A stretch of DNA of 64,000 nucleotides. Source: Sphaerisporangium album. Its GTDB lineage: Bacteria; Actinomycetota; Actinomycetes; Streptosporangiales; Streptosporangiaceae. A program made the translations under genes and the position numbers. The notes under the pieces were generated by a model. The model was given only the letters and a program-made list of their open reading frames with translations. It had not been told where the DNA came from and did not search any database. Below, piece by piece: positions 1 through 64,000 of this stretch; within the stretch, counting starts at the first letter, position 1; each line of letters opens with the position of its first letter. Location of the stretch: the NCBI RefSeq assembly GCF_003323745.1, contig NZ_QOIL01000023.1, positions 1-64,000 of the forward strand, given 5' to 3'.

Positions 1-87
1 CAGGTGATGACTGGGTTGATAGGCCGGGTGTGGAAGCATCGTAAGGTGTGGAGCTGACCGGTACTAATAGGCCGAGGACTTGACCAC
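1..87 (+). rRNA. 23S ribosomal RNA, 3' end only
   Basis: The first bases carry the conserved 3' terminal part of bacterial 23S rRNA, including ctgaccggtactaatag followed by the closing helix strand ending near cttgacca. The gene begins outside the window. The 5S gene follows after about 120 nt, the usual actinobacterial order. The exact 3' end is uncertain by a few bases. Confidence 0.93.
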
Positions 88-207
88 AGAGCATGCTCGC
101 GTCCACTGTGTGATCTCAGAGACAGCAGACCTGAGACCCGCACTACCAGCAGAGGCCGGTGTTTTCCGGTGTCTCTGGGTTGGTGCGCCGGGTTTGTCGC
201 TCGAGGG

Positions 208-326
208 GTTACGGCGGTTTTAGCGGAAGGGAAACACCCGGTTACATTCCGAACCCGGAAGTTAAGCTTTCCAGCGCCGATGGTACTGCACCGGGGACGG
301 TGTGGGAGAGTAGGACACCGCCGGAC
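208..326 (+). rRNA. 5S ribosomal RNA
   Basis: The segment aligns base for base with the actinobacterial 5S pattern: a cggcggtt helix strand near the start, the conserved cccggttacattccgaaccc loop region, and the closing gagtaggacaccgccgga. The length of about 119 nt is normal. It lies between the 23S end and a strong terminator, so it closes this rRNA operon. Ends were set by analogy to Streptomyces 5S and may shift by 1-3 nt. Confidence 0.95.
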
Positions 327-342
327 AATCTTTGTATGACGC

Positions 343-376
343 AGGAAGGCCACCCGGGCTGCCGGGTGGCCTTCCT
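343..376 (+). terminator. Terminator of the rRNA operon
   Basis: A perfect 15-bp inverted repeat (aggaaggccacccgg and its complement) with a 4-nt loop lies 17 nt after the 5S gene. There is no long T tract, as is common in high-GC actinomycetes. Confidence 0.85.
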
Positions 377-1061
377 ACGTTTCCGGGGTAGTTCAGACCA
401 ACCACGGTCCCCGGCGCCCCCCGTGTTGCCGGTGTGCCGTGTGTCGGCGTCCGCTGTTGGCTGTGGTTGTGTGTGTCGTGTGCCCGTGTTTCGGGGTGTT
501 GCCGGATGGGCCGCCCCGGTCTTTTGTTTCCGGGTCGTGGTTCGGGCTGGGTTTTGGTGTTGGCCGGGTTCTGGAGGGGGGTGTCCCCTTTCCGGGGCCC
601 GGCTTTTGCGTGTCCGGGGCCCGGCCGGCGGCCGGGCGAGGAAGACCTGCGGGTGGCGGGTGGTTGCCGGTGGGCCGCCGTATCAGGCGCCGGGTTCGCC
701 GACCCGCGTCCCGCCGCGCCGGCGCCAATGGAGACGAGCCATACCGCGGAGACTCGTCGAGACAGGCCGTACCACGGAGACTTGAGACGGGCCGTACGAC
801 GGGAAGCTTCGCCGACCCGCGTCCCGCCGCGCCGGCGCCATCGGAGACGAGCCATACGGCGGAGACTCGTCGAGACGGGCGTACGACGGGGAGGGGGGGC
901 GGCCGATACGGGGCTGGGCCACCGTATCGGGGGCGCTGACTTCGCCGATCCCAGTTCCGCCGCGTTGGCGCCATTGGAGGCGAACTGGACGACGGGAACG
1001 GAACGACAAGGGGGAGCGGGGAACGACGGCGCCGTGCCAGGTATGGCGGTGGGCTGGGGGG
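377..1061. repeat. Non-coding spacer with nested degenerate repeats
   Basis: No credible gene is seen between the rRNA terminator and the FolC-like stop codon. The left part (about 380-640) is GT-rich low-complexity DNA. From about 673 a block is repeated: tcgccgacccgcgtcccgcc occurs at about 696 and 809, and a diverged copy starts near 941, each followed by ggcgcca-nn-gga. The flank gggcc-r-ccgtatc precedes copies 1 and 3. Inside copies 1 and 2 a shorter unit of about 25 nt, of the form gagac-r-gsc-rtac-nn-cgg-agact, occurs at 731, 759, 784, 844 and 872. Open frames here are by-products of the repeat. Function unknown. Confidence 0.75.
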
Positions 1062-2390
1062 TCAAGGGGTGAACAGTTGTTCGGTGGGGGCGTTGATGGC
1101 GTTCAGGACTTTGCCGGTGAAGTAGACGGTTCCCAGGGCCAGGATGTGTTGTCCGGCTTCGGTGAGAAGGGGGCGGGTGAGGGCCTCTTCGTCGATGACC
1201 GTCCAGCCTGCGGGGAGGGGGCTGTTGAAGCGGAGGTGGGGGAGGGCAAGGCGTACGAAGGTCACCGGGAGGCCGTCTAGTTCGGTCACGACGCCCTGGA
1301 CGTCCTTGTGGTCGGGGAGGCACAGCAGGACGTGATCGATGTCGGGCCAGCGTTCGCGGACCATCGCCAGGGCCGTGGCGACGCCCGCTCTGTTGATGGC
1401 GGAATCGACGCACAGCTCGGTCCCGCTCTCGGGCAGGGTGTGGAAGGACAGGCGTCCGGGCAGCCGTACTGACGCGAGCACGTCGTGCAGCCTCTGTGGG
1501 CCGGGCTGGTCCTTGCCCAGCAGTGACAGTGTCCGGGCGGCGGCCGCGCAGCCCAGCTCGGCGTTCCAGCGGCCGTAGGACGGAGGGAGGATGCTCGGGG
1601 GCGGTGCTGTAGCAGACCAGGTAGCCACCGTCGGCGGGTCGATCGGGAGCAGGGTCCCAGAGCCGGTGTCCAGCGTCGAAGAGACGGTCGGTGGACGTGT
1701 GCCGGGGCCGGTGGCCAGGGTTTCCACCTTGAGGTGGGCGCGGGCATGGACGACCGCGTTGATCGCGTCCTGGACGGATGGCTGCTGCGGTAGGGAGAGG
1801 ACGGCGCGGGTTCGCTTGGACGTGACCGCGGCCTTTTCGCGGGCGATCTCCGCGGGGGTGTCGCCGAGGACTCCGAGGTGTTCGGCGAAGATCTCGGTCA
1901 TCGCGACCGTGTGCGCGGGGAACAGCGACACCTCGTCGGATCCGCCGCCCATGCCGGCTTCGAGCACGATGACATCGGCGCCCACCTCGCGTGCGTGCAT
2001 GACGCCGGCGATGGTGAACAGCCCGGCGGGCGAGAGGTACCCGGGAATGGTCTCGCGGTCCGGCATGCGGCGCAGGCCCTTGGAGATCTGCGCGGCGATG
2101 CCCCTCAGCTTGGCGTCCGAGACGGCCGCGCCGTCCACCCTGATGCGTTCGCGGTTGGCCCGGAGCGCGGGGCTCGTGACGGAGACGACCTTGAGACCGG
2201 ACGCGGCGAAGTAGGCGGAGGCGTACGTCGCCGCGGTGCCTTTGCCCTTGGAGCCGACGACGGTGAGGACGGGAGCGCCGGCCTCGGGGCAGTCCAGCAG
2301 GTCGAGCAGATGGCGGGCTCGGGGGAGACTGCGGCGCTCTTCGCGGCCGCGGGACCGCCATTCGGCGAAGAAAACGTCGTCCGAGCTCAC
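1062..2390 (-). CDS. FolC/Mur-ligase-like paralogue
   Basis: A 442-residue protein related to folylpolyglutamate synthase. It keeps the ATP-binding P-loop (GSKGKGT, residues 46-52), the segment around EAGMGG that in FolC precedes the metal and glutamate sites, and an EREKA-like stretch (IAREKAA). It departs from the family at the motif that is normally D-A-A-H-N: here it reads DSAIN, so the histidine is lost. It is divergent from a complete, canonical folC at 2532, so it probably does not supply the housekeeping folate activity. The start is GTG at 2390; a TACAAT -10 element lies 6 nt upstream on the minus strand, which suggests a leaderless mRNA. An ATP-dependent amide-ligase fold is well supported. 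The substrate is unknown. Confidence 0.8.
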   Translation of the reverse strand: MSSDDVFFAEWRSRGREERRSLPRARHLLDLLDCPEAGAPVLTVVGSKGKGTAATYASAYFAASGLKVVSVTSPALRANRERIRVDGAAVSDAKLRGIAAQISKGLRRMPDRETIPGYLSPAGLFTIAGVMHAREVGADVIVLEAGMGGGSDEVSLFPAHTVAMTEIFAEHLGVLGDTPAEIAREKAAVTSKRTRAVLSLPQQPSVQDAINAVVHARAHLKVETLATGPGTRPPTVSSTLDTGSGTLLPIDPPTVATWSATAPPPSILPPSYGRWNAELGCAAAARTLSLLGKDQPGPQRLHDVLASVRLPGRLSFHTLPESGTELCVDSAINRAGVATALAMVRERWPDIDHVLLCLPDHKDVQGVVTELDGLPVTFVRLALPHLRFNSPLPAGWTVIDEEALTRPLLTEAGQHILALGTVYFTGKVLNAINAPTEQLFTP

Positions 2391-2531
2391 GGAATGATTG
2401 TATTGCCGCCTTCATGGCTGGATCGTGTCGGATCGACCGCGATCGGCCGTGCCGGTGGCGTCACGTGTTCGTTGATCGGCGGGGCGGTGGGGGTCGGCGG
2501 TAGCGGTGGTGGGCACGGCTAAGCTGGCGAG

Positions 2532-3857
2532 GTGATGTCAGGGCAGGAGATCCGCGTCGTCGAAGCCGCGATCCGCGGGCGCGGCGTTGAGTGGGAAATC
2601 GATCCGACGCTGGATCGCATCGCGGGTCTGGCCGACATCCTCGGGCATCCGCAGAAGATGTACCCGGTGGTCCACATCGCCGGCACCAACGGCAAGTCGA
2701 GCACGGCCCGCATGATCGACGCGCTCCTGCGCGCCAGGAACCTGCGGACCGGCCGGTACACCAGCCCCGAGTTCTCGCAGATGCGCGAGCGCATCTGCGT
2801 CGACGGCGTTCCGTTGTCGGAGGAGCGCTTCGTCGAGGTCTACCGCGAGCTGGAGCCGTACCTTGAGCTCGTCGACGGCAAGGTGGGTCGGCTCAGTTTC
2901 TTCGAGGTGCTCACGGCCATGGCGTACGCCGCGTTCGCGGACGCGCCGGTCGACGTCGCCGTGATCGAGACCGGCATGGGCGGCACATGGGACGCCACCA
3001 ACGTCGCGGACGGCACGGTCGCGGTGATCACGCCGATCTCGCTGGACCACACCGAGTACCTGGGCCCGGACGTCGAGACGATCGCGGGCGAGAAGGCCGG
3101 CATCATCAAGCCCGGGGCGACGGCCGTGCTGGCCCAGCAGCCCCTCCCGGCCGCCGAGGTCCTGGTGAGGCGGGCGGCGGAGGCCGGCGCCACCGTGGCG
3201 CGCGAGGGGCTGGAGTTCGGCGTCCTGCACCGCGAGCTGGCCATGGGCGGGCAACTGCTCCAGCTCCAGGGGCTCAAGGGCGTGTACGAGGATGTCTTCC
3301 TGCCGTTGTACGGCGCCCACCAGGCCGGTAACGCCGCGCTCGCGCTTGCCGCGGTCGAGGCGCTGACGGCCGGTGACGAGCCGCTCGGCGTCGACCTTGT
3401 GCGGCAGGCGTTCGCCGAGGTGTCCAGCCCGGGACGGCTGGAGGTGCTGCGCCGGTCGCCGACGGTGATCGTGGACGCGGCGCACAATCCCGGGGGCATG
3501 GAGGCGACCGTCGACGCGATCAGCGAGGCCTTCGGGTTCACCCGGCTGGTCGCGGTCGTCGCGGTCATGGGGGACAAGGACGTGGACACGATCCTCGAAC
3601 TGCTGGAGCCGATCGTCGAGGAGCTCGTGGTGACGCGGAACTCCTCGCCGCGCTCCATGGAGGCGGGCGAGCTGGCGGCACGGGCAGAGGGCTTGTTCGG
3701 CGCCGAGCGGGTCCACGTGGCCGAGCGGCTGGACGACGCCATCGACATGGCGCTGGAGCTCGCCGACCAGGGCGACGAGTTCGGCTCCGGTGTGCTGATC
3801 ACCGGTTCCGTCGTGACCGTGGGCGATGCCCGCATTCTGCTGAAGGCCGACAGATGA
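2532..3857 (+). CDS. folC: Bifunctional folylpolyglutamate synthase/dihydrofolate synthase
   Basis: FolC adds glutamate to dihydropteroate and to reduced folates in an ATP-dependent cytoplasmic reaction. The 441-residue product has the P-loop GTNGKSS at residues 51-57, the ETGMGGTWDATN segment, the HTEYLG motif, the EKAGIIKPG segment with the lysine that is carboxylated in Mur-type ligases, and the C-terminal DAAHNPGG motif. Length is normal. The start is GTG at 2532 or ATG at 2535; TAAGCT ends 6 nt before the GTG and there is no Shine-Dalgarno sequence, so the transcript may be leaderless. The stop overlaps the start of the DUF4233 gene, implying translational coupling. Confidence 0.95.
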   Translation: MMSGQEIRVVEAAIRGRGVEWEIDPTLDRIAGLADILGHPQKMYPVVHIAGTNGKSSTARMIDALLRARNLRTGRYTSPEFSQMRERICVDGVPLSEERFVEVYRELEPYLELVDGKVGRLSFFEVLTAMAYAAFADAPVDVAVIETGMGGTWDATNVADGTVAVITPISLDHTEYLGPDVETIAGEKAGIIKPGATAVLAQQPLPAAEVLVRRAAEAGATVAREGLEFGVLHRELAMGGQLLQLQGLKGVYEDVFLPLYGAHQAGNAALALAAVEALTAGDEPLGVDLVRQAFAEVSSPGRLEVLRRSPTVIVDAAHNPGGMEATVDAISEAFGFTRLVAVVAVMGDKDVDTILELLEPIVEELVVTRNSSPRSMEAGELAARAEGLFGAERVHVAERLDDAIDMALELADQGDEFGSGVLITGSVVTVGDARILLKADR

Positions 3858-4222
3858 CCGGGGAACAGCCGGACTCCCGCGCGCGGCGCGGCTTCACCGT
3901 CACTCCCGGGATGCGGCGTCTTGGCGCGAGCGTGCTGGGCATGGAGGCGATCGTCCTCGCGCTGGTGACGCCCGTCGCCATCGTGATCAACAAGGTCGCC
4001 CCGGCCGTGGCCGTCACGGTGGGCGTCGGGCTCGCGGTGGTGTGCGTCGTGGTCGCCGGGCTGCTGAAGCGGCCCTTCGCCTACATCGCGGGCAGCGTAG
4101 TGCAGGTACTGGCCATCGCGACCGGCTTCCTCGTCCCGCTGATGTTCTTCCTCGGTGTGATATTCGCCGCACTGTGGATCACGGCAATCTTGGTCGCTCG
4201 GCGTGTCGAGGGCGTGACTTAG
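3854..4222 (+). CDS. DUF4233 membrane protein
   Basis: A 122-residue protein with about three to four hydrophobic helices covering residues 20-115 and a short basic N-terminus. It fits the DUF4233 family, which in actinobacteria sits directly after folC and before ndk. The start codon overlaps the folC stop (ATGA). No catalytic motif is visible, and its role is unknown. The conserved neighbourhood is the main support for the family call. Confidence 0.82.
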   Translation: MTGEQPDSRARRGFTVTPGMRRLGASVLGMEAIVLALVTPVAIVINKVAPAVAVTVGVGLAVVCVVVAGLLKRPFAYIAGSVVQVLAIATGFLVPLMFFLGVIFAALWITAILVARRVEGVT

Positions 4223-4239
4223 CGCTAAAGTCGGCCGGT

Positions 4240-5937
4240 ATGGCCGTCCCCCCAATCCAAGCCACGGGCCTCACGGTCCTCGGCCGGGTCAATCGTCTTC
4301 CCCTGCTGCTCGACGTGGTCGTCGGGCTTCTCACCGCGCTCGCCCTTCCTCTGGCGATCGTGGCCATACCGAACACCATCTCGGTGGTGTCCGCCCTGCT
4401 GCCGCCGGACATCGCCGGGGTCGGCATCTTACGTGCCCATGGGCTCGCCCTGCCGGTCATGCTCTGCGCGGTGCCGCTCACGGCGGCGGCCCTCGGGCGG
4501 TTCGCGCCCGCGCCGGTCCTGGTCGCGGGGCTGGCGCTGCTCGCCGTGGCCGACGTCGCGGGCGGTTTCGCCGGCTCCACGGTCGCCGTCGGGGTTCTGC
4601 GCGTTCTGCACGGCGTCGCGGCCGGCGTGCTCGTCCCGGCGACGTTCGCCGCGTGCCGGGAACGTCCGGGCGCGGCCCGGGGCGTGCTGATGCCGATCTG
4701 GGCGGCTTCCCTGGCGGTGGCGTTCCTGGCCGCGCAGGCACTGGCGCTGTGGCCGCTCGACCAGGTGACGTCGTGGCGGGTGACGCTCCAGCCCTACCCG
4801 CTGCTGACGGGGGTCGCGCTGGTCCTGGCGGCGGCGTACTTCACGGTCACCCGCCTCACCCGGCACGGCGAGGCTCGGCGTGCGGAGCAGGACGCGCCGG
4901 AGGGCTCGCCCGGTCTGGAAGCGGCCGACGGGGACGGCGGGGCGCAGGTCTCCGTGTCCGGCGGGGTCAGGGGTCTGGCGTGCACCGTGGGGCCTTCGGC
5001 GGGCATCGCGGTCCTGGCCTTCGGCACCACGTTCGGATGGCCGCCCGGCCTGATCGTCGTCGTGGCGGCGGCCGCGGTGGTGGCGCTGTTGGCGGCGGCG
5101 TTCGCCGGCCGGGTGGACGGGGCCGGCGGGCGGGTGGTCGCGCTGGTGATGATCGCGGTCGGCCTGGTCGTCCTTCCGACCTCCGCTCAGCTCACCTACG
5201 TCGAACTGGGCGGCCTCGGCGGTCCGGGGCTGTCGGGCCTGTGGGTCCCGTTCGGGCTGGCGGCGCTGCTGACGTTCGTAGCCGCGTCGGCCGTGGGCAG
5301 GCTGGGCGAGGCGCAGCTCCCCAAGCTGGTGGGCGCGGGCCTGGTGACCATGGTGGTCGGGTTGTGCGCGATCCGGCTGCTGGCGCCCACGGCCTCGGGC
5401 ATGCCGCTCGTCGTGCCGTTCACGCTGATGGCGGGTGGTGCGGCCGTGGCGGTCGTCTCGGCCCTCCGGGGCGTGAGCCTGTCCGGCGCGCTGTTCGGCC
5501 TGTCCCTGTGCTTCCCTGCGGTCCTCAGTGGCTTCCTGCTCGGGACGGGCGTCCAGGTGGACCGGCTGCGCGCCGTCAGCATGTCGGGGCAGGTGACCTC
5601 GGAGGCGATGGTGGACGGGTTCGTCGGGGCGCTGCACGTGTGGGCGCTGGTCGCGGGCTTCGCCGTCGTCATCATCCTGGTGCTGGGCGCCGTGCTGGCG
5701 ACCCGTACCGCCGAGCGCGCCATGGACGCCCTTCCTCCCGTCGCGCCCGTTTCGCCTGATGACGACGCGCGGGATGTCGCGGAGGAACCGCAGCCGGTGG
5801 CCGAGGGGGTCGTGTCGGGGGCGGACGACGGTCCGGATCCGGGGACGGTGATGATCCCGGTGGTGCCCGCCCCCACCCGGTCGCCCGAGGCAGGGGCCGG
5901 GGCGGACGGGAACGGGGACGGTGCCGGCGCCCGGTAA
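4240..5937 (+). CDS. MFS-like multi-pass membrane protein
   Basis: The 565-residue product has roughly 14 hydrophobic segments, which suggests a large MFS-type transporter, and an acidic, proline-rich tail from about residue 490. Substrate cannot be deduced. The ATG at 4240 is chosen because TAAAGT ends 8 nt upstream, the hydrophobic region begins just after it, and an upstream extension would overlap the DUF4233 gene in another frame. It lies between DUF4233 and ndk, a place where several actinomycetes carry a membrane protein. MFS membership is a pattern call, not a motif match. Confidence 0.7.
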   Translation: MAVPPIQATGLTVLGRVNRLPLLLDVVVGLLTALALPLAIVAIPNTISVVSALLPPDIAGVGILRAHGLALPVMLCAVPLTAAALGRFAPAPVLVAGLALLAVADVAGGFAGSTVAVGVLRVLHGVAAGVLVPATFAACRERPGAARGVLMPIWAASLAVAFLAAQALALWPLDQVTSWRVTLQPYPLLTGVALVLAAAYFTVTRLTRHGEARRAEQDAPEGSPGLEAADGDGGAQVSVSGGVRGLACTVGPSAGIAVLAFGTTFGWPPGLIVVVAAAAVVALLAAAFAGRVDGAGGRVVALVMIAVGLVVLPTSAQLTYVELGGLGGPGLSGLWVPFGLAALLTFVAASAVGRLGEAQLPKLVGAGLVTMVVGLCAIRLLAPTASGMPLVVPFTLMAGGAAVAVVSALRGVSLSGALFGLSLCFPAVLSGFLLGTGVQVDRLRAVSMSGQVTSEAMVDGFVGALHVWALVAGFAVVIILVLGAVLATRTAERAMDALPPVAPVSPDDDARDVAEEPQPVAEGVVSGADDGPDPGTVMIPVVPAPTRSPEAGAGADGNGDGAGAR

Positions 5938-6009
5938 GCTGCGCACACGCTTCCCCTCTCGTCGGCCGTCCCGCGATGGCGCCCGGCGTTCACAACGAAG
6001 GAGATTCCC

Positions 6010-6420
6010 GTGTCCGAGCGCACGCTTGTCCTGATCAAGCCCGACGGTGTCCGTCGCGGCCTCATCGGGGACGTGATCGCCCGCGTGGAGCGCAAGGGCC
6101 TCAAGGTCGTGGCCATGGACCTTCGCACGCTCGACGTCGAAACGGCCAAGGCGCACTACGCCGAGCACGCGGAGAAGCCCTTCTTCGGCGAGCTCGTCGA
6201 GTTCATCACCTCCGGGCCGATCGTGGCGCTGGTCCTGGAGGGCCCGCGCGCGGTCGAGGCGTTCCGGGCGCTCGCGGGCGCCACCGACCCGGTGAAGTCC
6301 GCGCCCGGCACGATCCGCGGCGACCACGCCCTGGAGATCGGCGAGAACGTCGTGCACGGCTCCGACTCGCCCGAGTCCGCCGCGCGCGAGGTCAAGCTTT
6401 TCTTCCCCGACCGTTTCTGA
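6010..6420 (+). CDS. ndk: Nucleoside diphosphate kinase
   Basis: Ndk transfers the gamma phosphate of ATP to nucleoside diphosphates through a phosphohistidine. The 136-residue protein has the N-terminal [18 protein letters not shown] strand, the ATDP and GTIRGD segments, and the active-site histidine at residue 116 in ENVVHGSDS. Length and motifs are fully typical. The start is GTG at 6010, preceded by AAGGAG with good spacing. A strong terminator follows 40 nt after the stop, so the gene ends the folC-side transcription unit. Confidence 0.98.
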
Positions 6421-6460
6421 GCGATGAACGTGGCCCGGCCCCGGTGAGGGCCGGGGTGAG

Positions 6461-6495
6461 ACGGGCCCCGGCGCGTGGTGTGCGCCGGGGCCCGT
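6461..6495 (+). terminator. Terminator after ndk
   Basis: A perfect 14-bp GC-rich inverted repeat (acgggccccggcgc and its complement) with a 7-nt loop, 40 nt after the ndk stop. A second, weaker hairpin of ccggccc/gggccgg type lies just before it. Confidence 0.85.
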
Positions 6496-6698
6496 CGTGC
6501 GTCCGCGGGTGACCCCTGCCTGCGGGGACGAGGCGGGCTTTCCGAGCCGTCAGGGGCGGGCGCGCGCCCGCCGTGACGCAGCGCGGCCAGACAGGTCGTG
6601 CGGGGGGTTTCCGCAGGTCGGCAGGGTGGCGGCCGACGAGTGCGACAAGATTTTCCCGAGCCGGGCGGCTCGTTGCCTTCAGGAGTGGGTACGTCACG
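6496..6698. other. Spacer upstream of mreB, no gene seen
   Basis: This part of the 338-nt ndk-mreB interval holds no convincing reading frame. A gggcgggcg/cgcccgcc self-complementary stretch occurs near 6553-6573. The regulatory elements of mreB lie to its right. Confidence 0.6.
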
Positions 6699-6722
6699 TT
6701 ACGATTCGAATGCGAATCGTAA
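6699..6722. promoter_or_regulatory. Perfect palindrome upstream of mreB
   Basis: Two 10-nt arms (ttacgattcg and cgaatcgtaa) are exact reverse complements around a 4-nt centre, 36 nt before the mreB start. The local sequence is far more AT-rich than the surroundings, as expected of a promoter region. Binding of a dimeric repressor or activator to the mre promoter is inferred. I do not recognise the motif. Confidence 0.6.
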
Positions 6723-6741
6723 TCTCTCGCGAACACCTGTA

Positions 6742-6756
6742 GGAAGGTTTCCTTCC
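6742..6756 (+). promoter_or_regulatory. Hairpin covering the mreB ribosome binding site
   Basis: GGAAGG, the only Shine-Dalgarno candidate for mreB, pairs perfectly with CCTTCC across a 3-nt TTT loop. The start codon comes 2 nt later. In RNA this would bury the ribosome binding site, so translation of mreB may depend on melting of a short stem. The stem is small and its stability was not computed. Confidence 0.45.
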
Positions 6757-6758
6757 CC

Positions 6759-7790
6759 ATGGGCAGCAAGCTGGCATTCCTCGGCCGTGACATGGCCGTC
6801 GACCTGGGCACGGCCAACACGTTGGTGTACGTGCGCGGGCGCGGCATCGTGCTCAACGAGCCGTCGGTGGTGGCGATCAACACGACCACCGGCAAGATCG
6901 TGGCAGTGGGCATCGAGGCCAAGAGGATGATTGGCCGGACGCCCGGGAACATCGTGGCGATACGCCCGCTGAAGGACGGCGTGATCGCCGACTTCGACGT
7001 GACGGAGCGCATGCTCCGCTATTTCATCCAACGGGTGCACAAACGCAGTCACTTCGCCAAGCCGCGCATCATCGTCGCCGTCCCGAGCGGGATCACCGGC
7101 GTCGAGCAGCGCGCGGTCAAGGAGGCCGGCTACCAGGCCGGAGCGCGCCGGGTGTACATCATCGAGGAGCCGATGGCGGCGGCGATCGGCGCCCGGCTGC
7201 CCGTCCACGAGCCCACCGGCAACATGGTCGTCGACATCGGCGGCGGCACGACCGAGGTGGCGATCATCTCGATGGGCGGAATCGTGACGAGCCAGTCGAT
7301 CCGCGTGGGCGGCGACGAGCTGGACCAGGCCATCATCGCGTTCGCCAAGAAGGAGTACTCCCTGATGCTCGGGGAGCGCACCGCCGAGGAGATCAAGATC
7401 GCGATCGGCTCGGCCTGCCCGATGGGCGACGACTGCCACGCCGAGATCCGCGGCCGCGACCTGGTCACCGGGCTGCCCAAGACGATCGTGGTGTCGGCCG
7501 ACGAGATCCGCAAGGCCACCGAGGAGCCGCTCAAGTCGATCATCGACGCGGTCAAGTCCACTCTGGACAAGTGCCCGCCGGAGCTCTCCGGCGACCTGAT
7601 GGACCGCGGCGTCGCCCTCACCGGCGGCGGCGCGCTGCTGAAGGGCATGGACGACCGCCTGCGCGACGAGACCGGCATGCCGATCCACCTCGTCGAGAAC
7701 GCCCTCGACTCGGTGGCGCTCGGCTCGGGCAAGTGCGTCGAGGAGTTCGAGGTCCTGCAACAGGTGCTGGTGCCCGAACCCAGACACTGA
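6759..7790 (+). CDS. mreB: Rod shape-determining protein MreB
   Basis: MreB is the bacterial actin homologue that guides peptidoglycan synthesis on the cytoplasmic membrane face. The 343-residue product shows the actin-type phosphate-1 motif ([13 protein letters not shown]), phosphate-2 motif ([13 protein letters not shown]) and adenosine motif ([13 protein letters not shown]) in order. Length is normal. It is the first gene of mreB-mreC-mreD-mrdA-rodA, all on the same strand and tightly spaced. In actinomycetes that form spore chains this cluster usually serves sporulation-wall thickening, an inference from known Streptomyces biology. Upstream lie a 24-nt palindrome and a hairpin over the ribosome binding site. 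Confidence 0.98.
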
Positions 7791-7843
7791 CCCAGACGCC
7801 CACCCGAGACGCCGACCCAGAGACCGATGGAGCCGAGACACTG

Positions 7844-9040
7844 ATGAGGGATACCCGCCGCGCGCGGTTGATCCTTGGCCTGCTGCTGGCCGCGGCGCTC
7901 GTCCTGATCACGATCGACCACCGGCAGCGCGACGATTCGCTGTTCGAGCCGGTGCGCGGCGCCGCCGCGTCGCTGTTCGGCGCGGCGGAGGAGGCCGGGA
8001 CGAGCGTGGTGCGGCCCGTGGGCGACTTCGTCGACACCTTCGCCTCCGCCGGTGAGTACAAGCGGCAGATCGCGGCGGTCAGGGCGGAGAACTCGCGGCT
8101 GCGGCAGGAGCTCACCGCCCAGACCCTCGACCGGCAGCGCTCGGCGGAGCTCACCAAGATGCTGGGCCTGTCGGGCCTCGGCGGGTACCGCGTGGTGGCC
8201 GCCCAGGTGATCGCCAGGCGCGGCGTCCCCGGGTTCGAGGAGGCCGTCGAGATCGACGCCGGCTCGGGCGACGGCGTGAGGTCGGAGATGACCGTCCTGA
8301 ACGGCGACGGCCTGGTGGGCCGGGTCGTCCACACCGGCCCCGGCACCTCCACGGTGGTCCTGCTGACCGACCCGGCCTCGACGGCGGGGGCGCGCCTGGA
8401 GGGCGGCAACGAGGTCGGCGTGGTCACGGGGCTCGGCCGGGCGGCCGAGAGCCGTCTCATCCGTTTGCGGCTGCTCGACTCGGCGGGCCCGCTGGCCGTG
8501 GGCCGCCGCATCGTCAGCTTCGGGTCCGAGCACGGGGTGCCGTACGCGCCGGGGGTGCCGGTCGGCGTGATCGAGCGCGTGGAGCCCACCCCGGGCGAGC
8601 TGACCCGGGTGGCGTACGCCAAGCCGTTCGTCGACTTCGCGTCGCTGGACGTCGTCGGGGTGGTCGTGAAGGCCCCGCAGCGCGACCCCCGAGACGCGAT
8701 GCTGCCGCCGCCGCCCAGGAACCACGTCCGCGCGCCCGCCCCGTCCGCGCCTCCGTCGGCGCCGCCGTCCCGCGAGCCGTCCTCGGGGCCGTCCGTCTCG
8801 CCGTCGCCGTCCGCCACGGCGCGTGAGGAGGGCCGTCGCGAGCGGAAACGGCGCCAGCGCGACGAGCAGGGCGAGGAGGCCCAGCGGCCGGGCGCGGCCC
8901 GTGCGCACGCGCGCCACCAGCGGGCTCCGGCTCGGCGCCCGCACGCGGGCCCGCGCAGGCCCGCGCATCCGCGGGCGCATGACAAGCGGGACGGGCGTAC
9001 GGGCGGGCACAGGCAGGACCGAGCCGGCGGAAGGACTTGA
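7844..9040 (+). CDS. mreC: Rod shape-determining protein MreC
   Basis: MreC is a bitopic membrane protein that links MreB to the periplasmic wall-synthesis enzymes. The 398-residue product has an N-terminal membrane helix at about residues 7-23, a coiled-coil stretch near residues 65-110 (AAVRAENSRLRQEL), and the beta-barrel domain typical of the family, including GDGLVGRVVH. After about residue 285 it has a tail of roughly 110 residues that is first Pro/Ser-rich and then Arg/His-rich, longer than usual. The start ATG at 7844 leaves a 53-nt gap from mreB; mreD begins 4 nt after the stop. The tail has very biased composition, so a frameshift near the end cannot be excluded. Confidence 0.93.
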   Translation: MRDTRRARLILGLLLAAALVLITIDHRQRDDSLFEPVRGAAASLFGAAEEAGTSVVRPVGDFVDTFASAGEYKRQIAAVRAENSRLRQELTAQTLDRQRSAELTKMLGLSGLGGYRVVAAQVIARRGVPGFEEAVEIDAGSGDGVRSEMTVLNGDGLVGRVVHTGPGTSTVVLLTDPASTAGARLEGGNEVGVVTGLGRAAESRLIRLRLLDSAGPLAVGRRIVSFGSEHGVPYAPGVPVGVIERVEPTPGELTRVAYAKPFVDFASLDVVGVVVKAPQRDPRDAMLPPPPRNHVRAPAPSAPPSAPPSREPSSGPSVSPSPSATAREEGRRERKRRQRDEQGEEAQRPGAARAHARHQRAPARRPHAGPRRPAHPRAHDKRDGRTGGHRQDRAGGRT

Positions 9041-9044
9041 GGCG

Positions 9045-9575
9045 GTGCTCCGAGGGATCACGGCGGTGCTGCTCGCGGGCCTCATCATGATCGTGCAGGT
9101 GACGATCGTGAACCGCCTCCCCCTGCCCGGGGGCGGCGCCCCTGACCTGGTGCTGCTCGGCGTGGTGATGTTCGCCCTGGCGCGCGGCCCGGTCGCCGGG
9201 GCCGCCACCGGCTTCGCCGCGGGGCTGGCCACCGACCTGCTGCCGCCCTCCGCCCACGTCATGGGCCAGTACGCGCTGGTGTTCTGCCTGCTGGGGTACA
9301 CCGTCGGCCGCGCCGCCGAGCGGGCGCCGGGCGCGCCGGCGGTCACGGTGATCGTCGCGGTGATGCTCGCGCCGCTGCTGACGGCCGGGGTCGGCGGGCT
9401 GCTCGGCGATCCCCGGGCGGACTGGCGGTCGCTGCTCGCCCTGTGGCCGTCCCTGGTCATGTACAACCTGGCGATGGCGGCCCTGGTGTTCTGGGTGGTC
9501 TCGCGGTTCTCCGGGCGTCGCCGCAGGCGCGAGGCCGTCCCGACCGGCGCCTATCCGGTTCGGAGGCACGTGTGA
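9045..9575 (+). CDS. mreD: Rod shape-determining protein MreD
   Basis: The 176-residue product is a small integral membrane protein with about five hydrophobic segments and the family-like start LRGITAVLLAGLIMIVQVT. It works with MreC in the elongasome or its sporulation version. I chose GTG at 9045, 4 nt after the mreC stop and preceded by GGAAGGA; longer in-frame starts at 8823 or 8979 would add an Arg-rich stretch that mirrors the mreC tail in another frame and looks non-coding. The stop overlaps the start of the mrdA gene (GTGA). Confidence 0.88.
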   Translation: MLRGITAVLLAGLIMIVQVTIVNRLPLPGGGAPDLVLLGVVMFALARGPVAGAATGFAAGLATDLLPPSAHVMGQYALVFCLLGYTVGRAAERAPGAPAVTVIVAVMLAPLLTAGVGGLLGDPRADWRSLLALWPSLVMYNLAMAALVFWVVSRFSGRRRRREAVPTGAYPVRRHV

Positions 9576-11620
9576 TCCGGGTCCGTGCCAGGCTGGTGGT
9601 GCTCCAGTTCCTCGTCCTGATGCTGCTCGCCGTGCTGACGGTGAGGTTGTGGCAGGTGCAGGTCGTGCGCGGGTCGCAGTTCGTGGCGGCGGCGACCGAG
9701 ACCCGCACGCGCGACGTGATCGTCCCGGCCGTCCGGGGGCAGATCTACGACGCCTCCGGGCGTCCCCTGGTGCGTAACCGCGCCTCGCTGGTGGTGTCGG
9801 TGGACCGCGCCGAGCTGGAGCGCATGCCGGACGGCGGGGCGGGCGTGCTCAAGCGCCTCGCGGCGGTGCTCGGCCGCACGGCGAAGGAGCTGCGCGAGCG
9901 CATCCGTCCCTGCGGCCCGCACGTGACCCGTCCCTGCTGGCCGGGGTCGCTGTACTCGCAGATCCCCATCGACGACGACGTCTCGACCCGGCAGGCCCTG
10001 CAGATCCTGGAGCGCCAGGAGGACTTCCCCGGGGTGACCGCCGAGGTGCAGGCTGTGCGCGACTACCCGCTCGGCTCGGGCGCGTCGCAGACCCTCGGCT
10101 ATCTGCAGCCGGTCACCGAGGAGGAGCTGAAGAAGCGCTCCAAGCTCAAGGCGAACTTCTCCGGTGTCGACCTGGTCGGCAGGGACGGCCTGGAGTACGT
10201 CTACGACGAGGCGCTGCGCGGCTCGCCCGGCCTGCGCAGGGTCCAGGTGGACCGCATGGGCAAGGTGCTCGGCATCGAGCGGCAGACCGCGCCGGTGCCC
10301 GGCGACATCCTGATCACGAACATGGACGCCAACGTGCAGAAGGTCGTGGACAAGGCATTGGCGACCGCCATGAAGAACGCCCCCAAGGCGGACGGCGCCG
10401 CCGCGGTCGTCCTGGACGTCACGACGGGCGGGGTCATCGCGATCGGCAGCATGCCCACCTACGACCCGTCCGTCTGGGCGGGGGGCATCTCCGAGAAGGA
10501 CTACCAAAGGCTGCTGTCGGAGAAGGCGGGCCTGCCGCTGATCTCCCGGGCGACCCACGGCCAATACGCGCCCGGCTCGACGTTCAAGGTCTCCTCGGTC
10601 TCGGCGATGGTCAGGGACGGCTACCCGCTGCACGGCAAGTACGACTGCCCCGGGGTCTACGACGTCGCGGGCACGGCGTTCCACAACTTCCACGGCATCG
10701 GCCTCGGCACGCTCGATCTTCACACGGCCCTGGTGAAGTCCTGCGACACGATCTTCTACAAGGCGGCGTACGAGATGTGGCAGCGGGACGGCGGCCTGAA
10801 GCCCGTGGCCCGTCCCAAGGAGCCGATGACCAGCACCGCGAAGGCGTTCGGGTTCGGCAGGAAGACCGGTATCGACCTTCCGGGCGAGGTCCCCGGGCGC
10901 ATCCCCGGCCGCGCCTGGAAGAAGAAGATGTGGGACGCCACGCACCACTTCAGCTGCCTGCGGGCCAAGAACGGCTATCCCGAGGTCGAGAAGAAGAACC
11001 CGAGCCGCGCCGCCTACCTCAAGAGGCTCGCCCACGAGAACTGCGTGGAGGGCATGGAGTGGAAGGCCGCCGAGGCCGCCAACCTGTCGATCGGCCAGGG
11101 TGACGTGCTGGTGACGCCGCTGCAGCTCGCCGCCGCCTACGCCGCCCTGGTGGGGGACGGCAAGCTGCGCAGCCCGCGCATCGGCAAGGCGATCGCCCGG
11201 CCCGACGGCACCCACGTGGAGGAGATCAAGGCGCCGGTGACCGGCCGGCTCCCCATCGACAAGGGCACCCGTGACTACATCCGCGCCGCGCTGAGCGAGG
11301 TGACGTCCGACGGCACGGCCGCCGGGGCCTTCAGCGGGTTCCCGATGAATGTGGTGAAGATCGGCGGCAAGACGGGTACCGCCGAGGTGTACGGCAAGGA
11401 GGACACCTCCTGGTTCGCCTCCTTCGCGCCGGCGGCCGATCCCCGCTTCGTGGTGGTCGTCACGGTCTCGCAGGGCGGTCAGGGCGCCATGGCCGCGGCC
11501 CCGGCGGCGCGGGAGATCTGGGAGGGCATCTACGGCATCAAGGGCCAGGCGGCCCTGCCCGGGGGCAAGCCGGTCGAGCGGCTGCCGAAGATCAGGAGCG
11601 ACGGGACGGTGGTGCAGTGA
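9572..11620 (+). CDS. mrdA: Penicillin-binding protein 2, class B transpeptidase
   Basis: PBP2 cross-links peptidoglycan together with the glycosyltransferase RodA. The 682-residue protein has one N-terminal membrane helix (about residues 8-26), a pedestal domain with RGQIYDASGRPL near residue 56, and a transpeptidase domain with the catalytic serine at residue 336 in STFK, an SxD motif at residue 390 (SCD) and KTGT starting at residue 600. The SxD in place of the usual SxN is a known variant among class B enzymes. GTG at 9572 overlaps the mreD stop and has GGAGG upstream. The rodA start overlaps its own stop, so the pair is translationally coupled. Confidence 0.96.
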   Translation: MIRVRARLVVLQFLVLMLLAVLTVRLWQVQVVRGSQFVAAATETRTRDVIVPAVRGQIYDASGRPLVRNRASLVVSVDRAELERMPDGGAGVLKRLAAVLGRTAKELRERIRPCGPHVTRPCWPGSLYSQIPIDDDVSTRQALQILERQEDFPGVTAEVQAVRDYPLGSGASQTLGYLQPVTEEELKKRSKLKANFSGVDLVGRDGLEYVYDEALRGSPGLRRVQVDRMGKVLGIERQTAPVPGDILITNMDANVQKVVDKALATAMKNAPKADGAAAVVLDVTTGGVIAIGSMPTYDPSVWAGGISEKDYQRLLSEKAGLPLISRATHGQYAPGSTFKVSSVSAMVRDGYPLHGKYDCPGVYDVAGTAFHNFHGIGLGTLDLHTALVKSCDTIFYKAAYEMWQRDGGLKPVARPKEPMTSTAKAFGFGRKTGIDLPGEVPGRIPGRAWKKKMWDATHHFSCLRAKNGYPEVEKKNPSRAAYLKRLAHENCVEGMEWKAAEAANLSIGQGDVLVTPLQLAAAYAALVGDGKLRSPRIGKAIARPDGTHVEEIKAPVTGRLPIDKGTRDYIRAALSEVTSDGTAAGAFSGFPMNVVKIGGKTGTAEVYGKEDTSWFASFAPAADPRFVVVVTVSQGGQGAMAAAPAAREIWEGIYGIKGQAALPGGKPVERLPKIRSDGTVVQ

Positions 11621-12780
11621 ACCAGGCGCTCGTGCCGCGCAGCCGCTCCCTGGTCCAGCGGGCCATGGGAGCGCAGTCGGCGGTGTGGCGGGTCGACGGG
11701 GTGCTGCTCGTCGCCGTCATGGCGCTGTCGGTCATCGGCACGCTGCTGGTGTGGTCCTCGACGCGCACGTGGGCGGCGGGCGCGCCGACCGGCATGGTCA
11801 AGAAGCACGTGCTCAACCTGGTCATCGGGTGGGTGCTGTGCGGCATCGCGGCCCTCGCCGACCAGCGAACCCTGCGCATCTACGCACCGGCTGTGTACGG
11901 CGTGTCCCTGCTCGGGCTGCTCGCGGTCATCACCCCGCTCGGGTCCACCATCAACGGCTCCCACTCGTGGATCCTGCTCGGGGGCGGCTTCGCCGTGCAG
12001 CCGTCGGAGCTGGCCAAGCCCGCGTTGATCCTCATGCTGAGCGCGCTGCTGGCCGAGCCCGCGCCCGGCACCGACCGTCCGCGTCCGCTGGACCTGCTGC
12101 TGGCGATGACGGCCGCGGCCATCGCCATGGGCCTGGTCATGCTCCAGCCCGACTTCGGCACCACGATGGTGCTCGTCGTGATCACCGCCTCGTCCATGAT
12201 CTTCGCGGGGCTGCGCAAGCGGTACATCGTCGGGCTGGGCGCGCTCGCCCTGGCCGGGGCCGCGGCCGTGTGGCTGTTCGGCCTGCTCAAGCCGTACCAG
12301 GTCGCCCGGTTCACGGCGTTCATCGACCCGGCCAACGACCCGCGCGGCGCCGGGTACAACAGCACCCAGGCGCTGATCGCGATCGGCTCGGGCGAGCTGT
12401 TCGGCAAAGGACTGTTCCACGGGGGGCAGACCACCGGCCGGTTCGTCCCCGAGCAGCACACCGACTTCATCTTCACCGTGGTGGGGGAGGAGTTCGGCTT
12501 CCTCGGCTCGATCACCGTCGTGGCGCTGCTCGGCGTGGTGCTGCTGCGCGGGCTGCGCATCGCCCGCCAGTGCGACGACCGCTTCGGCGCGCTGGTGGTG
12601 GGCGGCATCGTCTGCTGGTTCGCCTTCCAGACGTTCATCAACGTCGGCATGACGATCGGCATCATGCCGATCACCGGCGTGCCGCTGCCCTTCGTCTCCT
12701 ACGGAGGGACGGCGACGTTCGCCAACATGATCGCCCTTGGGCTGCTCCAGGCCGTCCACATCCGCGAGCGGGCGTTCTGA
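11617..12780 (+). CDS. rodA: Peptidoglycan glycosyltransferase RodA (SEDS family)
   Basis: RodA polymerises lipid II into glycan strands at the membrane. The 387-residue product has about ten membrane helices. Family features include QPSELAKPALILML, the large extracellular loop with FIDPANDPRGAGYNSTQ, GLFHGGQTTGRFVPEQHTDF with the conserved E-H-T-D-F signature, and the C-terminal GVPLPFVSYGGTA. It starts with GTG inside the mrdA stop region and ends the mre operon. The SEDS-PBP2 pairing with mrdA is typical of elongation complexes. Confidence 0.97.
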   Translation: MNQALVPRSRSLVQRAMGAQSAVWRVDGVLLVAVMALSVIGTLLVWSSTRTWAAGAPTGMVKKHVLNLVIGWVLCGIAALADQRTLRIYAPAVYGVSLLGLLAVITPLGSTINGSHSWILLGGGFAVQPSELAKPALILMLSALLAEPAPGTDRPRPLDLLLAMTAAAIAMGLVMLQPDFGTTMVLVVITASSMIFAGLRKRYIVGLGALALAGAAAVWLFGLLKPYQVARFTAFIDPANDPRGAGYNSTQALIAIGSGELFGKGLFHGGQTTGRFVPEQHTDFIFTVVGEEFGFLGSITVVALLGVVLLRGLRIARQCDDRFGALVVGGIVCWFAFQTFINVGMTIGIMPITGVPLPFVSYGGTATFANMIALGLLQAVHIRERAF

Positions 12781-12835
12781 CCGTCCCCGGACGTGCTGGC
12801 GCGAGCCCGAGCAGGCAGCAACTACCCTTGGACAC

Positions 12836-14758
12836 ATGTCTGTCGAATCGCTGTTTCCTCTCCTGGAACCGCTTCTGCCGAGCGTGCAGAAGCCGATCCA
12901 GTATGTGGGGGGTGAGCTGAATTCGACCGTCAAGGACTGGGACGAGGCGACCGTCCGCTGGGCGCTGATGTACCCCGACGCCTACGAGGTGGGCCTTCCC
13001 AACCAGGGCGTTCAAATTCTCTACGAGATCCTCAACGAGCTGCCCGAGACGCTGGCCGAGCGCACCTACGCGGTCTGGCCCGATCTCGAGGCGCTCATGC
13101 GCGAGCACGGCGTGCCGCAGTTCACGGTCGACGCTCACCGGCCGGTGCGCGCGTTCGACGTGCTGGGCGTGTCGTTCTCCACCGAGCTCGGCTACACGAA
13201 CCTGCTCACCGCGCTCGACCTGGCCGGCATCCCGCTGGTCGCCGCCGACCGCGGCGAGGACGACCCGATCGTCCTGGCGGGCGGGCACGCCGCGTTCAAC
13301 CCCGAGCCGATCGCCGACTTCCTCGACGCCGCGGTTCTCGGGGACGGCGAGCAGATCTCCATCGCGATCTCCGAGGTCGTCCGCGAGTGGAAGGCCGAGG
13401 GCCGCCCCGGCGGCCGCGACGAGCTGCTCATGCGCCTGGCCTCGACCGGTGGCGTGTACGTGCCGAAGTTCTACGACGTCGAGTACCACCCGGACGGCCG
13501 CATCAAGCGGGTCGCCCCGAACCGCTCGGGCGTCCCGTGGCGGGTGCAGAAGCACACCGTCATGGACCTGGACGAGTGGCCCTATCCCAAGAAGCCGCTG
13601 GTGCCGCTGGCCGAGACGGTCCACGAGCGCTTCAGCGTCGAGATCTTCCGCGGCTGCACGCGCGGCTGCCGGTTCTGCCAGGCCGGCATGATCACGCGTC
13701 CGGTCCGCGAGCGGTCGATCACGACGATCGGCGACATGGTCGAGGTCGGCCTGAAGGAGTCCGGCTTCAACGAGGTCGGCCTGCTCTCGCTGTCCAGCGC
13801 CGACCACTCCGAGATCGCCGAGGTCGCCAAGGGCCTGGCGGACCGGTACGAGGGCACGAACACGGGCCTGTCCCTGCCCTCGACCCGGGTCGACGCGTTC
13901 AACATCGACCTGGCCAACGAGTTCTCGCGCAACGGCCGCCGCTCCGGCCTGACGTTCGCGCCCGAAGGCGGGTCCGAGCGCATGCGCAAGGTGATCAACA
14001 AGATGGTCACCGAGGAAGACCTGATCCGCACCGTCACCACGGCCTACAGCCAGGGGTGGCGGCAGGTGAAGCTGTACTTCATGTGCGGCCTGCCCACCGA
14101 GACCGACGAGGACGTGCTCGGCATCGCCGATCTCGCCAAGAAGGTCATCAAGGCCGGGCGCGAGGCCACAGGTTCCCGTGACATCCGCTGCACGGTCTCC
14201 ATCGGCGGTTTCGTCCCCAAGCCGCACACCCCGTTCCAGTGGGCCGCCCAGTGCGACCACGAGACGGTCGACAACCGGCTGAGGAAGCTCAGGGACGCGC
14301 TGCGCTCCGACAAGGAGTACGGAAAGGCCATCGGCTACCGCTACCACGACGGGCAGCCGTCGATCGTCGAGGGCCTGCTGTCGCGTGGCGACCGGCGGGT
14401 CGGCGCGGTGATCAGGGCCGTCTGGGAGGCCGGCGGCCGGTTCGACGGCTGGAGCGAGCACTTCTCCTTCGACCGCTGGATGTCCGGCGCCGAGCGCGCG
14501 TTCGACGGCCACCCCGTCGACGTCGCCTGGTACACCACTCGCGAGCGCGACGAGGTCGAGGTGCTCCCGTGGGACCACCTGGACGCCGGTCTCGACCGCG
14601 AGTGGCTCTGGCAGGACTGGCAGGACGCCGTCACCGAGACCGAGGTCGAGGACTGCCGGTGGACTCCCTGCTACGACTGCGGCGTCTGCCCGACCATGGG
14701 CACCGAGATCCAGATCGGCCCGACCGGCAGGAAACTGCTCCCGCTGACGGTCGTCTGA
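12836..14758 (+). CDS. Radical SAM protein with B12-binding-like N-terminus (TIGR03960 type)
   Basis: The 640-residue product begins with a region resembling the B12-binding domain seen in this group (MYPDAYEVGLPNQGVQILYE) and carries a radical SAM core with the cluster ligands C274-x3-C278-x2-C281. A Cys-rich C-terminus (CRWTPCYDCGVCPTMG, near residue 610) could hold a second cluster. The family is widespread in actinobacteria and Firmicutes, always next to a DUF2344 protein, as here. Some members are fused to that partner. The reaction is not established; a tRNA or rRNA modification role is often suspected because of the RNase E/ribosomal neighbourhood. ATG 12836 follows TACCCT by 7 nt with no Shine-Dalgarno, suggesting a leaderless mRNA. 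Confidence 0.9.
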   Translation: MSVESLFPLLEPLLPSVQKPIQYVGGELNSTVKDWDEATVRWALMYPDAYEVGLPNQGVQILYEILNELPETLAERTYAVWPDLEALMREHGVPQFTVDAHRPVRAFDVLGVSFSTELGYTNLLTALDLAGIPLVAADRGEDDPIVLAGGHAAFNPEPIADFLDAAVLGDGEQISIAISEVVREWKAEGRPGGRDELLMRLASTGGVYVPKFYDVEYHPDGRIKRVAPNRSGVPWRVQKHTVMDLDEWPYPKKPLVPLAETVHERFSVEIFRGCTRGCRFCQAGMITRPVRERSITTIGDMVEVGLKESGFNEVGLLSLSSADHSEIAEVAKGLADRYEGTNTGLSLPSTRVDAFNIDLANEFSRNGRRSGLTFAPEGGSERMRKVINKMVTEEDLIRTVTTAYSQGWRQVKLYFMCGLPTETDEDVLGIADLAKKVIKAGREATGSRDIRCTVSIGGFVPKPHTPFQWAAQCDHETVDNRLRKLRDALRSDKEYGKAIGYRYHDGQPSIVEGLLSRGDRRVGAVIRAVWEAGGRFDGWSEHFSFDRWMSGAERAFDGHPVDVAWYTTRERDEVEVLPWDHLDAGLDREWLWQDWQDAVTETEVEDCRWTPCYDCGVCPTMGTEIQIGPTGRKLLPLTVV

Positions 14759-14986
14759 CCCGCTGGATGGAAGCAAATACGGGCCGTAACCGTTGCACCA
14801 TAGAGGTCACCGGGTACGCCGCGGGGTCATGGTGGTCTAGCCTCTAGCGGTATGAGAGCCGTACGAGCCGCGACAGGGCGGGCCACCGGGCCCATATCCT
14901 GGGAAGACGGCCTTGGACGCGACACAGACATGGGAAGGATGACTTAGCTGAAGAACCCCGTTCCTGATGGGCCCCCGCCCGCGCCC

Positions 14987-15793
14987 GTGGTGCAGCGCCT
15001 TCGCGTGCGCTACGCCAAGCGTGGCCGCCTGCGGTTCACCAGCCATCGAGACATCTCGCGCGCCATCGAACGAGCGGTGCGCAGGGCCGGCATCCCGGTC
15101 GGCTTCAGCGCGGGATTCACCCCCCATCCGAAGATCTCTTACGCGGGAGCCGCCCCCACCGGGGTGGCCAGCGAAGCCGAATATCTGGAGATCGGCGTCG
15201 TCACGGCCTGCGAGCCGGACCGTCTTCGCGCCGAGCTCGACTCGTCGCTGCCGACCGGCCTCGACGTCCTGGACGTCGTGGAGGCGAGCGGCGGCAGTCT
15301 GGCCGACCGGCTGCAGGGCTCGGTCTGGGACGTACGCCTGCCCGGCGCGGACCCGGCCGAGGCCAGGGACGCGGCCGAGCGGTTCATGGCGGCCGAGCGC
15401 GTGGAGGTCGAGCGCCTGACGAAGAAGGGCCCGCGCCGCTTCGACGCGCGCGAGGCCGTCATCATGCTGACGGCCGAGGACCCCGACGGCACAGCCGCGC
15501 GGACGGCTCGCGAAGGAACGGAAGAAACGGCGGACCGGGACCCCGGCCCGCCATGTGCGATACTTCGTATGGTTGTACGGCACGTTACGCCCGCCGTCCG
15601 ACCGGACGACGTGCTCACGGGTCTGCGTCTAGTGGCCGCCTTCGCGCCGCCGTCACCCCCCACGGTGACCAGGCTGGCGCAGGGTCCGCTCGACGCGCGC
15701 ACCGGTGCAACGGCCGACCCGCTCGACCTGGACCGCGACACTCGCGGCGGCGAGCCGGGACCGGCTGTGCGGCACGTCGGTGACCACAAATAG
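14987..15793 (+). CDS. DUF2344 (TIGR03936) protein, radical SAM partner
   Basis: The product of about 268 residues begins with LRVRYAKRGRLRFTSHRD, the signature of the DUF2344 family, whose members sit beside or are fused to the TIGR03960 radical SAM protein upstream. The central part contains GFTPHPKISYAGA. Its biochemical role is unknown. The start is uncertain: GTG at 14987 is given, but an in-frame CTG at 14948 lies 8 nt after GGGAAGGA, the best ribosome binding site in the region, and would add 13 residues. A stop codon directly before that CTG limits any further extension. Confidence 0.85.
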   Translation: MVQRLRVRYAKRGRLRFTSHRDISRAIERAVRRAGIPVGFSAGFTPHPKISYAGAAPTGVASEAEYLEIGVVTACEPDRLRAELDSSLPTGLDVLDVVEASGGSLADRLQGSVWDVRLPGADPAEARDAAERFMAAERVEVERLTKKGPRRFDAREAVIMLTAEDPDGTAARTAREGTEETADRDPGPPCAILRMVVRHVTPAVRPDDVLTGLRLVAAFAPPSPPTVTRLAQGPLDARTGATADPLDLDRDTRGGEPGPAVRHVGDHK

Positions 15794-15891
15794 GACTTGG
15801 CGCCGGGCCCCGCGGCCTGACGTACAGCGAGAGACGAGAGCTCCCGCGCGGCGCGCACGACGTGCCCGGGAGCTGACGGGAGAACGCCCGC

Positions 15892-18800
15892 ATGCTCGAC
15901 AACGAGCCCGTTGTCGGGGCCTTCGGCCCTGACGGGGATATAACAGCACAGCAAGAAACGAAGGCGGTACGGCGCCGCCGCGCGGCGAGCCGCCCGGCGG
16001 GCCCGCCACCGGAGGAACCGGAGCTTCCTGCCGGTCAGGTGACCGCTCCGCGGCCCACGGACGCCGCGGAGCCCGAGGTACCGGCCCACGCGGACGCGGT
16101 CGTCGCGTCCGAGCCCGCCGGCGCGGCGGTCGTGTCGGCCGAAGCCGGGTCCGAGGTGCCCGTGAAGCGCACCCGCGCCCGGCGCACGGTGGTCAAGGAG
16201 GCCGGTGACGCCGAGGCGCCCGCCAAGCCCGTCAGGGCGTCCCGGGCCAAGGCGGCCAAGCAGGCCGCCGATGCCGAGGCCGCCGAGGTCGCGGGCGGTT
16301 CCGAGATCGCCGGTGCCGAGATCGCCGAGGCGCCCGCCGCGCCCGTGAAGCGCACACGCACCCGTACCACCAGAAAGGCCGCCGAGGTCGTAGCCCACCC
16401 CGAACCGGTCGTCCCCGACGCCGGAGCCCCGGCCGGGGTGGTCCCGCCGGTCGAGTCCGAGCCGGTCGCGGGCGTCGCCGAGGCCGTCCAGGCCGTCGAG
16501 GAGGTCGTCGCGCCGACACGGCGCCGGCGCACGCGCAAGGCCGCCGACGCGCCGGTCCTGCCCGAGTCGCCCGAGGTCCAGGCGGAACGATCGAGCATCG
16601 AGAAGGTCGAGAAGGCCGCCAAGGCCGAGGTCGCCGCGGCGATCGCCGAGTCGATGCCCGTCGACGAGCCGCTGGACGACGAGCCCGTCGGCGAGGACAT
16701 CGCCGAGGAGCCGATCCAGGACGCCGAGGAGCCCCAGGCCCAGACGCCGCTGTTCGCCGACCCGTTCGGCCTGAGCGCGATGGCCGACGCGCGCCTCGCG
16801 GCCCCCACCGTCACCTTCCAGGCGCCCGCCGCGGTGTTCCAGCCGATCTTCCAGGCGCCCGAGCCCCGCGCCGCCGTCCCGCCCGTCGTGCTGCCGCCGC
16901 AGCAGCGTCCCGAGCCCGCCGACGAGCAGCCCGAAGAGGCCGAGGACTCCACCGAGACCGCCTCCGACGAGGACGACAACGAGGACGACGACGCCGGCAG
17001 CCGCCGCCGTCGCCGCCGCAGGGGCGGCCGAGGCCGCGGCAAGGCGCGCGGCGAGCACGACGAGGGCGAGGACGGCGACGACCTCGACGACGAGGCACGT
17101 CCCGCGGCGGCCGAGCAGGCCGAGCAGCACTCCGAGGCCGAGGCGTCGCGCGGCTCCCGCGACAAGGACGCCGACCAGGACGACGACGAGGACGGCGGTT
17201 CGTCCTCGCGCCGTCGCCGCCGCCGTCGCCGCAGGGGCGGGGACGAAGCCGAGACGACCCCCGACGACCCGCCGAACACGGTGGTGCGCATCCGCGCGCC
17301 CCGCGCGGGCCGTCCCACCTCGGTGGACGAGGTGCAGGGCTTCCGCGGCTCCACCCGCCTGGAGGCCAAGAAGCAGCGCCGCCGCGAGGGACGCGAGCAG
17401 GGCCGCCGCCGCCCGCCGGTGATCACCGAGTCGGAGTTCCTGGCGCGTCGCGAGTCCGTCGAGCGTGTCATGGTCGTCCGCCGCCAGGGCGGGCGCACCC
17501 AGATCGCGGTGCTGGAGGACGGCGTGCTGGTCGAGCACTACGTCGACCGCGAGGCCAGCCAGTCCTACGTCGGCAACGTGTACCTGGGCAAGGTCCAGAA
17601 CGTCCTGCCGTCGATGGAGGCCGCGTTCATCGACGTCGGCAAGGGCCGCAACGCCGTCCTGTACGCCGGCGAGGTCAACTTCGACACCGCCGGCCTGGAG
17701 GGCCAGCCCAAGCGCATCGAGGTGGCGCTGAAGTCGGGCCAGTCGGTGCTCGTCCAGGTCACCAAGGACCCGATGGGCCACAAGGGCGCTCGTCTGACCA
17801 GCCAGATCAGCCTGCCGGGCCGCTACCTGGTGTACGTGCCGGACGGCTCGATGACCGGCATCAGCCGCAAGCTCCCCGACAAGGAGCGCACCCGGCTCAA
17901 GACCATCCTGAAGAAGGTCATGCCGGAGAACGCCGGCGTGATCGTCAGGACGGCCGCCGAGGGCGCGTCCGAGGACGAGCTGAACCGGGACGTCGCCCGC
18001 CTGTCCGCGCAGTGGGAGAACATCCAGCGCAAGGCCAAGTCGGCGAGCCCGCCCGAGCTGCTGTACTCCGAGCCCGACCTCACCATCCGCGTGGTCCGCG
18101 ACGTCTTCAACGAGGACTTCTCCTCGCTGGTGGTCGCGGGCGACGACGCGTGGGGCACGGTCGACGAGTACGTCCGGTACGTCGCGCCGCACCTGGTCGA
18201 CCGCCTGACCAAGTGGGAGCAGGGCGACGTCTTCGCCGCCTACCGCATCGACGAACAGATCTCCAAGGCGATGGAGCGCAAGGTGTGGCTGCCGAGCGGC
18301 GGCTCCCTGGTGATCGACCGCACCGAGGCGATGACGGTCGTCGACGTCAACACCGGTAAGTTCACCGGGCAGGGCGGCAACCTCGAAGAGACCGTCACCA
18401 AGAACAACCTGGAGGCGGCCGAGGAGATCGTCCGCCAGCTCAGGCTGCGGGACATCGGCGGCATCATCGTCATCGACTTCATCGACATGGTGCTGGAGAG
18501 CAACCGCGACCTGGTGCTGCGGCGCATGCTGGAGTGCCTGGCGCGCGACCGCACCAAGCACCAGGTGGCCGAGGTGACGTCCCTGGGGCTGGTGCAGATG
18601 ACCCGCAAGCGGGTCGGACAGGGTCTGCTGGAGGCGTTCTCCACGCCGTGCGACTGCTGCAACGGGCGCGGGCTGATCGTCTCGACCGAGCCGGTCGAGG
18701 CCAAGCCCGAGCCGCGGGGCACGCAGGGCAAGATGGCGGTCGAGAAGGCCGTGGCCGAGAAGCTGGACAAGGCCAAGGCCGACGCCGACAAGATCCTCAA

Positions 18801-18954
18801 GGATGGCGGCGTCGCGGTGGCCGCCAACGGCGAGGGTGGCCGTGACAGCGTGACGGACGCGCTCGGCGGCTCCGACGAGGGCGGTTCCCAGCCGTCCGCG
18901 CGGGGGCGTCGCCGCTCACGCAAGGTCACCAGACCAGCAGGGCCGGCCGAGTAG
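15892..18954 (+). CDS. rne: Ribonuclease E/G
   Basis: The enzyme cuts AU-rich single-stranded RNA in mRNA decay and rRNA/tRNA processing. The 1020-residue protein has an N-terminal half (residues 1 to about 510) rich in Ala, Glu, Pro and Arg, with repeated KRTRxRxT-like patches and two runs of arginine (near residues 365 and 445) that look like RNA-binding disordered segments. The catalytic half contains the S1-like domain ([20 protein letters not shown]), the DNase I-like site with [11 protein letters not shown] and IIVIDFIDM, and a zinc-link CDCC at residues 920-923. This layout, an extended N-terminus ahead of the catalytic part, matches actinobacterial RNase E. The rplU-rpmA genes follow, a common arrangement. 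Confidence 0.95.
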
Positions 18955-19142
18955 GCCGGCGACCCGGCGGACCGTCCGGTTCGACCAAGACACCTACGAT
19001 CCGGTATCCTGGTCAATCGGTGCGTCCAGTGGCGCGCCCAGCTACGCGCGCCTACTCGGTTCGCCGGTCGTGTTATCGACGGGAGCTGGATGCAAGCGGC
19101 GCAGCGTTCAGCGAAGCAATCAGCCAGGAGAAGGGTTCCGCG

Positions 19143-19457
19143 GTGTACGCGATCGTTCGTTGCGGCGGCAGGCAGCAGAAGGTCTCCGTCGGTGACGTCC
19201 TCGAGGTGGACAAGGTCGCCGGTGAGGTCGGCTCCACGGTGTCGCTGTCGCCGGTGCTCGTCGTCAACGACGGCGATGTCACCACAGACGCTGCCACGCT
19301 TGGCAAGTTCGAGGTGACCGCCGAGATTCTCGGTGAGACCAAGGGCCCCAAGATCCGCATCCTCAAGTACAAGAACAAGACCGGTTACAAGAAGCGCCAG
19401 GGGCACCGCCAGCGGTACACCCAGGTGAAGGTGACCGCCATCAACCCCGGGAAGTAG
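19143..19457 (+). CDS. rplU: 50S ribosomal protein L21
   Basis: The 104-residue product [20 protein letters not shown] has the L21 start and the C-terminal [14 protein letters not shown] segment that contacts 23S rRNA. A longer in-frame opening from 19020 is rejected because GTG at 19143 has GGAGAAGG 7 nt upstream and fits the family's N-terminus exactly. A possible promoter lies in the 188-nt gap after rne (ttcgac at 18980, tatcct at 19005, 19-nt spacing), so the L21-L27 pair may have its own leader. Confidence 0.98.
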
Positions 19458-19469
19458 TGGTAGCGAACC

Positions 19470-19727
19470 ATGGCACACAAGAAGGGCGCCTCGTCCACCC
19501 GGAACGGCCGTGACTCCAACGCCCAGCGGCTCGGCGTCAAGCGTTTCGGTGGCCAGCTCGTCAACGCCGGCGAGATCATCGTCCGCCAGCGCGGCACCCA
19601 CTTCCACCCGGGTGACAACGTCGGCCGTGGCGGCGACGACACGCTGTTCGCGCTCATCGCGGGCCACGTGCAGTTCGGCAACAAGCGCGGACGCCGCGCC
19701 GTGAGCATCGTCCCGGCCGCGGAGTAG
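19470..19727 (+). CDS. rpmA: 50S ribosomal protein L27
   Basis: The 85-residue protein begins [20 protein letters not shown], the form of L27 without an N-terminal cleavage extension, so the N-terminus can reach the peptidyl transferase centre directly. It contains the conserved [20 protein letters not shown] segment. It lies 12 nt after rplU in the standard order and is followed by two terminator-like hairpins. Confidence 0.98.
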
Positions 19728-19757
19728 ATCCGCCTACCGGGAACGACAGGGAACGAC

Positions 19758-19797
19758 GGTCCCCGCAGGCCGCGCGTGAGGCGCGGCGACGGGGACC
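19758..19797 (+). terminator. First hairpin after rpmA
   Basis: Arms ggtccccg and cggggacc are exact complements; the 24-nt loop can itself form a smaller gccgcgc/gcgcggc stem. It lies 30 nt after the L27 stop. Confidence 0.6.
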
Positions 19798-19809
19798 GGT
19801 AGTCGCGTT

Positions 19810-19843
19810 GATGAGGCGGATCGACCTTTCGATCCGCCTCATC
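19810..19843 (+). terminator. Main terminator after rpmA
   Basis: A perfect 15-bp stem (gatgaggcggatcga and its complement) with a 4-nt loop, 82 nt after the L27 stop and 107 nt before obgE. It is the strongest stem in this interval and probably separates the ribosomal pair from obgE. Confidence 0.85.
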
Positions 19844-19950
19844 GTCGTGAGGGCGCGCATATCAGTGCGACGTCACGAGGGGGCGCCCGCCGAGCGCGGC
19901 GGAGCGGCGGCGTGGGGCCGCGAGGACACGCCGATGAGAGGGAGATGACG

Positions 19951-21303
19951 GTGGCCGAGTTCGTGGACCAGGTGGTCCTGTACGTCAAGGCAGGTGACGG
20001 GGGCAACGGCTGCGCGTCGATCCACCGCGAGAAGTTCAAGCCGCTGGGCGGCCCCGACGGCGGCAACGGCGGGCGCGGGGGCGATGTGATCCTCGAGGTC
20101 GACGCCAGCACCTCCACCCTGCTCGACTACCACCACCGCCCCCACCGCAAGGCCGGCAACGGCAAGCAGGGCATGGGCTCCAACCGGGACGGCGCCACCG
20201 GCGAGGACGTCGTGCTGAAGATCCCCAACGGCACGGTGGTGAAGGACGCCAAGACCGGCGAGGTGCTGGTCGACCTGGTCGGCGCCGGCACGCGGTACGT
20301 CGTGGCCCAGGGCGGCTTCGGCGGGCTCGGCAACGCCGCGCTGGCCTCGACCAGGCGCAAGGCGCCGGGTTTCGCGCTGCTCGGTGAGAACGGCGACGAG
20401 CGCGAGGTCGTCCTGGAGCTGAAGACCGTCGCCGACGTCGCGCTCGTGGGGTACCCGAACGCGGGCAAGTCCTCGCTGATCGCCGCGCTGAGCGCCGCCC
20501 GGCCCAAGATCGCCGACTACCCGTTCACCACGCTGGTGCCCAACCTCGGCGTCGTCACCGCGGGCGAGACGGTGTTCACCGTCGCCGACGTCCCGGGCCT
20601 GATCCCGGGCGCCTCGCAGGGCCGCGGGCTCGGCCACGAGTTCCTGCGCCACGTCGAGCGGTGCTCGACGATCGTCCACGTGCTCGACTGCGCGACGATC
20701 GAGCCGGGCCGCGACCCGCTGACCGACTTCGAGGTGATCGAGGGCGAGCTGGCCGCGTACGGCGAGCTGGACGATCGCCCGCGCCTGGCGGTGCTGAACA
20801 AGAGCGACGTGCCGGACGCCCGCGAGCTGGCCGAGATGGTGCGGCCGATGCTGGAGGAGCGCGGCCTGCGGGTCTTCACGATCTCCGCGGCCACCCACGA
20901 CGGCCTGCGCGAGCTCTCGTTCGCCATGGCCGAGATGGTCGCCGCCCACCGCGCCGCCAAGCCCGTCGAGGAGCCGACGCGGCTGGTCATCCGGCCCAAG
21001 CAGTACGGCGACGCCGGGTTCGAGGTCCGGCGGGTCGACGAGCACACCTTCCAGGTCACCGGCGAGAAGCCCGAGCGGTGGATCCGCCAGACCGACTTCG
21101 CCAACGACGAGGCCGTGGGCTACCTCGCCGACCGGCTGGAGCGGCTCGGCATCGAGAAGGCGCTGGCCGAGGCCGGGGCCACCGAGGGCGCCGAGGTCGT
21201 GATCGGCCCGATGGAGGGCGGCTACGTCTTCGACTGGCAGCCCACCCTGGACGCCGCGGCGGCCCACCAGGGCCCGCGCGGGTCGGACAACCGCATCGTG
21301 TAG
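19951..21303 (+). CDS. obgE: GTPase Obg/CgtA
   Basis: Obg is a GTPase that acts in 50S subunit assembly and stress signalling. The 450-residue product has the glycine-rich Obg fold (residues 1 to about 158, with [14 protein letters not shown]), a G domain with P-loop GYPNAGKSS, switch region [23 protein letters not shown] and NKSD, and a C-terminal OCT-like domain of about 100 residues ([20 protein letters not shown]), as in Gram-positive versions. I prefer GTG at 19951, 6 nt after GGAG; ATG at 19945 touches the ribosome binding site directly. The order L21-L27-Obg-ProB is conserved in many bacteria. Confidence 0.96.
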
Positions 21304-21382
21304 ACGGCCTCCGGCGGCCGGCCGGGGGCGAGGCGAGGCCGCACCGGTGAGCGGGTCGCGGCAGGGCAGCGGTAGGAAAGGT

Positions 21383-22540
21383 GTGAACGTGGAGAACGCG
21401 GGTCGGGAGCGGGTCGCCGCCGCGGCACGTCTGGTCGTCAAGATCGGTTCTTCGTCGCTGACGACCCCCGAGGGCACGATCAACGTCGACCGGGTGGACG
21501 CCCTGGTGGACGTGCTGGCCGCCCGGGCGCGCACCGGCACGCAGCTCGTCCTGGTCTCCTCGGGCGCCATCGCCGCAGGCCTCGGCCCGCTCGGGCTGGG
21601 CGCCCGTCCGCGTGACCTGGCGACCCAGCAGGCCGCCGCCTCGGTCGGCCAGGGCGTGCTGGTCGCCCGGTACACCTCGTCCTTCGCCCGCTACGGCCTG
21701 CGCGTCGGCCAGGTCCTGCTCACGGCCGACGACATGATGCGCCGCTCCCACCACCGCAACGCCCAGCGTACGCTGGCGCGGCTGCTGGAGCTCGGCATCG
21801 TCCCGGTGGTGAACGAGAACGACACGGTGGCCACCGACGAGATCCGCTTCGGGGACAACGACCGCCTGGCCGCCCTGGTGGCGCACCTGATCCACGCCGA
21901 CGCGCTGGTGCTGCTGTCGGACGTGGACGCCCTGTACGACGGCGACCCGCGCCAGCCGGGAGCCCGGCGCATCCCCCTGGTGCGGGGGCCGGAGGACCTG
22001 GAGGGCGTCGAGCTCGGCCGGTCGGGGCGGGTCGGCACCGGCGGCATGATCACCAAGGTGGAGGCCGCGCGCATCGCCACCGGCGCGGGGGTCCCGGTCG
22101 TCCTCACCGCGGCCGCCCACGCCGCCCAGGCCGTGGCCGGGGCGGACGTCGGCACGTTCTTCCAGCCGGACGGCCGCCACCCGGGCACCCGCCTGCTGTG
22201 GCTGGCCCACGCCACCACCGGCCGGGGCCGCCTGCATCTGGACGCCGGGGCCGTCGAGGCCGTGGTGAGCCGCCGCAAGTCCCTGCTGCCGGCCGGGGTG
22301 ACGCTGGTGGAGGGCGATTTCACCGCGGGCGACCCCGTCGACCTGTACAGCCCGCACGGCACGCCCGTGGCCCGGGGCCTGGTGAACTTCGACGCGGCGG
22401 AGATCCCCGAGCTGCTCGGCCGGTCCACGCGCGAGCTGGCCGCGAGCCTCGGCCCGGAGTACGAACGCGAGCTGATCCACCGCGACGACATCGTCATACT
22501 CGACCCCATCACCGAGAGCAGGAGCGCCAGGCATGTCTGA
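21383..22540 (+). CDS. proB: Glutamate 5-kinase
   Basis: ProB phosphorylates glutamate in the first step of proline synthesis and is normally inhibited by proline. The 385-residue protein has the amino-acid kinase domain ([46 protein letters not shown]) and a C-terminal PUA domain from about residue 280. GTG at 21383 follows AGGAAAGG; GTG at 21389 is an alternative. The stop overlaps the proA start by 8 nt, so the two proline genes form an operon. Confidence 0.96.
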
Positions 22541-23822
22541 GGCCGAAGACTTCACCAGGGTCGCCCACGCCGCCAGGGAGGCCGCCGCCGAGCTGGCGCC
22601 GCTGCCGCGCGCTCCCAAGGACGCCGCGCTGCGGGCGGTCGCCGACGCCCTCGTGGCCCGCGCCAAGGAGATCGTCGAGGCCAACGCGCTCGACATCGAG
22701 GCCGCGCGCGCGTCCGGCACCGCCGAGACGATGATCGACCGGCTGCGGCTGGACGAGAAGCGCGTCGAGTCGATCGCCGTCGCCGTCCGCGAGGTCGCCG
22801 ACCTGCCCGACCCGGTCGGCGAGGTCGTCCGGGGGAGCACGCTGCCGAACGGGCTGGAGCTGCGCCAGATCCGCGTGCCGCTCGGCGTCGTCGGCATCAT
22901 CTACGAGGGCCGGCCCAACGTCACGGTCGACGCCGCCGCGCTGTGCCTCAAGAGCGGCAACGCGGTGCTGCTGCGCGGCTCCTCCAGCGCCTACCGCTCC
23001 AACACGGTCCTGGTCGAGGTCATGCGGGACGCGCTGCGGGGAACCGAGGTGCCCGCCGACGCCGTCCAGCTCGTGCCGGGGGCCACCCGCGAGTCGGTCA
23101 AGCACCTCATGCGCGCCCGCGGGCTGGTCGACGTACTGATCCCGCGCGGCGGCGCGTCGCTGATCAACACGGTGGTCGAGGAGTCCACGGTCCCGGTGAT
23201 CGAGACGGGCGTCGGCAACTGCCACGTCTACGTCGACGCCGACGCCGACCTGGACCTGGCCCTGGAGATCCTGGTCAACGCGAAGGTCCAGCGGCCGTCG
23301 GTGTGCAACGCGGCCGAGACGTTCCTGGTGCACGCCGCGGTCGCCGACGCGTTCGTCCCGGCCGCCCTGGCCCGGCTCGCCGCCGAGGGGGTGACCGTGC
23401 ACGGGGACGAGCGCGTCGCGGCGTACGGCGACCACGTCGTGCCGGCAGGCGACCAGGACTACCGGGACGAGTACCTCTCGCTGGACATCGCCGCCGCCGT
23501 CGTGGACTCGCTGGAGGACGCCGTCGCCCACATCCGGCGGTACGGCTCGGCGCACACCGACGCGATCGTCACCCGCTCCCAGCGGGCGGCCCGGAGGTTC
23601 GTCTCCCTGGTCGACTCGGCCGCGGTGGCGGTGAACGCCTCGACCCGGTTCACCGACGGGGGCGAGTTCGGGTTCGGGGCCGAGATCGGCATCTCCACGC
23701 AGAAACTCCACGCCCGCGGGCCGATGGGGCTTCCCGAGCTGACCTCGACCAAGTGGGTCTACATCGGCGAGGGTCACCTGCGCACCTCCACCGGCACCGT
23801 GATCGCGGGTGACGTCGAGTAA
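22533..23822 (+). CDS. proA: Gamma-glutamyl phosphate reductase
   Basis: ProA reduces glutamyl 5-phosphate with NADPH to glutamate semialdehyde. The 429-residue product shows [20 protein letters not shown], the cofactor-binding [10 protein letters not shown] stretch, the catalytic-cysteine segment [12 protein letters not shown], and the C-terminal [19 protein letters not shown] typical of ProA. It overlaps proB by 8 nt. A small membrane-protein frame overlaps its 3' end. Confidence 0.97.
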
Positions 23823-24054
23823 TCGGCGTGTCGCTCCTCGTGTCCGGCGTCCCGGGGCGCTTGACTGGTTCCTCATGGGACTCTTCTTCGCCCTCGGGTA
23901 CGCCGTCGCGGTGGTCGTGGCGGCGGATCGGCTGATGCTGTGGCTGGAGCGCCGCGGGCACGTGAACTGGCGGCGCAGGGGCAGGAAGTCCCTGTCCGCG
24001 AGCCCCAGCGTCCGCCTGGACAGCCTTTTCGAGGAGTCGCCCCGCTCCCGGTAG
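23809..24054 (+). CDS. Small membrane protein after proA
   Basis: An 81-residue frame with one clear membrane helix (about residues 20-42, [20 protein letters not shown]) and a basic, Ser-rich C-terminal tail ([13 protein letters not shown]). It resembles no family I know. The start is open: GTG at 23809 overlaps proA by 14 nt, while an internal ATG at 23875 would cut into the helix. Its position directly behind proBA suggests co-transcription. Confidence 0.5.
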
Positions 24055-24181
24055 CCCCCCGGGCCGACTCGGTACGAGCGGGATGGGCTACGTGTCCCGA
24101 CGTTTCCGGACAAAACCGCGGCATGACGTCCGGCGCGCCGCCGTTGATTACCGGCGGATCGGCGCTATGGTGGCGTTCCCT

Positions 24182-25990
24182 ATGGGTCAACGGCGAGTGG
24201 GCGGGCTCGGCAGAGTCGGTCCGTACTCCATGGTCGAGCGCCTCGGCCGCGGTGGCATGGGCGAGGTCTATCTCGCCGTCAGCAAGCGCGGGGCGAAGGT
24301 CGCCGTCAAGATCCTTCGCGACCCCATCGGAGACGATCCCGAGGCGCGATTAAGGCTGGACCGCGAGGTGCGGGCGCTGCGGCGGGTCGAGAGCCCGTAC
24401 GTGGCACGGGTCCTGGACTGCGACCTGTCCGGCGAGCGTCCCTACCTCGTCATGGAGCACATCGAGGGCGAGACCCTCCTGGACGCGGTCCGGCGCGGCG
24501 GCCCCCTGTCGGGCTCGCAGCTGGTCGACCTCGCCCGGGGGCTCGCCACCGCGATCGCGATCATCCACGCCTCCGGGGTCATCCACCGCGACGTGAAGCC
24601 GGCCAACGTGGTGCTCGGCCCGGACGGTCCCGTGCTGATCGACTTCGGCATCGCGCAGGTGTCGGACGCGACCCGGCTCACGATGACCGGCACGTTCCTC
24701 GGCACGCCCGGCTACAGCGCGCCGGAGGTGTTCGCCGAGGAGTCCGTCGGCGAGCCCTCGGACGTCCACTCGTGGGCCGCCACGGTCGCGTTCGCGGCCA
24801 CCGGGCGCCCGACGTTCGGCCGCGGCACGGTCGAGGCGCAGATGTACGCCGTGCTGAACGGGCGCGCCGACCTAGCCGGGGTGCCCGGCTCGCTGCTGCC
24901 GCTGGTGAGGGCGGCGCTGAACCGCGAGCCCGACAAGCGGCCCACGGCCGCGCTGCTCGCCGACCGGCTGTCCCGCCTGGCCCGCGCCACGGCGCCCGCC
25001 ACGCCCCCCGTCCCCGTCGCCGGACGGCTGCGGGCCGACGCGGCCCCCGCCAAGACGCGTGCCGACGCCGCTCCCGCCAAGACGCGTGCCGACGCCGCTC
25101 CCGCCAAGACCCGCGCGGAGGCGGGTCCCGCGCGGACGCGCGCCGACGCCGCCCGTCCGCGTCCTGAGGACCCGGCGGGCGCTCGCGCGGACGATTCGCC
25201 CACCCGCGAGGACGCGGCGGCCGACACGCCGTCCGGGGCCCGCAAGAAGCCCGCCGTCCCGGGCCGCCGTCCTCCCCGCCCCCCGGCCTCCGCCGAGCGC
25301 GGGCGGCGCGGCGAGGCGGCCGGCACGCGCGCCGGACCGGGGGAGAGGGCCCGGCGAACCGCCGCGAACGTGAAGGAGAACGTCAAAGAGAAGGCCAAGG
25401 AAGGCGTACGCCGGTCGGTGCTCGGCGCCGAGGCGGCCCCGTCCGCGCCCTCGGCGGGGTCCTCGCCGCCGGGCAGCGCCGTCCTGGTCGTGCTCGCCAT
25501 GGTCGCCGTCCCCTGCGTCGTGGCCTCGGTGATCTGGCCGCTGGCGACGTTCGTGATCACGGCGTCGTTCTGCGTGCTGGCCCGCGCGTGGTGGGGAGGG
25601 CACTGGCTGGTCAGGAGGCGCAGGTCGCCACGCGTCCGGGGCACCGTGCGGCTGGTGACGTTCCCGGTCGCCCTGGCCGGGGCGGCGCTCACCGCGGCCG
25701 TCTGGCCCGGCCTGCCCGCCTCCGCCATCGCCGCCTCGGCGTTCTGGGTGACCGCCGGAGGGCACATCGACGAAGGATGGTGGACGTCGGCCGGCCCGAT
25801 GACGGTGGCGGGGGTGGTGTTCGGCGTGGTCTGCGGTGGAATCGTCGGCCGGGAGGTCGAGCGCATCGGCGGCCACGTGCCCGACCTGCGCAGGGAGGGC
25901 CTGCGCGCGCTGTCCGTCCTCGGAGGGTTCGTCGCGTTGTGCGCGGCCGCCGTCCGCGTCCTGGCGTGGGTGATCCCGCACGCCCTGTGA
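24182..25990 (+). CDS. Membrane-anchored Ser/Thr protein kinase
   Basis: A PknB-type eukaryotic-like kinase. Counting from ATG 24182, it has the glycine loop LGRGGMGEVYLA, the ATP-binding lysine K43, the catalytic loop HRDVKPAN with D137, DFG at 154-156, an activation loop with several threonines and the APEVF segment. After the kinase domain (to about residue 270) comes a linker of roughly 160 residues with a 9-residue repeat and much Ala/Pro/Arg, then about four to five membrane helices to the end (602 residues in total). No PASTA or other extracellular sensor is seen, so input is probably through the membrane part. ATG 24167 is an alternative start. Confidence 0.88.
   Translation: MGQRRVGGLGRVGPYSMVERLGRGGMGEVYLAVSKRGAKVAVKILRDPIGDDPEARLRLDREVRALRRVESPYVARVLDCDLSGERPYLVMEHIEGETLLDAVRRGGPLSGSQLVDLARGLATAIAIIHASGVIHRDVKPANVVLGPDGPVLIDFGIAQVSDATRLTMTGTFLGTPGYSAPEVFAEESVGEPSDVHSWAATVAFAATGRPTFGRGTVEAQMYAVLNGRADLAGVPGSLLPLVRAALNREPDKRPTAALLADRLSRLARATAPATPPVPVAGRLRADAAPAKTRADAAPAKTRADAAPAKTRAEAGPARTRADAARPRPEDPAGARADDSPTREDAAADTPSGARKKPAVPGRRPPRPPASAERGRRGEAAGTRAGPGERARRTAANVKENVKEKAKEGVRRSVLGAEAAPSAPSAGSSPPGSAVLVVLAMVAVPCVVASVIWPLATFVITASFCVLARAWWGGHWLVRRRRSPRVRGTVRLVTFPVALAGAALTAAVWPGLPASAIAASAFWVTAGGHIDEGWWTSAGPMTVAGVVFGVVCGGIVGREVERIGGHVPDLRREGLRALSVLGGFVALCAAAVRVLAWVIPHAL
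25034..25141 (+). repeat. 27-bp coding tandem repeat in the kinase linker
   Basis: Four consecutive 27-nt units encode (A-D-A-A-P-A-K-T-R)x3 followed by a diverged A-E-A-G-P-A-R-T-R. Units 2 and 3 are nearly identical at DNA level, which suggests recent slippage or unequal exchange. A partial fifth unit follows. Confidence 0.9.
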
Positions 25991-26087
25991 ACCGGCACGC
26001 CCTGTGAACCCGGCCAGGCCGTGCCTCAGGACCGGCGGCGCCGCTCAGGGGCGTGCCGCCGGGCCCGGCCGGGAACCACGGGCCCGC

Positions 26088-27104
26088 TCAGTTGTCCCTG
26101 CGGGCGAACCGGTTGAAGATGCGCTCACCGGCGTTGACGGCGCCCTCGGCGACGTCGCGCAGCACGCCGATGAACGGGTCCTGGGACTGCGCCCACGACT
26201 CGCGGTACGAGCGCGCGGCCGCCTTGACCTCCTCGGAGATGCTGGCGTTGGCGTCGTCCTCGCGGCGCGGGTAGTTGCCGGCCAGGATGGCCTCGTACTC
26301 GCCGCCCCGCCGCCAGCGGTCCAGCTCGGCCACGCGCATCACCGCGAACGGGTGGGTGCTGCCGAGCAGGTTGAGGACCTTCAGCAGGCCGTCGCGCACG
26401 TCACCGGCGGTGTCGTACTCGCGGGCCTGGTCGAGGAAGGCCTCGATGTTCATCTCGTGCAGGCGCGAGCCGCCGGCGAGCTTCATCAGCGCCCGCATGG
26501 CCGCCTCGGGGTCCTGGCCGCAGAGCAGGCCGCCACGGTCGGCGGAGAGCTCGGCCTTGCGGTGCCATTCCTCGAGGGCGGTGACGATGACGCGCAGCCC
26601 GATGTAGCCGAGCGGGATCCACGCCACGCGGGTGGCGAGACGGGTGAGGATCGCCAGCATCGTGCCGTAGACGGCGTGCCCCGACAGGATGTGCGAGGTC
26701 TCGTGCCCGACGACGAAGCGCAGTTCCTCCTCGTCCATGAGGTCCAGGAGGCCGGTGTTGATGACGATGAACGGGTCGTCGAAGCCGACGGCCATGGCGT
26801 TCGGTCTCGGGTCCTGCTGGACGTAGATCTCCGGGATCCGGTGGAGGTCGAGGAGGTAGGCGCTGTCGCGTCCCATGTCGTACAGGGCGCGGAACTGGGT
26901 CTCGCTCGCGCGCACCGACGACGCGAGGAACATCAGCCGCAGGCGACGCTCGCTGAACAGGCCCGACATGCGCTTGAGCACCGAGTCGAAGCCGGACAGG
27001 GAACGCATCGCGACAAGAGCCGACCGGTCAGCTGGATGTTCGTACGCCCGGGAGCTGATGCCGGGCAGCTGTACACGGTTGCGATCCGGGGTGGTGGTGG
27101 TCAT
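26088..27104 (-). CDS. M48 family metallopeptidase
   Basis: The 338-residue product has the zinc-binding HETSH (HExxH type) motif in [21 protein letters not shown], followed by hydrophobic segments and the downstream [11 protein letters not shown] that supplies the third ligand glutamate. It belongs to the HtpX/Ste24-like M48 peptidases, which handle membrane protein quality control; the specific substrate is unknown. The start at 27104 is favoured over 27113 because TAGCAT lies 7 nt upstream on the minus strand, a leaderless arrangement. It is convergent with the kinase gene and divergent from nadD, sharing a 170-nt spacer with it. Confidence 0.9.
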
Positions 27105-27274
27105 GGTCGGCATGCTACGTCCGGGCGACTGCCCGTGCGCGGCGATGCAAAACGCTTTCGCGCGCGCCGCAAGCCCGGACACCCGCTCGGGATCACGCGG
27201 GCGGACCGGGGCGGGCCGTCCTGCGCGGGGGGTGGGCGCCGACGCGCCCCGCGCGGCGCGTTAGTGTCCCTCGC

Positions 27275-27880
27275 ATGAGAAACGGGGCTCCCATCAGGCG
27301 ACTCGGCATCATGGGCGGGACGTTCGACCCCATCCATCACGGCCACCTGGTCGCCGCGAGCGAGGTCGCCCACCACTTCCATCTCGACGAGGTGGTGTTC
27401 GTCCCTACCGGCCAGCCGTGGCAGAAGGCGGACCAGGCGGTGTCCGCCGTCGAGGACCGTTACCTGATGACGGTCATCGCCACCGCGTCCAACCCGCGCT
27501 TCTCGGTCAGCCGGGTGGACGCGGACCGCCCGGGGCCGACCTTCACGATCGACACCCTGCGCGAGATCGCCGGAATGTACGGCCCGGACGTCGAGTTGTA
27601 CTTCATCACGGGCGCCGACGCGCTGGCGCAGATCTTGAGCTGGCGCGACGTAGATGAGCTCTTCACCATCGCCCATTTCGTAGGCTGTACCCGACCGGGG
27701 CATGTGCTTCACGACCCTGGTCTCCCGAAGGGAAAGGTCAGCCTCATCGAGATACCGGCGCTCGCGATCTCGTCCTCGGAATGCCGCCAGCGCGTGGCCG
27801 CGGGGGAGCCGATCTGGTATCTGGTTCCCGACGGGATTGTTCAGTACATCAACAAGCGGGGACTGTACCGGGCATCCTGA
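27275..27880 (+). CDS. nadD: Nicotinate-nucleotide adenylyltransferase
   Basis: NadD makes deamido-NAD from nicotinate mononucleotide and ATP. The 201-residue protein has the nucleotidyltransferase motif [19 protein letters not shown] for substrate contact, the [14 protein letters not shown] segment and the C-terminal [10 protein letters not shown] (S-S-x-x-R type) motif. TAGTGT ends 7 nt before the ATG and no Shine-Dalgarno is seen, so a leaderless transcript is likely. The rsfS and phosphatase genes follow on the same strand. Confidence 0.96.
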
Positions 27881-27931
27881 TAATAGGAAGGGCGGGACCT
27901 TGTACGCCGCACAGGAGGAACAATCCACATC

Positions 27932-28339
27932 GTGACCGCATCGGAAAGATCGCTCCAGCTTGTGGCGCTGGCCGCAGAGGCCGCGGCCGAGAAGCTGGCC
28001 GACGACATCATCGCCTATGACGTGAGCGAGCAGCTCGTCATCACCGACGCCTTCCTGCTCTGCTCCGCCTCCAACGACCGCCAGGTGCGCGCCATCGTCG
28101 ACGAGATCGAGGAGCGCCTGCGGATCGAGGCCCACGCCAAGCCGGTCCGCAGGGAAGGCGAGCGCGAGGGCCGCTGGGTGCTGCTGGACTACCTCGACAT
28201 CGTGGTCCACGTCCAGCATGAGGAGGACCGCACCTTCTACGCGCTCGAGCGCCTGTGGAAGGACTGCCCCGCCATCTCGCTCCCGGACTCCGTCACGCGG
28301 GTCCGAGCTCAGCGGGCGCGCGGGACCGCAGGTGAGTGA
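27932..28339 (+). CDS. rsfS: Ribosomal silencing factor RsfS
   Basis: RsfS (Iojap family) binds L14 and blocks subunit joining when nutrients are low. The 135-residue product has the family core DAFLLCSASNDRQVRAIVDE and GRWVLLDYLDIVVHVQHEEDR. GTG 27932 has AGGAGG 13 nt upstream, a rather long spacing. nadD-rsfS is a conserved gene pair, and the next gene's start overlaps the rsfS stop by 8 nt. Confidence 0.95.
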   Translation: MTASERSLQLVALAAEAAAEKLADDIIAYDVSEQLVITDAFLLCSASNDRQVRAIVDEIEERLRIEAHAKPVRREGEREGRWVLLDYLDIVVHVQHEEDRTFYALERLWKDCPAISLPDSVTRVRAQRARGTAGE

Positions 28340-28988
28340 CGGGCGGGGCGGAGGCCGCCGCATCGTCTTCTGGCGCCATGGCCAGACGCTCTGGAACGTC
28401 GAGCAGCGCTTCCAGGGCCATACCGACATACCCCTGGACGAGACGGGCATCGCGCAGGCCGAACGTGCCGCGTCGTTGCTCGCCTCGCTGCGCCCGTCCC
28501 TGATCGTCTCGTCCCACCTGCGCCGCGCCCACGACACGGCCGCCGCGCTCGGCGGCATCGTCGGGCTCGACGTCAAGGTCGACAAGGACCTGCGCGAGCG
28601 AGGCGGCGGCGAGTGGGAGGGCCTGACGCGCGCCGAGATCGCCGCGGGATGGCCCGTCCAGTACGCCGAATGGGAGGCCCCCGGCGGCGAGGCGGTGACG
28701 GAGGTCGCCGACCGCGTCGTGGCCGCCACCAAGCGCTGGGTCGCGCAGATGGAGGAGGGCGGCCTGATGGTGATCGCCTCCCACGGAGCGGCGATCCGCC
28801 TTGGTCTCTCGCGGCTGCTCGGCCTCCCCGAGGAACTGTGGCCGATCCTGGGCGGCCTCGCCAACTGCTCCTGGTCGGTGGTCCAGGAGGGCCGCAAGGG
28901 CTGGCGCCTCCTCGAACACAACGCCGGCACCCTGCCCGAGCCGGTCAACAGCGACGACAAACCCGAATCCGCCCCTGCCGCCACCTGA
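28332..28988 (+). CDS. Histidine phosphatase family protein
   Basis: The 218-residue product has the phosphohistidine motif FWRHGQTLWN near residue 15, the DIPLDETGIAQAERAA segment, SSHLRRAHDTAA, a catalytic Glu region (ERGGGEWEG) and the second histidine in VIASHGAAIRLGL. It is of the phosphoglycerate mutase/broad phosphatase type; the substrate is unknown. GTG 28332 overlaps the rsfS stop, so it is translated together with RsfS. This nadD-rsfS-phosphatase order is common in actinobacteria. Confidence 0.9.
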   Translation: MSDGRGGGRRIVFWRHGQTLWNVEQRFQGHTDIPLDETGIAQAERAASLLASLRPSLIVSSHLRRAHDTAAALGGIVGLDVKVDKDLRERGGGEWEGLTRAEIAAGWPVQYAEWEAPGGEAVTEVADRVVAATKRWVAQMEEGGLMVIASHGAAIRLGLSRLLGLPEELWPILGGLANCSWSVVQEGRKGWRLLEHNAGTLPEPVNSDDKPESAPAAT

Positions 28989-29276
28989 TTCCTCCCGGGA
29001 CGCCTACCCGGCGCGGCATCACCCGCGCCGGGCCCCGCCCTCACTTCTCCTATTCCGCCGTCCCCACAGGCCTCGCCGCCGTGAGGGAGCCTTGGACGAG
29101 CAACGAGCTGACGGAGAACGTCGGCCTTTACTCGTGTTGACCCCAGAACCGGCTGCCGTTGAGGAATGGGTGATCCGCTTTGCGCCGGAGCATTGCATCG
29201 CAAACCCGCCCGAGGTGCTCGCCGCAGAGCCGAAAACACGTTGCGGCGGAAAGCATGGGCGCGCGACGATCCCGGC

Positions 29277-30185
29277 GTGAAGATGCACGCCGACCAGTTG
29301 ACGGTGACACCCGAGACGGTGCGCGCGTTGGTGGACGAGCAGTACCCCGAGTGGCGGAGCATGCCGATCACGAGCATCGCCGCGCATGGGACGGTCAACG
29401 CCATCTTCCGCATCGGCGACCGCTTCACGGCTCGGTTCCCTCTCCAGGCCGGAAACGTCGACACGACACGGCGATGGCTGGAGTCCGAAGCGGAGGCGGC
29501 CCGCGAGCTGGTAGGTCGCACGCGGTTTCCCACGCCCGAGCCGGTCGCGCTCGGTGAACCGGGAGCGGGATACCCGCTTCCGTGGTCGGTGCAGACATGG
29601 CTGCCCGGCGTCGTGGCCACCGACGAGGACCCGGGCGAATCAGTCGCATTCGCCCACGACATGGCTGATCTCCTCAACGACCTGCGTGCCATCGACACGC
29701 GTGGCCGTACGTTCGCCGGCAAAGGTCGTGGAGGCGACCTTCCATCTCACGACGCGTGGATGGAAACGTGTTTCACGCGCAGCGAAGAACTTCTGGACGT
29801 TCGCCGGCTTCGCCGAGCGTGGACAGACCTTCGAGAACTGCCGCGGGAAGCAGCCGACGTGATGACCCACAGTGATCTCATCCCCGGCAACGTGCTCGTG
29901 TCCGCCGGCCGGCTGGCCGGGATTCTCGACGTCGGCGGCTTCGGACCGGCCGACCCTGCCCTAGACCTTGTGAGTGCCTGGCATCTGCTCGAAGCCGGGC
30001 CGCGGCAGGTGCTCCGCCTGGACCTCGGGTGCGACGGCCTCGAATGGGAGCGAGGCAAAGCGTGGGCCTTCGTCCAGGCGATGGGGCTCGTCTGGTACTA
30101 CCTCGAGACCAACCCGGCCATGAGCCGGATGGGCCGACGCACCCTGGAACGCATCCTGGCGGACGAATCGCAGGCAAACTTCTGA
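29277..30185 (+). CDS. APH-like phosphotransferase
   Basis: The product of about 302 residues belongs to the aminoglycoside phosphotransferase/choline kinase fold. It has the N-lobe segment HGTVNAIFRIGDRFTARFP, the catalytic HSDLIPGN (H198, D200, N205) and the metal-binding aspartate in ILDVGGFGPADPALDL. Members of this subgroup are often annotated as resistance enzymes but most have no tested substrate. GTG 29277 or ATG 29283 is the start; neither has a strong ribosome binding site. The 288-nt upstream gap holds no other gene, and GC of the third codon base is visibly lower here than in neighbouring genes, which hints at later acquisition. Confidence 0.82.
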   Translation: MKMHADQLTVTPETVRALVDEQYPEWRSMPITSIAAHGTVNAIFRIGDRFTARFPLQAGNVDTTRRWLESEAEAARELVGRTRFPTPEPVALGEPGAGYPLPWSVQTWLPGVVATDEDPGESVAFAHDMADLLNDLRAIDTRGRTFAGKGRGGDLPSHDAWMETCFTRSEELLDVRRLRRAWTDLRELPREAADVMTHSDLIPGNVLVSAGRLAGILDVGGFGPADPALDLVSAWHLLEAGPRQVLRLDLGCDGLEWERGKAWAFVQAMGLVWYYLETNPAMSRMGRRTLERILADESQANF

Positions 30186-30339
30186 ACAGAGCGCCATTCC
30201 GCCGGGCACCCTGCCGACCGGTCGTTGGCGTGCGGTAGGTGAGGGTTGCGCTTTGCTGGGCCCGGCACCACTGGAATCGTGGCGAACTGGGCGAATTCCC
30301 CTTATGGCGCCGTCGCGAGCGCGACCCGTGTCGTGACGC

Positions 30340-30768
30340 TCAGCGGATCTTCTGGCCGTACACGTGCTCGACCGTCATCGCCATGAGCACCCTGCGGTCG
30401 GACACCATGGCGGCCCGGTACTCATCCCAGTCCGGGTGCTCGCCGGCGGCGCGGCGGTAGTAGTCCACCAGGGCCTCGACCTCGGGACCATGGGGATCCG
30501 TCCCCGGCCCGGTGAGCGTCGCGGTGCCCTCCGCGGTGGCCCACGCCCCGCCGTCGGGGCTGGTGACCTCCAGCGTGGCCCGGGGATCCCGGCGCAGGTT
30601 CGCCGTCTTGGCTCGTCCTTCGACCATCGAGACGTAGATGACTTCGGCCTCCGGGTCGTAGAAGGGCAGTACCGGGGAAAGTTGCGGGCGGCCGTCGCTC
30701 TTGATCGTCGCGAGGACACCGAGCCTGCTTTCCGCGAGCAGCGCGCGCGGGTCGAATGTGGCGGTCAT
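30340..30768 (-). CDS. PPOX-class F420-dependent oxidoreductase
   Basis: The 142-residue product has the split-barrel flavin/F420-binding fold: LAESRLGVLATIKSDGRPQLSPVLPFYD at the start, then VIYVSMVEGRAKTANLRRDPRATLEV, the classical core of the FDOR-B group that uses the deazaflavin F420. It probably reduces a small molecule or a quinone-like substrate; the exact reaction is unknown. It is convergent with the phosphotransferase gene. The 265 nt between its start and the tRNA-Ala gene contain no gene that I can support. Confidence 0.85.
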   Translation of the reverse strand: MTATFDPRALLAESRLGVLATIKSDGRPQLSPVLPFYDPEAEVIYVSMVEGRAKTANLRRDPRATLEVTSPDGGAWATAEGTATLTGPGTDPHGPEVEALVDYYRRAAGEHPDWDEYRAAMVSDRRVLMAMTVEHVYGQKIR

Positions 30769-31033
30769 GCCTATGCCAAGTCGCGATCGGATGCCGGTTA
30801 TTCCTTCGCTCGCACGTGCAACGCGGTCAGCGGGACGGCGATGTGGTTCTCGCTGTCGGGGGGCGGCGAGCCAAAGTAGTGCGGGGTGCTCAGCGCCGCG
30901 CCGACGACCGGAGGCCGGCCATCCGACCCTCCGGGAACCGGCCGGCGAGGCGGGATGTGTCGATTAGGTGAATGGCCGGGTGTCGCTATATGCTCTCCGA
31001 GCGCCGCGACGGGAACACCCAGAGCGGTGACAA

Positions 31034-31106
31034 GGGGCTATAGCGCAGTTGGTAGCGCGCCTCCATGGCATGGAGGAGGTCTGGGGTTCGAATCCCCATA
31101 GCTCCA
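31034..31106 (+). tRNA. tRNA-Ala (anticodon GGC), copy 1
   Basis: A 73-nt cloverleaf with acceptor arms ggggcta/tagctcc containing the G3:U70 alanine identity pair, D arm gcgcagttggtagcgc, anticodon loop atggcat (GGC), and T arm with ggttcgaatcc. CCA is not encoded. It differs from copies 2 and 3 at two D-arm region bases only. Confidence 0.97.
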
Positions 31107-32713
<1,607 letters not shown>

Positions 32714-32726
32714 AAGCCCCGTGGCG

Positions 32727-32760
32727 CCCGGCCGCGCGGCGGGGACACCGCGCGGCCGGG
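32727..32760. terminator. Bidirectional terminator between aldO and the PanE-like gene
   Basis: A perfect 13-bp stem (cccggccgcgcgg and its complement) with an 8-nt loop lies between the two convergent genes and can serve both. Confidence 0.85.
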
Positions 32761-32772
32761 AGTCGTACGGGG

Positions 32773-33762
32773 TCAGGGGGCGGGGACGGGGACGCGGCGG
32801 GCCTGCTGGTCGAGCAGGTCCGTCACCGCGTGGATCGAGCGCAGGGTGGGGACGTCGGCGCCGGTCAGGTCCGCCAGCTCGACCACGGCCGCCAGCAGTA
32901 CGTCCAGCTCCAGGGGCTTGCCCTTCTCCAGGTCCTGGAGGGTCGAGGTCTTGTGCTCGCCGGCCTTCTCGGCGCCGGCGAGGCGGCGTTCGATGGAGAT
33001 CTCGGGCTCGCAGCCGACGCGGCGGGCGACCTCCAGCGTCTCGCGCATCATGGCGACGACCAGCTCGCGTGCCCGCGAGTGGCGGCAGATGCCCGCCATC
33101 GTGGCCCGGGACAGCGCGCTGATCGGGTTGAACGCGATGTTGCCCATGAGTTTGATCCAGATGTCCTTGCGCAGGTCGGCCTCGACCGGGCACTTGAGGC
33201 CGCCAGCGACCATGGCCTCGCCGAAGGCCGTGCACCGGGCGGAGATCGTCCGATCCGGTTCGCCGATCGAGAAGCGGGTGCCCTCCAGGTGCCGGACGAC
33301 GCCGGGCGCCTCGATCTCGGTGGCGGCGTAGACCACGCAGCCGATCGCGCGGCGCAGCGGCAGCGCGTTGGTGACGCTGCCCCCGGGGTCGACGCTCTCG
33401 ATGCGGTAGCCCTCGTAGGGGCCGGGTAAGCCGTGGAAGTACCACCACGGGATGCCGTTCTGGGCGGCCACGATGGCGGTGGTCTCGTGCAGTAGCGGGC
33501 GGATCATGGGCCCGGCCGCCGCGTACGCGTTGGCCTTGAGGCCGAGGAAGACGTAGTCCACCGGCCCGACCTCCGCCGGGTCGCCGGTGGCGTTCGGGTG
33601 ACCGGTGAAGTCACCTCGGGGGCTGAGCACGCGTACGCCGGACGCGCGCATGGCGGCCAGATGGGCTCCACGGGCGATGAGATGGGTCTCGACGCCCGCC
33701 CTGTGCAGGGCGGCGCCTACATACGCGCCGATGGCGCCCGCGCCAACAACTGCGACCTTCAC
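32773..33762 (-). CDS. PanE/ApbA-family reductase, candidate oxalyl-CoA reductase
   Basis: The 329-residue product has the NADP-binding start MKVAVVGAGAIGAYVGAAL and the ketopantoate reductase fold with the conserved K-D-I-W-I-K-L-M-G-N-x-A-F-N-P segment (LRKDIWIKLMGNIAFNP, near residue 195). A PanE for pantothenate would be expected near panB/panC. Here it is divergent from the ThDP enzyme and Frc genes under a shared GntR-type operator. In Methylobacterium extorquens a PanE homologue (PanE2) reduces oxalyl-CoA to glyoxylate, and I propose the same role. It begins with GTG; a promoter with TTGACC and TATACC at 17-nt spacing lies upstream. Ketopantoate reductase remains the alternative. Confidence 0.85.
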   Translation of the reverse strand: MKVAVVGAGAIGAYVGAALHRAGVETHLIARGAHLAAMRASGVRVLSPRGDFTGHPNATGDPAEVGPVDYVFLGLKANAYAAAGPMIRPLLHETTAIVAAQNGIPWWYFHGLPGPYEGYRIESVDPGGSVTNALPLRRAIGCVVYAATEIEAPGVVRHLEGTRFSIGEPDRTISARCTAFGEAMVAGGLKCPVEADLRKDIWIKLMGNIAFNPISALSRATMAGICRHSRARELVVAMMRETLEVARRVGCEPEISIERRLAGAEKAGEHKTSTLQDLEKGKPLELDVLLAAVVELADLTGADVPTLRSIHAVTDLLDQQARRVPVPAP

Positions 33763-33794
33763 GAAGGGGCTCCGTCCTCACGCCGACGATTGCA

Positions 33795-33813
33795 TTCGGT
33801 ATACAGTATGGAA
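33795..33813. promoter_or_regulatory. GntR-type operator O1
   Basis: TTCGGTATACAGTATGGAA matches the right part of the perfect palindrome at 43331-43362 with few differences. It lies 33 nt upstream of the PanE-like start and over its -10 box. Confidence 0.7.
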
Positions 33814-33826
33814 AATTTGCGGTCAA
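33798..33826 (-). promoter_or_regulatory. Promoter of the PanE-like gene
   Basis: On the minus strand, TTGACC (33826-33821) and TATACC (33803-33798) are separated by 17 nt, a good housekeeping-type promoter. The GntR-type palindrome overlaps the -10 box, consistent with repression. Confidence 0.65.
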
Positions 33827-33921
33827 GCCTCGCCCGGAACCGTGGACGTGGCCGAGGGATCCCGTATCGCAGCGCATCGAATGGGTCTGGACAACAGGTG
33901 ACATGCGGGATAACGATGGCT

Positions 33922-33942
33922 TCATACGGTATGCAGTATGCA
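33922..33942. promoter_or_regulatory. GntR-type operator O2
   Basis: CATACGGTATGCAGTATG (33923-33940) differs at three positions from the core CATACGGTATACCGTATG of O5. It sits 20 nt before the ThDP enzyme start, between that gene and its divergent neighbour, so O1 and O2 flank the divergent promoter region. Confidence 0.7.
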
Positions 33943-33962
33943 CTTTGAGAGGACGGCTGCAG

Positions 33963-35666
33963 ATGTCCGAGTCAGCAACCCCGCCCGCCGAGCCGGCCCC
34001 CGACCGCATCTCGGGCGGCCACCTCGTGGCCAAGGCCCTCAAGGCCGAGGGCGTCGATGTGATCTTCACGCTGTGCGGCGGTCACATCATCGACATCTAC
34101 GACGGCTGCGTGGACGAGGGCATCGACGTCATCGACGTGCGCCACGAGCAGGTGGCCGCGCACGCCGCGGACGGGTACGCCCGGATCACCGGCAAGCCCG
34201 GATGCGCCGTCGTCACCGCGGGTCCCGGCACCACCGACGCCGTCACCGGGGTCGCCAACGCGCTGCGGGCCGAGAGCCCCATGCTGCTCATCGGCGGCCA
34301 GGGAGCGCTGAGCCAGCACAAGATGGGCTCGCTGCAGGACCTCCCGCACGTCGACCTGATGACGCCGATCACCAAGTTCGCCGCCACCGTGCCCTCGACC
34401 GAGCGGGTGGCCGACCTGGTATCGATGGCGTTCCGCGAATGCCACAGCGGCGCGCCGGGGCCGTCGTTCCTGGAGATCCCGCGCGACGTGCTCGACGCCA
34501 CCGTCCCGCTGGAGCGGGCGCGCATCCCCAAGGCCGGGCACTACCGCGCCTCCACGCGCCAGGCCGGCGACCCGGCCGCGATCGAGCGGCTCGGCGACCT
34601 GATCGCCCACTCCGAGAAGCCCTGCGTCCTGCTGGGCAGCCAGGTGTGGACCTGCCGGGCCACGGGCGACGCCGTGGAGTTCGTCCGCGCGCTCAACATC
34701 CCCGCGTACATGAACGGCTCGGGCCGCGGCACGCTGCCGCCCGGCGACCCGCACCACTACCAGCTCTCCCGCCGGTACGCGTTCAGCAACGCCGACCTGA
34801 TCATCATCGTCGGCACGCCGTTCGACTTCCGCATGGGCTACGGCAAACGGCTCTCGGCCGACGCGACCGTGGTGCAGATCGACCTCGACTACCGCACGGT
34901 GGGCAAGAACCGCGACATCGACCTCGGCATCGTCGGGGACGCCGGGCTCGTGCTCTCGGCGGCAGCTGCGGCGGCGACCGGGCGCGAGGACAACGGCAGC
35001 GCCCGCCGCAAGAGGTGGATGGAGGAACTGCGCGAGGTCGAGACCAAGGCGTTCGAGAAGCGCCTGTCCCGCCAGCTCTCCGACGCGACGCCCATCGACC
35101 CGTACCGGCTCGTCCACGAGATCAACGAGTTCCTCACCGAGGACTCGATCTACATCGGCGACGGCGGCGACATCGTCACCTTCTCCGGCCAGGTGGTGCA
35201 GCCGAAGTCGCCCGGCCACTGGATGGACCCCGGCCCGCTCGGCACGCTCGGCGTCGGCGTGGCGTTCGCGATGGCCGCCAAGTACGCCCGGCCCGACAAG
35301 GAGATCGTCTGTCTGTTCGGTGACGGCGCGCTGAGCCTCACCGGGTGGGACTTCGAGACGATGGTCCGCTTCGACCTGCCGTTCATCGGCGTGGTCGGCA
35401 ACAACTCCTCGATGAACCAGATCCGCTACGGCCAGGCCGCCAAGTACGGCGAGGCCAGGGCGCGGGTCGGCAACACCCTCGGCGACGTCAGGTACGACGA
35501 GTTCGCCCGCATGCTCGGCGGCCACGGCGAGGAGGTCCGCGACCCGGCGGACATCCGTCCCGCGATGGAGCGCGCCCGCGCGTCCGGCAGGCCGTCGCTG
35601 ATCAACGTGTGGATCGACCCGGACGTGTACGCCCCCGGGACCATGAACCAGACGATGTACAAGTAG
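33963..35666 (+). CDS. ThDP-dependent enzyme, candidate oxalyl-CoA decarboxylase or 2-hydroxyacyl-CoA lyase
   Basis: The 567-residue protein has the three-domain acetolactate synthase architecture: Pyr domain with the cofactor-activating glutamate E62 in [16 protein letters not shown], central domain, and the ThDP/Mg motif starting GDG (about 453-455) and ending NN ([10 protein letters not shown]). It ends with an extra tail ([14 protein letters not shown]). It does not carry the SAPGFLNG-type signature of classical Oxc, and the N-terminal [13 protein letters not shown] is unusual. An Frc-type CoA transferase follows after 8 nt, so action on oxalyl-CoA or another 2-oxo/2-hydroxyacyl-CoA is the best inference. 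ATG 33963 has GAGAGGA upstream. Plain acetolactate synthase is unlikely because no small subunit or ilv gene is near. Confidence 0.82.
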
Positions 35667-35674
35667 GGAAGGCG

Positions 35675-36901
35675 ATGAGCAGAGCACTCGAAGGCGTCCG
35701 CGTCCTCGACATGACCCACGTCCAGTCCGGGCCCTCGTGCACGCAGATGCTCGGATGGCTCGGCGCCGACGTCGTCAAGCTGGAGTCCCCGTCCGGGGAC
35801 ATCACCCGCCAGCAGCTTCGCGACATTCCAGGCGTCGACAGCCTGTACTTCACGATGCTCAACTGCAACAAGCGCAGCATCACGCTGAACATGAAGAGCG
35901 AGCGCGGCAAGGAGATCTTCACCGCCCTGGTACGCGAGGCCGACGTGCTGGTGGAGAACTTCGGCCCCGGCGCCGTCGACCGCATGGGGTTCACGTGGGA
36001 CCGGCTCAAGGAGCTCAACCCGCGCCTGGTGTACGCGTCGATCAAGGGCTTCGGCCCGGGCAGGTACGCCGGGTACAAGGCCTACGAGGTCGTCGCCCAG
36101 GCCATGGGCGGCTCGATGAGCACCACCGGCTTCGAGGACGGCCCGCCGCTCGCCACCGGCGCGCAGATCGGCGACTCGGGCACCGGCGTGCACGCCGTCG
36201 CCGGCATCCTCGCCGCGCTCTACCAGCGCGAGCAGACCGGCAGGGGACAGCGGGTGCAGGTGGCCATGCAGCACGCCGTGCTGAACCTGTGCCGCGTCAA
36301 GCTGCGCGACCAGCAGCGCCTGGCGCACGGCCCCCTCGCCGAGTACCCCAACCGCACGTTCGGCGACGAGGTCCCGCGCTCGGGCAACGCCTCCGGCGGC
36401 GGGCAGCCGGGCTGGGCGGTGAAGTGCGCCCCCGGCGGGCCGAACGACTACATCTACGTGATCGTGCAGCCGCCGGGCTGGCGGCCGATCGCGCGCATCA
36501 TCGGACGCCCCGAGCTGGCCGACGACCCCGAGTGGGCCACGCCGGAGGCGCGTCTGTCCAAGCTGGACAAGATGTTCCAGCTCATCGAGGAGTGGACGAG
36601 CCTGCACGGCAAGTGGGCGGTGCTCGACGCGCTCAACGCCGAGAACATCCCCTGCGGGCCGATCCTGTCGACCAAGGAGCTCATCGAGGACGAGACGCTG
36701 CGCGGCCAAGGCGTGATCATCGACGTCGAGCACCCCGAGCGCGGCGGCTTCACGACGGTCGGCAGCCCCCTCCAGCTCTCGGACTCCCCGGTGACCGTCA
36801 CCACCCCGCCCCTGCTGGGCGAGCACAACGAAGAGGTGTACGCCGGTCTCGGGCTGTCTGCCGGTGACGTGGCCGAGCTGCGAAGAAACGGAGTGATCTG
36901 A
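35675..36901 (+). CDS. frc: Formyl-CoA:oxalate CoA-transferase
   Basis: Frc moves CoA from formyl-CoA to oxalate, giving oxalyl-CoA and formate. The 408-residue class III (CaiB/BaiF) transferase closely follows Oxalobacter Frc: [20 protein letters not shown] at the start, [32 protein letters not shown], the catalytic aspartate D167 in [11 protein letters not shown], and the glycine loop [15 protein letters not shown] that shields the active site. These Frc-specific features make a generic CaiB role less likely, although substrate range in this family varies. It sits 8 nt after the ThDP gene and its stop overlaps the next start (TGATG). Confidence 0.88.
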
Positions 36902-39033
36902 TGACCGCCGAGGCGGACGGCGTGCGCGAGGTGCTGGAGAAGGCCCGCGCGGAGGGCCGGACGGCGCTGACGGCTCCCGAGGGCAGGAAGATCTGCGAGG
37001 CGTACGGCATCGCCACCCCGGGCGAGGGCCTGGCCACCACGGCGGACGAGGCCGTGGCCATCGCGGGGGACATCGGGTTCCCCGTCGTGATGAAGATCGT
37101 GTCGCCGGACATCCTGCACAAGACCGAGGCCGGCGGCGTCATCGTCGGGCTCCACACGGCCGAGGAGGTGCGCGGCGGCTTCGACCGCATCCTCGCGTCG
37201 GCGAGCGCGTACGACCCGGACGCGGCGATCGACGGCGTGCAGGTGCAGCGCATGCTGGACGGCGGCCACGAGGTCATCATCGGCGCGGTCACCGACCCGA
37301 CGTTCGGCAAGGTCGTGGCCTTCGGCCTCGGCGGCGTGCTGGTCGAGGTGCTCAAGGACGTGACCTTCCGGCTGGCGCCGCTCTCGCGCGGGGACGCGCT
37401 CGGGATGCTCGACGACATCAAGTCGGCCGAGGTCCTGCGCGGCGTGCGCGGCGCGGAGGGCGTGGACCGTGAGGCGCTCGCCGGCATGATCGAGCGGGTC
37501 GGCGCGCTCGTGGCCGACTTCCCGGAGATCTCCGAGGTCGACCTCAACCCGGTGTTCGCGACCGCGTCCGGGGCGACGGCGGCGGACGTGCGCATCCTGC
37601 TCGACCCCGAGCCGGTGAAGCCCGCCGAGCGGTTGTCGCGCGAGCGGATCCTCGCCTCGATGAACCGCATCTTCAAGCCCAGGTCGGTGGCCGTGATCGG
37701 CGCGTCGGCCGAGGCCGGCAAGATCGGCAACTCGGTGATGCGCAACCTCATCGACGGCGGCTACCAGGGCCGGGTCTTCCCGATCAACCCCAAGGCCACG
37801 GAGATCATGGGCCTGCCCGCGTACGCCCGCGTCTCCGACGTGCCCTACGACGTGGACGTCGCCGTGTTCGCGATCCCCGCCAAGCTCGTCGCCGGCGCGC
37901 TGGAGGACGCGGGGAGCAAGGGCGTCGCGGGCGCGATCATGATTCCGTCCGGGTTCGCGGAGACGGGCAACCACGAGGGCCAGGACGAGATCGTCGAGAT
38001 CGCCCGCCGTCACGGCGTGCGGCTGCTCGGCCCGAACATCTACGGCTACTACTACACCCCCGAGCACCTGTGCGCGACGTTCTGCACGCCGTACGACGTG
38101 AAGGGCGGCGTCGCGCTCAGCTCGCAGAGCGGCGGCATCGGCATGGCCATCCTGGGCTTCAGCCGCACCAGCAAGATGGGCGTCTCGGCGATCGTCGGCG
38201 TGGGCAACAAGGCCGACATCGACGAGGACGACCTGCTCACGTTCTTCGAGCAGGACGACAACACCAACTGCGTGGCCATGCACATGGAGGACCTGAAGGA
38301 CGGCCGCGGCTTCGTCGAGGTCGCCAAGCGGGTCTCCCGCACCAAGCCGGTCATCGTGCTCAAGGCCGGGCGCACCGCGATGGGAGCCCGGGCGGCGGGC
38401 TCGCACACCGGCGCGCTGGCCGGCGACGACAAGGTGTACGACGACATCCTGCGCCAGGCCGGGGTGGTGCGGGCGCCGGGGCTGAACGACATGCTGGAGT
38501 ACGCCCGCGCCCTGCCCGTCCTGCCGGCCCCCAAGGGCGAGAACGTCGTCATCATCACCGGCGCCGGCGGCTCGGGTGTGCTCCTCTCGGACGCCTGCGT
38601 CGACAACGGGCTGTCCCTCATGGAGATCCCGCCCGACCTGGACGAGGCGTTCCGCGCGTTCATCCCGCCGTTCGGGGCCGCGGGCAACCCGATCGACATC
38701 ACCGGCGGCGAGCCCCCGAGCACGTACGCCAACACGGTCAGGCTCGGCCTGTCGGATCCGAGGATCCACGCGCTGGTGCTCGGCTACTGGCACACGATCG
38801 TGACCCCGCCGATGGTGTTCGCGAAGCTCATCTCCGAGGTGGTGGCCGAGGAGCGGGCGAAGGGCAACGACAAGCCGGTGGTCGCGTCGCTCGCGGGCGA
38901 CACCGAGGTCGAGGCGGCCTGCGACTACCTGTTCGACCACGGCATCGTCGCCTACCCGTACACGACCGAGAAGCCCGTGGCCGTCCTCGGGGCGAAGTAC
39001 CGCTGGGCCAGGGCGGCGGGCCTGCTCGGCTGA
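36901..39033 (+). CDS. ADP-forming acyl-CoA synthetase, beta-alpha fusion
   Basis: The 710-residue protein belongs to the acetate-CoA ligase (ADP-forming) family. The ATP-grasp part comes first (about residues 15-235, with VVMKIVSPDILHKTEAGGV), and the CoA-binding Rossmann and ligase domains come after (from about 260, FKPRSVAVIGASAEAGKIGN). The phosphorylated histidine H502 sits in GSHTGALAGDD. This order is reversed relative to the more common alpha-beta fusion. Its overlap with frc points to activation or recycling of an acid in the same pathway: oxalate, formate or acetate are all possible. The reaction is reversible, so it could also recover ATP from an acyl-CoA. Confidence 0.88.
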   Translation: MTAEADGVREVLEKARAEGRTALTAPEGRKICEAYGIATPGEGLATTADEAVAIAGDIGFPVVMKIVSPDILHKTEAGGVIVGLHTAEEVRGGFDRILASASAYDPDAAIDGVQVQRMLDGGHEVIIGAVTDPTFGKVVAFGLGGVLVEVLKDVTFRLAPLSRGDALGMLDDIKSAEVLRGVRGAEGVDREALAGMIERVGALVADFPEISEVDLNPVFATASGATAADVRILLDPEPVKPAERLSRERILASMNRIFKPRSVAVIGASAEAGKIGNSVMRNLIDGGYQGRVFPINPKATEIMGLPAYARVSDVPYDVDVAVFAIPAKLVAGALEDAGSKGVAGAIMIPSGFAETGNHEGQDEIVEIARRHGVRLLGPNIYGYYYTPEHLCATFCTPYDVKGGVALSSQSGGIGMAILGFSRTSKMGVSAIVGVGNKADIDEDDLLTFFEQDDNTNCVAMHMEDLKDGRGFVEVAKRVSRTKPVIVLKAGRTAMGARAAGSHTGALAGDDKVYDDILRQAGVVRAPGLNDMLEYARALPVLPAPKGENVVIITGAGGSGVLLSDACVDNGLSLMEIPPDLDEAFRAFIPPFGAAGNPIDITGGEPPSTYANTVRLGLSDPRIHALVLGYWHTIVTPPMVFAKLISEVVAEERAKGNDKPVVASLAGDTEVEAACDYLFDHGIVAYPYTTEKPVAVLGAKYRWARAAGLLG

Positions 39034-39040
39034 GCGCCTC

Positions 39041-39061
39041 GGCCGGTCGTCACGACCGGCC
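39041..39061 (+). terminator. Hairpin after the acyl-CoA synthetase
   Basis: A 9-bp stem ggccggtcg/cgaccggcc with a 3-nt loop, 7 nt after the stop codon. It could end or weaken transcription before the transporter gene. Confidence 0.6.
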
Positions 39062-39322
39062 GCACAGACCGGCCCGTTCGCCGGGCACGGCCGGTTCGCG
39101 CGGCGCCGGAGCCGTGGCGGTGGACCTTTTGGCGGTCCACCGCCCGGACCTCCATGACGGCGTCACGCGCGGACCGGCCCGCGTACCTGACCCCCGCCGC
39201 GAACGCGCGGCGAGGGAGAGGAGGCCGTATGTCCACGCCCTGATCGACCAGAAAACGCACGGCCCGCCGGCACGGCGGACGGGGCGTCGCCGACACGTCG
39301 GCAACGGCGGCGCCCAGGCACC

Positions 39323-39376
39323 GGCACAGCAAGGCACTGGCACAGCAAGGCACAAGCACGACAAGGCACAAGCACG
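39323..39376 (+). repeat. 16-bp tandem repeat before the OFA transporter
   Basis: Three units of 16 nt (ggcacagcaaggcact, ggcacagcaaggcaca, agcacgacaaggcaca) plus a partial fourth lie 47 nt upstream of the transporter start. The rest of the 390-nt gap between the synthetase and the transporter holds a hairpin at 39041 but no gene I can support. Confidence 0.8.
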
Positions 39377-39423
39377 TCGGGGAACAGGGGAGCACTGGTC
39401 AACGCCTACGAAAGCGATTTTCG

Positions 39424-40806
39424 ATGACCACTGTAGCACCGAGTTATCGTGAGATCACCGACAGCAATGGCCGGGTGTACCGGATAGGCGAGAGCCCCCG
39501 GGACATCATGGGTCGGCCGCGCTGGCTCATGGTCCTGCTGCCATGGATCGGCATGATGGGCATCAGCGTCTCGGAGTACGCCTTCGGGTCCGCCGAGGAG
39601 ACGCTGCACGACGCGCACGGGTGGTCCGCCACCAACATCTTCTGGCTGCTGAGCGTCTGGGTCTTCTTCCAGGCCGCCGTGGCCTTCCCCGCCGGCTACC
39701 TCCGCGAGAGCGGCAAGCTGTCGGCGCGGGCCGCGATGCTCACGGGCGCGGCGGGCGCCTTCCTCGGATATCTGGCGCTCAGCCACGCGCCGAACATCTT
39801 CTGGGCCTACCTCGGGTTCGGCTTCTTCGGCGGCGCCGGCGCGGGCGTCGTCTACGCGACCTGCATCAACATGGTCGCCAAGTGGTACCCCGAGCGGCGC
39901 GGCGGCAAGACGGGTTTCGTCAACGGCGGGTTCGCCTACGGGTCGGTCCCGTTCGTCTTCATATTCACGACGTACATGCACGAGAACAACTACCAGTCGG
40001 TGCTCGACCTGGTCGGCGTGTACGTGCTGGTCGCCGTGCTGGTGGCCGGGCTGTTCTTCAAGGACCCGCCGAAGAACTGGTGGCCCGCGCACGTCGACCC
40101 GCTGAAGGTCGACGCCAACGCGCGGACGCTGCTGAAGAACCCGCCCGCGGTGCGCCAGTACAAGCCGAAGGAGGCCATCAAGACCGGCATGCTCCCGCTG
40201 ATGTGGGTGTGCCTGCTCTTCACGGCGGGCGTGAACATCTTCGGCATCGCCTTCCAGGTGCCCTTCGGCAAGGAGATGGGCTTCGCCGGCGGGATCGTCG
40301 CCCTCGCGATGAGCCTCAAGGCGATCGTGAACGGCACCGGGCGCGGCGTCATCGGCTGGATCTCCGACCTGGTCGGACGGCGTCAGACGCTCACCATCGT
40401 CTGCGTGATCCTCGGCCTCGCGCAGTTCGCGGTGCTGTGGTCGGGGTCGCTCGGCAACATGCCGCTGTTCCTGCTCTCCTCGATGATCTCCGGCTTCGGC
40501 GGCGGCGCGATCTTCCCGCTGTTCGCGGCGATGACGGCGGACTACTTCGGGGAGAACAACAACGCGACGAACTACGGCCTCGTCTACTCGTCCAAGCTGG
40601 TCAGCGGCCTGCTCGGGTCGGGTATGGGCGCCGTGGTGGTGGGCGCGTGGGGGTACGGCGGCGCGTTCTTCCTCGCGGGAGGCACCAGCCTCGCGGCCGG
40701 CGTGCTGTCGCTGTTCCTGCGCCAGCCCGGGCGTCCGCGCCACAGGGCCGCCACCGCGCCCTCGGGATCGACCCTGACCCCGGCGTCCGAGGGGGCCTCT
40801 GGCTGA
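39424..40806 (+). CDS. OFA-family MFS transporter (oxalate/formate antiporter type)
   Basis: The 460-residue product has 12 predicted membrane helices and several OFA/OxlT features: the cytoplasmic PEKRG-like turn WYPERRGGKTGFVNGGFAYG, the central-loop motif KDPPKNWWP, and SDLVGRRQTL between helices 8 and 9. Members import oxalate in exchange for formate, or other small carboxylates. Its place between the frc operon and the GntR regulator supports a role in oxalate uptake. No GntR-type operator is evident directly upstream, but a 16-bp tandem repeat is. Confidence 0.88.
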   Translation: MTTVAPSYREITDSNGRVYRIGESPRDIMGRPRWLMVLLPWIGMMGISVSEYAFGSAEETLHDAHGWSATNIFWLLSVWVFFQAAVAFPAGYLRESGKLSARAAMLTGAAGAFLGYLALSHAPNIFWAYLGFGFFGGAGAGVVYATCINMVAKWYPERRGGKTGFVNGGFAYGSVPFVFIFTTYMHENNYQSVLDLVGVYVLVAVLVAGLFFKDPPKNWWPAHVDPLKVDANARTLLKNPPAVRQYKPKEAIKTGMLPLMWVCLLFTAGVNIFGIAFQVPFGKEMGFAGGIVALAMSLKAIVNGTGRGVIGWISDLVGRRQTLTIVCVILGLAQFAVLWSGSLGNMPLFLLSSMISGFGGGAIFPLFAAMTADYFGENNNATNYGLVYSSKLVSGLLGSGMGAVVVGAWGYGGAFFLAGGTSLAAGVLSLFLRQPGRPRHRAATAPSGSTLTPASEGASG

Positions 40807-40921
40807 CCCCGCGGACGCCACCGGCGAGAGCGGTCTCGCGAGCGGGTTCGCGGTCGATCCCGGAGGGCGTCAGGTTCGTGTGAACCGACTGGAAAAGTCA
40901 TCTGTCCGTCGATGAAGGACC

Positions 40922-40977
40922 GGCGGCGCGCCTGCCGACTGGGGAGGCTCCCTCTCCCCGGCGGCCGGCGCGCCGCC
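40922..40977. terminator. Bidirectional terminator between the OFA transporter and gntR
   Basis: An 11-bp perfect stem (ggcggcgcgcc and ggcgcgccgcc) encloses a second ggggagg/cctctcccc-like stem. It lies in the 285-nt gap between two convergent genes. The rest of that gap has no gene. Confidence 0.75.
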
Positions 40978-41091
40978 ATGTGTGCCCCACCCCCGGGGCT
41001 GTGTACCTTCCCCCTTAAAGTCGTCCCGGATTGTTTCGCCGGAGCGGTCCCTGAGTAACTTCCACGTCAAAACCCCGCCCGTGAGCGGTCC

Positions 41092-41838
41092 TCAGCCGCC
41101 GAAAGGGGCGGGCGCCCGCCTCTTCCTGCGGCGGCTCGGCAGCGGCTGCGGGGCTTCCTCCTCGCCGAGTTGGTTCAGGTAGAGGTGGCGGGTCTGCTCG
41201 GTGTGGTTCTTCATGATCTCGCCGGCGCGGTCGGCGTCACCGGCGGCGATGGCGTCGATCAGCGCGGTGTGCTCCTCCCAGGAGGCGCGGCCGCGCTGGC
41301 GGGCCACGGGGGTGTGGTACCAGCGCACCCGGCGGGAGACCTGGGCGGCCAGGTCGCCGAGCACGGTGTTGCCGGACAGCTCCATGACCGTCGCGTGCAG
41401 ATCGGAATTGATCGCCACCGCGTCGTCGACGTCGTCGGCCTCGACGGCGGCCAGGCCGCGCGAGCACAGGGCGCGCAGCCTGGCCACGCCTTCGTCGGTG
41501 CGGTTGCGGGCCGCGAGGCGGGCGGCCTCGGTCTCCAGGAGGGATCGGACGGCGAGGAGCTGGTCGGCCTCCTCGGCGGTGGGCGCGTGCACGAAGGCGC
41601 CGTGTCCGGGGTGCAGGTCGACCCAGCCTTCGCCGCTGAGCAGCTGGAGCGCCTCGCGGATGGGCTGGCGGGAGACGCCGAGCATCTCGGCCAGCTCGCT
41701 CTCGGCGAGGTGCCGGCCGGGGCGGAGGCTGCCGTTGATGATCAGTTCGAGGAGCGCCTCGAAGACGCTCTCACGGAGCGGGACGGGACGCGCGATCCTG
41801 GGTGCGGCTGCTTTGCCCGCCAGATCCGACCGCGACAT
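41092..41838 (-). CDS. GntR-family regulator with FCD domain
   Basis: The 248-residue protein has an N-terminal winged helix (residues about 20-85, with SELAEMLGVSRQPIREALQLL) and a C-terminal all-helical FCD ligand domain (FadR subfamily; AVRSLLETEAARLAARNR, AINSDLHATVMELSGN, WEEHTALIDAI) with the histidine/aspartate positions that bind a metal and a small carboxylate. It is the only regulator in the cluster, and palindromes of the GntR type lie before the PanE-like, ThDP, transporter and SucC genes and, weaker, before itself. A small acid of the pathway such as oxalate, glyoxylate or glycolate is the probable inducer. The C-terminal 25 residues are basic and may be disordered. Confidence 0.93.
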   Translation of the reverse strand: MSRSDLAGKAAAPRIARPVPLRESVFEALLELIINGSLRPGRHLAESELAEMLGVSRQPIREALQLLSGEGWVDLHPGHGAFVHAPTAEEADQLLAVRSLLETEAARLAARNRTDEGVARLRALCSRGLAAVEADDVDDAVAINSDLHATVMELSGNTVLGDLAAQVSRRVRWYHTPVARQRGRASWEEHTALIDAIAAGDADRAGEIMKNHTEQTRHLYLNQLGEEEAPQPLPSRRRKRRAPAPFGG

Positions 41839-41911
41839 TTCTTCAACTCCAGTGGGAATTATGGGAGGACCGCGAGCCGCACGGCCGCCTAGAAGTTTTC
41901 GGTCAACTGCC

Positions 41912-41930
41912 TACAGCATACAGTCTGGAA
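41912..41930. promoter_or_regulatory. Weak GntR-type operator O3
   Basis: tacagcatacagtctggaa resembles O1 (TTCGGTATACAGTATGGAA) but has several mismatches. It lies 74 nt upstream of gntR, within the gap after the second transporter gene. Autoregulation is possible; the match is the weakest of the five. Confidence 0.45.
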
Positions 41931-41975
41931 CACGATCTCCCGGGTGAGCCGGGTCACACTGGGGTGTGCGTCACG

Positions 41976-43280
41976 TCACACCGGGGTCGGCAGCGTCACC
42001 GGACGCCCGGGTACGCGCAGACCGAAACCAGCCGCGGCCGTCAGCGCGGCGACCGCGGCCGCCACCCCGAACGCCGCCGGAAGGCCCCATGAGGCCCACG
42101 CCAGCGCGGCCAGCCCGGTCCCGAGCACGCCGGCGACGGCCTTGGCGCTGTAGACGGCGCCGTGGATCTCGGCGGTGTGCTCCTCGCCGAAGTACTCGCG
42201 CACCAGGCTCGCGACGAGCGGGTAGAACGCGCCGCCGCCGAGGCCCGCGAGCCCCGCCGCGGCGACGACGAGCGGCCCCGACCCCGCCGCGAAGCCGGCA
42301 GCCAGCAGCGCCTGGCCCGCGGCGAGCACGGCCAGCGTCCCGCCGAGCACGCGCCTGCGGCCCGCGACCTCCGAGGCCAGCACGGCGCAGGCCCGCCCGG
42401 CGCCGTTGAGCGTGACCAGGAGGGCGAGCGCGACCCACGGCGCCCCGGGGACCTCCGCCATGGCGAGGGCGACGACGTCGAACAGCGAGACCGCCCCCGC
42501 GCAGGCCAGGATCGCCGCGAGCCGGGACAGCGCGCCGGTCCGCAGCGCCTGCCCCATGGAGAACTGCCGGACGGCGGGCGGCGTCCGGCGCAGGATCAGC
42601 CGGTCGAGCGCGTGCGCCCGGGGGTCGACGCCGTGCGGCCACCAGTGCCTGGGAGGCAGCCGGACGAACCAGGCGGCCGCGCCGACGAGCGGCAGCGCGA
42701 GGGCCGCGGAGACGACGAAGACCGGGCGCAGCAGGTGGGGGGCGAGGCCGAGGACCACGGCGAGCGGCGCGGCGCCGTAGGCGTAGGCCCCGGTCGCGTA
42801 GGCGACCCACCGCGCGGGCCGCTCGGGGTACCAGCGCGCGACGACCTCGGTGCACACGCCGTAGACCAGCCCGCCGCCGACGCCCCCGGCCAGGGAGTAG
42901 CCGGCGAGGAGGGCCGGGGTGCCGGTCGCGGTGGCCACCATCAGCAAGGCCGCGGCGCTCAGCACGGCTCCGGCCGCCAGCGCGGGGCGCACGCCGAGCC
43001 GGCCGCGGCGCACCAGGTGGATCGCGGGGACGGCGGCGACGGCCTGGCAGGCGATCCAGACGGTCAGCGGGAGGAGCACGGCGAGGACCGAGCCGTCGTG
43101 CCGGCCGAGCAGGACGGGGGTGGCCGCCGCGTACCCGTACTGCAGGGGCGCGATGGCGATCATGGCGGCCCAGGGGAGCCAGAACATCCAGGACCGGGGA
43201 CGGCCGGTCAGCTCGCGGGCGGTGTGCCCGACCAGATAGGGGCGTCCGCGCCAGTCGCGGACGAGCAAGGGATTCTCCAT
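41976..43280 (-). CDS. Second OFA-like MFS transporter
   Basis: The 434-residue product has 12 membrane segments and diverged OFA features: VARWYPERPARWVAYATGAYAYG after helix 4 and RLPPRHWWPHGVDP in the central loop. It is clearly related to the transporter at 39424 but with higher Ala content and many changes. It is divergent from the SucC-SucD-Hyi operon, and operator O4 overlaps its start codon. It could carry a different acid of the pathway, for instance glyoxylate, glycolate or malate. Confidence 0.82.
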   Translation of the reverse strand: MENPLLVRDWRGRPYLVGHTARELTGRPRSWMFWLPWAAMIAIAPLQYGYAAATPVLLGRHDGSVLAVLLPLTVWIACQAVAAVPAIHLVRRGRLGVRPALAAGAVLSAAALLMVATATGTPALLAGYSLAGGVGGGLVYGVCTEVVARWYPERPARWVAYATGAYAYGAAPLAVVLGLAPHLLRPVFVVSAALALPLVGAAAWFVRLPPRHWWPHGVDPRAHALDRLILRRTPPAVRQFSMGQALRTGALSRLAAILACAGAVSLFDVVALAMAEVPGAPWVALALLVTLNGAGRACAVLASEVAGRRRVLGGTLAVLAAGQALLAAGFAAGSGPLVVAAAGLAGLGGGAFYPLVASLVREYFGEEHTAEIHGAVYSAKAVAGVLGTGLAALAWASWGLPAAFGVAAAVAALTAAAGFGLRVPGRPVTLPTPV

Positions 43281-43289
43281 ACTGTATGG
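43277..43289. promoter_or_regulatory. GntR-type operator O4
   Basis: CCATACTGTATGG is a perfect palindrome around one base and matches 11 bases of the inverted O1. It covers the start codon of the second transporter gene, so binding would block initiation there. Confidence 0.65.
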
Positions 43290-43321
43290 AATATCCCGTT
43301 AATGACCTCCTGTCGAGGCTC

Positions 43322-43350
43322 TGGACGGTCGTTCTTCCATACGGTATACC
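43322..43350 (+). promoter_or_regulatory. Promoter of the sucC-like operon
   Basis: TGGACG (43322-43327) and TATACC (43345-43350) are 17 nt apart. The -10 box is identical to that of the PanE-like gene and lies in the centre of operator O5. Confidence 0.55.
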
Positions 43351-43362
43351 GTATGGAAGAAC
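43331..43362. promoter_or_regulatory. GntR-type operator O5, perfect 32-bp palindrome
   Basis: Two 16-nt arms (gttcttccatacggta and its exact complement) meet without a spacer. This is the best example of the shared motif and lies 16 nt upstream of the SucC-like start, over the putative -10 box. A FadR-type GntR dimer is the obvious binder. Confidence 0.85.
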
Positions 43363-43378
43363 CGCATAAGGAGACGTG

Positions 43379-44533
43379 ATGGACCTGTACGAGTACCAGG
43401 CGAAGGAGCTCTTCGCGCGGCACGGGGTCCCCGTCCCGCCCGGCCGGGTCGCCTCCACCCCCGAGGAGGCGCGGCAGGCCGCGCGGGCGCTCAAGGCGCC
43501 TGCCGTCATCAAGGCCCAGGTCAAGACCGGCGGCCGGGGCAAGGCCGGCGGCATCCGCCCCGCCCCCGGCCCCTCCTCCGCAGAGGCCGAAGCGCGCCGG
43601 GTGCTCGGCATGGACATCAAGGGACACACGGCGAGGACGGTCCTGGTCGAGAAGGCCACGGTGCCGTTCGAGGAGTACTACGCCGCCTACCTCGTCGACC
43701 GCGCGGCCGGGACGTTCCTCGCCATGGTCTCCACCGAGGGCGGCATGGACATCGAGGAGGTCGCGGCGACCCGGCCTCAGTCCCTGGCCAGGATGCCCGT
43801 CGACCCCGCCGCCGGGGTGGACGCCGAGACCGCCCGGCGGCTCACCGACCAGGCGGGGCTGCCCGAGGACGCCCGCGAGCAGGTCGCCGCCGTGCTGACC
43901 GGCCTGTGGCGGGTCATGGTGGAGGAGGACGCGCTGCTGGTCGAGGTCAACCCCCTCGCCCGCACCTCCGACGGCCGCGTGATCGCCCTCGACGGCAAGG
44001 TCACCCTCGACGACAACGCCGCCTTCCGGCACGACCACGCGGCGTTCGCCGACCCGCCGCCGGACCGGGGCGCGGCCGGGCTGGAGGCCAGGGCCCGGGC
44101 GCGCGGGCTGAACTACGTCAAGCTGGACGGCTCGGTCGGCGTCATCGGCAACGGCGCGGGGCTCGTCATGAGCACGCTGGACGTCGTGGCGGAGGTGGGC
44201 GGGGGCCGTCCCGCCAACTTCCTCGACATCGGGGGAGGGGCCTCGGCCCAGGTCATGGCGGCCGCGCTGGAGATCGTCCTGTCCGATCCGGACGTGCGCT
44301 CGGTGCTGGTGAACGTCTTCGGCGGCATCACCGCCTGCGACGCGGTCGCCGAGGGAATCGTGACCGCGCTCGGCACGCTCGGCGAGGTGGGCCACCCGAT
44401 CGTGGTGCGCCTGGACGGCAACAACGCCGAGGCCGGGCGGGCCGTCCTCGACGCGGCGCGGCATCCGATGGTGCGCATGGTCCCGACCATGGACGACGCC
44501 GCGCGTGCCGCGGCGGACCTGGCCGCGAGGTGA
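43379..44533 (+). CDS. SucC-like ADP-forming acyl-CoA ligase, beta subunit
   Basis: The 384-residue product begins [20 protein letters not shown] and has the ATP-grasp domain ([17 protein letters not shown]), [23 protein letters not shown] for metal binding, and the C-terminal ligase domain with [15 protein letters not shown]. It pairs with the SucD-like subunit. The pathway context makes the housekeeping succinyl-CoA synthetase unlikely; malate-CoA ligase (MtkAB type) or an oxalate- or glycerate-related ligase are candidates. ATG 43379 is favoured over GTG 43376 by the spacing to AAGGAG. It is first in an operon with a perfect GntR-type palindrome upstream. Confidence 0.88.
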
Positions 44534-44574
44534 GCGGGCACGGCGGGACCGGCCGCCGTACGGGGGGCCGGCGA

Positions 44575-44616
44575 TCACAGTGCCATTCACAGTGCCATTC
44601 ACAGTGCCATTCACAG
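44575..44616 (+). repeat. 12-bp tandem repeat between sucC- and sucD-like genes
   Basis: The unit tcacagtgccat is repeated 3.5 times without change in the 121-nt spacer between two genes that are normally adjacent. It is the only marked low-GC spot in this operon. Confidence 0.9.
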
Positions 44617-44654
44617 CGGACAGGCCGTGCGGGCGGCCGGGAGGAGCAGCGACG

Positions 44655-45551
44655 ATGGCCGTCTTCCTGACCAAGGACAGCAAGGTGCTGGTCCAGGGCA
44701 TGACCGGCGCGGAGGGCACCCGGCACACCGCGCGCATGCTCGCCGCCGGCACCGAGATCGTGGCCGGGGTCACCCCGGGCAAGGGCGGCAGGGCCGTCGA
44801 CTTCGGAGACCGGCGCATCCCGGTCTTCGGCGGGGTCGCCGAGGCCGTGGCCGCGACCGGAGCGGACGTCTCGGTCGTGTTCGTGCCGCCGAGGTTCACG
44901 CTCGGCGCGGTGCGGGAGGCGATCGACGCGGCCGTCGAGCTCTGCGTGGTGATCACCGAGGGCGTCCCCGTCCACGACACCATCAGGTTCGTGGCCCGCG
45001 CCGAGGCCACGACCACCCGTATCGTCGGCCCGAACTGCCCGGGGCTCATCAGCCCCGGCCAGTCCAGCGCCGGCATCATTCCCGCCGACATCACCGCCGC
45101 TGGCCCGATCGGCCTGGTCAGCAAGTCGGGGACGCTCACCTACCAGCTCATGTACGAGCTGCGCGACGTCGGGTTCTCGACCGCGGTGGGGATCGGCGGC
45201 GACCCGGTCGTCGGCACGACGCACATCGACGCGCTCGCCGCCTTCGAGGAGGACCCCGAGACCGAGGCGATCGTGCTCATCGGCGAGATCGGCGGCGACG
45301 CCGAGGAACGCGCGGCGGCGTACATCGCCGAGCACGTCACCAAGCCGGTGGTGGCCTACGTGGCCGGGTTCACCGCGCCCGAGGGCAGGACCATGGGCCA
45401 CGCCGGGGCGATCGTCTCCGGGTCCGCCGGCACGGCGCAGGCCAAGAAGGAGGCGCTGGAGAGCGTCGGCGTGCGCGTCGGAAAGACTCCCAGCGAGACC
45501 GCCCGCCTGATGCGCGACGTCCTGGCGGCGCGGGGCGGGAGCGCGTCGTGA
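44655..45551 (+). CDS. SucD-like acyl-CoA ligase, alpha subunit
   Basis: The 298-residue product has the CoA-binding Rossmann fold ([22 protein letters not shown]), the [13 protein letters not shown] segment and the phosphorylated histidine H249 in [13 protein letters not shown]. It is the partner of the SucC-like protein upstream. The residues forming the acyl site cannot be assigned without a structure, so the substrate is open (succinate, malate or oxalate). Its stop overlaps the start of the isomerase gene (GTGA). Confidence 0.9.
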
Positions 45552-46369
45552 GCGCGCCACGGTTCGACGTCAACCTGTCCATCCTGTTCACCGAGCTGCC
45601 GCTGCTCGCACGGCCCGCCGCCGCGGCGGACGCCGGGTTCGACGCCGTCGAGCTGTGGTGGCCCTTCGACCGCCCGGACCCCTCCGACGGCGAGCTGGAC
45701 GCGCTGCGCCGGGCCATCCAGGACGCCGGGGTGCGCCTGGTCGCGCTGAACTTCGACGCGGGCGACATGGCCGCGGGTGACCGTGGCCTGGTGTCCCGGC
45801 CGGACGGGGAGGCGCGCTTCCTGGCCAACGTGGACGTCGCGGCCGGCTTCGCCGGGTCGCTCGGCTGCCGGGCGCTCAACGCGTTGTACGGCAACCGCGT
45901 GCCGGGCCTCGGCGACGAGGCGCAGCGTGACCTGGCCCTGGCCAACCTGTCCGTGGCCGCCGCGGCGGCGGCGCGGGCCGGCGCGACCGTCGTGGTCGAG
46001 GCGCTGAACTCCTACGAGAACCCCGACTACCCGATCACCTCCTCGGCGGCGGCGCTGGAGCTCGCCGACCGGACCGGCGCGCCCAACGTGGCCTTCCTCG
46101 CCGACCTCTACCACCTGCACCGCATGGGCGAGGACGTGCTCACGCTGATCGACTCCGCCGCCGGGCGGTTCGGCCACGTGCAGATCGCCGACGACCCCGG
46201 CCGGGGAGCCCCCGGCTCGGGCGTCATGCCCTACGACGAGATCTTCCGGCGCCTGGACGCCTCCGGGTACGCGGGCCACGTCGGCCTGGAGTTCCGGCCC
46301 GCCGGGCCGGCCATCGACAACTTCGCCTGGCTGAAGGAGAACCACACGATGACGGAGCGTGCGCGGTGA
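45548..46369 (+). CDS. hyi: Hydroxypyruvate isomerase
   Basis: Hyi interconverts hydroxypyruvate and tartronate semialdehyde. The 273-residue TIM-barrel protein begins [18 protein letters not shown], typical of Hyi, and contains [19 protein letters not shown] with the first metal-binding glutamate, [14 protein letters not shown] with aspartate and histidine, [17 protein letters not shown], and the late glutamate in [11 protein letters not shown]. Overlaps with both neighbours (GTGA on each side) place it firmly in the glyoxylate operon. The related OtnI group is the alternative, but the Gcl and reductase neighbours favour Hyi. Confidence 0.9.
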
Positions 46370-47235
46370 GGACGACGTTCATCGGGCTGGGGATCATGGG
46401 GTCCCCGATGGCGGCCAACCTGGTACGCGCGGGATTCGACGTCACCGGGTACGACGTGAGCCCGGGGCCCGTGGAGCGGCTCGCCGCGCTCGGGGGCAAG
46501 GCGGCCGGGTCCGTGCCGGAGGCCGTGAAGGGCGCGGACGTCGTGATCACCATGCTGCCCGACTCGCCGCAGGTCGAGGAGGTCGCCTTCGGCGCCGACG
46601 GGCTGCTCGAACACGGCAGGGCGGGCATGTTCCACGTGGACATGAGCACCGTCAAGCCCGAGACGTCCATACGGGTGGCGCAGGCGGCGACGATCAAGGG
46701 CATCAGGCCGCTGGACGCGCCGGTGAGCGGCGGCGAGCGCGGCGCCGTGGACGGGACGCTCTCCATCATGGCGGGCGGTGCGGCGGAGGACTTCACCGAG
46801 ATGCGCCCGCTGCTGAGCGTCCTCGGCACGACGATCAGGCACGTCGGCCCGTCCGGCGCGGGGCAGACCGTCAAGGCGGCCAACCAGCTCGTCGTCGGCG
46901 GGATCTTCGGGCTGGTCGCGGAGGCCATCGTGCTGCTGGAGGCGTCAGGCGTCGACCCGGCGGGCGGGCTGGACGTGCTCGCGGGCGGCCTCGGGGGCTC
47001 GCGCATCCTCGAACTGCGGCGGCACTCCATGGTCAGGCGGGAGTTCGCGCCGGGCTTCAGGATCGACCTGCACCACAAGGACATGGGGATCGCCATCGCC
47101 GCCGCGCGCCGCGCGGGCGTCGCGCTGCCCCTCACCGGCGTCGTCGCCCAGCTCATGGCGGCCGCCAAGGCCCAGGGGCACGGATCGCTGGACCACTCCG
47201 CACTGCTGAAGGTGATCGAGAGGCTGAACGGATGA
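46366..47235 (+). CDS. glxR: Tartronate semialdehyde reductase (2-hydroxy-3-oxopropionate reductase)
   Basis: The enzyme reduces tartronate semialdehyde to D-glycerate. The 289-residue beta-hydroxyacid dehydrogenase has the NAD(P) motif FIGLGIMGSPMAANLV, the substrate loop DAPVSGGERGAVDGTL, and the catalytic lysine in GQTVKAANQL near residue 168. It starts with GTG inside the stop of the isomerase gene and its own stop overlaps the gcl start (ATGA). The position between hyi and gcl fixes the role more than the sequence alone, since sister enzymes such as 3-hydroxyisobutyrate dehydrogenase look alike. Confidence 0.92.
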   Translation: MRTTFIGLGIMGSPMAANLVRAGFDVTGYDVSPGPVERLAALGGKAAGSVPEAVKGADVVITMLPDSPQVEEVAFGADGLLEHGRAGMFHVDMSTVKPETSIRVAQAATIKGIRPLDAPVSGGERGAVDGTLSIMAGGAAEDFTEMRPLLSVLGTTIRHVGPSGAGQTVKAANQLVVGGIFGLVAEAIVLLEASGVDPAGGLDVLAGGLGGSRILELRRHSMVRREFAPGFRIDLHHKDMGIAIAAARRAGVALPLTGVVAQLMAAAKAQGHGSLDHSALLKVIERLNG

Positions 47236-48956
47236 AGCGCGTCCCCTGCATGGAGGCCGTCGTCGCGGTGCTGGAGTCCGAGGGCGTCGACACCGTCTTC
47301 GGCATCCCCGGAGCGGCGATCCTGCCGCTGTACGCCGCGCTGCGCAAAAGCTCCATCCGCCACATCACCGTCCGGCACGAGGAGGGCGGGACGCACGCGG
47401 CCGACGGCTGGGCGCGCGTCACCGGCAACGTCGGCGTCAGCATCGGCACCTCGGGCCCGGCCGGCACCAACATGATCACCGGGCTCTACACCGCGATGGC
47501 CGACTCCATCCCGATCGTCTGCGTCACCGGGCAGGCGCCGAAGGACAAGCTCCACCAGGAGTCGTTCCAGGCCGTGGACATCGTCGAGATCGCCAAGCCG
47601 GTCACCAAGTGGGCCGTCCAGCTCAAGGAGGCCGCCCAGGCCCCGTGGGTGTTCCGCGAGGCGTTCCGGATCGCCCGGTCCGGACGTCCGGGGCCCGTCC
47701 TCATCGACCTTCCCGTCGACGTGCAGCGCGGCACGTGCCTGTACGACAGGGAGCTCGACGAGCCCTTTCCCGTGGACGTGCCCGCGCCGCCGGTCGGCGC
47801 CGTGCGCGCGGCGGTCGACATGCTGGCGGGCGCCGCGCGCCCGCTGATCCTCGCCGGCGGCGGGGTCGTCATCGCCGACGCCGCCGGCGAGCTCCGCGCC
47901 CTCGCCGAGCACCTCCAGGTGCCGGTGCAGGTGACGCTCATGGGCAAGGGCGCGTTCCCCGAGGACCATCCCCTGTTCGCGGGCATGGCGGGCATCCAGA
48001 CGCAGACGCGCTGGGGCAACGCGGTCTTCCTGGAGAGCGACCTGGTGCTGGCCGTCGGCGCCCGGTTCGGCGACCGGCACACCGGCGACCTGGAGGTGTA
48101 CCGGCGCGGGCGGCGCTTCGTCCACGTCGACATCGAGCCGACGCAGATCGGCCGCGTCTTCGAGCCGGACCTCGGCGTGGTCGGCCACGCCAGGCCCGCG
48201 CTCGCCGCGATGGCCGGGCAGGCGCGGCGCGTCGTCCCCGCCCGCGGGCCGGGGGCCTGGACGCGGCGCGTCGGCGAGCTGCGCGACGGCCTCCCCCGGC
48301 GCGACGACTTCGACGACGTGCCGATCAAGCCGCCCCGGGTGTTCAGGGAGATCAACGAGTTCTTCGGCAGGGACACCACGTTCGTCACCGCGATCGGGCT
48401 GTACCAGATCTGGTCGGGGCAGTTCCAGAAGACCTACCTGCCGCGCCGTTACCTCGTCTGCGGGCAGGCGGGGCCGCTCGGCTGGGAGGTGCCCGCGGCG
48501 ATCGGCGTCAAGTGCGCCCACCCCGAGCGCGAGGTCGTGGCCGTCGTCGGCGACTACTCCTTCCAGTTCCTGATGGAGGAGATCGCGGTCGCCGCGCAGT
48601 ACCGCATCCCGTTCGTGATCATCATGATCAACAACGAGTACCTCGGGCTGATCCGCCAGGCGGAGATCCCCTACGACATGAACTACGCCGTCGACCTGCA
48701 CTACGGAGAGGGCGGCATCGACCACGTCAAGGTCATGGAGGCCTTCGGCTGCCCGGCGCGCAAGGTCGAGGTGCCGGGCGAGCTGCGCGGCGCGCTGGAA
48801 TGGGCGAGCGCCGAGGCCGAGACGCGGCGGCTGCCCGTGCTCGTGGAGGTCATGGTCGAACGGGAGGCCAACGCGGCCATGGGCCCCGCGCTCGACGCGA
48901 TCAAGGAGTTCGAGCCGCTGCCGCGGATGGCGCTCGCCGTCGACTGGTCGGACTGA
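47232..48956 (+). CDS. gcl: Glyoxylate carboligase (tartronate semialdehyde synthase)
   Basis: Gcl joins two glyoxylates, releasing CO2, to give tartronate semialdehyde. The 574-residue ThDP enzyme has Gcl-specific stretches: VFGIPGAAILPLYAALRK, GTSGPAGTNMITGLYTAMAD, ESFQAVDIVEIAKPVTKWAV, VDIEPTQIGRVFEPD, CGQAGPLGWEVPAAIGVK and the cofactor motif GDYSFQFLMEE with NNEYLGLIRQAE. In known Gcl proteins the position that activates ThDP is valine (V51 in E. coli, within R-H-V-E-G); here it is glutamate (E50, RHEEGGTH), as in ordinary ThDP enzymes. The remaining features still favour Gcl. It is the last gene of the coupled chain that starts with the sucD-like gene. Confidence 0.88.
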   Translation: MKRVPCMEAVVAVLESEGVDTVFGIPGAAILPLYAALRKSSIRHITVRHEEGGTHAADGWARVTGNVGVSIGTSGPAGTNMITGLYTAMADSIPIVCVTGQAPKDKLHQESFQAVDIVEIAKPVTKWAVQLKEAAQAPWVFREAFRIARSGRPGPVLIDLPVDVQRGTCLYDRELDEPFPVDVPAPPVGAVRAAVDMLAGAARPLILAGGGVVIADAAGELRALAEHLQVPVQVTLMGKGAFPEDHPLFAGMAGIQTQTRWGNAVFLESDLVLAVGARFGDRHTGDLEVYRRGRRFVHVDIEPTQIGRVFEPDLGVVGHARPALAAMAGQARRVVPARGPGAWTRRVGELRDGLPRRDDFDDVPIKPPRVFREINEFFGRDTTFVTAIGLYQIWSGQFQKTYLPRRYLVCGQAGPLGWEVPAAIGVKCAHPEREVVAVVGDYSFQFLMEEIAVAAQYRIPFVIIMINNEYLGLIRQAEIPYDMNYAVDLHYGEGGIDHVKVMEAFGCPARKVEVPGELRGALEWASAEAETRRLPVLVEVMVEREANAAMGPALDAIKEFEPLPRMALAVDWSD

Positions 48957-49197
48957 CCTCCCCGGGCTCCGAGCCTCCCCGGGCGTCCAAGCCCCTCCCC
49001 TTCCCCTTTCCAGACGCCGGAGTCCCCCGGAGTCCCCGAGCCGGCGGGCCTGCCATGCCCCACCCACCCTGGCAGGCCCGCCCCGCTCACCCGTCCCTCC
49101 CGAGTTCGCCCCCCGAGCCAACGTCAGAGCCCGTTCAGTTCGCCGGGCTACCACGCCCTTCAGCCCGCCGTCCGGAGCCCGATCGAGGAGGCCGCTC

Positions 49198-50739
49198 ATG
49201 CCGCTCGCGCTGAAACCCGCCACCGCCTGGTCCGACGTCTACGATCGCTGCCTCGCCGCGGCGCCCGAGGCGTTCAACGACGACCGCGTGCTCAACCTGT
49301 GGGGAGGCGCCTGGCGCCGCGACGGCCGTCCCGCGCCCGCCTTCTCGCCGGTCGACGGCACCGCCATGCCCGGCCCGCCCCGGCTCGACCGGTCCACGGC
49401 GTTCCGCGCGGTGCGGGCGAGCGTCGAGGAGCACCGGCGCTGGCGGCACATGCCGCAGCAGGAGCGCGCGGCCCGGGTGACCGCGGCGCTGGACGCGCTG
49501 GAGGCCCACCGCGACCTGCTCGCGCTGCTGCTGGTGTGGGAGATCGGCAAGCCGTGGAAGGCGGCCCGCGCGGACGTCGACCGCTGCGTGGAGGGCGTCC
49601 GGTGGTACGTGACGGAGATCGACGGCATGATCGCCGGCCGCACGCCGCTGGACGGGCCGGTGAGCAACATCGCGAGCTGGAACTACCCGATGAGCGTGCT
49701 CATGCACGCGATGCTCGTGCAGGCGCTGGCGGGCAACGCGGTCATCGCCAAGACCCCCACCGACGGCGGGCTGGCCTGTCTCACGCTGGCCTGCGCGCTG
49801 GCCGCCCACGAGGGCCTGCCGATCACGCTGGTCAGCGGCGGGGGAGGCGAGCTGTCCCCGGCGCTCGTGCGCGGCCCCGGCCTCGGGTGCGTGTCCTTCG
49901 TCGGCGGCAGGGGCGCGGGCGGGCAGGTCGCCGCCTCGCTGCGCGGGCTGGACCGGCGGCACGTGCTGGAGCAGGAGGGGCTGAACTGCTGGGGCGTCTG
50001 GCAGTACGGCGGCTGGGAGACGCTGTCGGCGCAGCTCCGCAGGACGTTCGACTACGGCAAGCAGCGCTGCACGGCCTACCCCCGGTTCGTCGTCCAGCGC
50101 GCGCTGTTCCACGACTTCCTGGCCGCCTACCTGGACGCCGTCCGGGCGGTGCGCTTCGGCCACCCGCTCGCGGTGGAAGACCCGGGCGACCCGCTGCCCG
50201 AGCTGGACTTCGGGCCGCTGATCAACGGCACGAAGGCCAAGGAGCTCGCCGACCAGGTGGGCGAGGCCGTCGCGCGGGGAGGCGTGCCGCTGTACCGGGG
50301 CTCGCTGGACGACGGCGCGTTCCTGCCCGGCCAGGACACCTCCGCGTACTTCGCGCCGGTCGCGCTGCTCGCGCCGCCCGCCTCCTCTCCGCTGTTCCAC
50401 GCCGAGCCGTTCGGCCCGGTCGACACCGTGGTGCTGGTGGACACCGAGGCCGAGTTCCTGGCCGCGATGAACGCCAGCAACGGCGCGCTGGTCGCGACGA
50501 TCTCCTGCGACGAGGAGGAGACGGCCCGGCGGCTGGCCGCCGACGTCCGCGCCTTCAAGGTGGGGATCAACGGGCCCCGCTCGCGCGGCGACCGCGAGGA
50601 GCTGTTCGGCGGCCTCGGCGCGTCCTGGCAGGGTGCGTTCGTCGGCGGGGAGCTGCTGGTCAGGGCCGTGACCCTCGGCCCCGAGGGCGAGCGCCTGCCG
50701 GGCAACTTCCCCGGCTACACGCTGCTGCCGGCGCGGTAG
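49198..50739 (+). CDS. Divergent aldehyde dehydrogenase
   Basis: The 513-residue protein has the ALDH fold: the SWNYP segment with the catalytic asparagine, the cofactor lysine in AKTPTDGG, the general-base glutamate E258 and the nucleophile C291 in GKQRCTAYPR, 33 residues apart as usual. The normally strict L-E-L-G-G-K motif is changed to LEQEGLN, and the cofactor loop differs from K-P-A/S-E. It belongs to a side branch whose substrate I do not know. It follows gcl after 241 nt without a gene or operator. In context it could oxidise glyoxylate, glycolaldehyde or a semialdehyde. Confidence 0.8.
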   Translation: MPLALKPATAWSDVYDRCLAAAPEAFNDDRVLNLWGGAWRRDGRPAPAFSPVDGTAMPGPPRLDRSTAFRAVRASVEEHRRWRHMPQQERAARVTAALDALEAHRDLLALLLVWEIGKPWKAARADVDRCVEGVRWYVTEIDGMIAGRTPLDGPVSNIASWNYPMSVLMHAMLVQALAGNAVIAKTPTDGGLACLTLACALAAHEGLPITLVSGGGGELSPALVRGPGLGCVSFVGGRGAGGQVAASLRGLDRRHVLEQEGLNCWGVWQYGGWETLSAQLRRTFDYGKQRCTAYPRFVVQRALFHDFLAAYLDAVRAVRFGHPLAVEDPGDPLPELDFGPLINGTKAKELADQVGEAVARGGVPLYRGSLDDGAFLPGQDTSAYFAPVALLAPPASSPLFHAEPFGPVDTVVLVDTEAEFLAAMNASNGALVATISCDEEETARRLAADVRAFKVGINGPRSRGDREELFGGLGASWQGAFVGGELLVRAVTLGPEGERLPGNFPGYTLLPAR

Positions 50740-50889
50740 TCAGGCGACGGCCCCGAGCGGAGGAGGGCGACGGAGCCGTGTCCACATGTGGCCACTACGA
50801 ATCGTGACCAAATAACCGCGATATGACGCTGATGCGGGATATGAGCGGTCATAGTCGGAGGGTTCGTCCTCCGAGCTCGAAAGGCTGCG

Positions 50890-51759
50890 ATGAGATCCCT
50901 CCGGCACCCCCTCGCCGTCGTGGCACTGGCCGTCGCGACCCTCATGTCCCCGCTCCTTGCCGCCCCCGCATCCGCCGACCCGCCCGAGGTGGCGCTGTCC
51001 TTATCGTCCTCGCAGGTCAACGCGGGCGACGAGGTGACGGTCACCGTGACGGTCACCAATATCCACTCCTTCACGGTCCTCAACGCGACCGCCCGCGTGT
51101 ACAGCACGCCCGCGGCGCTCCCCTCGTACGCGACGCTCACCGGATGCGCGGGGGCGGTCGGCGCGTGCACCACCGTCACCAACGGTGGCGGTACGCCGAT
51201 CGGATTCCAGGCGCCGGTCGGAGCCCTCTCCGGCGGGGCCTCGGCCACCGTCGCCTTCACGCTGGCGACCGCGCAGGGCGTCGACCCGGGCCCGCAGACC
51301 CTCCAGGGCGAGCTGCGCGGGTCGAACTACGCCACCGAGATCATCGCCGGGCCGGTGCTCACGATCATCTCCGAGGCCGACGCCGCCGTGACCCTCACCG
51401 CGACGCCCAAGCTGGCGCTGCTCGTCCCGAAGATCGAGTTCAGGGTGCGGGTCACCGGCAACGGGCCGGGCGCGGTGCGGAGCGCGACCGTCACGACGCC
51501 GCTGCCTCCCGGGTTCGGCGCCTCGTCAGGCGACTGCGCCACCGCCTCGGGCACCGTGACCTGCACGACGGGGGAGGTGGCTCCGGGTGCCTCGGTGACC
51601 AGGGCGTTCTCCGTCCCCGTGGGGCTGCTCACCATCGGCGTCCCCTACACCTTCACCGCCACCCGCACGGCGTCCGCCCCGGTGGACCCGGTGAGCGCCA
51701 ACGACTCCGGCACGGTGCGCTGCACGGTGGTGTCCATCGTGCTGGTGACCTGCTCCTGA
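50890..51759 (+). CDS. Secreted protein with DUF11-like domains
   Basis: The 289-residue product has a signal peptide (about residues 1-30, ending APASA) followed by two beta-sandwich repeats of the DUF11/CARDB type (VNAGDEVTVTVTVTN; NGPGAVRSATVTTPLPPGF with the typical Cys pair CATASGTVTC). It is rich in Thr, Val and Ala and probably attached to or released from the cell surface. No sortase signal or C-terminal membrane helix is seen. A terminator follows directly. Function unknown. Confidence 0.8.
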   Translation: MRSLRHPLAVVALAVATLMSPLLAAPASADPPEVALSLSSSQVNAGDEVTVTVTVTNIHSFTVLNATARVYSTPAALPSYATLTGCAGAVGACTTVTNGGGTPIGFQAPVGALSGGASATVAFTLATAQGVDPGPQTLQGELRGSNYATEIIAGPVLTIISEADAAVTLTATPKLALLVPKIEFRVRVTGNGPGAVRSATVTTPLPPGFGASSGDCATASGTVTCTTGEVAPGASVTRAFSVPVGLLTIGVPYTFTATRTASAPVDPVSANDSGTVRCTVVSIVLVTCS

Positions 51760-51769
51760 GTCCGCGACG

Positions 51770-51801
51770 GCCCCCTCCCGGCGACGCGCCGTGGAGGGGG
51801 C
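51770..51801 (+). terminator. Terminator after the DUF11-like gene
   Basis: Stem gccccctcc/ggagggggc (9 bp) with a 14-nt loop begins 11 nt after the stop. Confidence 0.75.
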
Positions 51802-51896
51802 TCCTCGCGCGGAAGACCGAGGCGGGCGGCCGATAACCTACCTGCCATGCTCCGGAAGATCCCCGCGCCCGCGGCCCCGACCCTCCCGGCCGCCCG

Positions 51897-52262
51897 ATGA
51901 TCGGCGGCCTGGCCACCGCGCTGATCATCGGCTCGCTGCTGCTGGCGGTGGTGTGCGTGATCGTCGCCATCAGGAACCGGGCGATGGGGGTCGTCCTGCT
52001 CGCCGGCCTCGCCCTGCTGGAGCTCGGGTTGCTCGCGCAGGCGGGCATCGGCGTCGCCAAGGTGATCGGCGGCCAGAGCCCGCCCGAGACGGCCACGTTC
52101 ATCGGCTATCTGGCGGGCACCATCGTGATCCCGCCGATCGCGGCGTTCTGGGCGCTCGGCGAGCGCACCCGCTGGGGTCCGGCGGTGGCCGCCGTCGCCT
52201 GCTTCGCCATCCCGGTCATGGTCGGGCGGCTGCTGCAGATCTGGCAGGGGACCGCCCCGTGA
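51897..52262 (+). CDS. Small four-helix membrane protein
   Basis: The 121-residue product has about four hydrophobic helices and no charged motifs of note (LATALIIGSLLLAVVCVIVA near the start). I do not recognise the family. The start of the next gene overlaps its stop, so the two small membrane proteins are probably made together. Confidence 0.7.
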   Translation: MIGGLATALIIGSLLLAVVCVIVAIRNRAMGVVLLAGLALLELGLLAQAGIGVAKVIGGQSPPETATFIGYLAGTIVIPPIAAFWALGERTRWGPAVAAVACFAIPVMVGRLLQIWQGTAP

Positions 52263-52648
52263 CCGGCGCGCCGGTCAACACCGGGCCGGGACGCCTGCTG
52301 GTCGCCGTGTACGCCGTCTTCGCGCTCGCGGCCGGGGCTCGCGCGGCCGTGCAGATCGCCACCCGCTACGACCAGGCCCCGCTGGCGTACGTGCTCTCGG
52401 CGTTCGCCGCCGCCGTCTACATCGTGCTGACCGTCGCCCTCGCCCGCGGCGCCCGGCGTACGGCGCTCGCGGCCTGCGCGATCGAGCTGGCCGGGGTGCT
52501 CGTCGTCGGCACGCTGAGCCTCGCCGACTCGGCCGCCTTCCCGCGCGCCACCGTCTGGTCGGGTTTCGGCAGCGGGTACGGATTCATCCCGCTGGTGCTG
52601 CCGCTCGTGGGCCTGTTCTGGCTTGTGCGGACGCGAAGGCCCGATTAG
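52259..52648 (+). CDS. Small membrane protein, partner of the preceding gene
   Basis: A 129-residue product with four hydrophobic segments. GTG 52259 overlaps the upstream stop by 4 nt. Although not identified, this two-gene arrangement resembles pairs annotated as hypothetical integral membrane proteins in actinomycetes. The substrate or partner is unknown. Confidence 0.68.
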   Translation: MTGAPVNTGPGRLLVAVYAVFALAAGARAAVQIATRYDQAPLAYVLSAFAAAVYIVLTVALARGARRTALAACAIELAGVLVVGTLSLADSAAFPRATVWSGFGSGYGFIPLVLPLVGLFWLVRTRRPD

Positions 52649-52704
52649 GCGCGGCGATGAGGGGCAGGGCAGGTTTCCGTAACCACAACAAGGGAGGAAG
52701 CCTG

Positions 52705-53418
52705 ATGAGCACCATCGAGCACTCGGTCGACGTGGCCGTGCCCGTACGGACGGCCTACAACCAGTGGACCCAGTTCGAAAGCTTCCCCGAGTTCATGGAA
52801 GGCGTCGAGTCGGTCAAGCAGATCGACGACACCCGCCTCGCGTGGAGCGTCCAGGTCGCGGGCGTCCACCGCGAGTTCGAGGCCGAGATCACCGAGCAGC
52901 GCCCAGACGAGCGGGTGGCGTGGCGCTCGCTGGAGGAACCCCGCCAGGCCGGTGTGGTGACCTTCCACCGGATCACCGACGACACCACCCGGGTCATGCT
53001 CCAGATGGAGTTCGACCCCGAGGGCATCGTCGAGCAGGTCGGCGACAAGCTGCAGCTCGTCCGCATGCGCGTCCACGGCGACCTCGAACGCTTCAAGATG
53101 TTCATCGAGTCCAAGGGACACGAGACGGGCGGCTGGCGCGGCGAGGTGCCCACGCCCCTCGACGACGACCACAGTGCGGCCGCGCGCACGGCGCCCGGTG
53201 GGGACGTGCTGCACGGGACGGGAACCGCCGCGCCCGCCCCCCGGGAGCCCGTCGGCGCCGGGTACGGCGAGCCGGTGCCGCCGCAGCCGGTGGGACGCGA
53301 GTACCCGCCGGAGCCGTCGCTTCCTGCGCCCGGCAGCGGGCCGGTCTCGCCGCAGGGCACGCCGCGCTGGGACGACGAGCCTCCGCTCGCGCCCGAGCGC
53401 CCCGAGCGCCTCGGCTGA
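52705..53418 (+). CDS. SRPBCC-family protein with proline-rich tail
   Basis: The 237-residue product has an N-terminal SRPBCC (polyketide cyclase/START-like) domain of about 150 residues: IEHSVDVAVPVRTAYNQWTQ, ESFPEFMEGVESVKQIDDTR, and TRVMLQMEFDPEGIVEQVGD. This matches the coenzyme Q-binding Coq10-like group that is common in actinomycetes. The last 85 residues are Pro/Gly-rich and probably disordered. ATG 52705 has AAGGAGG upstream. A terminator separates it from the tRNA gene. Confidence 0.85.
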   Translation: MSTIEHSVDVAVPVRTAYNQWTQFESFPEFMEGVESVKQIDDTRLAWSVQVAGVHREFEAEITEQRPDERVAWRSLEEPRQAGVVTFHRITDDTTRVMLQMEFDPEGIVEQVGDKLQLVRMRVHGDLERFKMFIESKGHETGGWRGEVPTPLDDDHSAAARTAPGGDVLHGTGTAAPAPREPVGAGYGEPVPPQPVGREYPPEPSLPAPGSGPVSPQGTPRWDDEPPLAPERPERLG

Positions 53419-53440
53419 TCTCGGCCGACCACCTCGTCAG

Positions 53441-53467
53441 GGGCCGGCACGGCTCACGTGCCGGCCC
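53441..53467 (+). terminator. Terminator after the SRPBCC gene
   Basis: Perfect 11-bp stem gggccggcacg/cgtgccggccc with a 5-nt loop, 22 nt after the stop. Confidence 0.85.
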
Positions 53468-53545
53468 GGTCCCGTGCGGGGAGGCGTTGGCTATCTCCGG
53501 GCCCATGCGGTGGTCAGGTTCCGATAGACTGGGGCCGCATCGCAA

Positions 53546-53618
53546 GGGGCTATGGCGCAGCTGGTAGCGCGCCTCCATGGCATGGAGGAGGTCTGGGGTT
53601 CGAATCCCCATAGCTCCA
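53546..53618 (+). tRNA. tRNA-Ala (anticodon GGC), copy 2
   Basis: A 73-nt cloverleaf, identical to copy 3 and differing from copy 1 at two bases near the D arm. It has the G3:U70 pair and anticodon loop atggcat. CCA is not encoded. Confidence 0.97.
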
Positions 53619-53634
53619 CCCTCGCGAACAACCC

Positions 53635-53660
53635 GATACCGCCCCCTCCAGGGCGGTATC
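53635..53660 (+). terminator. Terminator of tRNA-Ala copy 2
   Basis: Perfect 10-bp stem gataccgccc/gggcggtatc with a 6-nt loop, 16 nt after the tRNA. Confidence 0.8.
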
Positions 53661-53689
53661 GCCGTTTACAGGGAAGGCACGGGCGGCAG

Positions 53690-54253
53690 GTGGAGCGGAA
53701 CGGGACCCCGCGCGTGCTCGTCCGCCGCTCTCTGCCCACCGAGCCCGCCGTGCGCGCGTCCGCGTCCCTGTTCGTGGCCGAGGCCGAGCGGCAGGGCGTC
53801 CGCGCGAGCCGCCGCATGCTGTACGTGGGCCCCGAGCCCGCCGGTGACCGCGTAGCCGCCGCCCTGCGCGTCGAGCCGGGCACGGACGTGCTGGCGCGGC
53901 GCAAGCTGCTGCTGGCCGACGACGTCCCCGTGCGCGTCGCCACCAGCTACTTCCGCCTCGACCTGTTCGGCGGCACGCCGCTGTGCGAGCCCGGCTTCGT
54001 CCGGCCGAGCCTCCAGGCGGGCATCGAGGCGCTCGGCCACCGCTTCGGCCGCGCCGAGGAGGAACTGGTCGCGCGCCCGCCCGCCGCGAACGAGGCCGAG
54101 ACGCTGGACCTCGCGCCGGGCGAGTGGGTCGTCCAGATCCTCCGGACGAGCTTCGACACCGCTGGCACGCCGATCCACACCCTGGAGACCGTCTGCGCCG
54201 CCTCCCGCCATGTCTTCCCCGTCATCCAGGTGTCCGGCGCCGACGAGTTCTAG
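53690..54253 (+). CDS. UTRA-domain protein lacking the DNA-binding domain
   Basis: The 187-residue product matches the effector-binding UTRA half of HutC-type GntR regulators (VRRSLPTEPAVRASASLFV, AALRVEPGTDVLARRKLLLADD, VATSYFRLDLFGGTPL, and the late TPIHTLETVCAA). The winged helix that should precede it is missing: upstream there is only a terminator and tRNA-Ala. GTG 53690 has GGGAAGG 12 nt upstream. It is either a stand-alone ligand-binding protein or what is left of a regulator cut at the tRNA gene. The reading frame is intact. Confidence 0.72.
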   Translation: MERNGTPRVLVRRSLPTEPAVRASASLFVAEAERQGVRASRRMLYVGPEPAGDRVAAALRVEPGTDVLARRKLLLADDVPVRVATSYFRLDLFGGTPLCEPGFVRPSLQAGIEALGHRFGRAEEELVARPPAANEAETLDLAPGEWVVQILRTSFDTAGTPIHTLETVCAASRHVFPVIQVSGADEF

Positions 54254-54316
54254 CCCCTGGGCGCCCCGCGGGAAATGGGTTCGCCCGCGCGGACCGAGCT
54301 TGGCACACTGTCCCGC

Positions 54317-55147
54317 ATGCTGTGGACCTTCACCGGGCACGTTGACGGCCTTCCCGATGGTGTCGAGCACTGGCTGCGCACCGACCCCGCCCGCAACACC
54401 GTCCCGCTGACCGTTCTCGGCCGCATGCGCGCCGGGCTGTGGGCCGACGGCGCCACGCTCGGCTGGCTGACCGCCGATGGCGAGGTGTGCGGGGCCGTCG
54501 TCCACACGCCGCCGTACCCGCTGCTGCTCGCCGACATTCCCGTCGACTCGGTGCCGGCGCTGGCCGACGCCGTGCGCGGGCGCGAGATCTCCGCCGTGTC
54601 CGGGCCCTGCCCGCAGGCCGAGGTGTTCGCCGAGGTGAGCGGCCTCACGGAGGTCGACCGCACCCGGCAGCGCCTCTATCGGCTCCAAGCGCTGAGCCCG
54701 GCGTCGTCCACCGGCGCGCCGCGCCCGGCCGGCGAGGCGGACGTCGAGCCGGTCGCCGCCTGGATGCGCGCCTTCATCGCCGAGGCCGAGCCGGGCAGCT
54801 CCGGCAGCGACCCGCTGCCCCAGATGAGGCACCGGATCGACCAGGGCGAGATCGTGCTGTGGGAGGACGGCGGGCGGCCCGTCGCGATGGCCGGCTTCTC
54901 GCGGCCGATCAGCGGCATGTCCCGTATCGGGCCGGTGTACACCCCGCCGGGGCTGCGCGGGCGCGGGTACGGCTCGGCGGTCACCCACGCCGCCACCCGC
55001 GCGGCGCAGGAGGCCGGAGGCGAGGTCATCCTGCTGTTCACCGACCTGTCGAACCCGACGTCGAACTCCATCTACCAGGCGCTCGGCTACCGCCCCCTCA
55101 GCGACTACATCTCCATCTCCTTCTCGCCGGGCGATCAGCGGGCGTAG
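54317..55147 (+). CDS. GNAT-family N-acetyltransferase
   Basis: The 276-residue product has a C-terminal GNAT domain: IGPVYTPPGLRGRGYGSAV contains the acetyl-CoA-binding Q/R-x-x-G-x-G-like loop, followed by LLFTDLSNPTSNSIYQALGY typical of the family. The N-terminal half looks like a degenerate second GNAT-like domain. The acceptor is unknown. ATG 54317 was chosen over 54275 as the first start directly before the conserved region. The 3' end overlaps the convergent DUF1990 gene by 13 nt. Confidence 0.82.
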   Translation: MLWTFTGHVDGLPDGVEHWLRTDPARNTVPLTVLGRMRAGLWADGATLGWLTADGEVCGAVVHTPPYPLLLADIPVDSVPALADAVRGREISAVSGPCPQAEVFAEVSGLTEVDRTRQRLYRLQALSPASSTGAPRPAGEADVEPVAAWMRAFIAEAEPGSSGSDPLPQMRHRIDQGEIVLWEDGGRPVAMAGFSRPISGMSRIGPVYTPPGLRGRGYGSAVTHAATRAAQEAGGEVILLFTDLSNPTSNSIYQALGYRPLSDYISISFSPGDQRA

Positions 55148-55656
55148 CGGCGCAGGGCGGCGGCGTAGCGCCCGCAGAAGAACTCGACGGCGAGAACGGT
55201 CAGCGGCCACCCGAGGCGGCTGTACCAGCGTCCGGGCCGGACGAAGGCGGTGACCGCGAACGTCATCGCCCCGTCGTCGCCGACTTCGAGCAGCAACGAC
55301 TCCTCGCCCTTCTCGGGATGGCCGGGGAGCGTTCCGTAGGCGAAGCCGGCGCGGCGGTCCTCCTCCACCGTCCAGATCACGCGGCAGGGGGCGAGCAGGC
55401 CGATCGGGCCGACGCCGAGGCGGTTCACCACCACCTCGCCCGGCGCCGCCCGAGGCGCGGTGGCCCGAGGGGAAAGGCCGAGCGCGGCGTGCACACGCCA
55501 GGTCATCAGGGCGTCGGCGGCGCGGGTGAACCCGGCGGCGTCGCCCGCGGGGTAGCGGCGCCGCACGTGGTGGTATCCCGGCGGCAGGTCGCCCGTGCGG
55601 GTCGCCCCCACCTCGGGGTAGGTGGGCTCGGCGTTCAGATAGCGCTTCGGGTCCAT
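55135..55656 (-). CDS. DUF1990 family protein
   Basis: The 173-residue product has the features of DUF1990: EVGATRTGDLPPGYHHVRRR, the central VVNRLGVGPIGLLAPCRVIWTV, GFAYGTLPGHPEKGEESLLLE, and a hydrophobic C-terminal segment. The fold resembles START-like proteins; function unknown. It lies 29 nt behind the YndJ-like gene on the same strand, a known neighbour pair. ATG 55656 has GAGGAG directly upstream. Confidence 0.88.
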   Translation of the reverse strand: MDPKRYLNAEPTYPEVGATRTGDLPPGYHHVRRRYPAGDAAGFTRAADALMTWRVHAALGLSPRATAPRAAPGEVVVNRLGVGPIGLLAPCRVIWTVEEDRRAGFAYGTLPGHPEKGEESLLLEVGDDGAMTFAVTAFVRPGRWYSRLGWPLTVLAVEFFCGRYAAALRRYAR

Positions 55657-55685
55657 GAGCTCCTCTTCTCGGTCACAGGTCTCGG

Positions 55686-56501
55686 TCACAGCGGCCGGGG
55701 CCGCAGCCTGCGCCAGGCGGCCAGCCCGCAGAGGGCGAATCCGGCGGCGTTGCACACTCCGTGGGTGGCGGCCATCCATTCGATCGACGGGTGGGGGAGG
55801 CCGGTGGCCTCGCCCAGGGCCCAGCTCAGCGCCAGCGCCATCGTCGCGGCGAGCACCGCGGCGGAGACGGCGAGCAGCCCCCGGGTCAGCGGGTCCGGAG
55901 CACGGCGCCGGACGTCCGTCCATGTCAGCAGGCCGACCAGCCACATGCCCGCCGTCAGCGCTACCGCTCCCGCCAACTCTGCCCAGTCCCCTATGAAGTA
56001 ACCGGCGAGGACCAGCAGGGTGCCGCCCGGGACGGCGAGCGCGGCGGCCTTGGAGGCGACCCGGTCGCCGGTGGCCCGGCACACCAGACCGGCCGTCAGG
56101 GCGGCGGCGAACCCCGCGTAGTGGAAGTGCGCCACGGTCAGGGCCAGGATGGCGGGCTTGAACCCCAGCAGCGGGTGGCCCGCGCGCTCCCACACCAGGG
56201 ACAGGCCCGCGACGGCCGGAGTCACGAGCGCGGTCAGGACCGCCACCTCGCGGGGGGCGAGGCAACGGCGCCGCGCCAGCCGCGCGGCCGCGTGGAGGGC
56301 GGGCGCGGCCGTGGCGAGGGCGTACAGGACGGCGAGCGCGACCGCGACGGGCCCGCGGGGCAGCCAGAGCGACACCGCGCCCGGCACGGCGCCCGCGAGC
56401 CACGCGGCGCGGACCGCCCGCGGGACGCCGATCAGGTGGAGCCCGGCGGGCACCACGACCAGCATTCCCACCATGATGACCACATTGACCAGGGGGACCA
56501 T
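55686..56501 (-). CDS. YndJ-family membrane protein
   Basis: The 271-residue product has about eight hydrophobic helices and the family segment LALTVAHFHYAGFAAALTAGLV with its conserved histidines. YndJ-like proteins occur beside DUF1990 in Bacillus and actinomycetes; no activity is established. ATG 56501 has GGAGG at 4-nt spacing. A palindrome TTGAAC-GT-GTTCAA lies 11 nt upstream of the start, so a TetR-like repressor probably controls the pair. Confidence 0.85.
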   Translation of the reverse strand: MVPLVNVVIMVGMLVVVPAGLHLIGVPRAVRAAWLAGAVPGAVSLWLPRGPVAVALAVLYALATAAPALHAAARLARRRCLAPREVAVLTALVTPAVAGLSLVWERAGHPLLGFKPAILALTVAHFHYAGFAAALTAGLVCRATGDRVASKAAALAVPGGTLLVLAGYFIGDWAELAGAVALTAGMWLVGLLTWTDVRRRAPDPLTRGLLAVSAAVLAATMALALSWALGEATGLPHPSIEWMAATHGVCNAAGFALCGLAAWRRLRPRPL

Positions 56502-56512
56502 GCCGCCTCCGG

Positions 56513-56526
56513 TTGAACGTGTTCAA
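56513..56526. promoter_or_regulatory. Palindrome upstream of the YndJ gene
   Basis: TTGAACGTGTTCAA is a perfect inverted repeat, 11 nt before the start codon and next to an AT-rich stretch. The form is typical for TetR-family operators. No regulator gene is adjacent, so the binder is unknown. Confidence 0.6.
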
Positions 56527-56727
56527 ACAGCTTTTGAGGGGACGTTATCAGGTGGTCAAGGGCGTAAGATTCCGGGGGTCGCCGTCAGGGAGCCGCTGAC
56601 GCCCGGACTCGTACCGCCTGTCTTTTTTGGGGGGTAGCGGCCACCGCGAAATGCGGACAATTCAGGGCAAATAGCGCAAGATCGCTATATCTTTGTCTAC
56701 ACTGTTAACTCTCAATCCTGACCTGCC

Positions 56728-56757
56728 TTGACTTTCCATGTGGTATCCCCCTATTTA
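56728..56757 (+). promoter_or_regulatory. Putative promoter of the methyltransferase gene
   Basis: TTGACT (56728-56733) and TATTTA (56752-56757) with 18-nt spacing. The 295-nt interval from the YndJ start to 56796 is AT-rich in its right part and has no other gene. If correct, transcription starts after the first in-frame ATG at 56758, which favours the start at 56797. Confidence 0.5.
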
Positions 56758-56796
56758 ATGGAGAGTCAGATATTCATTCGGCGTTGGGTGGACGAA

Positions 56797-57450
56797 ATGA
56801 CTGTGGGACGCTCGCGCCCGGCGCATCGGGCGGCGCAGGCCGATGCGTTCGACCGGATCGGCGACCGGTACGACGAGGCGTTTCCTTACAAGGGCGGTCA
56901 GATCGCGTCGGCGGAGTGGATCCTGCGCAAGCTCCGCCCGGGCGCACGGGTGCTCGACGTCGGCTGCGGCACGGGCGTGCCGACGGCGCGGCAGTTCATC
57001 GAGGCCGGCTGCGAGGTCACGGGCATCGACATCTCGCCCGTCATGCTCTCGATCGCCGCCAAGAACGTGCCGGAGGCCGAGCTCCACCAGCTCGACGTCA
57101 TGGAAGTGGACGAGACGCTGGGCCGGTTCGACGCGGTGGCCGCCTACTTCTCGCTCTCGATGCTCCGCCGCGAGGAGATCATGGCGTCCCTGCTGCGCCT
57201 GCACGAGATCCTCGTGCCGGGAGGCTGGCTCGGCCTCGGCATGGTCGAGATGGACATGGACGACGCGCCGGTCCGCGTCCTCGGCACCTCGATGCGCATG
57301 ACCGGCTACGGCCGGGCGGCGCTGCGGGCCGTCGTCCAGGAGGCGGGCTTCTCCGTCCGCGAGCAGATGGACCTGGCCTATGTGCCGGCCAGCGACACCG
57401 ATCCCTTCGAGATGCAGCTCTTCCTGAACTGCCGCAGGAACACGTTCTGA
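56797..57450 (+). CDS. Class I SAM-dependent methyltransferase
   Basis: The 217-residue product has motif I VLDVGCGTGVPTARQF, the acidic motif II position in VTGIDISPVML, and post-I features QLDVMEVDETLGRFDAVAAYFSLSML with ILVPGGWLGLGMVEMDM. It is a small-molecule methyltransferase of the UbiE/Coq5-like kind with unknown acceptor. The start is 56797; ATG 56758 would add 13 residues but lies at or before the predicted transcription start. It is monocistronic as far as can be seen. Confidence 0.85.
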   Translation: MTVGRSRPAHRAAQADAFDRIGDRYDEAFPYKGGQIASAEWILRKLRPGARVLDVGCGTGVPTARQFIEAGCEVTGIDISPVMLSIAAKNVPEAELHQLDVMEVDETLGRFDAVAAYFSLSMLRREEIMASLLRLHEILVPGGWLGLGMVEMDMDDAPVRVLGTSMRMTGYGRAALRAVVQEAGFSVREQMDLAYVPASDTDPFEMQLFLNCRRNTF

Positions 57451-57515
57451 CCCGTTCGCGGCGGCCCGCCGCGCGTGTTTGACGGGTCACGCCGCGGACG
57501 CCTACCGTCCGGAAT

Positions 57516-57529
57516 ACCGACTGGTCGGT
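57516..57529. promoter_or_regulatory. TetR-type operator before the SDR gene
   Basis: accgactggtcggt is an inverted repeat with one mismatch, 18 nt before the SDR start. The form ACCGAC-NGGTCGGT is common for TetR regulators in actinomycetes. Confidence 0.6.
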
Positions 57530-57547
57530 TTGGGACGGAGAACGCGT

Positions 57548-58336
57548 ATGCGGGTACGAGACCGGGTCGTCGTCGTGACCGGCGCGGCCGGAGGCATCGG
57601 ACGGGCCATGGCCCGGCGGTTCGCCGACGAGGGAGCCGCCGGGGTGGTCGTCGCCGACCTGGACGAGGCGGGCGCCGCCGCCGCGGCGAGCGAGATCGGC
57701 GACCGTGCGGTCGCCGTGCGCACCGACGTGTCCGTCGAGGCCGAGGTCCAGGCGCTGGTCCGCGCCGCTGAGGAGGCGTTCGGGCCCGTCGGCCTGTTCT
57801 GCTCCAACGCCGGCGTCGTCACGGGCCACGGCCTGGACGCCGGCGACCTGGACTGGACCAGGACCATCGACGTCAACCTTCTCGCCCACGTGTACGCCGC
57901 GCGCGCCGTGGTCCCGGGGATGGTCGAGCGGGGCGGCGGCTACCTGCTCAACACCTGCTCGGCCGCCGGGCTGATCAGCTGCCCCGGCGACGCGCCGTAC
58001 GCGGTGACGAAGTCGGCCGCGATCGCCTTCGCCGAGTGGATCTCCATCCACTACCGGGCCAAGGGGATCGGCGTGAGCGTGCTCGCGCCTCAGGGCGTGC
58101 GCACCGGCCTGCTCGGGGAGGGCGCGGAGAACAGCCTGGTCTACCGCGGGGTGGTCGCCTCCGGTGAGATCCTCAGCCCTGAGCAGGTGGCTCGGACGGT
58201 GATCGACGGCCTCGACGCCGAGCGCTTCTACATCCTGCCCCATCCCGAGGTCGCCGAGTACGTCCGCCGCAAGTACGACGACACCGACCGCTGGCTCGCG
58301 GGCATGTCCCGGTTCGTCGCCTCGCTGGAGGGCTGA
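57548..58336 (+). CDS. Short-chain dehydrogenase/reductase
   Basis: The 262-residue product has the cofactor motif VVVTGAAGGIGRAMARRF, DLDEAG that favours NAD over NADP, the CSNAGVV segment, and the catalytic triad region with Ser in NTCSAAGLI and Y-x-x-x-K in YAVTKSAA. Substrate unknown. ATG 57548 has GGGACGGAG upstream. A TetR-type operator directly before the gene suggests induction by its substrate or a related compound. Confidence 0.9.
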   Translation: MRVRDRVVVVTGAAGGIGRAMARRFADEGAAGVVVADLDEAGAAAAASEIGDRAVAVRTDVSVEAEVQALVRAAEEAFGPVGLFCSNAGVVTGHGLDAGDLDWTRTIDVNLLAHVYAARAVVPGMVERGGGYLLNTCSAAGLISCPGDAPYAVTKSAAIAFAEWISIHYRAKGIGVSVLAPQGVRTGLLGEGAENSLVYRGVVASGEILSPEQVARTVIDGLDAERFYILPHPEVAEYVRRKYDDTDRWLAGMSRFVASLEG

Positions 58337-58377
58337 GCCGGGCCCGGGGCGAAGCCGGACGGCGTCGGGCCGGGCGC

Positions 58378-58980
58378 TCAGGTCAGGGCGGCGAAGGCGC
58401 CGGCGCCGATGAGCGCCACCGCCCAGGCCAGGTCGAGGTTGAACCACGCGCGGCGCAGCACCGAGACGCCCAGCTTCTCGTACACGACCACGGCGAGCGT
58501 GGCCGTCACCGTCAGCATCGCCAGGGTGTGCACCCCCGCGAAGGCGAGGGTCTGGCCGCTCAGCGCGAGCGCGGCCCGATCGTGGCCCGTCAGCGTGACC
58601 GGCAGCAGCATCAGCCCCGCGCCGTGCGCGGTGGCCATCAGGAACGACCACCCCGCGAGCTGCGGGCCGGTCACGCGCATGCCCACCCAGCGGGGATGGC
58701 GCCTGCGCAGCAGCTTCCACACGCCGAACCCGCACACCAGCGCGGCCACGGCGTAGGACACCGGCTTCGGCGGCGCGGACGTCCGCACGGCGGCGACCAG
58801 CGCCAGCGTGACCAGCACCGAGCCCGCGTGCCCGAGCACGATGGGCGGCAGCGCCGCCAGAACGGCGCGGCGCGAGCGCTCCTGGAGGCCGAGCGCGACC
58901 GCGAACAGCCAGCCCATGGCCGGGTTCAGGCCGTGGAAGGCGCCGAACCCGGCCAGGACGAGCACCTGCGTGAGGTCCAT
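58378..58980 (-). CDS. Membrane protein beside the selenium-binding protein gene
   Basis: A 200-residue product with six hydrophobic helices. The first helix has GFGAFHGLNPAMGWLFAVALG, resembling the conserved HGxNPxMGW pattern of UreH/TauE-like metal or sulfur transporters, and a later helix has TAHGAGLMLLPV with another histidine. The start lies 7 nt after the stop of the selenium-binding protein gene, so the two are co-transcribed. It may supply copper or handle a sulfur product; this is inference. Confidence 0.75.
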   Translation of the reverse strand: MDLTQVLVLAGFGAFHGLNPAMGWLFAVALGLQERSRRAVLAALPPIVLGHAGSVLVTLALVAAVRTSAPPKPVSYAVAALVCGFGVWKLLRRRHPRWVGMRVTGPQLAGWSFLMATAHGAGLMLLPVTLTGHDRAALALSGQTLAFAGVHTLAMLTVTATLAVVVYEKLGVSVLRRAWFNLDLAWAVALIGAGAFAALT

Positions 58981-58987
58981 GCGACGG

Positions 58988-60385
58988 TCAGGGGTAGCAG
59001 AAGGAGTCGGAGGAGGAGTCGCCGCCCTGCAGTCTGACCTGATGGGGGCGGCGGCCGTCCGCGGCGAAGTCGACGAGGAAGCCCGGGTCCAGCGCGAGCG
59101 AGCCGTCCTCGCCGATGTCGGCCTTGGCCATCCACCCCGCGATGCCGTCGGGGTAGAACACGTCGTCCCAGGAGCGGTACAGCGAGTTGGTGAAGTACGC
59201 GCGCCTGCCGTCCCGGCTGACCTCGACCATCTGCGGCCCGCCGTTCCTGGCCGTGCCGGGCGTGCCGGGGTGGGCGTCGCGACCGGCGATGCCGCCGACG
59301 CGCACCGAGCCAGTCTGCCGGGGGTTCAGCGGGTCGGACACGTCGAAGGCGAGCAGCTCGCCGGTGCCCCAGGCCGAGACGAGCAGGATGCGATCGTCCA
59401 GCGTGAGGGAGATGTCGCTGACCAGCGGCGGCACGGCGCCGAACTGCTTGAGCGGCTCGGGCAGCAGCGCCGGGTCGGCGGGTTCGGCGGGGATCGTGAT
59501 CGTCTTCTTCGCCTTCCAGGCGCCGTCCTCCAGGTACCACGTGAAGATGTTCGCCGACAGGTCCTCGACGCTGATCACCGTGTTGACGAAGCCGTAGGTC
59601 TTGGTCGGATCGTGGGAGGGACGCAGCTCCAGCGCCATCTGGTGCTGGTCGCCGAGGTCGATCTCCTGCAGGTGGGTGCGCTTGCGCAGGTCCCAGGCGT
59701 GGAGCTTGTGGCCGTACTTCCTGCCGACCAGCAGGCCGAGGTCCGGACCCGCCTCGATCATGTTGGGGGTGCCCCACTCGCTGCTGATCATCGTGTCGTG
59801 CCCGAGATGCCACCAGAAGTCGTAGTGCAGGCGCTGCGGCCCCCGGTCGGCCTCCCACTGGCCGAGCGGCTCGAAGGTGTCGTGGTCGAGCATGAAGACG
59901 CCGCCGGGCGCGTCGCCGTTCACGTCGCCGAGCGCGCTGACGTAGATCGCGTCGGTGCCGCAGTGCACGGTGTGGGGGCGGCTGTAGCCGGTGCGCTCGA
60001 AGATCGTCTCGGGTTCGATCGTCTTCACCAGCTTGGGACGGGCGGGGTCGTCCTTGACGTCGAAGATGTAGACGCGCGAGGAGCGCAGGCCGGGGACGAC
60101 CAGGTAGCGCCGCTCGACGTGCGGGTGCGGGGCGTACGGGCACAGGGCCGCGCTGCACACGTTCCACCCGAAGTGATGCAGCTCGTCCCCGGGCACGGGC
60201 ATGTCGTGGACGCCGGCGACCGTGCCGTAACCCGGCGACTCCGGGTCGAGGTCGATCGTCGCGAGCCCGTCGGGCCGGCCCTCGCCCCCGGTGTCCAGGA
60301 GCGCGACGTACGCCAGCCCCTCGCGCGGGGCGCGCATGGCCTCACGGGCGGAGGGATAGAACGTGGGATCGGGTTGGATGAGCAC
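58988..60385 (-). CDS. mtoX: Selenium-binding protein / methanethiol oxidase
   Basis: The 465-residue product is of the SBP56 family: ELHHFGWNVCSAALCPYAPH, RYLVVPGLRSSRVYIFDVKDD, PHTVHCGTDAIYVSALGD, RLHYDFWWHLGHDTMISSEWG and the C-terminal GGPQMVEVSRDGRRAYFTNSLY. Bacterial members with tested function oxidise methanethiol to formaldehyde, hydrogen sulfide and hydrogen peroxide and need copper. The conserved histidines of the metal site are visible in the segments above. It starts with GTG and is first in a two-gene operon with a six-helix membrane protein. Confidence 0.9.
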   Translation of the reverse strand: MLIQPDPTFYPSAREAMRAPREGLAYVALLDTGGEGRPDGLATIDLDPESPGYGTVAGVHDMPVPGDELHHFGWNVCSAALCPYAPHPHVERRYLVVPGLRSSRVYIFDVKDDPARPKLVKTIEPETIFERTGYSRPHTVHCGTDAIYVSALGDVNGDAPGGVFMLDHDTFEPLGQWEADRGPQRLHYDFWWHLGHDTMISSEWGTPNMIEAGPDLGLLVGRKYGHKLHAWDLRKRTHLQEIDLGDQHQMALELRPSHDPTKTYGFVNTVISVEDLSANIFTWYLEDGAWKAKKTITIPAEPADPALLPEPLKQFGAVPPLVSDISLTLDDRILLVSAWGTGELLAFDVSDPLNPRQTGSVRVGGIAGRDAHPGTPGTARNGGPQMVEVSRDGRRAYFTNSLYRSWDDVFYPDGIAGWMAKADIGEDGSLALDPGFLVDFAADGRRPHQVRLQGGDSSSDSFCYP

Positions 60386-60611
60386 GTGACCGCCTTCGGA
60401 GTCGGACCGGGCAGATAACCCATCAATCTTGTAGGAAAACCGGGACTTGTCCAGTGGGTGTGCGGCTTACGTGCGTTACGTCCGGAAAGTCCTGTGTCGT
60501 CGGGTGGATCGGGGGTCACAGCCTGGGAACGGTTCGTCCTCGCTTGCGTGACGGCTCCGGCGCCGCGCCGCCGGGCGGTCGTCGTACGGGGTGATGCCGA
60601 GGGAGGCTTTC

Positions 60612-62129
60612 ATGAAGTCACGTTTCCTCATCTGCGCCCTGGTGGCGCTCGCCCTGCTCGTCTCCGCGTGCGGCGGAGGCTCCGCGCCCACCGGCGCGCC
60701 CGCGACCGGCGTGTCACAGCCTGCCCAGACCTCGTTCCCCACCGTGCCGACGGCCACGCGCGCGCCCAACGTGCCCAGCGGCTCCGCCGAGCCCCTGCCG
60801 AGCGCCTCGGCGACCCGTCCGGCCGAGCGGCCCGCCGGGGAACTGTCCACCTTCGCCCTCGACGTCGACACCGCGTCGTACGGCTACGCCCGCACCGCGC
60901 TCAAGGACGGACGCCTGCCCGACCCCGGCCAGGTGCGGCCGGAGGAGTTCGTCAACGCCTTCCGCCAGGACTACGCCGAGCCGTCCGGCGACGGCTTCGC
61001 CGTCCACATCGACGGAGCCAAAGCGAGCGACGCCACGGCGCTGCTCAGGGTCGGGTTGCAGACCCGGACCGCCGAGGCGGCCTCCCGCAGGCCCGCCAAC
61101 CTCACCTTCGTCGTCGACGTGTCCGGCTCGATGTCCGACCCCGGCCGCCTCGACCTCGTCCGCGACGCACTGCACACACTCGTGGACCAGCTCGGACCGA
61201 GCGACTCGGTGTCGATCGTGTCCTTCAGCGACGAGGCGCGGCTGCGCATCCCGATGACGGCCGCCGGCGAGCGCGGCAGGCTGCACGAGGCGATCGACAC
61301 CCTGCGGACGGAAGGTTCCACCAACCTGGAGTCCGGGCTCGTCACCGGCTACCAGGAGGCGGCCCGCGCCTTCCGGCCGGTGGCCACCAACCGCGTCATC
61401 CTGCTCTCCGACGGGCTGGCCAACCTCGGCGACACCACCTGGAAGGGCATCCTGGACCGCGTCGAGGATTACGCCGGGCGCCAGGTCACCCTGCTGTGCG
61501 TCGGCGTCGGCCGCGAGTACGGCGACACCCTGATGGAGCAGCTCGCCGACAACGGGGACGGCGCCGCCGTTTACGTCAGCTCGCGGGAGGACGCGCGCAA
61601 GGTGTTCGTCGACCGGCTGCCGGCCGCCCTGGACCTGCGGGCGCGCGACGCCAAGGCGCAGGTCGCGTTCAACCCGGCCACCGTCGCCTCGTACCGGCTG
61701 CTGGGGTACGAGAACCGGGCGCTGGCCGAGGGCGACTTCCGCGACGACTCCAAGGACGGCGGCGAGGTCGGCCCCGGGCACGCCGTCACCGCGCTGTACG
61801 AGGTGCGGCTGCGTCCGGGAACGTCGGGTCAGCTCGCCGTGGCGACCGTGCGATGGCAGGACCCCGACAGCCGCCAGCCCGCCGAGGCGAGCCGCGCCGT
61901 GGACGTCTCGGAGCTGTCCGGGTCGTTGTGGGAGGGGCCATCGCCGCGGCTCCAGGTCGACGCGGTCGTGGCGGCGTTCGCCGACCGGCTCAGGCGCGTG
62001 GACGGCGGGGTGTTCGAGGAGGACCTCGGCACGCTCGCCGGGCACGCCTCGCGGCTCGCGGCGGCGACGGAGGACCCGATGGTGACCGAGCTGGCCGAGC
62101 TGATCCGCACCGCCGGCTCGCTGCGATGA
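60612..62129 (+). CDS. VWA-domain lipoprotein (YfbK type)
   Basis: The 505-residue product has a lipoprotein signal with the lipobox LVSAC (Cys20), then a linker, the YfbK-type N-terminal domain (STFALDVDTASYGYARTALKDG), a VWA domain with the metal site D-x-S-x-S at residues 169-173 (DVSGSMSD), and the C-terminal DUF3520-like region (AQVAFNPATVASYRLLGYENR). It probably acts outside the cell membrane in protein binding. ATG 60612 has GAGGGAGG upstream. The 226-nt gap to the divergent selenium-binding gene has no further gene. Confidence 0.9.
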   Translation: MKSRFLICALVALALLVSACGGGSAPTGAPATGVSQPAQTSFPTVPTATRAPNVPSGSAEPLPSASATRPAERPAGELSTFALDVDTASYGYARTALKDGRLPDPGQVRPEEFVNAFRQDYAEPSGDGFAVHIDGAKASDATALLRVGLQTRTAEAASRRPANLTFVVDVSGSMSDPGRLDLVRDALHTLVDQLGPSDSVSIVSFSDEARLRIPMTAAGERGRLHEAIDTLRTEGSTNLESGLVTGYQEAARAFRPVATNRVILLSDGLANLGDTTWKGILDRVEDYAGRQVTLLCVGVGREYGDTLMEQLADNGDGAAVYVSSREDARKVFVDRLPAALDLRARDAKAQVAFNPATVASYRLLGYENRALAEGDFRDDSKDGGEVGPGHAVTALYEVRLRPGTSGQLAVATVRWQDPDSRQPAEASRAVDVSELSGSLWEGPSPRLQVDAVVAAFADRLRRVDGGVFEEDLGTLAGHASRLAAATEDPMVTELAELIRTAGSLR

Positions 62130-62151
62130 GCCAGGCGCGACGGGGATGTGC

Positions 62152-62180
62152 GGGACGGCGCTCGCGGAGGGCGCCGTCCC
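62152..62180. terminator. Bidirectional terminator between the VWA and EF-hand genes
   Basis: Perfect 10-bp stem gggacggcgc/gcgccgtccc with a 9-nt loop in the 55-nt gap between convergent genes. Confidence 0.85.
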
Positions 62181-62184
62181 GCCG

Positions 62185-62736
62185 TCACGACGACCGCCCG
62201 AGGATCGGGATCGCCGCCTTCTCGGGGTCCTCGCTGAAGTAGAAGTCGTACATCGCCTGCGCGAACTCGTCCTTGCCCAGGTGGCCGTCACCGTCGGTGT
62301 CGAGCAGGATGAACGCCTCCCGCGCCTCCGCGGTCCCGACGTCGTAGGCCGACCACAGGTGCAGGTACTCGCGCATGCTGAGCTTCTGGTCGCCGTCGGT
62401 GTCCAGCGCGTCCCACAGGGCGTCGGTGATGGGCCAGACGATCGCCACGATGAACGCCGTCCTGTCCAGACGGGGCGAGACGGCGTACTCGACGTACCGC
62501 TCCCGGGAGATGCGCCCCTCCTCATCGGTGCCGACGGCGGCCACGACGTTCTCCCACACCTGGGCGTAGGCGTCCTGGAGCCGGCCGCGCGCCGGGGCGT
62601 CCGGGGGAAGCCCCAGGCGGTCGGCCAGGTGAAGCCCGACGAGGTACATGTCCTGCTTGTCTATGAAGCCGTCCTGGTTGACGTCGCTGGTGTCGAAGGC
62701 GGATCCCGCGTTGGCTTCCTGGGGGCTCGGACGCAT
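62185..62736 (-). CDS. EF-hand calcium-binding protein (calerythrin-like)
   Basis: The 183-residue protein has three clear EF-hand loops: DVNQDGFIDKQD (18-29), DTDGDQKLSMRE (113-124) and DTDGDGHLGKDE (147-158), and a degenerate one near TDEEGRISRERY (71-82). This matches the four-EF-hand calerythrin type of actinomycetes, thought to buffer or sense calcium. There is no signal peptide. ATG 62736 has GAGGAG upstream. It lies 41 nt after the cyclodipeptide synthase gene on the same strand, which suggests a shared transcript. Confidence 0.93.
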   Translation of the reverse strand: MRPSPQEANAGSAFDTSDVNQDGFIDKQDMYLVGLHLADRLGLPPDAPARGRLQDAYAQVWENVVAAVGTDEEGRISRERYVEYAVSPRLDRTAFIVAIVWPITDALWDALDTDGDQKLSMREYLHLWSAYDVGTAEAREAFILLDTDGDGHLGKDEFAQAMYDFYFSEDPEKAAIPILGRSS

Positions 62737-62777
62737 TCTCGGCTCCTCGCATCACGATTACGTGGGGTGACCAATCG

Positions 62778-63473
62778 TTACGTTCGGTCAGTGCGCGTGT
62801 CAACGCGTGAGAGCCGGGTGACCAGGAAACCCTGGCCCGGCGCGCGGGAGATGGGCAGGTGACCCCCGTAGAGGTGTGCGACCAGCGGCATCGGCCGGGG
62901 GTAGCAGAAGACCGACGACCGGGTGCCGAGGATCGCCGGGGTGTCCACGACGAGCGGCAGCTCCCCGAGCAGGAACGGCACCGCGATCTCCGCCCGCTCG
63001 CGGGTCACCTCCTCGCCCGAGTCGCCGGCGATCACCGGCACCACCGCCTCCAGGCAGGCGTCGCGGAAGCGCGCGTCGGTCGCGTACAGCGCCTCCACGC
63101 GCCTGCGCGTCGCCATGTACGCGCGGTTGGCGGTCAGGTCCGACCAGGTGAAGACGCCGACCGGGCGCACGCGCGGCGCGAGGTCGCCCAGGGCGCGGCA
63201 CACGCGGTTGCGCGTGTTGTTGACGGCCATCCGGGCCTTGCGCCGCACCCGGTCCGCGGCGTGACCGCGCCCGCGCAGGGTGTTCTCCAACTCTCTGCCC
63301 GGCAGCAGCACGTCGACAGTGGCGAAGCTCGACACCGCCCAGCGCAGGAGCTCGGTGATGGTGGCCTGCGAGAAGTAGCCGTTGAGCGCGCTTATGCCGA
63401 CGAGCGCGTGCTCGCGTCCCGCGACGATGCGCGAGCACGCCCTCGTGAGCGGCCTGCTGAAGATGTAGTTCAT
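62778..63473 (-). CDS. tRNA-dependent cyclodipeptide synthase
   Basis: Cyclodipeptide synthases take two aminoacyl-tRNAs and make a diketopiperazine. The 231-residue product has the family core EHALVGISALNGYFSQATIT, with the catalytic serine S28 (S37 in AlbC), LLRWAVSSFATVDVLLPG, and the C-terminal LLGELPLVVDTPAILGTRSSVFCYP with glutamate E171 (E182 in AlbC) and Y191 (Y202). The tyrosine four residues before that glutamate (Y178 in AlbC) is Phe here (F167). The residues that define the NYQ and XYP subfamilies are N31, Y191 and P192, a mixed set. No tailoring oxidase or P450 is adjacent; an EF-hand gene follows. The start region is AT-rich with no clear ribosome binding site. Product unknown. 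Confidence 0.88.
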   Translation of the reverse strand: MNYIFSRPLTRACSRIVAGREHALVGISALNGYFSQATITELLRWAVSSFATVDVLLPGRELENTLRGRGHAADRVRRKARMAVNNTRNRVCRALGDLAPRVRPVGVFTWSDLTANRAYMATRRRVEALYATDARFRDACLEAVVPVIAGDSGEEVTRERAEIAVPFLLGELPLVVDTPAILGTRSSVFCYPRPMPLVAHLYGGHLPISRAPGQGFLVTRLSRVDTRTDRT

Positions 63474-63680
63474 AACGGAAAATTAACAAACGCCAGTACT
63501 TTCCGGAGCGGACCGACCACTCCTCGTAGTCAAGCGGCTTCACCTGCGTGACCGCCCGCCGTGCCCGGCGCCGCTCGGCCGCCGTGCGCGGGGATGAGCC
63601 CCCTAACGGGTTCGGCCCGCCCGCCGTTGTCCGATACACTGGCGTGGCGCCGGGCGGGCATATCGCCCGCAGCGCGATGA

Positions 63681-63753
63681 GGGGCTATGGCGCAGCTGGT
63701 AGCGCGCCTCCATGGCATGGAGGAGGTCTGGGGTTCGAATCCCCATAGCTCCA
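63681..63753 (+). tRNA. tRNA-Ala (anticodon GGC), copy 3
   Basis: A 73-nt cloverleaf identical to copy 2, with the G3:U70 pair and GGC anticodon. CCA is not encoded. It is divergent from the cyclodipeptide synthase gene at a distance of about 200 nt. Confidence 0.97.
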
Positions 63754-63763
63754 CAAGCGGGTC

Positions 63764-63795
63764 GGAAGGGCGGCAAGCGATCTTGCCGCCCTTCC
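63764..63795. terminator. Terminator between tRNA-Ala copy 3 and the AraC-type gene
   Basis: Perfect 14-bp stem ggaagggcggcaag and its complement with a 4-nt loop. It can serve both the tRNA and the convergent regulator gene. Confidence 0.88.
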
Positions 63796-63801
63796 GCGTT
63801 C

Positions 63802-64000
63802 TCAGTTCTTGAAGGTGTGGCGGTAGGTCAGCGGGGCGACGCCGACGGTGGCGTGCAGGTGCTGGCGCAGCGAGACCGCGGTGCCGAAGCCCGCCTGGGC
63901 GGCCACCTGGTCCACCGGCAGGCTGGTGGTCTCCAGCAGGTGGCGCGCGTGGTCGACGCGCTGCCGGGCCAGCCATCGCGCCGGGCTGAGGCCCGTCTCC
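63802..64000 (-). CDS. AraC/GlxA-family regulator, C-terminal part only
   Basis: The minus strand from the window edge encodes 65 residues ending at a TGA (63804-63802). They form the second helix-turn-helix of AraC-type regulators: LSPARWLARQRVDHARHLLE, then AAQAGFGTAVSLRQHL and GVAPLTYRHTF. The form with TAVSLRQH is typical of the FtrA/GlxA group, whose N-terminal half is a DJ-1/PfpI-like domain; that half lies outside the window. Confidence 0.85.
   Translation of the reverse strand, partial: ETGLSPARWLARQRVDHARHLLETTSLPVDQVAAQAGFGTAVSLRQHLHATVGVAPLTYRHTFKN

Follow-up and report, generated by a model that had tools for sequence, protein, structure and literature searches.

Does an 18 kb gene block of Sphaerisporangium album, in which a formyl-CoA:oxalate CoA-transferase (Frc) lies beside enzymes of partly unusual type, encode a single pathway for the use of oxalate, and if so, which of its proteins would decarboxylate oxalyl-CoA? 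The block occupies positions 32773-50739 of the 64,000-nucleotide stretch of contig NZ_QOIL01000023.1 that was analysed (the window). The gene list of an earlier note on this DNA, from a PanE-like reductase to a divergent aldehyde dehydrogenase, was borne out: every gene named there is an open reading frame at its coordinates, and the list agrees with family profile scans (Table 1). We are fairly confident that the block forms a regulon for the use of oxalate, controlled by a GntR/FCD regulator, in which Frc would work together with a ThDP enzyme of a second oxalyl-CoA decarboxylase class, accompanied by a PanE/Gcl side branch and by ligases that recharge CoA; the catalytic activities, the binding of GntR and the direction and substrates of the ligases are predicted from sequence.

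Table 1. Genes and operator sites of the block (window coordinates)
Feature	Position	Strand	Basis or location
PanE/ApbA-type reductase	32773..33762	-	PanE subfamily NF005089 436.6 bits, cut-off 223
Operator TATACAGTATG	33800..33810		upstream of panE
Operator CATACGGTATG	33923..33933		upstream of ThDP gene; one of the genome's 2 exact sites
ThDP enzyme, predicted second-class oxalyl-CoA decarboxylase	33963..35666	+	profile scores, residues, tree, linkage
Frc, formyl-CoA:oxalate CoA-transferase	35675..36901	+	TIGR03253 equivalog 657.8 bits, cut-off 504.2
ACD, ADP-forming acyl-CoA ligase	36901..39033	+	Pfam ATP-grasp_5, CoA_binding_2, Succ_CoA_lig, Ligase_CoA_2
MFS1, OFA-like MFS transporter	39424..40806	+	TIGR00890 191.1 bits, below cut-off 374.85
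GntR/FCD regulator	41092..41838	-	PF00392, PF07729
Operator CATACAGTCTG	41917..41927		upstream of gntR
MFS2, second OFA-like MFS transporter	41976..43280	-	TIGR00890 93.9 bits, below cut-off 374.85
Operator CATACTGTATG	43278..43288		at MFS2 start; other exact site
Double operator CATACGGTATACCGTATG	43338..43355		upstream of sucC
SucC, succinyl-CoA synthetase beta	43379..44533	+	NF001913 484.1 bits, cut-off 370
SucD, succinyl-CoA synthetase alpha	44655..45551	+	NF004230 433.7 bits, cut-off 336
Hyi-like hydroxypyruvate isomerase	45548..46369	+	TIGR03234 278 bits, below equivalog cut-off 353.45
GlxR, tartronate semialdehyde reductase	46366..47235	+	TIGR01505 357.5 bits, cut-off 340.75
Gcl, glyoxylate carboligase	47232..48956	+	NF008431 867.9 bits, cut-off 791
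Divergent aldehyde dehydrogenase	49198..50739	+	PF00171 252.4 bits; best NCBIfam match 112 bits vs cut-off 521

The palindrome CATACNGTATG is present in two exact copies in the whole 9.3 Mb genome, both of them inside the block. With up to one mismatch 30 sites are found genome-wide, and 6 of these fall within the 18 kb block, where 0.06 would be expected. They lie at panE, the ThDP gene, gntR, the second transporter gene and sucC; in front of MFS1 no operator within one mismatch was found. The loci of relatives carry 210 operator sites in 84 loci, compared to 5.5 expected at the rate of the S. album genome, and 199 of the 210 are located at the starts of cluster genes. Thus the DNA itself supports one regulon, as the earlier note had claimed for a GntR-type regulator, in that an operator presumably bound by GntR recurs within the block. 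The copy in front of gntR makes autoregulation possible. For the ThDP gene the start at 33963 was preferred over 33903 because the latter would place the operator inside the gene.

In the mechanism we propose, oxalate would be imported, with MFS1 as the predicted oxalate importer or oxalate/formate exchanger, and turned into oxalyl-CoA on Frc, which in comparison to E. coli Frc keeps the catalytic Asp (Asp169), Gln17 and the glycine-rich loop. The ThDP enzyme, separate from classical oxalyl-CoA decarboxylase (OXC), would convert oxalyl-CoA to formyl-CoA, whose CoA Frc would pass back to oxalate. On a side branch the PanE-type enzyme, from its context a predicted oxalyl-CoA reductase, would form glyoxylate, which could reach glycerate through Gcl, GlxR and Hyi; homology supports this previously suggested route from oxalate via glyoxylate to glycerate. 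PanE was found in 56 of 63 loci; these 63, out of 80 named ones, have 9 kb or more of sequence on either side and are the basis of the PanE and SucC neighbour counts. The Gcl protein falls just short of TIGR01504 (694.4 bits versus 711.2) and has Glu50 at the position of E. coli Gcl Val51, so that a valine in place of the activating glutamate was not found. Since the PanE branch would free CoA and drain the Frc cycle, CoA would have to be restored using ATP. The likely chargers are the ADP-forming ligase of the operon (ACD), a predicted oxalate or formate CoA ligase, and a recruited succinyl-CoA synthetase. ACD scores below the cut-offs of the named ligase equivalogs for 4-hydroxybutyrate (543.3/1300), acetate (506.6/1200) and 3-hydroxypropionate (455.7/1300).

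Which class does the ThDP enzyme belong to? It reaches 241.6 bits against the classical OXC model TIGR03254 (cut-off 739.4), 356 bits against the 2-hydroxyacyl-CoA lyase model NF058623 of the AcHACL type (cut-off 600) and 502 bits against the acetolactate synthase model PRK05858 (NF004516, cut-off 587), and thus stays below all three. As in classical OXC, the ThDP-activating Glu56 is present as the Glu of an RHEQ motif; both enzymes belong to the ThDP superfamily, have frc as partner and, by prediction for the S. album enzyme, carry out the same reaction. Of the OXC residues listed in PMC10192776, however, Tyr120, Glu121 and Tyr483 are retained in 7 of 7 aligned classical OXCs and are replaced by Leu, Gln and Ile in all 11 aligned members of the ThDP clade, and the C-terminus differs as well. 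With AcHACL the enzyme shares Leu-Gln at 127-128 and a helix after the NN motif, predicted at residues 483-495 of the structure model; in contrast to AcHACL, the position of Glu493, whose acid/base role is described in PMC8760513, is Ile in 11/11 aligned clade members and in 42/42 rows of alignment A2. Phylogenetic analysis (which does not include the own-genome ThDP locus L043, where no match was obtained) places the ThDP clade and classical OXC in separate groups with 100/100 support each and joins the clade to IlvG-type proteins with 99/98. A merely divergent classical OXC is ruled out by the separate groups together with the residues; profile scores, active-site residues and tree are in line with the non-classical decarboxylase that had been suspected. 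The structure model (mean pLDDT 76.6) matches HACL, OXC, benzaldehyde lyase and acetolactate synthases alike, sharing 24-27% identity with OXC chains when the folds are aligned, and played no part in the functional assignment. That the enzyme decarboxylates oxalyl-CoA is predicted from linkage only.

ThDP enzyme, Frc and ACD are found together in all 34 loci of the family and in all 84 of another set that overlaps the first in part, both sets having been fetched via their ThDP gene. The three genes keep the same order and strand in 83 of the 84, and their grouping is not due to chance. The gene set, for which a comparison across Streptosporangiales had been suggested as a check, is not confined to that order: it is also found in Amycolatopsis, Kibdelosporangium, Streptomyces and other genera as well as in the proteobacteria Phyllobacterium, Caballeronia and Cupriavidus (3 of the 84 loci are proteobacterial). 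Among 120 family genomes sampled, 45 contain an Frc above cut-off; 42 of these have the ThDP orthologue, 3 a classical OXC, and none has both or neither (Fisher p 3e-29 for ThDP with Frc, kinship of the genomes being ignored). In one of the genomes with OXC (G026, locus L203) the OXC gene lies one gene from frc on the opposite strand, and a search of this genome for a ThDP orthologue found none. The locus shares with the ThDP loci an MFS transporter, Frc (81%), ACD (75%), Nramp-like, TerC-like and GntR genes, and near-exact operators precede OXC and frc. As controls, no match to Frc or ACD was found in the 18.6 kb fetched around the nearest outsider (41%), nor in the 19 kb fetched around the IlvG-type protein of S. 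album. We lean towards a second class of bacterial oxalyl-CoA decarboxylase that belongs, within the ThDP family, to the side of IlvG and 2-hydroxyacyl-CoA lyase and has an apolar Ile at the position of OXC Tyr483 and lyase Glu493. It would be the usual Frc partner in this actinomycete family, would also occur in alpha- and betaproteobacteria, and would travel with an ADP-forming ligase tying oxalyl- or formyl-CoA to ATP, in an energy-charged oxalate cycle.

The same tree and the same profile scores could be read differently. The closest curated models are those of acetolactate synthase and 2-hydroxyacyl-CoA lyase and the clade groups with IlvG-type proteins, as would be expected if the enzyme were a carboligase or lyase, acting on formyl-CoA or an acyl-CoA and an aldehyde such as glyoxylate or in an acetolactate-type reaction, with no decarboxylation of oxalyl-CoA in this block. 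We regard this as unlikely given that the 45 frc genomes are split between ThDP enzyme and classical OXC, that L203 carries a version of the module with OXC and that the acid/base Glu of AcHACL (PMC8760513) is replaced by Ile. A mainly reverse operation is also conceivable, with the PanE-type enzyme oxidising glyoxylate to oxalyl-CoA, followed by decarboxylation and ATP formation from the thioester by the ADP-forming ligase. ADP-forming ligases are reversible and Gcl and Hyi handle glyoxylate; moreover, the reverse route is assigned a secondary part in the glycolate use of Cupriavidus necator (PMC7486775). However, the OFA-like transporters and the oxlT annotation of a gene in the Phyllobacterium locus speak for oxalate import, and glyoxylate oxidation would need no Frc cycle, which makes this direction distinctly unlikely.

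The SucCD pair had been taken for a dedicated ligase, and in fact its operon bears the operator, SucC recurs in 46 of the 63 loci with full flanks, and two SucC were present in 10 of 10 cluster-bearing genomes checked; the one other SucC of S. album is 63% identical to the cluster copy. In a SucC tree from which matches below 300 residues were dropped (9 of the 10 genomes are included, as G028 was left out), however, the cluster copies are polyphyletic: those of G090, L167 and G012 are nested among housekeeping SucC, and those of proteobacteria are placed far off. This rules out a single specialised lineage, with gene conversion between the copies as a possible complication. Because the cluster copies are not one lineage and some are housekeeping-like, SucCD probably supplies succinyl-CoA; together with scores above the succinate-CoA ligase cut-offs, this leaves a dedicated oxalate-CoA ligase quite improbable and the former assignment doubtful.

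How does the block compare to known systems? Methylobacterium extorquens with PanE2 shows the same type of oxalate assimilation as C. necator. In C. necator (frc-oxc, ApbA2, gcl-hyi-tsr) oxalyl-CoA either yields energy by decarboxylation or is reduced by ApbA2, an enzyme of the PanE/ApbA type that was identified with the help of the M. extorquens protein, and glyoxylate goes on to glycerate; deletions support this oxalyl-CoA reductase and the requirement of frc-oxc for growth on oxalate (PMC7486775). The opinion that the S. album combination is not a described system therefore fails for the route of Frc, PanE-type reductase and Gcl, which is not new, and stands, as far as our literature search reaches, for the decarboxylase and the ligase linkage: compared to both organisms the class of the decarboxylase differs, all fetched loci include an ADP-forming ligase and a SucCD copy is recruited. 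The E. coli oxalate operon has YfdE as priming acetyl-CoA:oxalate CoA-transferase, in place of which the extra enzymes of S. album are ATP-using ligases. This search returned nothing that we recognised as dealing with the ThDP clade, its linkage to the ligase or Nramp genes at oxalate loci; Robertson and Meyers 2022 (Kribbella) may contain gene annotation of relevance. In PMC11271303 the HACL/S tree contains a homologue clade similar to HACL/S, given there without tested activity or predicted function, of which our clade could be part. A survey that covered 1396 OXCs reports strong conservation and identical active sites among them (PMC7190790), and oxalotrophy has been surveyed with such reference genes (PMC10192776). 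Of the 120 family genomes 6 have OXC and 42 the substitute, and 42 of the 45 frc carriers would thus escape a search for OXC only. Should the ThDP enzyme prove to act as predicted, nature would have solved oxalyl-CoA decarboxylation twice, formyl-CoA chemistry would gain a useful enzyme, and one could test by what means oxalate assimilation makes good its loss of CoA.

For the long gap before MFS1 a known riboswitch was ruled out, as only two tRNAs pass the Rfam gathering scores between 30500 and 54000. A promoter scan of 39000-43500 found none, and the same region contains four terminator-like matches versus 1.2 in shuffles. Across the 84 loci, the slot of MFS1 is taken by an Nramp-like gene in 49 and by a relative of MFS1 in 27.

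Deletions in C. necator back an oxalate route that passes through an oxalyl-CoA reductase of the PanE/ApbA type and on into the glycerate pathway, according to the available part of PMC7486775, and our literature search found no paper on the clade of the ThDP enzyme. The pathway predicted here is therefore known; what is unrecognised is its central enzyme and the linkage of that enzyme to a ligase. The window (G+C 71.8%) belongs to a genome of 9.3 Mb in 62 contigs; among the named relatives listed for the ThDP protein, Sphaerisporangium perillae comes first (93%), and the window's own record is possibly absent from that list.

Features of the putative oxalate block in gene order, its flanks and relatives' loci
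Feature	Record	Position	Strand
PanE-type reductase (first gene)	window		-
ThDP enzyme (tight run)	window	33963-35666	+
Frc (tight run)	window		+
ADP-forming acyl-CoA ligase, ACD (tight run)	window		+
First OFA-like transporter (MFS1)	window		
GntR/FCD regulator	window		-
Second OFA-like transporter	window		-
SucC, SucD, Hyi, GlxR (second run)	window		+
Perfect tandem repeat of a 12-bp unit (3.5 copies) within the 121 bp between sucC and sucD	window	44575-44616	
Gcl (second run)	window	47232-48956	+
ALDH (second run, closes the block)	window		+
tRNA-Ala(GGC), three nearly identical genes	window	31034-31107, 53546-53620, 63681-63754	
tRNA-Ala(GGC)	L119 (closest relative)	1266	
Nramp-slot examples	L052	10346-11848 and 8824-9810	
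Nramp-slot example	L203	7042-10240	
MoeA-like gene	L052	17118-18383	
PanE-Frc-OXC set adjoining histidine-phosphatase-like and RsfS-like genes	L207	10279-11357	

All 34 family loci have the ThDP gene together with Frc (formyl-CoA:oxalate CoA-transferase) and ACD, and so do all 84 loci of a second set, which comprises 80 named genome records and 4 plasmid records. The two sets overlap and every locus was retrieved via its ThDP gene; since the 80 named loci are the best 80 of 590 matches, the linkage count holds for close relatives. Order and strand of the three genes are conserved in 83 of 84 loci with median gaps of 23 and 15 bp, the exception being Phyllobacterium, where ACD lies on the other side. 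The three proteobacterial loci (Phyllobacterium, Cupriavidus metallidurans and Caballeronia; ThDP 64–65%, Frc 59–64%, ACD 69–71%) additionally have PanE, SucCD, an OxlT relative and GntR. In the 63 named loci that extend 9 kb or more in both directions we counted PanE in 56, GntR in 54, SucC in 46, an Nramp-like gene in 38 and an MFS1 relative in 25, and more rarely ALDH (9), GlxR (2), Hyi (2) and Gcl (1). These counts are lower bounds because the fetched flank often stops short of SucCD and the glycerate genes; Gcl was visible in 11 of the 34 family loci, which were fetched up to 17 kb downstream.

The promoter regions read share one palindrome: panE, gntR and the ThDP gene each have it in front, the second transporter has it at its start, and before sucC it is doubled; we infer that the GntR protein binds it. 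Exact copies of CATACNGTATG occur twice genome-wide, both inside the block, and six of the 30 sites with at most one mismatch lie there, against a chance expectation of 0.06 for 18 kb (Poisson p roughly 5e-11, which is too favourable because the pattern was derived from the same sites). Operator counts in relatives are a better test: the 84 loci (1.71 Mb) hold 210 sites, 5.5 being expected at the S. album genome's rate, and 199 of these fall at cluster-gene starts. At least one such site was found in 77 loci and none in 7. Of the 82 loci that reach far enough upstream, 75 have an operator in the 350 bp ahead of the ThDP match. No operator site was found ahead of MFS1 in the window. The position of the predicted operator favours the ThDP start at 33963.

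Best among the NCBIfam models for the ThDP enzyme is acetolactate synthase PRK05858 (502 bits, below the cut-off of 587); the 2-hydroxyacyl-CoA lyase model gives 356 bits (below its cut-off of 600) and two models of classical oxalyl-CoA decarboxylase (OXC) give 261 and 242 bits (cut-offs 557 and 739, respectively). The clade is discrete, as 20 of 296 genomes of the class carry a protein at least 79% identical, below which the best match drops to 41%; at E 1e-90, 113 of the 296 have a match of some kind. A 34-row tree recovers the clade as one group (100/100) nearest to IlvG-type proteins (99/98), and classical OXC forms a separate group (100/100). The 41% outsider attaches to the clade by a long branch, a kind of join that is possibly false according to the tree program's warning. 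A survey of 1396 OXCs describes, in the part available, a single network at 50% identity with conserved active sites (PMC7190790); the present clade lies outside this description. It could belong to a clade in the tree of HACL/S relatives for which neither an activity has been tested nor a function predicted, as far as the accessible text of PMC11271303 goes.

Tyr120-Glu121 of the reference OXC (OfOXC) align with Leu-Gln in the ThDP clade, the same as Leu127-Gln128 of the reference 2-hydroxyacyl-CoA lyase (AcHACL). OfOXC Tyr483 and AcHACL Glu493 share one column. All 11 clade members aligned, including three from proteobacteria, have Ile there, and so do all 42 rows of a second alignment. The list of key OXC residues was taken from PMC10192776 and the roles of Tyr483, Ser553 and Glu493 from PMC8760513, both available in part; proton transfer at that step is not required for decarboxylation, according to the same part of the latter. 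The activating Glu is retained, and the C-terminus finishes with an APGT..QTMYK sequence where OXC has its lid. In the structure model (mean pLDDT 76.6, pTM 0.78), residues 483–495 are predicted as a helix, at moderate local confidence (blocks of 62 and 74) and at the position of a helix in AcHACL and acetolactate synthase that OXC lacks, by the portion of PMC8760513 at hand. By fold comparison, the enzyme is equally near HACL and OXC.

The ThDP enzyme is probably the decarboxylase of the block. Among 120 sampled family genomes, 42 carry its orthologue, 6 a classical OXC over cut-off and 45 Frc over cut-off. The 42 with the orthologue and three of the six with OXC together make up the full 45 with Frc, and none of these carries both enzymes or neither; the remaining three OXC genomes have just a weak Frc relative (32–33%) next to OXC. 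The hypergeometric chance of zero overlap is 7e-5 among Frc carriers and 0.07 for all 120 genomes, which share ancestry and are hence non-independent trials. In one relative genome (G026, 97% complete; locus L203) no ThDP orthologue was found. Here a classical OXC (−) and an OFA-type MFS gene are divergently oriented. After the MFS gene come Frc (81%), ACD (75%), an Nramp-like and a TerC-like gene with a small membrane protein between them, and GntR (57%, −). The near-exact operators TATACAGTATG and CATATCGTATG stand in the OXC–MFS gap and before frc. OXC is at the contig edge and outside the exact slot of the ThDP gene, but module and operator are the same, and the locus looks as if one of the two decarboxylases had taken the place of the other. 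Another genome (G053, locus L207) has classical OXC, PanE (68%) and a module-type Frc (75%), with no ACD match within 13 kb. No other module gene was found in the control regions around the 41% outsider (18.6 kb fetched) and the genome's own IlvG-type protein (19 kb). The histidine-phosphatase-like and RsfS-like genes beside the G053 set, both assigned by eye, also occur in the window's left flank, hinting at a recurrent chromosomal site.

CoA transfer and decarboxylation would form a cycle that renews itself, and each reduction of oxalyl-CoA to glyoxylate would free CoA, removing one carrier. Because of this drain, assimilation would need a further source of activated CoA. For E. coli YfdE, a role as an extra enzyme that primes oxalate use has been put forward (PMC3720670, available part). 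In the present block the best candidate for such a source is ACD, present in every locus fetched and 69–71% identical between phyla; acting on oxalate or on formate would serve equally, because Frc links both thioesters. At E 1e-60, exactly two SucC copies were found in 10 of 10 cluster-bearing genomes, and in the SucC tree the cluster copies do not group together: the ones from three relatives (G090, L167 and G012) lie among housekeeping copies. Ordinary succinyl-CoA synthetase thus appears to have been recruited repeatedly, which suggests that succinyl-CoA is what is needed and what this recruitment would supply. With promiscuous FCOCTs, for example that of O. formigenes, a separate priming enzyme is perhaps unnecessary, and YfdE did not take succinyl-CoA (both from the same part of PMC3720670). 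One glycerate kinase lies outside the block elsewhere in the genome (search of the Pfam Gly_kinase family), so the final step to phosphoglycerate is available. A formate dehydrogenase alpha subunit is uncertain by the one model used (TIGR01591, best 549 bits, cut-off 666.25).

In many relatives a MoeA-like molybdopterin gene, which may serve a formate dehydrogenase, lies between panE and the ThDP gene; a MoeA match anywhere in the locus was found in 27 of 84, a few outside this interval. Of the 84 loci, 49 have an Nramp-like gene in the slot that follows ACD, 27 have MFS1, 1 has OxlT and 4 have none of these; in 3 the slot is cut off. The Nramp-like gene, possibly a metal or metal-oxalate transporter, stands in place of the OFA transporter and is usually accompanied by genes for a small membrane protein and a TerC/Alx-like protein. 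One locus titled Rhodococcus rhodnii (L171) agrees with Kibdelosporangium loci in layout and identities, and its title may be wrong.

The three same-genus genomes in the sample are without the ThDP gene and Frc, and no integrase was found among 10 flanking ORFs scanned. The first two tRNA-Ala(GGC) genes bracket the block, and the closest relative likewise has such a gene. E. coli Gcl is known for the absence of the activating Glu; the regulon's Gcl has Glu at the position of E. coli Val51, as do 13 of 13 other loci with a Gcl match at least 70% identical.
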